A DNA stretch of 35,786 nucleotides. Origin: Acidimicrobiia bacterium (GTDB lineage: Bacteria > Actinomycetota > Acidimicrobiia > Acidimicrobiales > Bin134). The stretch spans positions 1 through 35,786 of the forward strand of contig JAJEDQ010000008.1 of assembly GCA_022821445.1 (NCBI GenBank). Direction: 5' to 3'. This document shows positions 1 to 35,786 of the stretch, piece after piece. A model generated the notes under the pieces. It saw only the letters and a program-made list of their open reading frames with translations. It was not told where the DNA came from and did not search any database. Position numbers and translations under genes: made by a program. Each line of letters opens with the position of its first letter. Position 1 is the first letter of the stretch.

Positions 1-1639
1 GGCCATCGAGGCACGGATGCAGGAGATCATCGCCGCCGACCAGCCCTTCGAGCGCCATGAGGTGTCGGCCGCTGAAGGGCTCGAGCTGTTCGCCGACCAC
101 CCCTACAAGCGGGAGATCATCGAAACGGTGGCCATGGCCCCCGATGCCGATGCCAGCGAGGAGTCGGCCGGCGGCCAGTCGGCCGATGAGCTGGCCGACG
201 AGGTGGCCGGCGACGGCCAAATCAGCTACTACCGCAACTCGGATTCCTTCATCGACCTGTGCAGCGGCCCCCACGTTCCATCCACCGGCCGTCTGGGGCA
301 CTTCAAGCTGATGAGCACAGCCGGGGCCTACTGGCGCCGCGACGCCGGTCGCCCCTCGCTCCAGCGCGTCTACGGCACGGCTTGGGCCACCCGCAAGGAC
401 CTGGCCGCCCATCTGCACCGGCTGGCCGAAGCGGAAAAGCGCGACCACCGCCGTCTGGCCCGGGAACTCGACCTGCTGTCGTGGCCCACCGAGCTGGGAC
501 CGGGGCTGGCGGTGTGGCACCCCAAGGGCGCTGCGGTGCGCCGCATCATCGAGGACTACAGCCGCGACCGTCACGAAGAGGGCGACTACCAGTTCGTTGT
601 AACCCCCCACGTCGCTCGTTCCGAGCTGTGGGAGACCAGCGGGCATCTGGACTTCTATCGGGAGAGCATGTACCCGGCTCTGGAGATGGACGGCGCCTCC
701 TACCACCTCAAGCCGATGAACTGCCCCTTCCACGCGCTGATCTACAAGAGCAACCAGCGTTCTTATCGCGACCTGCCCATACGAATGTTCGAGCTGGGCA
801 CCGTGTATCGCTACGAATTGTCCGGGGCGGTCCATGGTCTGATGCGCATCCGGGGATTTACCCAAGACGACAGCCATATCTTCGCCACCCGAGAGCAGGC
901 CCCGGCTGAGATCGCCTCGTTGGTGGCGTTTGTGCTGTCGGTGCTGCGGGCATTCGGTTTCGGGTCATTCGAGGCCCGACTGGCCACCCGGCCGAAGGAG
1001 AAGTCGATAGGGGACGACGCCGAATGGGATCTGGCCACCGAGGCCCTCCGCCACGCGTTGGAGGCCTCTGGGCTGGAATACGAGTTGGACGAGGGTGGCG
1101 GTGCCTTCTACGGACCCAAGATCGACATCGACGTGCGTGATGCCATCGGCCGGAGCTGGCAGCTCTCCACTATCCAGGTCGATTTCCAACTGCCCGACCG
1201 GTTCGACCTGGAGTATGTGGGCTCCGACGGAGGACGCCACCGACCGGTGATGATCCATCGGGCTCTGATGGGCTCAATCGAGCGCTTCTTCGGCGTGCTC
1301 ATCGAGCACTTCGGCGGTGCGTTCCCGGCCTGGCTGGCCCCGGTCCAAGCCGCAATCCTGCCGGTGGCCGTCTCCCATGGCGACTATGCCGCCGACGTGG
1401 AGGCTCGCCTACGCCGAGACGGGTTCAGAGTTGAGGTGTCCGACGCCCAAGAGCCGTTGGGCCGGCGCATCCGGGCGGCCAAACTCCAGAAGCTGCCCTA
1501 TGTACTGGTGGTGGGCGACGACGACGTGGCCCACGGCACGGTGGGAGTGAACGCCTGGGGCAGCGACGGCGACGAGCGGGGTGTGTCATTGGAGGACTTT
1601 GCGGCCCGGCTGGCTGACGATGTGGAAACACACCGCTGA
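1..1639 (+). CDS. thrS: threonyl-tRNA synthetase, 5'-truncated by the window edge
   Basis: Charges tRNA-Thr with threonine in the cytoplasm (class II synthetase). The reading frame is open from base 2, so the true start, the TGS domain and the first part of the editing domain lie outside the window; about 545 residues of a usual ~640-690 are present. Visible in order: the end of the editing domain with the DLC(S)GPH motif carrying the conserved Cys (about nt 258-278), the catalytic core with the three zinc ligands (Cys in KPMNCPFH near nt 722, His in AVHGLMRIRGF, His in MIHRALMGSIERF), and a C-terminal anticodon-binding domain. An acidic, Ala-rich insertion of about 25 residues (nt 140-220) sits just before the DLC motif. 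The stop overlaps the next start as TGATG, so the two are probably cotranscribed. Confidence 0.96.
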   Translation, partial: AIEARMQEIIAADQPFERHEVSAAEGLELFADHPYKREIIETVAMAPDADASEESAGGQSADELADEVAGDGQISYYRNSDSFIDLCSGPHVPSTGRLGHFKLMSTAGAYWRRDAGRPSLQRVYGTAWATRKDLAAHLHRLAEAEKRDHRRLARELDLLSWPTELGPGLAVWHPKGAAVRRIIEDYSRDRHEEGDYQFVVTPHVARSELWETSGHLDFYRESMYPALEMDGASYHLKPMNCPFHALIYKSNQRSYRDLPIRMFELGTVYRYELSGAVHGLMRIRGFTQDDSHIFATREQAPAEIASLVAFVLSVLRAFGFGSFEARLATRPKEKSIGDDAEWDLATEALRHALEASGLEYELDEGGGAFYGPKIDIDVRDAIGRSWQLSTIQVDFQLPDRFDLEYVGSDGGRHRPVMIHRALMGSIERFFGVLIEHFGGAFPAWLAPVQAAILPVAVSHGDYAADVEARLRRDGFRVEVSDAQEPLGRRIRAAKLQKLPYVLVVGDDDVAHGTVGVNAWGSDGDERGVSLEDFAARLADDVETHR

Positions 1640-2145
1640 TGCTCGAGCGCCTGTGGGCCCCTTGGCGCAGCCAGTACGTTGCGGGCATTGCCGACGCTGG
1701 CTCTGATCCGGGAGAGGCCACCCTGTTCGAGCAGATATTGGCCGCCCCCGAACCCGAAGAGGAGACTGGCATCTTGTGGCGGGGTGTGACTTGCTTCGCG
1801 GTGCTCAACGCCTTCCCCTACGGCAGCGGTCATCTGATGGTGGTGCCCAACCGGCCGGTGGCCGACCTGGCCGATCTCAGCGATAACGAGAGCGATGAAC
1901 TGTGGGTCGCCGTTCGAGCCGCGGTGGCGGCCATTCGCCGGGCCTACAACCCCGATGGCGTGAACGTGGGCCTCAATTTGGGAGCGGCCGCAGGCGCTGG
2001 AATACCCGGCCATCTGCACGTCCACTGCTTGCCTCGCTGGCGGGGCGACACCAATTTCATGACAACCTCGGCCGAGACTCGAGTGCTTCCCGAGCCCCTG
2101 GCCGAGTCATGGTCAAAGCTGAGAAGCGCCTGGGAAGATGGGTAG
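1639..2145 (+). CDS. HIT-family nucleotide hydrolase/phosphorylase (Ap4A phosphorylase type)
   Basis: Small cytoplasmic HIT-superfamily enzyme of 168 aa. The triad is clear: HLHVHCLPRW with His125, His127 and His129, preceded by the GxxNxGxxxGxGxxGHLH pattern typical of the family. The position between thrS and pgsA is the same as that of the mycobacterial Ap4A phosphorylase (Rv2613c, from memory), so cleavage of diadenosine polyphosphates, which aminoacyl-tRNA synthetases make as by-products, is the likely role. The exact substrate cannot be read from sequence. The ATG overlaps the thrS stop (TGATG). Confidence 0.9.
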   Translation: MLERLWAPWRSQYVAGIADAGSDPGEATLFEQILAAPEPEEETGILWRGVTCFAVLNAFPYGSGHLMVVPNRPVADLADLSDNESDELWVAVRAAVAAIRRAYNPDGVNVGLNLGAAAGAGIPGHLHVHCLPRWRGDTNFMTTSAETRVLPEPLAESWSKLRSAWEDG

Positions 2146-2154
2146 CCTTTCGTT

Positions 2155-2661
2155 GTGTCCGACGCGGAGATCACCGACGAGTTGCCCCAGGAGCTGAACG
2201 TCAGCGAATACGTCGGCCCTTATCTGTTTCCCAACAACAGCCGCCGCCGGATCCCAGCCATCATCTACTTGTCAGCCGCAGTGGTGTGTACGGTGGTTTG
2301 GGCTCTTGCCTCCGATAGTCCCCTGGTCAATGGGGGGTTCTTGGCCGCAGCCATTGCCTTGGCCACCTTTGCTGTTTATGGCTTCGTCTGCGGGAAGGAG
2401 CTGAAGGTCGACGAGTCGGACGCGTTGGTGATAGCTACCGGCGCGGTGGGCTTTCCCGTGGGCCATGCATCGGCCCAAATGGGGTGGCGAGGCTGGTTCA
2501 GCCGCCCCACCTGGCGCATCCTGCTCTACTCCAACGAGCCCCAGCCCGACCAGCGGGGATTGGTGTTTGTGGACGGCATCACCGGCGATCTGATCGACCA
2601 GCTCGTGCAGCCCAATCCCGAAGACTGGACTGACCTTCGTTCAGGCCCAGAAGTAGAGTAG
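2155..2661 (+). CDS. conserved membrane protein of unknown function
   Basis: Protein of 168 aa starting at GTG 2155, nine bases after the HIT gene. A hydrophilic acidic N-terminus (residues 1-30) is followed by two closely spaced hydrophobic segments (about 33-53 and 59-80) and a soluble C-terminal half containing WFSRPTWRILLYSNE and an acidic tail. I do not recognise a family with certainty; the hairpin-plus-cytoplasmic-domain layout suggests an inner-membrane accessory protein. Its place between the HIT gene and pgsA suggests cotranscription with phospholipid synthesis, but no function is assigned. Confidence 0.75.
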   Translation: MSDAEITDELPQELNVSEYVGPYLFPNNSRRRIPAIIYLSAAVVCTVVWALASDSPLVNGGFLAAAIALATFAVYGFVCGKELKVDESDALVIATGAVGFPVGHASAQMGWRGWFSRPTWRILLYSNEPQPDQRGLVFVDGITGDLIDQLVQPNPEDWTDLRSGPEVE

Positions 2662-2668
2662 AGGCCAC

Positions 2669-3262
2669 ATGTTCGACGGCAATTGGCGCTCGGCGGTCAA
2701 TCGTGGGCTTGATCCCATCGGCGCCGTCCTCTGCCGGTTGGGCGTGAGCGCCGATGGGGTTACCGCCTTCGGCATCGTCATGGCTGCGGTGGCCGCCGTG
2801 GTAATCGGTCGGGGCCAGCTGATCCTCGGGCTGGTGTTCTTGATTCTCACCGGTCTTTCCGATGCCCTCGACGGGCCCATCGCCAAAGCATCGGGCACCA
2901 GCTCGGTCCGGGGCGCCTTCTTCGACTCGGCCAGCGATCGGGTGTGCGATGCCCTGCTGTTCGGGGGGGTGGCCTGGTACTTGGGCTCCAACGAGCCGGG
3001 GCGAATCTTCATGCTGCCAGTGGCCCTCATGGCGGTGGCCTCGCTGGTCTCCTATCTGCGGGCCAAGGCCGAGTCGCTCGGGCTCGACGCCAAGGGCGGC
3101 CTCATGGAGCGGGCCGAGCGGTTCTTCGTGCTCGGGGCCGGTTTGGCCTTCAGCTTCGTACTGATCCCCATACTGTGGGCCATGCTGGGCCTGACTGCCG
3201 CCACCGCCGTCTATCGGTTTGCCAAGGTCTGGCGTCAGGCCGACTCCCTGCATTCAGTATGA
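2669..3262 (+). CDS. pgsA: CDP-alcohol phosphatidyltransferase, probably phosphatidylinositol phosphate synthase
   Basis: Integral membrane enzyme of 197 aa that joins CDP-diacylglycerol to an alcohol; from its neighbours the alcohol is probably inositol-1-phosphate, the first step to phosphatidylinositol and its mannosides. The signature D-x2-D-G-x2-A-[RK]-x8-G-x3-D-x3-D is complete: Asp65, Asp68, Gly69, Ala72-Lys73, Gly82, Asp86, Asp90. Lys73 replaces the usual Arg. Several hydrophobic segments follow. The ATG lies 7 nt after the preceding stop with GAGG just upstream; a TAGAGT hexamer at 2654-2659 could also be a weak -10. It overlaps patA by ATGA. Confidence 0.92.
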   Translation: MFDGNWRSAVNRGLDPIGAVLCRLGVSADGVTAFGIVMAAVAAVVIGRGQLILGLVFLILTGLSDALDGPIAKASGTSSVRGAFFDSASDRVCDALLFGGVAWYLGSNEPGRIFMLPVALMAVASLVSYLRAKAESLGLDAKGGLMERAERFFVLGAGLAFSFVLIPILWAMLGLTAATAVYRFAKVWRQADSLHSV

Positions 3263-4269
3263 CCGACACTGCCGAGACGGTTGCTCCGATACACCGAACC
3301 CGCCGCCTCTCGGCCGATGTGATGCTGTACCGCAGCGGTGCCGCCCTGGCTCGCCGGTTGCCGCAATCGGTGGGAAAAGCCCTCACCCGGTCCATCAGCC
3401 GGAGCGCGTACCGGCTGCTGCCCGAGCGTCGCTTCATCACCGAGCGCCGCCTCCAGAGGGTGTGCGGCCCCGAATTGCAGGGTGAAGCGCTGGCCCAGGC
3501 GGTGCGAGCCTCGTTTGAGTCTTACGCCCGATACTGGTTCGATGGCGCCCGGCTCGGCGATCTGGACGACGCCGAGGTGGAAGCCGGATTCAGCCACCAG
3601 GGGTTCAACTACATTCAAGAGGCCATCGACTCCGGCACGGCGCCGATACTGGCCCTTCCCCACCTCGGAGGCTGGGAGTGGGCGGGAACGTGGATGGCTC
3701 GCATTCCGGGCTACCCGGTGATCTCCGTGGTCGAGCCGCTCAAGCCGGCCCGGCTGTTCGATTGGATGGTGGAGGAGCGCCGCCGCATGGGCATCGACAT
3801 TGTGGCCCTGGGCCCGGACGCGGTCTCGGTGCTCATCAAGTCGCTGCGATCGCGGCAGGTGGTGTGCCTGCTCGCCGATCGGCAGGTTGGCCGCGGGGGA
3901 GTGGAGGTGGAGTTCTTCGGTGAGCGCACCCTGCTGCCCGGCGGCCCAGCCACCCTCGCTCTGCGGACCGGCGCGGCGATTCTGCCCACCGCGGTCTACC
4001 AAGACGGGCCCAACCACCGGGGCGTGGTGCTCCCTCCGGTTCCCGCTGAGCGACAGGGCCGCTTGCGGGCCGACGTGACCCGGATCACCCAAGATCTGGC
4101 CCTGGCTTTGGAAGAGCTGATCCGCGCCGCTCCAGAGCAGTGGCACCTGATGCAGCCCAACTGGCCCAGCGACGAAGAAGCCCTCCAAAAGTTCCGCCAG
4201 CAACGAAGTGGCCTGCACCGGCAGCCTGACCAAGTTGAGCGGTCCCCACGAGTGAGGACACCCGGATGA
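3259..4269 (+). CDS. patA: phosphatidylinositol mannoside acyltransferase (LpxL/HtrB-like)
   Basis: Protein of 336 aa of the lysophospholipid acyltransferase superfamily. The catalytic HX4E motif is His135/Glu140 in PHLGGWEW. Between pgsA and pimA the expected role is transfer of a fatty acyl chain to the mannose of a phosphatidylinositol mannoside at the cytoplasmic face of the membrane, as for mycobacterial PatA. The start chosen is the ATG at 3259 inside ATGA shared with the pgsA stop; the frame is open further upstream but those codons run inside pgsA and do not resemble the family. A Pro/Arg/Gln-rich tail of about 25 residues ends the protein, and the stop overlaps pimA by ATGA. Confidence 0.88.
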   Translation: MTDTAETVAPIHRTRRLSADVMLYRSGAALARRLPQSVGKALTRSISRSAYRLLPERRFITERRLQRVCGPELQGEALAQAVRASFESYARYWFDGARLGDLDDAEVEAGFSHQGFNYIQEAIDSGTAPILALPHLGGWEWAGTWMARIPGYPVISVVEPLKPARLFDWMVEERRRMGIDIVALGPDAVSVLIKSLRSRQVVCLLADRQVGRGGVEVEFFGERTLLPGGPATLALRTGAAILPTAVYQDGPNHRGVVLPPVPAERQGRLRADVTRITQDLALALEELIRAAPEQWHLMQPNWPSDEEALQKFRQQRSGLHRQPDQVERSPRVRTPG

Positions 4270-5387
4270 GGGTCGGCCTGGTTTGCCCCTACTCCCTCAC
4301 CATCCCCGGCGGTGTCCAAGGCCAGGTGATGGGACTGGCCCGCTCCCTTCGTCGTATGGGGGTGGAAGCCCGGGTGCTGGCCCCGTGCGACGGTCCTCCG
4401 CCCGACGAGTCGGTCACTCCCTTGGGCAACAGCCTGCCCACCGCGGCCAACGGCTCCATCGCCCCCCTGGCCCCCGACCCCCCGGCCCAACTCCGCACCA
4501 TACGGGTGCTGCGCGATGAGCAATTCGACGTGCTCCACCTACACGAGCCCCTCGCCCCAGGCCCCACCAACACCGCGGCCGTGATGAAGTCGGCGCCGCT
4601 GCTGGGCACCTTCCACCGGGCCGGCCACAGCACCGCCTACCAGTATCTGCGCCCCATAGTGCGAGCGGTGGCCAACCGCCTGGACTATCGCTGCGCGGTA
4701 TCCGAGGACGCCCGCCGCTTGGCCGAAGGGGAGTTGGGCGGTCGATACGAGCTGGTGTTCAACGGAGTGGAGTTGGACGCCCCCTCAGCCGAGCCGATCA
4801 ATGCGCCTTATCCCACTATCTTCTTCGTGGGCCGCCACGAGCCCCGCAAGGGATTGGGCATCCTCGTCGACGCCCTCCAATACCTGCCCGATGAAGTACG
4901 GCTGTGGGTGGGGGGCGATGGCCCCGAGACCGATGCCCTGAGAGCGAGCACCGGCAATGACCCCCGGGTTGAATGGCTGGGTCGGATTTCCGACGCCGAG
5001 AAGCAGGCCCGCTTGCGGGGGGCCGACGTGTTCTGCGCCCCGTCACTGTTCGGCGAGTCATTCGGAGTGGTGCTGCTTGAGGCCATGGCGGCGAAGACTC
5101 CGATCGTGGCTTCCGATCTCGACGCCTACGCCATCGTCGCCCGGCCCGGGCGCGACGCGCTTCTCTCCGAGCCGGGGGATCCCGCGGCGTTGGCCGCGGC
5201 CCTGAAGCGGGTGCTGTTCGACGAAGACACCGCGGCATCCTTGGTGGAATCGGGACTCGGCCGAGCCCACCAGTTCTCCATGGACACGTTGGCCAGCCGC
5301 TATGCCGAGATCTATGCCGACTTGGCTGCCCGCCGCCGGGTCCGCAGCCCCCAGCCCCCGCGGCGAGAAGACCAGGAGGTCGAATGA
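4266..5387 (+). CDS. pimA: GT4 glycosyltransferase, phosphatidylinositol mannosyltransferase PimA-like
   Basis: Protein of 373 aa with the two-Rossmann GT-B fold of GT4 enzymes. PimA-like markers: the N-terminal YSLTIPGGVQGQV loop (GG at about 15-16), the HLHEPL segment, FVGRHEPRKGL (Arg/Lys that hold the GDP-mannose phosphates, about 187-197), and EX7E with Glu264 and Glu272 in ESFGVVLLEAM. Expected reaction: mannose from GDP-mannose to position 2 of the inositol of phosphatidylinositol. Genes pgsA, patA and pimA are joined by 4-base overlaps and form one operon. The GGAGG before 5384 near its end serves the next gene. Confidence 0.9.
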   Translation: MRVGLVCPYSLTIPGGVQGQVMGLARSLRRMGVEARVLAPCDGPPPDESVTPLGNSLPTAANGSIAPLAPDPPAQLRTIRVLRDEQFDVLHLHEPLAPGPTNTAAVMKSAPLLGTFHRAGHSTAYQYLRPIVRAVANRLDYRCAVSEDARRLAEGELGGRYELVFNGVELDAPSAEPINAPYPTIFFVGRHEPRKGLGILVDALQYLPDEVRLWVGGDGPETDALRASTGNDPRVEWLGRISDAEKQARLRGADVFCAPSLFGESFGVVLLEAMAAKTPIVASDLDAYAIVARPGRDALLSEPGDPAALAAALKRVLFDEDTAASLVESGLGRAHQFSMDTLASRYAEIYADLAARRRVRSPQPPRREDQEVE

Positions 5388-6139
5388 GCACAAGCCGACG
5401 CCGGTCCGCAATAGCCCTCGTCACACTGGGGGTGATTGTCGGCGCGGCGGTCCTGGCGATCCTGGTCTTGGTCGGATTGCCCTGGCTTGTTTGTTTGGTG
5501 ATCGGCGCGATCGTTGGTGTGGTTGCGGCCACAGGACTGCACTTGGCCGCGTGGCGACTCCTTCTTCGCCTCACCAAGAGCACCGCTCCCCACGGCGAAG
5601 TGGAGGAGGCGATCGAAAACGTGCTGGAGGGCCTTTGCGTCAGCCACGGCATCCCCACCCCCGAACTGCGGGTGATCCACTCCCACTCGATCAACTCTTT
5701 GGCCGCGGACCGCACCCCCGCCCGCGCGGCCATCGTCGTCACATCCGGCGCAGTGGAGCAGCTCGATCGCATCGAGCTGGAAGCGCTGGTGGCCCATCAC
5801 CTCTGCCGGATTCGCCGAGGCGATGCCGCATTCGAGACGCTGGCCGGGGTGCTCTTGGCCTGGCCGCTCGCAACGGTCGGTTGGCTGCGTCGCCGGGTGA
5901 TGGACCGGGTGCTGCCCGCGGGGCGGGGCCTGGTATCCGACTTCGAGGCGGTGTCGCTCACTCGGTACCCTCCCGGCCTGCTATCTGCGCTGATGACACT
6001 TTCTGCCCAGACTGCTCAGGTACCATCGCCAACGGTGGCAGCGCTTCACATGTGGATCGATGAGCCCGATTGGGGCATCGCCGACGCCATCCGCCATCCC
6101 CGGCTGGATACTCGGATTGCCGCGCTGACCGAGCTTTGA
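5384..6139 (+). CDS. M48 (HtpX-like) membrane protein with degenerate zinc site, probable pseudo-protease
   Basis: Protein of 251 aa with two N-terminal transmembrane segments (about 9-32 and 34-57) and a region laid out like actinobacterial M48 proteases: an NSLAADRTPARAAIVVTSG-type strand, the helix where HExxH should lie, and LTRYPPGLLSAL downstream. The metal site is lost: the helix reads AHHLCRIRRGD, so His138 remains but Glu becomes His139 and the second His becomes Arg142. The position of the third ligand (Glu in the usual REYxAD) appears to be Gly in RGLVSDFEA. It is therefore unlikely to be a metalloprotease, and a binding or scaffold role is inferred. It overlaps pimA by ATGA, with GGAGG upstream. 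Confidence 0.82.
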   Translation: MSTSRRRSAIALVTLGVIVGAAVLAILVLVGLPWLVCLVIGAIVGVVAATGLHLAAWRLLLRLTKSTAPHGEVEEAIENVLEGLCVSHGIPTPELRVIHSHSINSLAADRTPARAAIVVTSGAVEQLDRIELEALVAHHLCRIRRGDAAFETLAGVLLAWPLATVGWLRRRVMDRVLPAGRGLVSDFEAVSLTRYPPGLLSALMTLSAQTAQVPSPTVAALHMWIDEPDWGIADAIRHPRLDTRIAALTEL

Positions 6140-7464
6140 CGGCCGGCAAGCCCCCCCGTCCGGTCACCCGTCGGCGCGGGAGGATTGCCGCGGCCCTGTT
6201 GGCCGTTGCCCTGTTGGCCGCGGCCTGCGGAGGCTCGGAGGAAGAACCCGGCGGAGACCAGCTGGCGGGCGCCGCCCAGCCGACCCCAGAGGAGGAGACG
6301 AGTGCTCCTGATGGAGACAGCGGCGGCGATTCCCCTGGCAGCACCACCGCGCCGGCCCGCGGCGACACCGGCGCCACCGGGAGCGATGGCGCCGACGAAG
6401 CCCCCGGCGACGGCGCTGCCCCCGACCCCGACCCGACAGAACCCGGTGATCCCGACCCCGACCCCGACCCGGCCACGCCCACCCCGACGCCAGGACCCAC
6501 CGAGCCGCTGACCGGCGAGCCGCTGGTGGATCCGTCCATCATGAACCGGCCGGCGCTGGCCGTGAAGATCGGCACCAGCAGCGTGGGGCGCCCCCAGACC
6601 GGTATCAACCAGGCCGATGTGCTCATCGAAGTGAGAGTTGAGACCATCACCCGGCTCATGGCGGTGTTCCACAGCCAGGGTGCCATCTCGCTCGGACCGG
6701 TTCGCTCAGCTCGCAGCTCCGATACCGACATCCTGGCCAATTTCGGCCAGCCGGTGTACGGCCATTCGGGGGCAAATCCAGGTGTGCTGCGGGAGATATC
6801 CCAAGGCCAGTCGGCTGGCAAACTCTACGAACTGCGTTGGGATGGCCTGCCCAACGACTACTGGCGGATTGCTGACCGAGTTCCCCCTTGGAACTTGTAC
6901 ACCACCACCTCAAGAATCTGGGATTCCGCTCCCAGCAATTTGAAGGCTCCCGAACCTCTCTTCGAGTACCGCAGAGAAGGAGAGCCGCTGCCGGCGGGGG
7001 CGGAGCCGGTGCCCGGTGTGGAGGTCCGCTATCTCGGCGGCACGATCGCCCATTTTGCCTGGGATTCTGAGGCTGGCGGTTGGGCTCGCTGGCAAGACGG
7101 CACCCCCCATGTCGACATGGCCCGCCACCCCAATGGCACTCCCAACCCCGATGTCGCCCCTGTCCAGGTAACTCCCGCCAACGTGGTGGTTCTGCAAACC
7201 GGCTACACCGGCAGCGCCGCCTGCTCCTACTGTCCCGAAGCGATCACCGTTGATTCCGAGGGCGGGGGAGCTCTGGTGTTCACCGACGGCCATCTGATCC
7301 GGGGCCGGTGGACCCGCCCATCGGCAAACCAGCCCTGGCAGGTCACCGACAACAACGGCAACCCGGTGCGGCTTACCCCGGGCCAGACCTTCATCGCTCT
7401 ACCCGGGGGAGACGTGCTGGTGATGGTGCAGGACTTCGCTGAGAACCTGCTCAAAAACCGCTGA
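6136..7464 (+). CDS. DUF3048 (YerB-like) lipoprotein
   Basis: Secreted lipoprotein of 442 aa. The start chosen is TTG 6136, overlapping the preceding stop as TTGA; it gives a basic n-region (RRRGR), a hydrophobic core and the lipobox LAAC followed by GGSEEE. An in-frame ATG at 6070 would add residues read inside the preceding gene and spoil the signal peptide. Residues about 35-130 are a disordered Asp/Pro/Thr/Gly linker with DP and TP repeats. The rest is a DUF3048 region: RPALAVKIG near the start, RPQTGINQADV, a LGPVRSARSSD segment, then the C-terminal DUF3048 part. The function of the family is not established; it probably acts on the outer side of the membrane. Confidence 0.87.
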   Translation: MTAGKPPRPVTRRRGRIAAALLAVALLAAACGGSEEEPGGDQLAGAAQPTPEEETSAPDGDSGGDSPGSTTAPARGDTGATGSDGADEAPGDGAAPDPDPTEPGDPDPDPDPATPTPTPGPTEPLTGEPLVDPSIMNRPALAVKIGTSSVGRPQTGINQADVLIEVRVETITRLMAVFHSQGAISLGPVRSARSSDTDILANFGQPVYGHSGANPGVLREISQGQSAGKLYELRWDGLPNDYWRIADRVPPWNLYTTTSRIWDSAPSNLKAPEPLFEYRREGEPLPAGAEPVPGVEVRYLGGTIAHFAWDSEAGGWARWQDGTPHVDMARHPNGTPNPDVAPVQVTPANVVVLQTGYTGSAACSYCPEAITVDSEGGGALVFTDGHLIRGRWTRPSANQPWQVTDNNGNPVRLTPGQTFIALPGGDVLVMVQDFAENLLKNR

Positions 7465-7514
7465 TCCGAGCTGCCGGCGGAAAACCGACATCACGATTGC
7501 GATGCGCGAAGCCA

Positions 7515-7520
7515 TAGACT
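7515..7520 (+). promoter_or_regulatory. -10 box of a leaderless promoter for pdxS
   Basis: TAGACT followed by 6 nt and then the pdxS ATG at 7527. There is no Shine-Dalgarno sequence before the ATG. The spacing puts the transcript start on or next to the start codon. No convincing -35 was seen. Confidence 0.6.
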
Positions 7521-7526
7521 GCAACC

Positions 7527-8426
7527 ATGGCTGTTGAGTCGATGTCGGGCCGCGAGACGGGGACCACGTTGGTCAAACGTGGACTGGCCGAGATGCTCAA
7601 GGGCGGGGTCATCATGGACGTGGTCACCCCCGATCAGGCCAAGGTGGCCGAGGACGCCGGAGCGGTGGCGGTGATGGCTCTGGAGCGGGTTCCCGCCGAC
7701 ATCCGTCGCGACGGCGGGGTGGCCCGCATGAGCGATCCGGAGATGATCACTGGCATCCAGCAGGCGGTGACCATCCCGGTCATGGCCAAGGCCCGAATCG
7801 GCCACTTTGTGGAAGCCCAAATTCTCGAAGCCCTGGATGTGGACTACATCGACGAGAGCGAAGTACTCACGCCGGCCGACGAGGCCCACCACATCGACAA
7901 GTGGGCGTTCACCGTGCCGTTCGTGTGCGGGGCCACCAACTTGGGAGAGGCGCTGCGGCGAATCTCCGAGGGTGCCTGCATGATCCGGTCGAAAGGCGAG
8001 GCCGGCACCGGCAACATCGTGGAGGCCGTCCGCCATCTCCGGTCGATCATCGGGGACATCCGCAAGATCACCCAGGCCGATTCCGCCGAGCTGTTCGACT
8101 GGGCCAAGCAACTCCGGGCACCTTTGCCGCTGGTGCGCGAGGTGGCCGAGACCGGCTGGCTGCCCGTGCCGATGTTCTGCGCGGGGGGAATCTCGACTCC
8201 CGCCGACGCCGGACTGGTCATGCAGCTTGGCGCTGAGGCCGTGTTCGTGGGCTCGGGGATCTTCAAGTCTTCCGATCCTGCCCCTCGAGCCAAAGCCATT
8301 GTGGAGGCCGCCACCAACTACCGCGATCCCCACATCCTGGCCAAGGTCAGCCGCGGCCTGGGCGAGCCCATGCCCGGTTTGGAGATCGACGGCCTCGAAA
8401 CCCGCCTGGCCGACCGCGGCTGGTAG
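7527..8426 (+). CDS. pdxS: pyridoxal 5'-phosphate synthase lyase subunit PdxS
   Basis: Synthase subunit (299 aa, TIM barrel) of the DXP-independent vitamin B6 route: makes pyridoxal 5'-phosphate from ribose 5-phosphate, glyceraldehyde 3-phosphate and ammonia supplied by PdxT. Catalytic residues are present: Asp31 in GVIMDV, Lys88 in MAKARIGH (covalent intermediate) and Lys156 in [11 protein letters not shown], plus the GGISTPADA and GSGIFKS phosphate-binding loops. Length is normal. A -10 box six bases before the ATG suggests a leaderless mRNA that starts the pdxS-pdxT-yebC unit. Confidence 0.98.
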
Positions 8427-8481
8427 CAGCAGCTGAGCGTGCAGCAGATCGAAGCGTCCCCCCGAGACTCGGAGCCCCCGG

Positions 8482-9084
8482 GTGAAGGTCGGGGTCTTAG
8501 CCCTTCAGGGGGCATTCGGGCTGCATGAGCAGGTCCTCAATCGAATAGGGGTGGCCGCGGTCCAGGTCCGCACCCCCGAAGAACTGGCCGGAGTCGACCG
8601 CCTCGTCATCCCCGGCGGGGAGTCCACCGCCATCTCCAAGCTGCTGGATGCCAACGGCTTGGGCGATCCGCTGGCCGATCGACTGGCCGACGGCCTGCCG
8701 GTGCTTGGCACTTGCGCCGGGATGATCCTCTTGACCGCCGAGGTGGTGGACGGCTATCCCGGCCAGCATCGCTTCGGCGCCATCAACGCCACGGTGCGGC
8801 GCAACGGATACGGCCGACAATCAGAGTCATTTCTTGCGCCGATCGACATCGAAGGATGGGAATCGGCCTTTCCCGGGGTGTTCATTCGAGCGCCGGTTGT
8901 CGAGTCGGTGGGCCGTGACGTGGAGGTGTTGGCCGAATTGGACGGGGTGCCGGTGCTGTGCCGCCAAGGTTCGACGGTGGTGTCGTCGTTCCACCCCGAG
9001 CTGGCCCAAGACGATCGAATCCACCGCTGGTTTGTAGAACAGGATTGGTCCACCGGCCACCGCTGGTTCGTGGAACAGGAATAG
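8482..9084 (+). CDS. pdxT: pyridoxal 5'-phosphate synthase glutaminase subunit PdxT
   Basis: Glutaminase partner of PdxS (200 aa, class I amidotransferase fold): releases ammonia from glutamine and channels it to PdxS. Triad: Cys78 in GTCAGM, His171 and Glu173 in SFHPEL; the GGEST substrate motif is near residue 47. The start is GTG 8482, giving the family N-terminus KVGVLALQGAF. The 55 bases between pdxS and this gene hold nothing else recognisable. The C-terminus carries an in-frame direct repeat (HRWFVEQ twice, 12 codons apart), beyond the usual end of the family. Confidence 0.97.
   Translation: MKVGVLALQGAFGLHEQVLNRIGVAAVQVRTPEELAGVDRLVIPGGESTAISKLLDANGLGDPLADRLADGLPVLGTCAGMILLTAEVVDGYPGQHRFGAINATVRRNGYGRQSESFLAPIDIEGWESAFPGVFIRAPVVESVGRDVEVLAELDGVPVLCRQGSTVVSSFHPELAQDDRIHRWFVEQDWSTGHRWFVEQE
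9021..9080 (+). repeat. direct repeat in the 3' end of pdxT
   Basis: Two 24-base copies at 9021-9044 and 9057-9080 match at 22 of 24 positions, with a 36-base period. They encode HRWFVEQ-D and HRWFVEQ-E, separated by WSTG. The period is in frame, so the gene is simply lengthened by 12 codons. Confidence 0.9.
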
Positions 9085-9096
9085 GGGAGGGCACCG

Positions 9097-9849
9097 ATGT
9101 CAGGACACTCCAAATGGGCCACCATCAAGCACCGCAAAGGGGCGGCCGACAAGCGCCGAGGCAAGCTGTTCGCCAAGCTGATCCGCCAGGTGGAGGTGGC
9201 CGCTCGCGAGGGGGGCGGCGACCCCGATGCCAACCCCACCCTGCGCACCATGTTCCAGAAGGCCCGGGACAACTCGGTGCCCCTCGACACAATCGAGCGG
9301 GCCATCAAGCGGGGGACGGGTGAGCTGGAGGGAGTGGCCTACGAGTCGGTGTTCTATGAGGGCTACGCCCCCGGCGGTGTCGCCCTGTATGTGGAGACGC
9401 TCACCGACAACCGCAACCGCACCAGCTCGGAGGTGCGGGCGCTGTTCACCCGCAACGGGGGATCGCTGGCCGAGCCCGGCGCGGTGGCCTGGCAGTTCGA
9501 GCGCAAGGGGGTGGTGGTTCTGGACCGCGCCGTGGACGAGGACGAGCTGATGATGGCCGCCTTCGACGCCGGGGGCGAGGATCTGGCCGATGAGGGCGAC
9601 ACTTGGCGGCTCACCTGCGATCCCTCCGACCTCTCGTCGATGCGCGACGCCTTGGCCGAGACCGGTATCGACTTCATGTCGGCAAACTCCACCATGCTGC
9701 CCACGTCAGTGGTGGGCGTCGACAGCGCCGAGTCCGCCCGCTCCGTCCTCCGCCTCATCGACGCCCTCGACGACCACGACGACGTCCAAGACGTCTACGC
9801 CAACTTCGACATCCCCGACGAAATCCTCCAAGCCGCCGCTGTGGGTTGA
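9097..9849 (+). CDS. yebC: YebC/PmpR family protein
   Basis: Protein of 250 aa starting with the family hallmark MSGHSKWATIKHRKGAADKRRGK, then the three-domain layout with GYAPGGVALYVETLTDNRNRT and a conserved NGGSLAEPGAVAWQFERKG block. The family was described as transcriptional regulators, and recent work links it to relief of ribosome stalling; I cannot separate these from sequence. A strong ribosome binding site (GGGGAGG) lies 5 bases before the ATG. It follows pdxT at 12 bases, an arrangement shared with mycobacteria. Confidence 0.97.
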   Translation: MSGHSKWATIKHRKGAADKRRGKLFAKLIRQVEVAAREGGGDPDANPTLRTMFQKARDNSVPLDTIERAIKRGTGELEGVAYESVFYEGYAPGGVALYVETLTDNRNRTSSEVRALFTRNGGSLAEPGAVAWQFERKGVVVLDRAVDEDELMMAAFDAGGEDLADEGDTWRLTCDPSDLSSMRDALAETGIDFMSANSTMLPTSVVGVDSAESARSVLRLIDALDDHDDVQDVYANFDIPDEILQAAAVG

Positions 9850-9997
9850 CGCCAAATCTCAGCAGGGAACTCAGAAAACGGGTGGTTGATGGGTGCAAGA
9901 CGTGTTGATATGGTGCAAGTTGCAGTCGGAATCGGCTTCGCTGCCGAGCGTCAATGGGTTCCCTTCTGAGTCTTGATGAAAGAGGTGAAGGGATCGC

Positions 9998-10474
9998 ATG
10001 ACACTGGTTAGTGAGATTGAGCGGACGGAGTTGGTGAACCAGTTGGTAGCTACCATTGGCGAAGGGCCAGCGGAGACGCTGATGAAGTGCGTGCTGCCTG
10101 ATGGCCGCAACCAGCTTGCCACCAAGGACGATCTGAGGGTTTTGAGTGCCGAGATGGCCACGAAGGAAGGCCTGAATGCACTAGGTGCCGAGTTGCGGGC
10201 CGAGTTTGCCACCAAGGACGATCTGAGGGTTTTGAGTGCCGAGATGGCCACGAAGGAAGGCCTGAATGCACTAGCTACCGAGTTGCGGGCCGAGTTTGCC
10301 ACCAAGGACGATCTGAGGGTTTTGAGTGCCGAGATGGCCACGAAGGAAGGCCTGAATGCGCTAGCTACCGAGTTGCGGGCCGAGTTTGCCAAGCAAACTC
10401 GTATGTATTTGATGGTGCTGACTGCTTTTGTGGTTCCGATCTGGGCCGCGATGGCGGCGCAGATTTTCGTCTAG
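9998..10474 (+). CDS. short coiled-coil membrane-anchored protein with three 30-residue tandem repeats
   Basis: Protein of 158 aa. Residues 1-40 are a conserved-looking head with [23 protein letters not shown]. Residues 41-130 are three copies of a 30-residue unit beginning [13 protein letters not shown] and ending in LRAEF, strongly predicted by eye to be helical coiled coil. Residues about 134-156 are one hydrophobic segment ([21 protein letters not shown]), so the protein is a C-terminally anchored coiled coil, similar in layout to DUF1640/CCDC90-like bacterial proteins. GAGGTGAAGG lies before the ATG. The repeat unit is about 58% GC by hand count, lower than its neighbours, and the gene breaks the otherwise conserved order, so it is probably accessory. 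Function unknown. Its stop codon overlaps that of ruvB on the other strand. Confidence 0.8.
10118..10387 (+). repeat. three 90-bp tandem repeats inside the coiled-coil gene
   Basis: Units at 10118-10207, 10208-10297 and 10298-10387. Copies 2 and 3 differ at one base, copies 1 and 2 at two, copies 1 and 3 at three. Each unit has two half-motifs, ATKDDL… (13 residues) and ATKEGL… (17 residues). Near-identity implies recent expansion or ongoing homogenisation. Confidence 0.97.
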
Positions 10475-11505
10475 TCAAACAAGTTCGACTGGTCTGAAGC
10501 GCTTTCAGGTGGGGCCAGGCCCAGGTGGTGCCAGGCGGTGGGGGTGGTTACTCGGCCGCGAGGAGTGCGCATCAACATGCCCTGCTGGATGAGGAACGGC
10601 TCGTACACGTCCTCCACCGTTTCGGCCGGTTCGCTGACGCTGATGGCCAGGGTGGACAGGCCGACCGGGCCTCCGCCAAAGCGCTCGCACAGGGCCGACA
10701 GGATGGCCCGGTCGATCTTGTCGAGGCCGGCTTGGTCGACGGCGAACAGGTTCAACCCGGCGGCCGCGGTCTGCTGATCGATCACCCCGTCGGCCCGAAC
10801 CTCGGCGTAGTCGCGCACCCGCCGCAGCAGCCGGTTGGCGATGCGGGGGGTTCCCCGGGCCCGGCAGGCGATCTCGGCCGCGCCGGCCGGGTCGACCTGT
10901 ATGTCTAAGATGCCCGCCGCCCGCGTCACGATGGCTTCCAAGTCGGCAGTGGTGTAGTAGTCGAGCCGCGACACCAAGCCGAACCGGTCCCGCAACGGCC
11001 CGGTGATGAGGCCGGTGCGGGTGGTGGCCCCCACCAGGGTGAACTTGGCCAGGTCGAGGCGGACCGACTGGGCCGCCGGCCCCTTGCCCAGCACGATGTC
11101 AACGTTGAAGTCCTCCATGGCCGGGTACATCACCTCTTCGACAATGCGGGGCAGCCGATGGATCTCATCGATGAACAAAATGTCGCCGTCCTCCAGCTTG
11201 GACAAGATGGCGGCCAAGTCGCCCGCCCGCTCCAGCGCCGGTCCCGAGGTGATGTGCAGTCCCGCTTCCATCTCCTTGGCCACGATGTGGGCCAGCGTGG
11301 TCTTGCCCAAGCCCGGTGGCCCCGCGAACAGGAGATGGTCGGCTGGTTGCGATCGGGCCCGGGCCGCGCCCAAGATGATGTCAAGATGCTCCTTCAGCTC
11401 TGACTGGCCCACGAACTCGTCCAGCCGGGTTGGCCGCAATCCTGTCTCGGCCGCGGCGTCTTCGGGCAGTGGGGTCCCCGCCAGCAGTTCTTCTCTCTTG
11501 CTCAT
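10471..11505 (-). CDS. ruvB: Holliday junction branch migration helicase RuvB
   Basis: AAA+ motor (344 aa) that drives branch migration of Holliday junctions with RuvA. Walker A GPPGLGKT (62-69), Walker B LFIDE (110-114), sensor 1 GATTRTG (159-165), arginine finger in LRDRFG (Arg174), then the winged-helix C-terminal domain with [16 protein letters not shown]. The start chosen is ATG at 11505 (MSKREELL), 7 bases after the ruvA stop. The frame continues upstream but only into ruvA. The stop lies in CTAG at 10471-10474, shared with the opposing gene. Confidence 0.98.
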
Positions 11506-11512
11506 GGCCTGC

Positions 11513-12115
11513 TCATATCCCGGAGGCCAGGTGCCGGAGGGCTGCTTTGAGCAGGGCAGATGAGTCGTCGCCCGGAGGCAGGGCGGCGATGGCGCTGCGG
11601 ACTTCCTCGGCGCTGTAGCCCAACTCGGCCAGTGCTTGGCGGACCACGCTGCGGGCATCAGACGGCTGCTCGCCCGCGGGCTGGCCCGATGTCACCGCAG
11701 TGGTCACGTCGCCGATGTCGAGGCGGGATTTGAGCTCCACCAGAAGCCGGGCCGCGGTCTTCTTGCCCACTCCAGGCACCAGGCACAGGGCATCGATGTC
11801 ATCGGTGGCCAGAATCCCGGCCAACTCCGAAGGTCCGTATATCGACAAGATGGCCATGCCCATCGCTGGCCCCACGCCGTGAGCAGAGATGAGCCCCTCG
11901 AAGACCCGACGCTTGTCAGGGGTGTCGAACCCGTACAGGGTCTGGGCGTCTTCTCTGATGTGGTGGTGGATGTGCAACTCCACCTCTTGGCCCAGCTCGC
12001 CCAGCGCGGCCGACGTGTCCGGCGAGACAGCCACTCGATAGCCGACGCCTGCGGTCTCCACGATCACCTCGTCGGGGTCCCGCAGGGCCAGCGTGCCCCG
12101 GAGCAGTCCGATCAC
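11513..12115 (-). CDS. ruvA: Holliday junction DNA-binding protein RuvA
   Basis: Tetrameric junction-binding protein (200 aa) that loads RuvB. OB-fold domain I begins [10 protein letters not shown]; domain II has the two helix-hairpin-helix motifs ([32 protein letters not shown]); domain III (about 150-200), which contacts RuvB, follows a short linker. The start is GTG, overlapping the ruvC stop by GTGA, so translation is coupled. Gene order ruvC-ruvA-ruvB is the standard one. Confidence 0.98.
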
Positions 12116-12609
12116 ATCGCCGCCTGGATCCGCGATGCGGCCGGGTGGTGGGCCAGATGGCAGAGGGCCACCGCAATTGCGTCGGCCGCGTCTACCGGCT
12201 TCAGAGGCTTGGGAAGGCGCAGCAGGGTCTGCACCATCTGTCCCATCTGCTCCTTGTCGGCGCCGCCCCAGCCGGTTACTGCCTTTTTGATCTGCGTGGG
12301 CGAGTACTCGAACACCTCGGCACCCGCCTCCACTGCGGCGGCCATGGCCACCCCGCTGGCCTGGCCCACTCCCATGGCGGTGCGCACGTTCACCTGGAAC
12401 AGCACTTGCTCGATGGCCATCGCGTCTGGGTTGTATGTACCCATCAAGCCGACGAGCTCATTTTGAAGCTCATACAGGCGGCGGGGGATGGGATCGTCCT
12501 TGTCGGTGCGGATGATTCCGGCGGCCACCGCCTCAGTGGCGCGGCCCTTTTGGCGGACAACGCCGTAGCCGCAGCGCGACAGGCCGGGATCGATCCCCAT
12601 CACCAGCAT
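12112..12609 (-). CDS. ruvC: crossover junction endodeoxyribonuclease RuvC
   Basis: Holliday junction resolvase of 165 aa. The four acidic residues are present: Asp7 in GIDPG, Glu67 in AIEQVLF, Asp140 and Asp143 in VDAADAIAVALCH. The ATG at 12609 (MLVMGIDPGL) was preferred over an upstream TTG at 12618 because the family starts a few residues before GIDPG and because the TTG would fall inside the inferred -10 box. The gene heads the ruvCAB operon and diverges from queA. Confidence 0.95.
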   Translation of the reverse strand: MLVMGIDPGLSRCGYGVVRQKGRATEAVAAGIIRTDKDDPIPRRLYELQNELVGLMGTYNPDAMAIEQVLFQVNVRTAMGVGQASGVAMAAAVEAGAEVFEYSPTQIKKAVTGWGGADKEQMGQMVQTLLRLPKPLKPVDAADAIAVALCHLAHHPAASRIQAAM

Positions 12610-12616
12610 CAGCCCC

Positions 12617-12622
12617 AAACTA
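12617..12622 (-). promoter_or_regulatory. -10 box of a leaderless promoter for ruvCAB
   Basis: Read on the minus strand: TAGTTT, then 7 bases, then the ruvC ATG. There is a G-run close to the ATG, but it is too near for a normal Shine-Dalgarno. The 68-base gap between ruvC and queA contains this box and the queA box back to back. Confidence 0.5.
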
Positions 12623-12665
12623 CCGGGCGGGTACGACGGTTTTCGGGATAAGCGCGCCGGTCGGG

Positions 12666-12671
12666 TAGAAA
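12666..12671 (+). promoter_or_regulatory. -10 box of a leaderless promoter for queA
   Basis: GGTAGAAA followed by six bases (ctcccc) and the queA ATG at 12678. No ribosome binding site is present, so the transcript probably begins at the ATG. Confidence 0.5.
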
Positions 12672-12677
12672 CTCCCC

Positions 12678-13694
12678 ATGCGGACAGAGGAGCTTCACTA
12701 CGAGCTGCCCGATGCCGCCATCGCCCAGCAGCCGGCCGAGCCCCGCGACAGCTCCCGATTGCTGGTAGACCGGGGGCCCGCCGCTCCCCCCGAGCATCGC
12801 TTTACCCGGGATCTGCCCGATCTCTTGAGCCCCGGCGACGTGCTGGTGGTGAACGACAGCCGGGTTATGGGCGCCCGACTGCGCCTCCGCAAGGCCACGG
12901 GGGGCCAAGTGGAGGTCTTGTTGTTGGAACCGGGAAACGACGGCTGGTGGAGCGCCTTGGTGCGACCGGGCCGTCGGGTGCGGCCGGGCGTCGAGCTGTG
13001 GTTCGAAGAGCAGCCCGTCTTGGAGGTGGGGGGGCGAATCGGAGATGACGGACGGCGGTGGGTGAAGCCGATTGGCGACGCCGATGCCCTCATGGATCGA
13101 GCCGGGGAGGTGCCGCTTCCCCCCTATGTCACCGAGGAGTTGGCCGACGTCGAGCGCTACCAGACGGTCTACGCCGATCGGCCGGTGTCGGCGGCCGCGC
13201 CCACCGCGGGGCTCCACTTCACCCCAGCGGTGCTGGACCGCTGCCGGTCGGCTGGGGCCAGGGTGTGCCAGCTGGAATTGGCCGTGGGTACGGCCACGTT
13301 CACCCCGGTGATGGCAGATGAGCTCGGCGACCACGTCATGCACGCCGAGACGTACCGGATCCCCGAGGCCACACTGGCCGCCTGCGTCCGGGCTGAGCGG
13401 GTGGTAGCCGTGGGCACAACCGTGGTGCGGGCACTGGAGTCGGCCGCGGCCACCGGATCGGCCAGAGGCTCCACCGATCTGTTCATCAAGCCGGGACACC
13501 AGTTCGCGGTGGTGGATGCCATGCTCACCAACTTCCATCTGCCCCGGTCCAGCCTGCTGGCCCTATTGGCTGCTTTCGTGGGTCCCCGCTGGCGCGATCT
13601 CTATGCCACGGCCTTGGCCGAGGGCTACCGCTTTCTTTCTCTCGGGGATGCCATGTTCTGCACTAGAAATCCAGGGCAGACTTTGAGATCGTGA
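12678..13694 (+). CDS. queA: S-adenosylmethionine:tRNA ribosyltransferase-isomerase QueA
   Basis: Penultimate queuosine step: transfers the ribosyl part of SAM to preQ1 already in tRNA, giving epoxyqueuosine. The protein is 338 aa, near the usual length. Family blocks seen: HYELPDAAIAQQPAEPRDSSRLL near the start, VVNDSRVMGARLR, PLPPYVTEEL, YQTVYADRPVSAAAPTAGLHFT, VGTATFTPV and GTTVVRALESAA. It is placed directly before tgt, which inserts preQ1 into tRNA, so the pair makes and matures the modified base. Its TGA overlaps a GTG that opens a 12-codon mini-ORF before tgt. Confidence 0.96.
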   Translation: MRTEELHYELPDAAIAQQPAEPRDSSRLLVDRGPAAPPEHRFTRDLPDLLSPGDVLVVNDSRVMGARLRLRKATGGQVEVLLLEPGNDGWWSALVRPGRRVRPGVELWFEEQPVLEVGGRIGDDGRRWVKPIGDADALMDRAGEVPLPPYVTEELADVERYQTVYADRPVSAAAPTAGLHFTPAVLDRCRSAGARVCQLELAVGTATFTPVMADELGDHVMHAETYRIPEATLAACVRAERVVAVGTTVVRALESAAATGSARGSTDLFIKPGHQFAVVDAMLTNFHLPRSSLLALLAAFVGPRWRDLYATALAEGYRFLSLGDAMFCTRNPGQTLRS

Positions 13695-13729
13695 GCCTGC
13701 AAGTCTGGGACACTGAGAAGGCCGCCTGA
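13691..13729 (+). CDS. 12-codon mini-ORF between queA and tgt
   Basis: GTG at 13691 lies inside GTGA shared with the queA stop and reads MSLQVWDTEKAA, stop. tgt starts 2 bases later with MTLQFNV. The shared M-[ST]-L-Q start is the same arrangement seen more clearly at apt/rel, hisS, rarA and aroE, but here the likeness is only four codons and could be chance. No known function; translation unproven. Confidence 0.25.
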   Translation: MSLQVWDTEKAA

Positions 13730-13731
13730 AA

Positions 13732-14841
13732 ATGACTCTCCAATTCAACGTGTTGGCTCAAGACGGGCAGGCCCGCAAAGGCCGGATCACCACGCCGAGG
13801 GGCTCTTTCACCACTCCGTGCTTCATGCCGGTGGGCACCCGGGCCGCGGTCCGCACCCTAGACACCAGCGATCTCGAGGCTCTCAATCCCCCAGTGGTGC
13901 TGGCCAACACCTACCACCTGATGATGAGGCCCGGTCCCGAGGTGGTGGAGCAAATGGGCGGCGTCCACGGCTTCACCGGCTGGTCGGGCCATGTGCTCAC
14001 CGACTCCGGCGGCTATCAGGTGTTCTCCCTCGATCCCAAGGTGGACGACGACGGCGCCACGTTCCGGTCCACTTACGACGGCACTTCCCATCGCTTCACC
14101 GCGGAGCGGGTGGTGGATGTGCAGCTCCAGCTTGGATCCGACATCCAAATGGTCCTCGACGTGTGCCCTCCATCGGAAGCCCCTGCAACGGTCCAGCGCC
14201 AGACGGTGGACCGCACTGCGGACTGGGCGGTCCGGGCCCGCCGCCGCTTTCTGGAAGTGGAAGGGCACAATGCCGGCGCCAACCAGTTCGGCATCGTCCA
14301 GGGTGGGACCGATCCCGCCCTCCGGGCCGAGAGCGCAGCCCGGACCGTCGAGGTGGGCTTCGACGGCTATGCGGTGGGCGGGCTTTCGGTGGGGGAGAGC
14401 CCCGGGCAGATGATGGTCGCTCTGGCCGCTACCGCCCCGCTCCTGCCCCAAGATCAGCCCCGCTACTTCATGGGGCTGGGCGATCCCATCGGGCTGCTGG
14501 AATGCGTGGCCCTGGGGGTGGACATGTTCGACTGCGTGCTGCCCACCCGGCTCGCCCGCCACGGCACCGCTCTCACCTGGGAGGGCCGACTCAACCTCGG
14601 CAACTCTTCGCTGGCCAACGATGACCGCCCCGTCGATCCCCACTTTCCGGCCAGTCCGGCTGCCCGCTACTCCCGGGCCTACCTGCGCCACCTGTTCAAC
14701 GTGGACGAGCCTTCGGCGGCCCGAATGCTCACTCTCCACAACGTGGCCTGGCTGTTGGCCCTCATGGAGGAGGCCCAAGACGCCATCGCGACAGGCACCC
14801 TTGACCGTTTGATCGCCAAGACGGCTGAGGCGTGGGGCTGA
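13732..14841 (+). CDS. tgt: tRNA-guanine transglycosylase, lacking the zinc cysteines
   Basis: Exchanges guanine 34 of tRNA for preQ1 (369 aa, TIM barrel). Catalytic parts are conserved: Asp in LTDSGGYQVFSL, Asp and Cys in MVLDVCPP, Gln in FGIVQGG, GGLSVGE, and the nucleophile Asp in MFDCVLPTR. The zinc site is not. The usual C-x-C-x2-C segment aligns without gaps to DPHFPASPAARYSRAYLRHL, so the three cysteines are Phe305, Ala307 and Ala310. The fourth ligand, His336 in TLHN, is kept at the normal 26-residue distance. The fold may be stabilised without zinc. Glu of the usual FDEC motif is Val here. It is probably cotranscribed with queA. Confidence 0.93.
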   Translation: MTLQFNVLAQDGQARKGRITTPRGSFTTPCFMPVGTRAAVRTLDTSDLEALNPPVVLANTYHLMMRPGPEVVEQMGGVHGFTGWSGHVLTDSGGYQVFSLDPKVDDDGATFRSTYDGTSHRFTAERVVDVQLQLGSDIQMVLDVCPPSEAPATVQRQTVDRTADWAVRARRRFLEVEGHNAGANQFGIVQGGTDPALRAESAARTVEVGFDGYAVGGLSVGESPGQMMVALAATAPLLPQDQPRYFMGLGDPIGLLECVALGVDMFDCVLPTRLARHGTALTWEGRLNLGNSSLANDDRPVDPHFPASPAARYSRAYLRHLFNVDEPSAARMLTLHNVAWLLALMEEAQDAIATGTLDRLIAKTAEAWG

Positions 14842-14888
14842 CTTATTCGGCTAAGCCCGCCGAGTCGTCTCCCAGCTAGGTCTTCCGG

Positions 14889-14894
14889 TAGAAT
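14889..14894 (+). promoter_or_regulatory. -10 box of a leaderless promoter for yajC-secD-secF
   Basis: GGTAGAAT with 8 bases to the TTG start of yajC at 14903. The 61-base gap after tgt has no ribosome binding site and no clear terminator hairpin. Confidence 0.5.
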
Positions 14895-14902
14895 TCTGGG
14901 CC

Positions 14903-15217
14903 TTGGACGTCCTGCTGCTTCCGCTTTTGATTGTCGTCGCCATGTATTTCTTCATGATACGCCCCCAACAGAGAAAAGCGCGCCTACACCGCGAGCTGCT
15001 CGAATCTTTGGATGTGGGCGACGAGGTGATCACCGCATCGGGCCTCTACGGGATGATCACCGATTTCGACGGTGGCACTGTGTTCATCGAGATCTCTGAT
15101 GGCGTTGAAATCAAGATCAGCCGCGACACCATCGCCAACAAGGTCGTGTACTCCTCCGAAGTCGATGGCGACGACGGTCAGGGGCCTCTGCTTAGTGGCG
15201 ACGACGCTGACGGCTAG
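14903..15217 (+). CDS. yajC: preprotein translocase subunit YajC
   Basis: Small single-span membrane protein (104 aa) of the SecDF-YajC accessory complex, which aids SecYEG-dependent export. The hallmark MYFFMIRPQQRKAR follows the N-terminal hydrophobic segment (about 3-18), then the GDEVITASGLYGMITDFD and VEIKISRDTIANKV blocks. The start is TTG 14903, leaving only three residues before the hydrophobic segment; no other in-frame start fits. It sits 18 bases before secD. Confidence 0.95.
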   Translation: MDVLLLPLLIVVAMYFFMIRPQQRKARLHRELLESLDVGDEVITASGLYGMITDFDGGTVFIEISDGVEIKISRDTIANKVVYSSEVDGDDGQGPLLSGDDADG

Positions 15218-15235
15218 CCCCATCCTCCAGCGTCA

Positions 15236-16789
15236 ATGAGCCGCCGTTCGCTGGTTTCGCTTGTCCTCATAGTGGCTGCGGCCGCTGGGCTGTTGGCCGC
15301 CTCGCTGGCGGTTGGAAATCGACCCCTGCTGGGATTGGACCTCAAGGGCGGGGTCGAGGTGGTGCTGGTGCCGGTGGACGACCCCGACCGTCCCGTGGCC
15401 ATCACCGAAGGCGACCTGGATACCGCGGTCGACATCATCCGCGACCGCATCGACGGTCTCGGTGTGGCCGAGCCCGATGTGACCCGCCAGGGCGGACGGG
15501 TGGTGGTGCAGCTTCCCGGCATCAGCGATCAACAGCGGGCCATCGACGTTGTGGGCCAGACCGCCGAGCTCCGCTTCCGCCCGGTGTGCGCCGAGCTCTT
15601 CACCGAGCCGATCGTCCTTTCCGATCCTGAATCTGGTGTCGAGGCCCCGCCGCCCCCGCCTCTGCCCGATCCCGAGCTCGACCAGAGGGGATTGGCCCCC
15701 TGTCCAAGCGGCATCGACCTCAACAGCCTGGAGACCTCAACCTCGGCCGAGGATGTACTTGAGCGCTTTGTTGTATTGCCCGAGCGAGATGACAACGGTG
15801 AAGTGGTCATACGCTACCTGCTAGGCCCATCCACGCTCACCGGTGCCGGTCTCTCCAGCGCCGACAGCTCATTCCGGGGCGAGTTCGTGGTGGATGCCAC
15901 CTTCAAGGGCGGTGACCAGGGGGCGGATAAGTTCGACGAGATAGCGGTGGAGTGCTATTCGGGCACACCATACTGCCCGCCGGGTGTGGCCGGGCTTGGC
16001 CAGCTAGCTGTCGTGGTAGACGGAAGCGTGCAGTCGGCGCCCTCGGTGCAGAGCCCCAACTTCGACGGCCAAGTGGTTATCTCCGGCAACTTCTCCGACC
16101 AAGAAGCCGACGACCTGGCCCTGGTTCTGCGCTACGGCGCGCTGCCCATCGAGTTTCAAGACCCCACCGACCCCCAGAGCGACAGCACCAGCCGGGCCGT
16201 GTCGGCCACCATCGGGGGCGACTCCTTGCGGGCTGGGATTATCGCCGGCATCGTCGGACTGGCGCTGGTGTTCTTGTACATGGTGGGCATGTACCGCTTG
16301 TTGGGCCTGGTTGCCATGTTGAGCCTGGGGGTGTCGGCCACCCTGCTGTGGGTGATCGTGGCCTGGCTGGGCGAGACCCAGGATCTGGCCCTGACCCTGG
16401 CCGGAGTCACCGGCCTCATCGTGGCGATCGGCGTTTCCCTGGACTCCAACGTGGTGTACTTCGAGCACCTCAAAGAGGATGTGGCCACCGGTCGGATGCT
16501 GAGATCGTCGCTGGAGCAATCCTTCTCGGCGGCGTTTCGGACCATCTTCAGGGCCAACTTCGCCTCGCTCATCGCCGCGGTCATCTTGTACTGGCTCTCG
16601 GCCGGGTCGGTTCGCGGCTTCGCCCTGATGCTGGGCTTGGCCTCGGTGCTCGACCTGGTGGCCACCTACTTCTTCCTCCGGCCCTGCGCGCAGTTGATGG
16701 CTCGGTCGCCGAGCCTGATGGCCCATCCCCACCGCCTCGGCCTGCCCACTAGGGATGAGGCCATGTCTGCGGGAGTCGAGGCATCATGA
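15236..16789 (+). CDS. secD: protein translocase subunit SecD
   Basis: RND-type membrane protein (517 aa) that uses the proton gradient to pull exported proteins from the Sec channel. An N-terminal span (about 5-25) is followed by the LGLDLKGGVEVVL motif, a large extracytoplasmic P1 domain containing a Pro/Glu-rich insertion (about 135-155), and five C-terminal spans starting at the DSLRAGIIAGIVGLALVF region. Conserved GVSLDSNVVYFEH and the ALMLGLASVLDLVATYFF segment are present. It overlaps secF by ATGA. Confidence 0.97.
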   Translation: MSRRSLVSLVLIVAAAAGLLAASLAVGNRPLLGLDLKGGVEVVLVPVDDPDRPVAITEGDLDTAVDIIRDRIDGLGVAEPDVTRQGGRVVVQLPGISDQQRAIDVVGQTAELRFRPVCAELFTEPIVLSDPESGVEAPPPPPLPDPELDQRGLAPCPSGIDLNSLETSTSAEDVLERFVVLPERDDNGEVVIRYLLGPSTLTGAGLSSADSSFRGEFVVDATFKGGDQGADKFDEIAVECYSGTPYCPPGVAGLGQLAVVVDGSVQSAPSVQSPNFDGQVVISGNFSDQEADDLALVLRYGALPIEFQDPTDPQSDSTSRAVSATIGGDSLRAGIIAGIVGLALVFLYMVGMYRLLGLVAMLSLGVSATLLWVIVAWLGETQDLALTLAGVTGLIVAIGVSLDSNVVYFEHLKEDVATGRMLRSSLEQSFSAAFRTIFRANFASLIAAVILYWLSAGSVRGFALMLGLASVLDLVATYFFLRPCAQLMARSPSLMAHPHRLGLPTRDEAMSAGVEAS

Positions 16790-17889
16790 GCCGCCTCCAG
16801 CGCCTGAGGCGCAACCAGACCCAGGTGGACTTCCCCGTGGTGTGGAAGACCACGCTGAAAGTGTCCGCCGCTCTGATCCTCATCAGCGCCATAGCCCTGT
16901 TGGTGCGGGGGGTCAATCTGGGCATCGAGTTCGAGGGCGGCACGGTGTGGGAGGCCTCCGCACCCGATGTGTCCACTGCCGATGTGCGCGACGCCTTGAG
17001 GGATGTGGGCCAGGCCGACGCCAAGATCCAGTTCGTGGGCGGCGACGTGCTTCGGGTGCGGGCCGAGTTGGACGCCACCGATGCCTCCAGCGTGGCCGAG
17101 GTGTCGCTGGCCCTGGCCAACCTCACCGGCCAGAGCCTCGACGACATCAGCTTCAACTCCATCAGCGCGTCGTGGGGCAGTGAGATCACCAGCAAGGCCA
17201 TGCGAGCGCTGATCGTGTTATTCATCGTGGTGGCCATTTACATCACGCTGACGCTGGAGTGGCGGATGGCTCTGGCCGCCCTGGTGGCAGTGGCCCACGA
17301 CATCGTCATCACCGTGGGCATCTATGCCCTGTTCCAGTTCGAGGTGACTCCGGCCACGGTGATCGCCTTCCTCACCATCATGGGGTACTCCCTGTACGAC
17401 ACCTTGGTGGTGTTCGACAAGAACCGCGACTACCAGCGTCGCTCGGCACTGGTGGGGCGGGCCACCTACACCCGGATTATGAACTCGGCGCTGAACACGG
17501 TGCTCCTGCGGTCGGTGAACACCACCATTACCTCGGTGCTGCCCGTGCTGTCGATGCTGGTGATCGGCACGCTGGTGCTGGGCGCGGTCACCTTGGCCGA
17601 GTTTGCCGTGGCCCTGCTCATCGGCTTGCTGGTGGGCACCTATTCGTCGCTGTTTGTGGCCGCGCCGGCGGCGGCTTGGATGAAGGAGCGCCAGCCTGAG
17701 TTCGTGGAGCAGCGGGAGCGCTTGGAGGCCCGGGCCCAGTCCCGGGGCGCCACCGTGCAAGACGTGGAGGAAGTGGCGGTGGGCCCGTCATCGCCTGCTC
17801 CGGCGCCGTCGGCGGACCGCCCGACCCGCCGGCCATCGCAGCCGGGCACGGCCATCCCACCCCGCCCCCGAAAGCGCAAGCGGCGCTGA
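16786..17889 (+). CDS. secF: protein translocase subunit SecF
   Basis: Partner of SecD (367 aa): one N-terminal span, the [12 protein letters not shown] motif, a short periplasmic-type domain, then five spans with [33 protein letters not shown] and the [13 protein letters not shown] block typical of SecF. A Pro/Arg-rich basic cytoplasmic tail (about 320-367, ending RPRKRKRR) is added to the core. The 37-base gap before apt contains the apt promoter. Confidence 0.97.
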
Positions 17890-17913
17890 GCAAGTCGCTC
17901 GTCAGCAGGCAGG

Positions 17914-17919
17914 TAGGGT
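17914..17919 (+). promoter_or_regulatory. -10 box of a leaderless promoter for apt
   Basis: GGTAGGGT, then 7 bases, then the apt GTG at 17927. The G-run in between touches the start codon, so it is too close to act as a Shine-Dalgarno. Confidence 0.45.
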
Positions 17920-17926
17920 TGGGGGA

Positions 17927-18469
17927 GTGGATTCCGGCTGGCCTGAAAGCCTAATTCGGGACGTCCCCGACTTCCCTTCACCGGGGATCATGTTCAAGGA
18001 CATCACCCCGCTGCTTGACGACGCTGAGGCCTTCCGCTGGGCTGCCGATGAACTAGCAGACCGCTTCAGCAATACCCCTGCGGATCGAGTGGTGGGCGTT
18101 GAGGCCCGGGGTTTCATATTGGGGGCCGCAGTGGCCTACCGCCTGGGGCTCGGATTTGTGCCCGTTCGCAAATCGGGAAAACTGCCCTATCTCACCAGGT
18201 CGGTGGACTATGAACTGGAGTACGGCACCGCTTCCCTCGAAGCCCACAACGACGCCTTTTCCCCCGGTCAACGGGCCTTGATCGTGGATGATGTTCTGGC
18301 TACGGGGGGCACGGCGGCCGCCACCTTCGAACTCGTCAATTCCGGGGGCGCCGAGGTGGCCGGGATGGGCTTCCTTATCGAGTTGGGTTTTCTGGATGGC
18401 CGGGAGAAAATAGAGAGAGATGCCAACTGTCCGGTGATTTCTTTGTTCTGTTTTGGGGGTGATTCGTGA
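17927..18469 (+). CDS. apt: adenine phosphoribosyltransferase
   Basis: Purine salvage: adenine plus PRPP gives AMP and pyrophosphate. Protein of 180 aa, starting GTG 17927 ([20 protein letters not shown], the family N-terminus). [12 protein letters not shown] and the PRPP loop [14 protein letters not shown] are intact. The C-terminus [13 protein letters not shown] is the source of a motif repeated twice more downstream in mini-ORFs. Its stop overlaps the first mini-ORF by GTGA. Pairing with rel is common in actinobacteria. Confidence 0.97.
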
Positions 18470-18528
18470 GGCTCGAAGAACGGCTATTGCCCTTGATCTC
18501 TCTGTTCTGCTTCAGGGGTGATTCGTGA
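18466..18528 (+). CDS. 20-codon chimeric mini-ORF 1 between apt and rel
   Basis: GTG at 18466 overlaps the apt stop by GTGA. It reads MRLEERLLP (compare rel MTLTERVLP) followed by [11 protein letters not shown] and stop (compare apt [11 protein letters not shown]). Its own stop overlaps the next GTG, again by GTGA. It could be translated by termination-reinitiation; no peptide function is known. Confidence 0.4.
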
Positions 18529-18587
18529 CGCTGGGAGAACGGCTATTGCCCTTGATCTCTCTGTTCTGTTTTGGAGGTGACGGGTGA
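18525..18587 (+). CDS. 20-codon chimeric mini-ORF 2 between apt and rel
   Basis: GTG at 18525 overlaps the stop of mini-ORF 1, and its stop overlaps the rel GTG at 18584. It reads MTLGERLLP then [20 protein letters not shown] near its end (18574-18581) could act as the ribosome binding site for rel, so the repeat may change how rel is translated. Confidence 0.4.
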   Translation: MTLGERLLPLISLFCFGGDG

Positions 18588-20794
18588 CGCTGACCGAGCG
18601 TGTACTGCCCTGGACGGATCAGCCCGGACAAGACGTGGGCCCGCTGCTCGACGCCTATCTCGAACGCCATCCCAACGGCACCGCCGACCGCATCGAGACT
18701 GCCTATCGCCTCGCTGAGCAGGCCCACGCCGGGCAGTTGCGCAAGTCCGGCGAGCCCTATGTGACCCATCCTCTGGCTGTGGCCCACATTGTGGTGGAGT
18801 TGGGGCTGGACGACGTCTCGGTCATCGCCGCCCTGCTCCACGACGCCATCGAGGACACCTCTATGGATTTGGCCGAGGTCGAGCAGCACTTCGGCAGCGA
18901 GGTGGCCTCGATCGTCGACAGCGTCACCCGGTTGGACCGGCTCAAGTTCAATACGCAGGAGGAGGAGCAGGCCGCCTCCATGCGCAAGATGCTGGTGGCC
19001 ATCGCCAAGGATCTGCGGGTGCTGGTGGTGAAGCTGTCCGACCGGCTGCACAACATGCGGACGCTGGCCGCGCTTCCGCTGGAGAAGCAGCATCGGGTGG
19101 CCCGGGAAACCATAGACATCTACGCCCCGCTGGCCAACCGCTTGGGCATGCAAGACCTGAAGCTCCAGGTCGAAGACTTGGCGTTCGCCGCTCTGCACCC
19201 CAAGCGCTACGCAGAAATCGATCGCATGGTGGCCACCCGGGCACCCGAGCGCGACCTGTACCTCACCCAGGTACTCTCCAGCGTTGAAGCCCGCCTGGCC
19301 GAGTTGGGCATCCCCGCTCAGGTCACCGGCCGCCCCAAACACCTGTGGAGCATCTACGAGAAGATGATGACCAAGGACCGCAGCTTCGACGAGATCTACG
19401 ACTTGGTGGGCATGCGGGTGATCGTCGACTCGGTTCGGGACTGCTACGCCGCCCTGGGGTCCATCCACGCCACCTGGAAGCCGGTGCAGGGGCGATTCAA
19501 GGACTACATCGCCATGCCCAAGTTCAACCTGTACCAATCGCTGCACACCACCGTGGTCGGTCCGGGGGGCAAGTCTCTGGAAGTCCAGCTCCGCACCAAT
19601 GAGATGCACGCCCGAGCAGAACAGGGGGTGGCCGCCCACTGGGACTACAAGGAGGGGACCACCACCGATGATCTGGCCTGGTTGGGCCGGATCATCGACT
19701 GGCAGCAGGAGACATCTGACGCGGTCGAGTTCTTGAGCAATCTCAAGACCGACCTCGACCACGACGAGGTCCAGGTGTTCACCCCCAAGGGCGACGTGGT
19801 GTCGCTGCCGATGGGGGCGATTCCCATCGATTTCGCCTACTCCATCCACACCGAGGTGGGCCATGCCTGCATCGGGGCCCGGGTCAACGGCCAGCTCGTG
19901 CCGCTGGACCGCGAGCTTCGGCCCGGCGACATGGTGGAGATCTTCACCTCCAAGGTGGCCGACAAGGGGCCGTCGCGCGATTGGCTTGGCCTGGTGGCCT
20001 CCCATCGGGCCCGCAACAAGATCCGCCAGTGGTTCGCCCAAGCCCGGCGGGAAGATGCCATCAAGGCCGGCCGCGACGCGGTGGCCGCGGCCCTGCGCCG
20101 AGAGCGCCTGCCGGTGGCGAAGATCCTGTCGGGCGAAGAGCTGCTGCACGCGGCCACCGACATGAACTACCGCGATCTCGACACTTTGTTCGCCGCGGTG
20201 GGGGAGCGCCATGTGTCGGCCAAGGCGGTGGCCGAGCGGGTGGCCGGAATGAGGGTGGAGCCCGCAGCGGAAGAGGAGCTGGACGATGATCTGGCCGCTG
20301 TCCCGCCGCCGGCGGTGTTGCCCCGGCGCACCGATCAGCCGGTGGAGGTTGAGGGCCTCGACGATGTGCTGGTCAACCTGGCTCGCTGCTGCAAACCGGT
20401 TCCCCCCGACGAGATCATCGGCTTCGTTACCCGGGGCCGTGGGGTGTCAGTGCATCGCAACGAGTGCGCCAATGCGGTTTCGCTGTCGTTCGAGCAGGGC
20501 GACCGGCTCATAGACGTGGATTGGAGCACCGAGCGCACCGGCGCTTACTGCGTGACCATTGAGGTCAAGGCGTTCGACCGAACCCGCCTGCTGCGGGATG
20601 TGGCCAATGCCCTGTCCACCGGATCGGTCAACATCCTGGCTTGTGAGACCCGCACCGGCGCCGATCACATCTCGGTGATGCGGTTTGATTTCGAGCTGAT
20701 CGACGGCACCCACCTCGACGCTTTGTTACGCACCATCCGGGGCATCGAGTCGGTCTACAACGCCTACCGAGTCCTCCCCGCCGCCACCGGCTAG
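18584..20794 (+). CDS. rel: bifunctional (p)ppGpp synthetase/hydrolase Rel
   Basis: Stringent-response enzyme (736 aa). HD hydrolase domain with LLHDAIEDT (about residues 85-93), RelA/SpoT synthetase domain with GRPKHLWSIYEKM, EIYDLVGMRVIV and the RFKD motif (304-307) expected of bifunctional Rel, then TGS (VFTPKGDVVSLPMGAIPIDFAY), a zinc-finger-like RCCKPVPPDEIIGFVTRGRGVSVH and a C-terminal ACT domain. Start at GTG 18584 with GGAGG upstream; this start overlaps the preceding mini-ORF stop. Full length, no damage seen. Confidence 0.97.
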   Translation: MTLTERVLPWTDQPGQDVGPLLDAYLERHPNGTADRIETAYRLAEQAHAGQLRKSGEPYVTHPLAVAHIVVELGLDDVSVIAALLHDAIEDTSMDLAEVEQHFGSEVASIVDSVTRLDRLKFNTQEEEQAASMRKMLVAIAKDLRVLVVKLSDRLHNMRTLAALPLEKQHRVARETIDIYAPLANRLGMQDLKLQVEDLAFAALHPKRYAEIDRMVATRAPERDLYLTQVLSSVEARLAELGIPAQVTGRPKHLWSIYEKMMTKDRSFDEIYDLVGMRVIVDSVRDCYAALGSIHATWKPVQGRFKDYIAMPKFNLYQSLHTTVVGPGGKSLEVQLRTNEMHARAEQGVAAHWDYKEGTTTDDLAWLGRIIDWQQETSDAVEFLSNLKTDLDHDEVQVFTPKGDVVSLPMGAIPIDFAYSIHTEVGHACIGARVNGQLVPLDRELRPGDMVEIFTSKVADKGPSRDWLGLVASHRARNKIRQWFAQARREDAIKAGRDAVAAALRRERLPVAKILSGEELLHAATDMNYRDLDTLFAAVGERHVSAKAVAERVAGMRVEPAAEEELDDDLAAVPPPAVLPRRTDQPVEVEGLDDVLVNLARCCKPVPPDEIIGFVTRGRGVSVHRNECANAVSLSFEQGDRLIDVDWSTERTGAYCVTIEVKAFDRTRLLRDVANALSTGSVNILACETRTGADHISVMRFDFELIDGTHLDALLRTIRGIESVYNAYRVLPAATG

Positions 20795-20826
20795 GCGGTC
20801 ATTGACAGGGGTGGTGAAAAGCAACC

Positions 20827-20856
20827 TTGTAAGACCACCAGGTTCACTTGTAAACT
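20827..20856 (+). promoter_or_regulatory. promoter of the AbrB/PIN pair with a 21-bp-spaced direct repeat
   Basis: -35 TTGTAA (20827-20832), 18-base spacer, -10 TAAACT (20851-20856), then 6 bases to the ATG. The heptamer CTTGTAA occurs at 20826-20832 and again at 20847-20853, two helical turns apart, overlapping both promoter boxes. This is a plausible operator for the AbrB-type protein (inference). Confidence 0.5.
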
Positions 20857-20862
20857 GGCTGG

Positions 20863-21105
20863 ATGGCAGTTGTGCAGTATCGAGTTTCGGAACGAGGCCA
20901 GATGGCACTGCCGGCTGAAGCCCGTCGCCGCTGGAACCTTGCCGGTGGGGGTGCGGTGGAGATCGCCGATCTCGGTTCGGCCCTCGTTGTCGTTCCCGCA
21001 GGTCGAGGCGGATTGCGATCGGTGATCCGAGAGTCCCTCGAGGAAGCAGGGGGATACAGCTCGTTGGTTAGCCGGGTTGCGGCTGACGAGCCTGATCTCG
21101 CGTGA
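20863..21105 (+). CDS. AbrB/SpoVT-type DNA-binding protein, likely antitoxin
   Basis: Protein of 80 aa. Residues 3-45 are a swapped-hairpin AbrB domain (VQYRVSERGQMALPAEARRRW … VEIADLGSALVVVP); the C-terminal 35 residues are the part that would bind a partner. It overlaps the following PIN-like gene by GTGA, the typical layout of a VapB-VapC antitoxin-toxin pair. No ribosome binding site; a leaderless start is inferred from the -10 six bases upstream. The pair sits between rel and hisS. Confidence 0.82.
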   Translation: MAVVQYRVSERGQMALPAEARRRWNLAGGGAVEIADLGSALVVVPAGRGGLRSVIRESLEEAGGYSSLVSRVAADEPDLA

Positions 21106-21551
21106 CTGAGACCGTCCTCGTCGACGATCACATTTTGTTGAGCGTGCTGCTCGATGACGAGCCCGAGGGGCTTCGTCCTATGGGGGGTGCCATTGCTACC
21201 ACGGGGTTGTGGTACCACCGACTGTGTCGGGCGCTGGCGAATCAAACCGTTGTGGGATCGCTGTCTCGGCGCCTCGGCGGGATTGATGTTGCGGTCGCTT
21301 CCGACGTCATTGCCTCTGTGGTTGACCTTCCCCCCACAATCGAACTGGTATCGCTACGCGAGCTCGGTTGGCCGATGGGCGAGTCGGCGTCCCAAGGAAT
21401 TCGCCTCAACCTGCTCTCGCTGGAAGCCGTGGCCGCCGCTCGCCATCTCGGAGCGGAAATATGCCTGGCGGCGGCCGATGACAACAAGCCGCTAGTCGAC
21501 GCTGCCCGCCGCCTTGCCATCCCGGTTCGACGGTTGGCTACCAGACCGTAG
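21102..21551 (+). CDS. PIN-like protein, putative VapC-type toxin with atypical acidic residues
   Basis: Protein of 149 aa from GTG 21102. The N-terminus VLVDDHILLSVLLDD fits the first strand and Asp of a PIN domain. Near the C-terminus, LAAADDNKPLVDAARRLAIPV fits the later acidic cluster and helix. The second PIN acid, normally Glu in an AELLRAL-like helix, is not visible: the equivalent stretch reads GLWYHRLCRALA. It may be a diverged RNase toxin or an inactive relative. Context (an AbrB-type gene overlapping upstream) supports a type II toxin-antitoxin module. Confidence 0.68.
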   Translation: MTETVLVDDHILLSVLLDDEPEGLRPMGGAIATTGLWYHRLCRALANQTVVGSLSRRLGGIDVAVASDVIASVVDLPPTIELVSLRELGWPMGESASQGIRLNLLSLEAVAAARHLGAEICLAAADDNKPLVDAARRLAIPVRRLATRP

Positions 21552-21602
21552 GGAGACATGACTGGGGCGGCTTAGGGATGGGGCAATGTTGCAGTGCGCC
21601 GG

Positions 21603-21608
21603 TAGCAT
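21603..21608 (+). promoter_or_regulatory. -10 box upstream of the hisS mini-ORF
   Basis: GGTAGCAT with 8 bases to the GTG of the 11-codon mini-ORF at 21617, the same spacing as other leaderless starts in the window. It therefore points to the mini-ORF, not to hisS, as the first codon of the message. Confidence 0.5.
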
Positions 21609-21616
21609 CAGGGGGC

Positions 21617-21652
21617 GTGGCTGAGATGTTTCAGGCGCCGACAGGCTCGTAG
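21617..21652 (+). CDS. 11-codon mini-ORF copying the HisRS N-terminus
   Basis: Reads MAEMFQAPTGS and stops at TAG 21650-21652; hisS begins two bases later with MSDMFQAPKGT. Seven of 11 residues agree (counting both GTG starts), three more are conservative, and 24 of 33 bases match; TTT/TTC and CAG/CAA are synonymous changes. The 38-base period puts the two in different frames. An in-frame ATG at 21578 could extend it, but the -10 box favours GTG 21617. Confidence 0.45.
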   Translation: MAEMFQAPTGS

Positions 21653-21654
21653 TT

Positions 21655-22917
21655 GTGTCCGACATGTTCCAAGCGCCGAAGGGGACGCGCGACATCCTGC
21701 CGCCGGAGTCAGATCGGTGGCAGGCGCTGGTGGCCCTGTTTGCCGACGTGTTCGGACGGGCCGGCTATGGGCTGGTGCAGAGTCCCATGTTCGAGGACAT
21801 CGGGGTGTTTCAGCGCTTGGGCGAGGGCACCGAGGTGGTCCGCAAGGAGATGTACGACTTCTTCGACAAGGGTGACCGCCATTTGGCCCTGCGCCCGGAA
21901 GGAACCGCGCCGGTGGTTCGGGCGTTCAACCAGCACCGGCCCACTGTCCCGTGGAAAGTGTGGTATCTCACCCCTTGCTTCCGCTACGAGGAGCCCCAGG
22001 CGGGCCGGTTCCGCCAACACCATCAGGTGGGGGCGGAGGCCATCGGATCACCCGATCCCGACCTCGATGTGGAGGTCATCGCCCTCCAGCACGACTTCTA
22101 CCAGGCGCTCGGTTTGAGCAAACTATCGCTGCGGCTCAACTCCATGGGCAGCCCTGGCGACCGGCAAGCCTATGCCGAGCGGCTGGCCGGATGGCTGGCC
22201 CAGCAGGTAAGGGAGCTGGACGAGGCCGACCGGGCCAACGCCACCGACCACCCGCTGCGGGTGCTGGACTCCAAGCGAGAACGCACTGTGACCGCGATTG
22301 CCGATGCTCCTCTGATCACCGATCACCTCTCCGATGAGGCCGCCGTCCACTTCGAGCGGGTGCAGGCCGGGCTAAACGCCCTAGGGGTGGACTACGAGAT
22401 CGACCCCCGCTTGGTGCGGGGCTTGGACTACTACACCCACTCCACCTGGGAATTTGCCGCGGGTGCCCTGACCTCGGCCCAGAATGCGGTGGGCGGTGGC
22501 GGGCGCTACGACGGACTGGCCGAGTCGCTGGGCGGCAAGGCCACACCTGGAGTGGGGTTCGGTGCCGGCATTGAGCGCATTTTGCTAGCCGCCGATGCCG
22601 AGGGCGCTCTTGCTGATACCTCGGGGGCAGTGGATGTGTTCGTAGTAGACGTGACCGGTGGCGACGCCGGGCGGGATCTCACCTTCGAGTTGCGCCGCAA
22701 CGGCATCTCCGCCGACCGGGCCTTCGACGCCCGCTCGATGAAGGCCCAGATGAAGGTGGCCGACCGCTCCGGAGCCCGGCTGGCCCTTCTGGTGGGAGAG
22801 GACGAGCTGGAGTCAGGCATCGTCACGGTGCGCGACTTGCGCTCGGGCGGCGATCAGACCGCACTACCTCGGACCCAAGTCATAAACGACGTGGCTCAGA
22901 GGCTGGCGAAGGAGTGA
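21655..22917 (+). CDS. hisS: histidyl-tRNA synthetase
   Basis: Charges tRNA-His (420 aa, class II). Motifs: FQAPKGTRDILPPES at the start, RPEGTAPVVRAF, motif 2 CFRYEEPQAGRFRQHHQVGAEAIG, the histidine-specific RGLDYYTHSTWEF and GGGGRYDGL, motif 3 GFGAGIERIL, then the anticodon-binding domain. The start is GTG 21655, which has no Shine-Dalgarno and sits two bases after the stop of the mini-ORF that copies its own N-terminus, so reinitiation is the likely route. Confidence 0.97.
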   Translation: MSDMFQAPKGTRDILPPESDRWQALVALFADVFGRAGYGLVQSPMFEDIGVFQRLGEGTEVVRKEMYDFFDKGDRHLALRPEGTAPVVRAFNQHRPTVPWKVWYLTPCFRYEEPQAGRFRQHHQVGAEAIGSPDPDLDVEVIALQHDFYQALGLSKLSLRLNSMGSPGDRQAYAERLAGWLAQQVRELDEADRANATDHPLRVLDSKRERTVTAIADAPLITDHLSDEAAVHFERVQAGLNALGVDYEIDPRLVRGLDYYTHSTWEFAAGALTSAQNAVGGGGRYDGLAESLGGKATPGVGFGAGIERILLAADAEGALADTSGAVDVFVVDVTGGDAGRDLTFELRRNGISADRAFDARSMKAQMKVADRSGARLALLVGEDELESGIVTVRDLRSGGDQTALPRTQVINDVAQRLAKE

Positions 22918-22927
22918 AATAGCCGCG

Positions 22928-24667
22928 ATGCGAACTGACTATTGCGGCGAGTTGCGCGCCGATGACATTGGCCGAGAGGTATCGGTGTGCGGATGGGTGG
23001 ACCGGCGCCGGGAGCACGGCGAGAATCTGGCGTTCATCGACCTGAGGGACCGCTCCGGGGTGATCCAGTGCGTGGTTGACGAGCGCCATGACCTGCGCTC
23101 GGAATATGTGGTCCGCATCAGCGGCACCGTGAGGCCCCGGCCCGAGGGCACCGTCAACCCCAAGCTGGACACCGGCGAGGTGGAAATCGGCGACTGTCAG
23201 GTAGAGGTTCTGTCGGCCGCCGAGCCCCCGCCGTTCCCGCTGCACTCCCGCACCGAGGTAGACGAGAACGTGCGCCTGCGCCACCGCTACGTCGACCTGC
23301 GGGGAGAGCGCCTCCAGCGCAACCTGGCGCTTCGGGCGAAGGTCAACAGCGCCATCCGCCGCTCGATGGAGGCGCAGCGCTTCACTGAGATCGAGACTCC
23401 CATGCTGGTGGCCTCCACCCCTGAGGGAGCCCGCGACTTCGTGGTGCCGTCGCGCCTGCACCCCGGGCGCTTCTACGCCCTGCCCCAGTCGCCCCAGATC
23501 TTCAAGCAGCTCTGCATGGTGGGCGGTCTCGACCGCTACTACCAGATCGCCCGCTGCCTGCGCGACGAGGATCTCCGGGCCGACCGGCAGTTCGAGTTCA
23601 TGCAGCTCGATGCCGAGGCCAGCTTCGCGGGCCAAGACGAGGTGATGGCCTTCATCACCGAGGCAGTTGCCGCCGCGGTGGAGGCGGCCACCGGCAACCG
23701 TCCCGACGAACCCATCTTCATGACCTGGACCGATGCCATGGAGCGGTTCGGCTCCGACAAGCCCGACGTGCGCTTCGGGATCGAGCTGATCGAGCTGACC
23801 GGGCTGTTCGAGGGCACCGAGGCCAAGGTCTTCCAGGTGGAGTGCGTCAAGGGCATCAACCACAATGGGGGAGGTGAGAGCCTGGGCCGCAACGCCATCG
23901 ACGAATTAACCCGAAAGTGCCAGCAATGGGGAGCCAAAGGCCTGGCCTGGTTCCGGGTGGGAGACGACGGTGCCCTCGACGGTGCGTTGACCAAGTTCAT
24001 GTCCGATCAGGAGCGGGCCGCGCTCGGCCCGGCCATGGGGGCCGAGACCGGAGACCTGTTGCTGTTGATCGCCGACCGCCGAAAGAAGGTGCGCGACATC
24101 CTCGGCCTGCTCCGCTTGGAGCTGGGCCGTCCGCCCATCACCGAGGGCGGCCTGAACTTTGTGTGGGTCACCGACTTCCCGCTATTCGAGTCGATCGACG
24201 ACCAGGGCCGTCCCATCGCCGCCCACCACCCCTTCACCATGCCCCACGCCGACGATGTGGGTCTGTTAGACGGCGAGGGCGAGGAACTGCTGGCGATGCG
24301 CTCGCAGGCTTACGACTTGGTGCTCAACGGCTGGGAGCTGGGGTCGGGAAGCGTGCGGATCCACCAGCCCGACATCCAGCGGTCGGTATTCCGGGCCCTG
24401 GGCATCAGCGACGCTGAAGCCGAGGAGCGCTTCGGTTTTCTGCTGGAAGCCTTCCGCTATGGCGCGCCGCCCCACGCCGGTTTCGCCTTCGGCATCGACC
24501 GGCTGGTGGCCATCTTGGCCGGGGAGGAGAACATCCGCGAGGTGATTGCCTTCCCCAAGACCCAATCGGGCGCCGACCCGCTGTCCAACTCGCCCACTCC
24601 GATCGCCGACCGCCACCTCGACGAGCTCGGCCTGCGCGTTCTTCCGCCGCCCGCCGCCTCCACCTAA
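22928..24667 (+). CDS. aspS: aspartyl-tRNA synthetase (bacterial type)
   Basis: Charges tRNA-Asp, possibly also tRNA-Asn (579 aa, class IIb). OB-fold anticodon domain (VSVCGWVDRRREHGENLAFIDLRDRSG) at residues 15-100, core with LPQSPQIFKQLCMVGG, motif 2 RDEDLRADRQFEFMQLD, the bacterial GAD insertion (about 290-420), and motif 3 GFAFGIDRLVAIL. Ten bases after hisS, with AAGGAG near the hisS stop as a possible ribosome binding site. Whether it is non-discriminating depends on gatCAB/asnS elsewhere. Confidence 0.97.
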   Translation: MRTDYCGELRADDIGREVSVCGWVDRRREHGENLAFIDLRDRSGVIQCVVDERHDLRSEYVVRISGTVRPRPEGTVNPKLDTGEVEIGDCQVEVLSAAEPPPFPLHSRTEVDENVRLRHRYVDLRGERLQRNLALRAKVNSAIRRSMEAQRFTEIETPMLVASTPEGARDFVVPSRLHPGRFYALPQSPQIFKQLCMVGGLDRYYQIARCLRDEDLRADRQFEFMQLDAEASFAGQDEVMAFITEAVAAAVEAATGNRPDEPIFMTWTDAMERFGSDKPDVRFGIELIELTGLFEGTEAKVFQVECVKGINHNGGGESLGRNAIDELTRKCQQWGAKGLAWFRVGDDGALDGALTKFMSDQERAALGPAMGAETGDLLLLIADRRKKVRDILGLLRLELGRPPITEGGLNFVWVTDFPLFESIDDQGRPIAAHHPFTMPHADDVGLLDGEGEELLAMRSQAYDLVLNGWELGSGSVRIHQPDIQRSVFRALGISDAEAEERFGFLLEAFRYGAPPHAGFAFGIDRLVAILAGEENIREVIAFPKTQSGADPLSNSPTPIADRHLDELGLRVLPPPAAST

Positions 24668-24671
24668 GCCG

Positions 24672-24704
24672 ATGGAGCGCGGCAGCCGGGCCAGATGGCG
24701 ATGA
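24672..24704 (+). CDS. 10-codon mini-ORF after aspS
   Basis: ATG 24672 to TGA 24704, reading MERGSRARWR. It begins 4 bases after the aspS stop and overlaps the next mini-ORF by ATGA. No likeness to its neighbours was seen; it is listed because it links aspS to the rarA relay. Could be chance. Confidence 0.2.
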   Translation: MERGSRARWR

Positions 24705-24769
24705 GCGGGGATCTGTTTGCCGTTCAGCCCGCCCAGCGGCGACCTAGATGCTCAGCATGTTCACCATGA
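24701..24769 (+). CDS. 22-codon mini-ORF copying the RarA N-terminus
   Basis: Starts MSGDLFAVQPAQRRP; rarA at 24766 starts [15 protein letters not shown]. The first seven codons match at 19 of 21 bases (GGG/GGC and GAT/GAC synonymous). After them, GTTC…ACCTAG loosely resembles the end of aspS (GTTC…ACCTAA). Its TGA overlaps the rarA ATG by ATGA. The 65-base period is out of frame. Confidence 0.4.
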   Translation: MSGDLFAVQPAQRRPRCSACSP

Positions 24770-26082
24770 GCGGCGACCTGTTTGCCGCTGCCGCTGCCGA
24801 GCGCCTGGCCGAGACCGCGCCGCTGGCTGATCGGCTCCGGCCCCGCAACCTGGACGAGCTAGTCGGCCAGGGACACCTGCTGGGACGGGGCAAGCCGCTT
24901 CGCCGGCTCATCGAGTCGGACCGCTTGTCGTCGGCCATCTTGTGGGGGCCGCCGGGCACGGGCAAGACCACCATCGCCCGGCTGGTGGCCGGTACTACTG
25001 CTCGGGCCTACATCCAGCTATCCGCGGTGACGGCCACCGTCAAGGATGTGCGGGAAGTGATCGCCTCGGCCCGCGACCGCCTCGGCCAGCACGATCAGGG
25101 CACAATCCTGTTCCTCGACGAGGTGCACCGGTTCAACCGGGCCCAGCAGGATGCCTTGCTGCCCGCAGTGGAGTCTGGGCTCATCACCCTGATCGGGGCG
25201 ACCACCGAGAACCCGTACTTCGAGGTGAACCCGCCGCTGCGGTCCCGCTCCACCCTGTTCCGCCTCGAGCCCCTCGACGGCGATGCGCTGGACGAACTGC
25301 TGCGCCGGGGGCTGGCGGCAGAGGGCGCAGAAGCCGACGACGATGCCTTGGATCACCTGTCGATCCAGGCCGCGGGAGACGGCCGCCAGGCCCTGACCAG
25401 CCTGGAGGTGGCCGTGGTCCTGGCGTCAGCCCAGGACAGCGATCCTCCCCGCGTCACCCTGTCCGACGCCGAGAACGCCCTGGGGGCCAGCGCGGTCCGC
25501 TATGGCCGCGACGAGCACTACGACATCATCAGCGCGTTCATCAAGAGCCTGCGGGGATCCGACCCCGACGCCGGGCTGTACTGGCTTTCGCGAATGCTGG
25601 AGGCGGGGGAGGATCCCCGGTTCATCGCCCGCCGGATGGTGATTCTGGCCTCCGAGGACATCGGCATGGCCGACTCCCAGGCTTTGGTGGTGGCCGACGC
25701 CGCCGCCCGAGCGGTGGAGTACGTAGGCCTGCCCGAAGCGCAGCTCAATCTGGCCCACGCGGTGGTGTATCTGGCCACCGCCCCCAAGTCGAACACGGTC
25801 ACCACTGCGTTGGGAAGGGCCCGGGCCGACGCCGGAGACGGCAGCGGTGAGGTGCCGTCCCACCTCCGAGACGCCCATTACCCGGGGGCGGCCGGCCTAG
25901 GGCACGGCGCAGGCTACGTGTATCCTCATGATGATCCCCAGGGCTGGGTGAGCCAGCAATATCGCCCCGATCGCTTTGAGGATCAGCGCTATTACCATCC
26001 CTCACAACACGGTGCCGAAAGGGAGATTGGCCGGAGAATGATGGATCGGAAAACAGACACCAACGACAGCGAGGAGAGCTGA
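24766..26082 (+). CDS. rarA: replication-associated recombination ATPase RarA (MgsA)
   Basis: AAA+ clamp-loader-like ATPase (438 aa) acting at stalled forks. [16 protein letters not shown], Walker [11 protein letters not shown], Walker [12 protein letters not shown], sensor [18 protein letters not shown], then the MgsA C-terminal tetramerisation region with [23 protein letters not shown] and a final [25 protein letters not shown] block. The start at ATG 24766 gives the family N-terminus [16 protein letters not shown] and overlaps the mini-ORF stop; in-frame ATGs at 24748 and 24757 are alternatives. Confidence 0.95.
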
Positions 26083-26330
26083 TGCCCAAGCGACTTGTGT
26101 GGTTTGCCGCCGGGGCTGGTGCCGGCGCGGCCGGTGCGTCGTATGTGCGCCGCAAGCTGCGCCAGGCCGCCCAGCGAGCGGTTCCCATCAGGCCGAGTTC
26201 TGGTGCCAGCGCCCGCGTCAAGGCGGCTGCCTCTGAAGCCCGGGCCGCCTTGGCCGAGGGGACTGCCGCGGTCCGGCGCTATCGGGCCGAGATCGCCCGT
26301 CGGGCCCTCGACGATCCGCCGGGTCGATAG
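26082..26330 (+). CDS. small membrane protein, DUF6167-like
   Basis: Protein of 82 aa overlapping the rarA stop (TGATG). An N-terminal Gly/Ala-rich span (about 5-21, VWFAAGAGAGAAGASY) is followed by a basic, Ala-rich helical tail. A similar small protein lies between rarA and alaS in many actinobacteria (DUF6167, from memory), which fits in size and layout. Function unknown. Confidence 0.7.
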   Translation: MPKRLVWFAAGAGAGAAGASYVRRKLRQAAQRAVPIRPSSGASARVKAAASEARAALAEGTAAVRRYRAEIARRALDDPPGR

Positions 26331-26339
26331 GAAGGCGTC

Positions 26340-28916
26340 TTGACCCCCAAGCGAGCCCAAGAGATCCGCAGCGCATTCACCTCCTTCTTCGGCGAGCGGG
26401 GCCATGCCGTGCTGCCGTCGGCCAGCCTCATTCCCCGTGATCCCACGGTGTTGTTCACCGTGGCCGGGATGGTGCCGTTCAAGCCCTTCTTCCTCGGCGA
26501 GGAGGCGTCCCCCCATCCCCGGGCCGTCACCGTCCAGAAGTGCGTGCGGGCCGGCGGCAAGCACAACGACCTCGACGAGATCGGCCGCACCCGCCGCCAT
26601 CTCACCTTCTTCGAGATGCTGGGCAATTTCAGCTTCGGCGACTACTTCAAAACCGAGGCCATCGACTGGGCCTGGGAGTTCGTCACCGAGGGTCTGGGCT
26701 TCGACCCCGACCGGCTGTGGATCACCGTCCACCTCAGCGACGATGAGGCCGCGGAGATCTGGCGGGACGTGGCCGGGGTGTCTCCCGACCGAATCCAGCG
26801 GATGGGCAAGGACAATTACTGGCGCATGGCCGATACCGGCCCGTGCGGCCCCTGCTCGGAGATATTCTTCGACAAGGGGCCGGAGTTCGGCCCCGACGGC
26901 GGCCCGGCTCACGGCGGGGACGAGCGGTTCCTGGAGTTCTGGAACCTGGTGTTCATGCAGTTCGACCAGCGTCCCGACGGCCAGGTTCCCCTGCCCAAGC
27001 CCAGCATCGACACCGGGGCCGGCCTGGAGCGGATTCTCACCCTGATCCAGGGGGTGGAGTCGGTATTCGACATCGACGAGATGGCCGAATTGGTGGGCGA
27101 AGCCTCCGCGGTGACCGGCGTGAAGCTCGGTGCGGCCGAGCACAGCGACGTCACCCTGCGGATACTGGCCGAGCACGCCCGCACCATGACCTTCCTCATC
27201 TCCGATGGCGTGTTCCCATCCAACGAGGATCGGGGCTACGTGCTGCGCCGCATCATGCGCCGCGCCATCCGCCGGGCCTACATGCTCGGGGTCACTGAGG
27301 TGGTCACCCCCAAGCTGGTCGACAAAGTGGTCGACATCATGGGCCCGGACTATCCCGACATCGCGGCCGACCACAGCTTCGTTCGAGACGTGGTGGCCCG
27401 CGAGGAGGAGGGCTTTCGGACCACCCTCGCCCAGGGATCCCAGATCTTGGACGACGCCATCGACCGCCTGGGCGAAGACGGGGCTTTGCCCGGCGACCTG
27501 GCCTTCCTCTTGCACGACACCTACGGCTTCCCGGTCGAGGTCACCGAGGAGACAGCCCGGGAACGGGGAGTGGCAGTAGACCGTGCTGGTTTCGACCAGC
27601 ACATGGAGGGCCAGCGATCCCGAGCCCGCGAGGACTTCGACGCCCGGCACGCCACCGCGGCCGACGTTTCGTCTTACGCCGCGCTGGTGGCCCAACACGG
27701 TCCCACCGAGTTCATCGGCCGGGACTTCGACACCACCGAAGCCGTGGTATTGGCCGTCACCGACGATGGCATTGTCTTGGACCGAACCCCGTTCTATGCC
27801 GAGGCCGGTGGCCAGGTGGGCGACACCGGAACCATCACCTCACCCACCGGGCGGGCCGAGGTGTCCGACACCACCTATGTGGTGCCCGATCTCCATCTGC
27901 ACCATGTGACGGCCATCGACGGTCAGATCACCGTCGGACAGACGGTGATAGCAGCTATCGACGCCGACCGCCGGGCCGCCATTCGGCGCAACCACACGGC
28001 GACCCACCTGTTGCACTGGGCGTTGAAGGAGACCCTGGGCGACCACGTCAAGCAGCAGGGCTCGCTGGTGGCCGACGACCGGCTGCGCTTCGACTTCACC
28101 CACTTTGAGGCGCTGACGCACGAGCAGATTGCCGAGATCGAGCGGCTGGCCAACGCCGACATTCTGGACAATCCCGCCACCCGCAACTATGAGACGTCCA
28201 TGGCCGAGGCCACCGAGGCCGGAGCCATCGCCTTTTTCGGCGACAAGTACGGCGACCGGGTTCGGGTGCTCGAGGCCGGGCCGCACTCCATCGAGCTGTG
28301 CGGGGGCACCCATGTGCGGGCTTTGGGCGACATCGGTCCGGTCAAGATCATCTCTGAGGGCTCGATCGGGGCCAACATCCGCCGCATCGAGGCGGTGAGC
28401 GGCACCCGCCCAGTCGAAATGCTCACTGAGCGCGAACAGGTGCTGGCCCAGGCGGCTGAGCGCTTGGGCGTGCCCGTCGAACAGCTGTCGGCGGGGGCCG
28501 ACAAGCGCATGGCCGAGATCAAGAGCCTACGAGCCGAACTGGCCGAGCTGCGCAAGGCGGCATCGTCTGATCAGTCGGGGGATTTGGCCCAGGAGGCCGT
28601 CGACGGGGTGGTTGTGGCCGCAGTCGATGGAGTGGACCGAGGGCAGTTGCGCGACCTGGCCATTGCCACCCGAGACCGCCCCGGCGTGAATGCCGTCGTC
28701 CTCGGGGCCGCTCCCGAGGGAGGCGGGGCGGCCCTGGTTGCCGCGGTGGCCGCCGACTGCGACCTGAACGCGGGCGAGTTGATCGCCGAAGCGGCTGCCA
28801 CCATCGGCGGCGGCGGAGGCCGAGACGCCAAGCTGGCCATCGCCGGCGGCCGGGATCCGTCGCGGCTGGCAGAAGCCCTCGACCAAGTGCGAGCCGCCGC
28901 TGGCATTGGCGGCTGA
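26340..28916 (+). CDS. alaS: alanyl-tRNA synthetase
   Basis: Charges tRNA-Ala and edits mis-made Ser/Gly-tRNA (858 aa). Start TTG 26340 with GGAAGG nine bases upstream. Catalytic domain: GGKHNDLDEIGRTRRHLTFFEM and GNFSFGDYFK, then GPCGPCSEIF. Editing domain zinc site HTATH (His552, His556) with CGGTH (Cys654, His658) complete. C-terminal coiled region and the C-Ala domain ending GGGGGRDAKLAIAGG. Overlaps ruvX by TGATG. Confidence 0.97.
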   Translation: MTPKRAQEIRSAFTSFFGERGHAVLPSASLIPRDPTVLFTVAGMVPFKPFFLGEEASPHPRAVTVQKCVRAGGKHNDLDEIGRTRRHLTFFEMLGNFSFGDYFKTEAIDWAWEFVTEGLGFDPDRLWITVHLSDDEAAEIWRDVAGVSPDRIQRMGKDNYWRMADTGPCGPCSEIFFDKGPEFGPDGGPAHGGDERFLEFWNLVFMQFDQRPDGQVPLPKPSIDTGAGLERILTLIQGVESVFDIDEMAELVGEASAVTGVKLGAAEHSDVTLRILAEHARTMTFLISDGVFPSNEDRGYVLRRIMRRAIRRAYMLGVTEVVTPKLVDKVVDIMGPDYPDIAADHSFVRDVVAREEEGFRTTLAQGSQILDDAIDRLGEDGALPGDLAFLLHDTYGFPVEVTEETARERGVAVDRAGFDQHMEGQRSRAREDFDARHATAADVSSYAALVAQHGPTEFIGRDFDTTEAVVLAVTDDGIVLDRTPFYAEAGGQVGDTGTITSPTGRAEVSDTTYVVPDLHLHHVTAIDGQITVGQTVIAAIDADRRAAIRRNHTATHLLHWALKETLGDHVKQQGSLVADDRLRFDFTHFEALTHEQIAEIERLANADILDNPATRNYETSMAEATEAGAIAFFGDKYGDRVRVLEAGPHSIELCGGTHVRALGDIGPVKIISEGSIGANIRRIEAVSGTRPVEMLTEREQVLAQAAERLGVPVEQLSAGADKRMAEIKSLRAELAELRKAASSDQSGDLAQEAVDGVVVAAVDGVDRGQLRDLAIATRDRPGVNAVVLGAAPEGGGAALVAAVAADCDLNAGELIAEAAATIGGGGGRDAKLAIAGGRDPSRLAEALDQVRAAAGIGG

Positions 28917-29332
28917 TGGGGGCAAGGGCGCTGGGCATCGACCTCGGCGAGCGCCGCATCGGAGTGGCTGTTTCCGACGCCGGAGGCCGGGTGGCCACTC
29001 CCATCACCGTGATCGAGCGCTCTGGCAGTCGAAACCGAGACCACCAGCGGATCTCCGAACTGGTTGCCGAGTATGAGGCCGGGGCGGTGGTGGTGGGCCT
29101 TCCCCTCTCGCTGGACGGCAGCGCCGGTCCAGCCGCTCAGGCCGCAGAGCAAGAAGCCGGGGAGCTGGAGGCGGCGCTGGCCGTGCCGGTATTGACCCAC
29201 GACGAGCGGTTCACCACCGCCATTGCCGAGCGGGCTCTGGCCGAGTCGGGGCTTAGCGGCAAGGCCCGTCGCCAGCGGGTTGACATGGTGGCCGCGTCGG
29301 TCATTCTCCAGAGCTGGCTGGACGCCCCATGA
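28916..29332 (+). CDS. ruvX: YqgF/RuvX family RNase H-fold protein
   Basis: Protein of 138 aa with RNase H-fold motifs: GIDLGERRIGVAVSD at the start, VVVGLPLSLDGSAG in the middle, LTHDERFTT and the last DMVAASVILQSWLD with a conserved Asp. The family is linked to 16S rRNA 5'-end maturation and also proposed as a Holliday junction resolvase; both are literature ideas, not readable here. Placed between alaS and mltG as in other actinobacteria, with overlaps on both sides (TGATG, ATGA). Confidence 0.93.
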   Translation: MGARALGIDLGERRIGVAVSDAGGRVATPITVIERSGSRNRDHQRISELVAEYEAGAVVVGLPLSLDGSAGPAAQAAEQEAGELEAALAVPVLTHDERFTTAIAERALAESGLSGKARRQRVDMVAASVILQSWLDAP

Positions 29333-30420
29333 GCACAGAAGAGGACTGGGACTGGTTGCCTCGGAGAACCTCCACCCTGACCCGGGTCGTCATCCTGCTG
29401 GGCCTGTTGGGCGTGGTTGTGCTGATCGCCTCGCTGTTGATCAAGGGTTGGATCGATGACCGGCTCGACCCCCCCGGAGAGGAGGGTCCGGAATTGGTGG
29501 TCAGTATTCCCCAAGGGGCGTCGATCAACGACATCGCCCGTATTCTCGAAGACGAGGGTGTGGTGCCCAACTCCACGGTGTTCCGCTACTACCTGCGCTA
29601 CAAGGACGCCGGTGACTTCCAGGCCGGCAATTACATCCTGAATGAGAATATGGCGGTATGGCGGGCCAAAGACGTGCTCTTGGCCGGTCCCGCCTCCGGA
29701 CCAGTGGAGGATTCCTTGCGGGTGTTGGTGCCCGAAGGCCTAACGCTGGTCCAGATGCAAGGCCAGCTATTGGATCAGCTTCCCACCTTCGACGCCGACG
29801 AATTGGCCCGCGCCCTGGCCTTTCCACCCTTGCGGTCCGACTATCAGCCGCCCACCAGCACGTTGGAGGGAATGCTCTTCCCCGACACTTATCTGCTCGA
29901 CGCGGCCACCGCCGATGACGAGGCCGCCATCGTTGTCCGCATGGTCAACCAGTTCGACCTTGTGGCCGATGAAGTGGGCCTGGATGCCGCTCCCGAGACG
30001 GTGGGTCTGAGTCCCTACCAAGTGGTCATCGTGGCCTCGCTGATCGAAAAGGAGGCCCTCATCGACGAAGACCGGGCCAAGATAGCCCGGGTGATCTACA
30101 ACCGGTTGGGCCTGGGAATGCCGCTCCAGATCGACGCCGCGGTGCGCTACGCGCTGAACAAGCCCTCCGAGCCGTTGACCTTGTCGGACCTGAGCGTGGA
30201 CAATCCTTACAATGTGTACAACCGAACCGGCTTGCCGCCCGGTCCAATCGCCGCTCCCGGTCGGGCGTCGCTCGAGGCGGCGTTGAACCCTGCCGAGGGC
30301 TTCTGGCAGTTCTACGCCCGCACCGACGATCCCGTGCCCGGCGCCCACACCTTCAGCGTCACCTTCGAGGAGCACGAAGAAGCGGTGGCCATCTGCCGGG
30401 AGAAAGACCTGGGATGCTGA
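29329..30420 (+). CDS. mltG: endolytic transglycosylase MltG
   Basis: Membrane-anchored (363 aa) enzyme that cuts nascent peptidoglycan strands. One N-terminal span (about 18-41), a LysM-like portion (VVSIPQGASINDIARIL), then the YceG core. The catalytic Glu is Glu240 in ASLIEKEA, followed by KIARVIYNRL, MPLQIDAAVRYAL, the NPYNVYNRTGLPPGPIAAPG block and a FYART-type end. The last codons (AICREKDLGC) are partly copied in the mini-ORF that follows. Confidence 0.96.
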   Translation: MSTEEDWDWLPRRTSTLTRVVILLGLLGVVVLIASLLIKGWIDDRLDPPGEEGPELVVSIPQGASINDIARILEDEGVVPNSTVFRYYLRYKDAGDFQAGNYILNENMAVWRAKDVLLAGPASGPVEDSLRVLVPEGLTLVQMQGQLLDQLPTFDADELARALAFPPLRSDYQPPTSTLEGMLFPDTYLLDAATADDEAAIVVRMVNQFDLVADEVGLDAAPETVGLSPYQVVIVASLIEKEALIDEDRAKIARVIYNRLGLGMPLQIDAAVRYALNKPSEPLTLSDLSVDNPYNVYNRTGLPPGPIAAPGRASLEAALNPAEGFWQFYARTDDPVPGAHTFSVTFEEHEEAVAICREKDLGC

Positions 30421-30460
30421 CCGCCATAACCGGTGGAGAACGGAGCCTGGGATGCTGACC
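30408..30460 (+). repeat. 38-bp-period direct repeat at the mltG/aroE junction
   Basis: CCTGGGATGCTGACC occurs exactly at 30408-30422 and 30446-30460; extending it to nCCAT gives 19 of 20 matches. The region between also resembles the mltG 3' end (from GCCAT at 30388) with a 3-base insertion. The unit therefore joins the aroE start to the mltG end. Confidence 0.9.
30414..30458 (+). CDS. 14-codon chimeric mini-ORF between mltG and aroE
   Basis: ATG 30414 overlaps the mltG stop (ATGCTGA). It reads MLTAI (compare aroE MLTPI) and then TGGERSLGC (compare mltG CREKDLGC), stopping at 30456-30458, which again overlaps the aroE ATG as ATGCTGA. The two overlaps are identical in form. Confidence 0.4.
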   Translation: MLTAITGGERSLGC

Positions 30461-31303
30461 CCCATCGGGGTGCCAGCCGGCACGGAGGTGGCGGCCGGGG
30501 TGATCGGCTATCCGGTACGGCACTCCCTGTCCCCGACGATCTGCCAGGCCGCGTTCGACGAGTTGGGCCTGGATTGGGTCTACGCCGCCTTCGAAGTGCT
30601 TCCCGGCGATGCCAGCAAGGCCCTCGACCATATGCGGGCCCAGGGCATGGCCGGGTTGTCGGTGACCATGCCCCACAAAGCCGATGTGGCCGCGGCGGCA
30701 GATGAGCTGAGTCCCGCCGCGGCGGCTTTGGGGGTGGTGAACTGCGTGAGCCGCGATGGCGCTCGGCTGATCGGCCACAACACCGATGGGGCCGGATTCT
30801 GCGACGCCCTGCTCGCCGACGGGGTGGAGCTGGCCGGGATCGGATGCGCGGTGCTGGGCGCGGGCGGAGCGGCCCGGGCGGTGGTGGCCGAACTGGCCCG
30901 CCGGGGGGCAGGCGAGGTGGCGGTGATGGCCCGTCGGCCGGAGCCGGCGGCATCGGCCGCGGCACTGGCTGGATCGGTGGGCACGACGGCGAGGCCAAAC
31001 GACGTAGGGAGGTACCAGCTGGTGGTGAACGCCACCCCGGTGGGGATGGCCGAAACCGAAGGCGCGGGCAAGCTGCCCATTGACCCCGACCTCCTCCACC
31101 CCCAACAGCATGTGGCCGAGTTGGTCTACAACCCGCTCCAAACTCCGCTGCTGGCCGAATGCCATCGCAGAGGCGTGCCGGCGTCCAACGGGGTGGGCAT
31201 GCTGGTGTACCAGGCCGCCCACGCCGTTCGGATATGGACCGGTTCCGAGCCGCCGGTGGACGCCATGACCGCCGCGGCCACCGCCGCGCTGAAGATGAGA
31301 TGA
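30452..31303 (+). CDS. aroE: shikimate dehydrogenase
   Basis: Reduces 3-dehydroshikimate to shikimate with NADPH (283 aa). IGYPVRHSLSP at the substrate site, catalytic Lys76 in SVTMPHK and Asp112 in HNTDG, the NADP loop VLGAGGAARAV, and NATPVGM. The start ATG 30452 overlaps the mini-ORF stop; GGAGAACGGAG lies upstream. It is separated from aroK-aroB-aroQ by the prepilin peptidase gene. Confidence 0.95.
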   Translation: MLTPIGVPAGTEVAAGVIGYPVRHSLSPTICQAAFDELGLDWVYAAFEVLPGDASKALDHMRAQGMAGLSVTMPHKADVAAAADELSPAAAALGVVNCVSRDGARLIGHNTDGAGFCDALLADGVELAGIGCAVLGAGGAARAVVAELARRGAGEVAVMARRPEPAASAAALAGSVGTTARPNDVGRYQLVVNATPVGMAETEGAGKLPIDPDLLHPQQHVAELVYNPLQTPLLAECHRRGVPASNGVGMLVYQAAHAVRIWTGSEPPVDAMTAAATAALKMR

Positions 31304-31998
31304 GCAAAGCGGCCATGGTCATCGCCGGGGTGGCCATCGGCACTGTGGCCGGCCGTTTCCTGTTGCCGCTTGTGTGGAGCTTCGGCGTGCGCAACAGCCG
31401 TTCCCTGCGGGCAATGGTCCCGTTGTTCACCGCCATTGCACTGGGGACGGCCGGAGGCCTATTGGGCACGACCTGGGATGTGGCGCCGGTCTGGGCGCTG
31501 TTCGTCGCGCTGGTTGCCGTTACCACCGTGGATCTGTTCCACTACCGCATCCCCAACGCCATTGTGTTTCCAGTGGTGTTGGTGCTGCTGGCGCTGATGA
31601 CCCTCATCTCGCTGCTGCGCCATGAGCCAGGGGCCATCGGCCAAGCGGCCGCCGCCGCCGGGCTCTATGGCGGCATCCTGGCCATTCTCCACTCGGCTTC
31701 CAGGGGCAGTCTCGGGTGGGGCGATGTGAAGCTGTCGCTGCCGTTGGGCCTGGTACTCGGCTGGGTGGGAGAGGGGTACGGCCAGTCTTTGGTGGCCGTG
31801 CTTCTGGCCTTCGGCCTGGCCTCTGTGCTGGGGGCGATCATGGGCCTTTTGGTGTGGGGAATCCGGGCTCTGGGCGTCGAGCTCCTGCCCGACCCCTTGG
31901 CTGACCCTGACAACCCCCGCCCCACGGTTTTCCCCTTTGCGCCGTCGATGGCGGTCGCCGCCGCAGCCATCGTCCTCGCACTGCCGGCAACGAGTTGA
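31300..31998 (+). CDS. A24 prepilin peptidase-like aspartic protease
   Basis: Polytopic membrane protein (232 aa) of the type IV prepilin peptidase family without the N-terminal methylase domain. The two catalytic aspartates are present: Asp78 in TTVDLFHYRIPN and Asp142 in GWGDVKL (GxGD motif). About seven hydrophobic segments. Start at ATG 31300, overlapping aroE by ATGA; the frame is open further upstream only within aroE. It probably processes pilin-like (Flp/Tad or competence) signal peptides; no pilin gene is in the window. Confidence 0.87.
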   Translation: MSKAAMVIAGVAIGTVAGRFLLPLVWSFGVRNSRSLRAMVPLFTAIALGTAGGLLGTTWDVAPVWALFVALVAVTTVDLFHYRIPNAIVFPVVLVLLALMTLISLLRHEPGAIGQAAAAAGLYGGILAILHSASRGSLGWGDVKLSLPLGLVLGWVGEGYGQSLVAVLLAFGLASVLGAIMGLLVWGIRALGVELLPDPLADPDNPRPTVFPFAPSMAVAAAAIVLALPATS

Positions 31999-32073
31999 CC
32001 GTTGGCAGTGCCAAGCCCATTGGGACAATCGCCGGGGAAAGTAACTGCCCGCAAGGAGCCAAACCGCCCCCAG

Positions 32074-32079
32074 TAGTAT
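32074..32079 (+). promoter_or_regulatory. -10 box of a leaderless promoter for aroK-aroB-aroQ-pepQ
   Basis: TAGTAT, 6 bases, then the aroK GTG at 32086. The 87-base gap after the prepilin peptidase gene holds no clear -35 and no ribosome binding site near the GTG. Confidence 0.55.
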
Positions 32080-32085
32080 CGCGTT

Positions 32086-32613
32086 GTGGAAAGTAGGCCC
32101 CATGTGGCCCTCATCGGGATGATGGGGTCGGGAAAATCGACGGCAGGGTTCTGGCTCGCGCAGTCGGAGGGGCTGCGGTTTGTGGATCTGGATGCTGCCA
32201 TCGAGGAGCGCCGAGGTCGGTCTATACCTGAGATATTTGAGGCTGACGGCGAGGACCGCTTCCGCGATATGGAGCAGTCGGAGCTAGCGGCTTGCTTGGC
32301 TTCTCCACAGCCACTGGTGGTGTCCTGCGGTGGGGGAGCAGTGCTGCGGGCCGAGAACCGAGATCTGCTGCGGGATCGAGCCTGGGTCTGCTGGCTCCGG
32401 GCCACCGTAGATACCCTGGGCCAGCGGGTTCGATCCGGCGAGAACCGGCCGCTTTTGGGCGAAGATCCGATAGTCGATCTGGAGGCCATCAGCGCGGCTC
32501 GAGCCGGACTCTACGAGGGGGCAGCTAACGAGATTGTCGATGTGGACGGCTTAGAGGCTGAACAGGTCGCCAAGCAGATCAGGCGAGTCTGGCCTCGGCC
32601 AGTGTCAGCTTGA
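32086..32613 (+). CDS. aroK: shikimate kinase
   Basis: Phosphorylates shikimate at O3 using ATP (175 aa). P-loop GMMGSGKST (11-19), shikimate-binding Asp in FVDLDAAIE (about 35), Arg in FRDMEQ (about 60), CGGGAVL glycine motif, lid region with RPLLGEDP. Start GTG 32086; six bases downstream of a -10 box. The stop overlaps the aroB start (TGATG). Confidence 0.96.
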   Translation: MESRPHVALIGMMGSGKSTAGFWLAQSEGLRFVDLDAAIEERRGRSIPEIFEADGEDRFRDMEQSELAACLASPQPLVVSCGGGAVLRAENRDLLRDRAWVCWLRATVDTLGQRVRSGENRPLLGEDPIVDLEAISAARAGLYEGAANEIVDVDGLEAEQVAKQIRRVWPRPVSA

Positions 32614-33656
32614 TGACTGCTAAAACTGGTGTCGAGTTGGAGAGCGCGATCCGCGTCCCCGTCGAGCTGGGGGAGCGGTCCTATGACGTCTGGGTCGGCC
32701 CCGGCGTCCGCCATTGCCTTCCTGAAGTCATCCCCAGCGAAGTGAGCCGGGTGGCAGTGGTCACCCAGGCCGCGATGGCCGATGCCGGCATCACGGTGGA
32801 CCCCGGAGTCGAGCACCGGGTGTTCATCACAGACAACGGCGAGCACATCAAGACGCTGGGCGCGGTGGAGGATCTGTGCCGAGAATTCGCCCAGTGGGGC
32901 CTCACCCGCCGCGACGCGGTGGTGGCCGTGGGCGGAGGAGCGGTCACCGACCTGGGCGGGTTTGCCGCCGCGGTATACCACCGGGGCATCCGGGTGGTGT
33001 ACGTGTCCACCACCTTGTTGGTCCAGATCGACGCCTCGGTGGGGGGCAAGACCGGCGTGAACCTTCCTGAGGGCAAGAACCTGGTGGGCGCCTTCTGGCA
33101 ACCCTCCGCAGTTCTCTGCGATACCGAGGCGCTCGCAACCCTGCCCCCCGAGGAGATGCGGTCGGGGCTGGGGGAGATGGCCAAGTACCACTTCATTGCC
33201 GACGCCGACCTGCACGCCCTGGGCCTGGTGGAGCGCATCGCCCGCTGCGTGGAGATCAAGGCCGAGGTGGTGGCGGCTGATGAGCGCGAGTCCGGTCGCC
33301 GGGCGGTTCTCAACTACGGCCACACTTTGGCCCACGCCCTCGAAGCCCACGGTGGCTACGACCTCCGCCACGGCGAGGCGGTGGCGGTCGGCTTGGTCTA
33401 CGCCGCAGAGCTGGCCCACCGGGCCGGACGCATCGGTGTTGATCGGGTAGCCGAGCACCGCCAGGTGGTGGGCGACTACGACTTGTCCACCCGGCTGCCT
33501 GCCGGTGCCGATGCCGAGGCCCTCGTCTCACTGTTCAACCGGGACAAGAAGGCGGTAGACGGGGTTACCTTCATGCTGGACGGCCCCGAAGGCATCCAGC
33601 CGGTTACCGGGTTGGAACCTGCCTTGCTGCGAGAAACACTGGAGGCCATCAGATGA
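32613..33656 (+). CDS. aroB: 3-dehydroquinate synthase
   Basis: Converts DAHP to 3-dehydroquinate, needing NAD and a divalent metal (347 aa). GGGAVTDLGGFAAAVYHRGI, STTLLVQIDASVGGKTGVN, then metal ligands Glu in LGEMAKYHFI, His in NYGHTLAHALE and His in LRHGEAVAVG. The ATG at 32613 is preferred over the adjacent TTG at 32610. Overlaps aroQ by ATGA. Confidence 0.96.
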   Translation: MTAKTGVELESAIRVPVELGERSYDVWVGPGVRHCLPEVIPSEVSRVAVVTQAAMADAGITVDPGVEHRVFITDNGEHIKTLGAVEDLCREFAQWGLTRRDAVVAVGGGAVTDLGGFAAAVYHRGIRVVYVSTTLLVQIDASVGGKTGVNLPEGKNLVGAFWQPSAVLCDTEALATLPPEEMRSGLGEMAKYHFIADADLHALGLVERIARCVEIKAEVVAADERESGRRAVLNYGHTLAHALEAHGGYDLRHGEAVAVGLVYAAELAHRAGRIGVDRVAEHRQVVGDYDLSTRLPAGADAEALVSLFNRDKKAVDGVTFMLDGPEGIQPVTGLEPALLRETLEAIR

Positions 33657-34090
33657 GCCGGATAATCCTTCTCCTGTCGGGGCCCAATTTGAACCTGCTC
33701 GGCGATCGAGAGCCCGAGGTCTACGGCACCGACACCCTGGACGACCATGTGGCCACTGCGGGCACTACCGCTGATCGCCATGGGCTCTCCATCGAGCACC
33801 ACCAGTCCAACGACGAGGCCGCCCTCATCGACCACATCCACCAGGCTCGGGGGCGGTGTGCGGCCATCATCATCAATCCCGGCGCTTTCACCCACTATTC
33901 CTGGGCCATCCACGATGCCCTGGCCGCCTTCGACGGTCCGGTGGTGGAGCTGCACCTGTCAAACCCCAATGCTCGAGAGCCGTGGCGCCACACTTCGGTG
34001 GTGAGCCCGGTGGCCACGGGCACCATCGTGGGCTTCGGCGGCCACGGCTACGAGTTGGCTGTGGAAGCGGCGGCTCGATTGCTGTCATGA
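33653..34090 (+). CDS. aroQ: type II 3-dehydroquinate dehydratase
   Basis: Dehydrates 3-dehydroquinate to 3-dehydroshikimate (145 aa, dodecamer-forming family). GPNLNLLGDREPEVYG carries the catalytic Arg and Tyr; NPGAFTHYSWAIHDAL, VELHLSNPNAREPWRHTSVVSP (His and Arg) and GFGGHGY follow. With aroB, aroE and aroK it covers steps 2-5 of the shikimate pathway. Overlaps pepQ by ATGA. Confidence 0.97.
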   Translation: MSRIILLLSGPNLNLLGDREPEVYGTDTLDDHVATAGTTADRHGLSIEHHQSNDEAALIDHIHQARGRCAAIIINPGAFTHYSWAIHDALAAFDGPVVELHLSNPNAREPWRHTSVVSPVATGTIVGFGGHGYELAVEAAARLLS

Positions 34091-35199
34091 GCGAGCCTCA
34101 GGTCCCCCCAGCCCTCGTCCCCATGGATGTCGCCGGACGCTCGGAGAGGGTTCGGGCCGCGGCGGCCGAGGCGGAGTGCGACGCGCTGCTGGTTGCCAAC
34201 CTGGTCAATGTCCGCTACCTCACCGGGTTCACCGGCTCGGCCGGTCTGGTCTGGCTCGGCGCCGACGAGCTGGTGCTGGTGACCGACCGCCGCTACGCCG
34301 AGCAGGCTGAGTCTGAAACCGATCGGGCCGGTGTGGAGGTCCGAGTCGAGATCACCAACGACGCCCCCAAGGAAATACTGGCCGCGGCCGCCACCGGCGC
34401 GGGTCGAATCGGCTTGGAGGCGGCCTCGGTGAGCTGGGCCACCCAGCGCCAGTACGCCGAGTGGTTCAGCGCTGAGCTGGTGCCCACCACCGGTGTGGTG
34501 GAGCAATCCCGACAGATCAAGGACGACGGCGAACTCGATCGGATGGCGAAGGCTGCCGCCATCGCCGACGCCGCGTTGGCCGAAGTTCGCCCCACGCTGG
34601 CCGACGGCCCCTCCGAGAAGGAAGTGGCATTGGCGTTGGACACTGCCTTTCGACGCCGGGGGGCAGAAACGAGCGCCTTCACCACCATCGTGGCAGCGGG
34701 CCCGAATGCCGCTCTGCCCCACATCAGGCCCACCGAGCGCCCCATCGGCTCGGGCGAGCTGGTGATTGTGGACATGGGCGCGGTGGTCGACGGCTACCGC
34801 TCCGACATGACCCGCACCATGGCGGTGGGCGAGGCCGATCACGAGGCCAAAAGGGTGTTCGAGACCGTGAGGGACGCCCAGCAACTCGGGGTGGAGCAGG
34901 TGGCCCCCGGCACTCCGATCTCCGAAGTGGACAAGGCCTGTCGGGATCGCATCGACGCCGACGGTTGGGGCGATGCCTTCGTCCACGGCACCGGCCACGG
35001 TGTGGGGCTCGACATCCACGAACAGCCCTGGGTGCGGGCCACCGCCACGGAGCCGCTGGAGGTGGGCCAGGTGATCACCGTGGAGCCCGGGATCTATCTT
35101 CCCGGATTCTGCGGGGCCCGGGTAGAGGACACCGTGGTGGTGACCGAAGACGGCGCCCGACGGCTGACCCACTCGCCCAAGACGCTCGCTGTGGCCTGA
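34087..35199 (+). CDS. pepQ: M24B Xaa-Pro peptidase
   Basis: Metallopeptidase (370 aa) releasing residues N-terminal to proline. N-terminal creatinase-type domain (NVRYLTGFTGSAGLVWLG), C-terminal pita-bread domain with all five ligands: Asp in VDMGAVVDGYRSD (two), His in GTGHGVGLDIHE, Glu in TVEPGIY and Glu in ARVEDTVVV. Start at ATG 34087 within ATGA; longer frames upstream lie inside aroQ. In actinobacteria this gene normally precedes efp. Confidence 0.94.
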   Translation: MSEPQVPPALVPMDVAGRSERVRAAAAEAECDALLVANLVNVRYLTGFTGSAGLVWLGADELVLVTDRRYAEQAESETDRAGVEVRVEITNDAPKEILAAAATGAGRIGLEAASVSWATQRQYAEWFSAELVPTTGVVEQSRQIKDDGELDRMAKAAAIADAALAEVRPTLADGPSEKEVALALDTAFRRRGAETSAFTTIVAAGPNAALPHIRPTERPIGSGELVIVDMGAVVDGYRSDMTRTMAVGEADHEAKRVFETVRDAQQLGVEQVAPGTPISEVDKACRDRIDADGWGDAFVHGTGHGVGLDIHEQPWVRATATEPLEVGQVITVEPGIYLPGFCGARVEDTVVVTEDGARRLTHSPKTLAVA

Positions 35200-35214
35200 G
35201 GGGACTGGGTGGGT

Positions 35215-35220
35215 CAGACT
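35215..35220 (+). promoter_or_regulatory. possible -10 box for efp
   Basis: CAGACT, six bases before the efp ATG, resembling the TAGACT before pdxS at the same spacing but with C in place of the conserved first T. The 27-base gap has no Shine-Dalgarno. Confidence 0.25.
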
Positions 35221-35226
35221 TTGGCC

Positions 35227-35786
35227 ATGCCCACGATCACCACCAACGACCTCAAGAACGGCATGACGCTGAACCTCGACGACGGCCTGTTCAACGTGGT
35301 CGAGTTCCAGCACGTCAAGCCGGGCAAAGGCGGGGCGTTCGTGCGCACCACCCTGAAGAACGCCCGCACCGGCGCCGTGCTCGACCGCACGTTCCGGGCC
35401 GGGGAGAAGGTGGAGCGGGCCAACATCGACCGCCGGGAGATGCAATATCTGTACTCCGACGGCGAGAGCTTCGTGTTCATGGACAGCGAGACCTACGAGC
35501 AGATCCACGTGGGCGCCGACATGCTGGGCGACGCGGTCAACTATCTGGTGGAGAACAACTCGGTGATCCTCGGCATGTTCGGCACCGAGATCGTGGGCAC
35601 CGACCTGCCCGCCGCAGTGGAGCTGGACATCGCCCAAACCGAGCCCGGCGTCCAGGGCGACCGGGTGTCGGGGGCCACCAAACCGGCCACCTGCCAGACC
35701 GGCCTGGTGGTGCAGGTGCCCCTGTTCTTGAACCCGGGCGAGCGGATCAAGGTGGACACCCGCAGCGGCGAATACATCAGCCGGGC
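35227..35786 (+). CDS. efp: elongation factor P, 3' end cut by the window
   Basis: Helps the ribosome make proline-proline bonds. 186 codons are visible with no stop, ending GEYISR, so probably only a few residues are missing. Three OB-like domains: KOW-like start with FNVVEFQHVKPGKGGAFVRT, where Lys34 is the usual modified position, a middle domain MQYLYSDGESFVFMDSETYEQI, and the EFP signature region ATKPATCQTGLVVQVPLFLNPGERIKVDT. Frame begins at ATG 35227. Confidence 0.96.
   Translation, partial: MPTITTNDLKNGMTLNLDDGLFNVVEFQHVKPGKGGAFVRTTLKNARTGAVLDRTFRAGEKVERANIDRREMQYLYSDGESFVFMDSETYEQIHVGADMLGDAVNYLVENNSVILGMFGTEIVGTDLPAAVELDIAQTEPGVQGDRVSGATKPATCQTGLVVQVPLFLNPGERIKVDTRSGEYISR

Follow-up and report, generated by a model that had tools for sequence, protein, structure and literature searches.

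In the genus of the Acidimicrobiia bacterium studied here, junctions between neighbouring genes carry short tandem repeats that exceed controls, differ in presence between relatives and favour lengths of 3n+2 bases. Such junction repeats are a trait of the genus. They probably represent tandem duplications of stop/start junctions that are kept mainly when termination-reinitiation coupling is preserved, the mini-ORF in each repeat presumably being translated as a relay between the two genes.

The first-pass annotation of the window (the whole stretch of 35,786 nucleotides analysed) had described, at apt/rel, hisS, aspS/rarA and mltG/aroE, mini-ORFs that open with a copy of the following gene's start, and all four were found as written. 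The 130 bases upstream of each of the 33 gene starts in the window were compared with 200 dinucleotide shuffles. The starts of rel, hisS, rarA and aroE were each copied upstream beyond the shuffled controls, with uncorrected P=0.005 (the floor) for the first three and P=0.015 for aroE; the remaining 29 of the 33 starts gave P>=0.06. The copied starts open mini-ORFs of 11-22 codons, which overlap the next start or end no more than 2 bases from it. The periods are those first given, 59 at apt/rel, 38 at hisS, 65 at rarA and 38 at aroE, and 4 of 4 have the form 3n+2. The features are:

17927..18469, + strand: apt (Pribosyltran), upstream gene; the repeat unit takes its 5' part from the tail of this gene
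18435..18611, + strand: array in which a 59-base unit is repeated about 2.7 times across the apt stop and rel start
18466..18528, + strand: apt/rel relay mini-ORF 1, 20 residues, a copy of the rel start fused to a copy of the apt tail
18525..18587, + strand: apt/rel relay mini-ORF 2, 20 residues, with a stop that overlaps the GTG of rel at 18584
18584..20794, + strand: rel, RelA/SpoT homologue, downstream gene
21617..21652, + strand: hisS relay mini-ORF, VAEMFQAPTGS and stop; start copy at -38, terminus G-S-stop
21655..22917, + strand: hisS (gene name as first annotated)
24701..24769, + strand: rarA relay mini-ORF, 22 residues; start copy at -65, TGA overlapping the rarA ATG
24766..26082, + strand: rarA, MgsA-type AAA+ ATPase
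29329..30420, + strand: mltG, YceG family, upstream gene; the mini-ORF contains a copy of its tail
30414..30458, + strand: mltG/aroE relay mini-ORF, MLTAITGGERSLGC and stop; period 38, overlapping the mltG stop and the aroE start
30452..31303, + strand: aroE (gene name as first annotated)
13691..13729, + strand: queA/tgt relay mini-ORF, VSLQVWDTEKAA and stop; the queA stop overlaps its GTG, and the tgt ATG is at 13732

An end copied from the preceding gene had been reported for apt/rel and mltG/aroE. This holds at both, but is not restricted to them. In the relative G012, rel adjoins hisS, and the mini-ORF there (VAESFQTPEGS and stop) has the same G-S-stop end as rel; in the window, rel and hisS are now separated by two genes, but the hisS mini-ORF keeps this end. 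At rarA the start copy is real over 38 of the 65 bases, which match the rarA start at 76%, but for the rest of the unit no source was found in the genus sequence or the window's genome. The span first noted began with the queA/tgt mini-ORF at 13691, which resembles tgt at the protein level only and involves no DNA repeat (P=0.90).

The junction scan that the first-pass annotation had proposed found repeats at 30 of the 1181 genus junctions sampled versus 4 of 937 control junctions. A named-genome scan gave 80 loci, mostly of distant actinobacteria; 3 were genus members, and 77 were used as controls. The repeat copy opens a mini-ORF in 26 genus cases and in 1 control case, and in 22 of the 26 the mini-ORF stop lies 15 bases or less from the next start; relay junctions thus have the spacing of coupled gene pairs (overlap or about 10 bases), which bears out the relay geometry first described. 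Unit lengths in the 30 repeats fall mainly at 35-42 bases (17) and 59-70 bases (10). Relay ORFs counted regardless of repeats number 98 in the genus versus 74.5 in shuffles and 28 versus 17.3 (sd 2.3) in the window's genome; the controls have 28 versus 27.0, and the counts for G006, G014 and G002 taken singly are within 2 sd of shuffles. Shine-Dalgarno-like motifs precede 14 of 27 relay starts examined; the corresponding shares are 44% for 828 genes and 12% for random positions. The highest repeat rate, 13 of 271 junctions versus 17 of 910 for the remaining genus junctions sampled, belongs to the window's genome, which is in 256 contigs, as would be seen if short-read binning had created the repeats during assembly. 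However, single-contig genomes carry them too (5 of 250 junctions in G006, 3 of 198 in G014), substitutions distinguish the copies, and separately assembled genomes have orthologous copies in common. These data leave an assembly artefact with next to no probability.

Orthologous junctions, whose comparison had also been proposed, show presence, absence and two-unit arrays. Of 10 genomes, 9 have queA and tgt overlapping by 4, versus an insertion of 41 at the window junction (+41 in G000). At secD/secF the genes overlap in 10 of 13 genomes, with +62 in G005. Of 16 genomes compared at apt/rel, 10 have the overlap, two carry +59 and G000 carries +118. The copy number at apt/rel goes from 0 to 2 among close relatives (G000 versus G003 and G012). 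The aroE copy occurs in several lineages of the genus. At aroE in G014 and at rpsI in G006, the unit duplicates the local upstream tail and start; at rel and at the gene after rarA, it copies neighbouring sequence that relatives have once; and several units are clear fusions of both flanking genes. The first-pass proposal that the mini-ORFs originate in short duplications across stop/start junctions is thereby supported.

The nearest known analogue is the mycobacterial interspersed repetitive unit (MIRU). MIRUs are a family of homologous repeats found at many loci. Passages of the review PMC12548453 describe them as mobile, and as short repeats whose ORF is coupled at a -4 spacing to the gene that follows, likely as a way to keep the effect of insertion on expression small. 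The present units are similar in that the ORF inside the unit has a geometry that would couple it to the downstream gene. A mobile MIRU-like family inserting at start codons and then degenerating would share this geometry, and it would suit the rarA and atpD units, which resemble a start copy joined to DNA without local source (the two units, of 65 bases at rarA and 35 at atpD, match adjacent sequence only partially and contain bases that have no visible local source). A dispersed family of this kind was looked for and rejected. When 19 units were compared with about 2.06 Mb of genus sequence (E 0.01), matches occurred only at the unit's own locus or its orthologues, and the other matches of the rarA unit in the whole window genome are no longer than 23 bases, with E of 0.2 or worse. 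In contrast to the mobile MIRUs, the units here are local, unrelated to those at other junctions and in several cases fused from their neighbours. What is seen is presence or absence at single junctions; transfer between junctions was not seen, which does not prove that mobility is absent. On balance, a MIRU-like family is very improbable.

The lengths of the insertions are also informative. A unit of 3n+2 bases would bring the copied stop into frame, so that the mini-ORF closes on the next start. Of the 30 repeat periods, 18 are 3n+2 (P=0.0025). Relative to orthologues overlapping by 1-14 bases, insertions are 3n+2 in 16 of 27 cases (P=0.005; controls 18 of 51), and counting two-unit arrays per unit (lengths 17, 35, 35, 41 and 59) raises this to 21 of 27. 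Junction gaps of 16-75 bases equal 1 mod 3 in 176 of 415 genus cases (P=7e-5) and in 83 of 239 control cases. Tested directly, the contrast in frame between genus and controls is modest (P=0.03 and 0.04), and the gap-frame bias on its own is not significant in G014, G002 or a mixed orthologue set. Six of the 27 insertions misfit even per unit: 27 (G011), 30 (G017), 60 and 40/70 (G000, L009), 40 (G002) and 34 (G006), the last lying at apt/rel, where a 44-base relay overlaps the apt end. Two other measures were set aside. The relay-ORF count limited to expanded junctions (14 of 29 observed versus 10.2 expected from shuffles) is uninformative because fixing the gap frame and the overlapping ends makes a relay nearly automatic, and the gap frame itself was therefore used. 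A comparison of orthologues with called starts found the expected frame in 15 of 29 cases (25 of 77 in controls), and was blurred by start ambiguity: inspected by eye, 6 of 7 frame-neutral cases have an in-frame start overlapping the upstream stop. The final comparison given above uses insertion lengths independent of start choice.

It could be argued that mutation and survivorship suffice, that is, that ordinary short tandem duplications are tolerated at junctions, where they break neither gene, and that the mini-ORFs have no role. Neutral placement alone gives 6.8 start-and-stop events among 41 duplications, some arrays are in one genome only (atpD, in G000 of 15 genomes), and non-gene tandem duplication overall is not clearly above G024. 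However, the observed number of start-and-stop duplications is 13 of 41, about a twofold excess (P ~0.007), and 22 of 41 duplications contain a start, compared with 1 of 48 in controls with a similar duplication number. Survivorship also offers no reason for the 3n+2 bias in repeats, ortholog insertions and gap frames. The first-pass suggestion that the duplications survive since both genes stay whole therefore accounts for part of the pattern, and as a full explanation it is rather unlikely.

Relay peptides are more similar to the N-terminus of the gene downstream and the C-terminus of the gene upstream than to those of permuted partners (P=0.0005 in each case, n=90). After removal of 10 rows with DNA repeats the values are P=0.0005 for the N-terminus and P=0.05 for the C-terminus; control relay peptides show weak resemblance too (P=0.02 and 0.03). 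The pooled, uncorrected pN/pS of homologous mini-ORFs is 0.55 (16 pairs), which makes some peptide constraint possible and counts in favour of regulatory leader or stalling peptides under sequence selection. Yet amino-acid changes are frequent, as among the aroE homologues (MLTAITGGERSLGC, VLTACIGRDRSPGC and MPAVGRGRNLVC), the copy number varies among close relatives at apt/rel, and peptides are unlike between junctions, because each copies its own neighbours. A leader or stalling role is thus very improbable. Selection on the peptide or on coupling had been suggested; for the peptide it is weakly supported. The peptides look weakly constrained, and constraint looks stronger on frame and boundaries than on sequence.

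We therefore prefer the duplicated junction as a reinitiation relay. The packed operon junctions of the genus, where stop and start overlap by 1, 4 or 7 bases, would duplicate locally in tandem. The unit would contain the upstream gene's tail and stop, often a Shine-Dalgarno-like motif, and the downstream gene's start, leaving between two intact genes a mini-ORF that opens like the downstream gene and closes like the upstream one. A ribosome may then end gene 1, reinitiate on the mini-ORF, terminate on the next start and reinitiate on gene 2, and coupling that would otherwise be lost across a gap of 35-70 bases would stay intact. According to passages of PMC10666635, termination-reinitiation fades with distance, and about 20-38 nt nearly abolish it in E. 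coli and H. volcanii; this would be the selective reason for keeping the relay. Duplications that keep it would persist, may occur as two units and can be lost, while the peptide would largely drift.

The relay ends overlap by 4 or 1 bases, as in termination-reinitiation at overlapping genes (ATGA, TGATG; parts of PMC6728339 and PMC10666635), but coupling here would pass through 1-2 extra mini-ORFs produced by junction duplication. Short upstream ORFs have been proposed, in passages of PMC12548453, to drive translation of the next gene. These ribosome-delivering ORFs also precede a gene, whereas the relays arise repeatedly by visible, length-biased junction duplication. Among the titles and abstract openings of the matches listed from open-licence PMC full text, there was no report of locally templated relay ORFs.

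The junctions show that small ORFs can arise at once with start, stop and ribosome-binding motif, and suggest operon coupling as a constraint that limits insertions to 3n+2 bases. One operon junction with 0, 1 or 2 relays across related species is a natural mutagenesis series for termination-reinitiation. It is conceivable, albeit doubtful, that each relay unit multiplies a reinitiation probability below 1, so that 0, 1 or 2 units would set the ratio of the neighbouring proteins as a reversible dial. If so, slippage between units would let populations tune operon stoichiometry with both proteins untouched.

For four of the 33 gene starts tested in the window (rel, hisS, rarA and aroE), the upstream sequence holds a copy of the start that exceeds dinucleotide shuffles (P=0.005, 0.005, 0.005 and 0.015, respectively), as the first-pass annotation had supposed; the remaining 29 gave P values of at least 0.06. 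The copies are:

Upstream of rel: two start copies, period 59
Upstream of hisS: one start copy, period 38
Upstream of rarA: one start copy, period 65
Upstream of aroE: one start copy, period 38

Each of them opens a mini-ORF whose stop lies on or adjoins the next start, here called a relay. The queA/tgt junction carries a fifth relay of the same geometry, for which the shuffle test found no DNA-level repeat.

Contig C139, which makes up the window, belongs to a 3.4-Mb genome assembled in 256 contigs. The relatives searched included 18 same-genus genomes, 17 of them with rel; among these are G005 (an Acidimicrobiia bin), G014 (an uncultured Acidimicrobiales chromosome, OX638350.1) and G016 (Acidimicrobiia bacterium SB0675_bin_2). 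Junctions were surveyed by a repeat scan and a purpose-written codon-usage gene caller, whose gene starts are used throughout. The genus sample comprised 460 kb of the window's genome (about 13% of it; the window plus contigs C1-C40), 440 kb of G006, 422 kb of G014, 438 kb of G002 and 295 kb of other genus members. The controls were 400 kb of a same-order genome (G024) and 77 actinobacterial loci (1.48 Mb), all from the single conserved region around rel. We counted junction-crossing repeats scoring at least 17 between co-directional genes with gaps of at most 200 bases, removing low-complexity repeats and retaining the best one per junction. Such repeats occur at 13 of 271 junctions in the window's genome, 5 of 250 in G006, 3 of 198 in G014, 4 of 254 in G002 and 5 of 208 in other genus members, versus 2 of 219 and 2 of 718 in the controls; the scan is conservative, picking up only two of the four window cases, and some genus rows are mutual orthologues (for example aroE in the window's genome, G006 and G010). 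The excess over controls that the first-pass annotation predicted was borne out in these samples, with 26 start-codon copies opening mini-ORFs in the genus and one in the controls (Fisher P=2.8e-6). As the single control case comes from Actinomadura, the structure also occurs outside this genus.

Within a gene, a tandem duplication is disruptive except when it adds a multiple of three bases, whereas one crossing a junction spares both genes. The copies might thus persist because both genes stay whole, as first proposed. With duplications placed at random outside gene interiors, 6.8 (sd 2.3) of 41 genus duplications (score at least 18, period 25-80, length not a multiple of 3) would cover both stop and start; 13 do (P ~0.007). 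Among the control duplications, 1 of 48 contains a start, versus about 15 expected. Survivorship is therefore a partial cause, and the genus additionally retains junction duplications of a kind that the controls do not retain.

The lengths of the units follow a rule. At overlapping junctions (-1, -4, -7) the downstream frame is the upstream frame minus one base. When the unit has 3n+2 bases, copied start and copied stop share a frame and the mini-ORF terminates on the true start. Periods of 3n+2 make up 18 of 30 repeats, with 7 at 3n+1 and 5 at 3n (P=0.0025, uncorrected). They cluster at 35-42 (17/30) and 59-70 (10/30), with none at 43-58, a range in which one orthologue insertion, of 47, does fall. 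In 58 orthologous junction groups having an overlapping member, the 27 distinct genus insertions divide into 16, 8 and 3 (3n+2, 3n+1, 3n), versus 18, 20 and 13 of 51 in controls. Five of the eight 3n+1 insertions appear by eye to be two equal units (2x17, 2x35 twice, 2x41, 2x59); counted per unit, with arrays so judged, 3n+2 rises to 21 of 27. Among junctions with gaps of 16-75 bases, the gap length is 1 mod 3 for 176 of 415 in the genus versus 83 of 239 in the controls; the bias is significant alone in the window's genome (43/93) and G006 (41/89) and non-significant alone in G014, G002 and the mixed set. Tested directly, the genus differs modestly from the controls in frame (P=0.03 and 0.04), and the period, insertion and gap-frame counts share data, include related genomes and carry uncorrected P values.

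Orthologous junctions, whose comparison the first-pass annotation had suggested, show absence, presence and two-unit states scattered across the genus. The queA/tgt genes overlap by 4 in nine of ten genomes, with +41 in the window's genome only. Overlap is found at apt/rel in 10 of 16 genomes, with +59 in G007 and G015 and +118 in the window's genome; in G015 the apt stop and mini-ORF start are both displaced and the overlap is kept as TAGTG (by eye). A 44-base apt/rel relay in G006, G011 and G001 (peptides MAPAERALLNDGGGR, MPTAERVRFRCRGDE and MPVVERARPRCGGGG, each followed by a stop) is 15 bases, that is whole codons, shorter than 59 (lengths by eye). The mltG/aroE genes overlap by 7 in G002, G005, G007, G013, G018, G011 and G001; a single 38-base unit is present in the window's genome, G003, G012, G006, G008, G010 and G015, and G014 has two units, 29 of 30 bases identical to its own mltG tail. 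Since the apt/rel and mltG/aroE states are scattered on the rel tree, gain, loss or both have occurred repeatedly. An atpG/atpD array is found only in the window's genome (15 genomes compared), and the rpsI relay of G006, the rpsI start fused to the upstream tail, has no counterpart in the 8 other genomes whose junction was read. The smallest relays observed (by eye) lie in G003 (locus L132), where two 17-base units before a gene starting MRVGLVCPYS give two 6-codon relays, MTRKPG and MTRKPK.

A 2025 review (PMC12548453) portrays MIRUs as repeats that are apparently mobile, insert at start codons and carry an ORF coupled with -4 spacing. The genus units would work alike, the unit ORF being putatively coupled to the downstream gene, but unlike MIRUs they do not form a homologous family in the sequence searched. 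When 19 units were compared with ~2.06 Mb from the genus, each hit nothing beyond its own locus and the orthologous ones; for the rarA unit, additional matches across the window's entire genome are 23 bases long at most. On these searches we rejected a MIRU-like dispersed family.

Tested against permuted partners, relay peptides are more similar to the N-terminus of their own downstream gene product and to the C-terminus of their upstream one (P=0.0005 for both; n=90 genus relays, rows sharing a downstream start merged). Without the 10 rows also showing DNA repeats (n=80), the N-terminal P remains 0.0005 and the C-terminal P is marginal (0.05). Control relays (n=28) gave 0.02 and 0.03, so a weak form of the resemblance exists there too. 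The pooled, uncorrected pN/pS of homologous relay mini-ORFs is 0.55 (16 pairs). Selection had been proposed on the peptide or on coupling; the frame and ends of the relay seem to matter more than its peptide sequence.

Other features were seen in the window and at loci of other genomes. Between rel and hisS (20863-21551) lie an AbrB/MazE-like gene (Pfam match under cut-off) and a 149-aa gene without Pfam match, a pair that looks toxin-antitoxin-like by layout. Similar genes seem, by eye, to occupy the rel-hisS gaps of G005, G006 and G014, making the site a possible hot spot for insertions. A 158-aa ORF (9998-10474), for which no Pfam match was found, contains an in-frame 90-base tandem repeat (10116-10391; 3.1 copies, 98% match), perhaps a coiled coil. 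Five control-genome loci (L197, L198, L205, L207 and L211 of G024) carry an intergenic palindromic 27-base repeat, GTCGGTTGATGTCAGACATCAACCGAC, paired ~56 bases apart. In L149 (G006) and L072 (G014), three gene edges apiece bear paired sequences resembling CCGGCACAGCCCCGCCCG, spaced 140-149 bases from each other.

In published reporter work (PMC10666635), termination-reinitiation depends on genes overlapping or lying very close together. In three E. coli pairs, a distance of 38 nt either cut it by 80-90% or eliminated it, and in H. volcanii it was about zero at 22-23 nt. By those figures, an insertion of 35-70 bases lacking a relay ORF with overlapping ends would uncouple the genes, because reinitiation needs a short distance. 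A duplicated unit comes with a start and a stop of its own and, often, an SD-like motif; such motifs precede 14 of the 27 mini-ORF starts examined (the hisS and rarA ones and 25 of the 26 scan copies), versus 44% of 828 genes and 12% of random positions. The anatomy, the excess over controls, the frame bias and the variable presence of the copies are observed; we infer that the copies arose in a replication or repair event and that the relays are translated. Selection for coupling would then favor those units whose relay ORF overlaps both neighbors at its ends, so that the genes would stay coupled.
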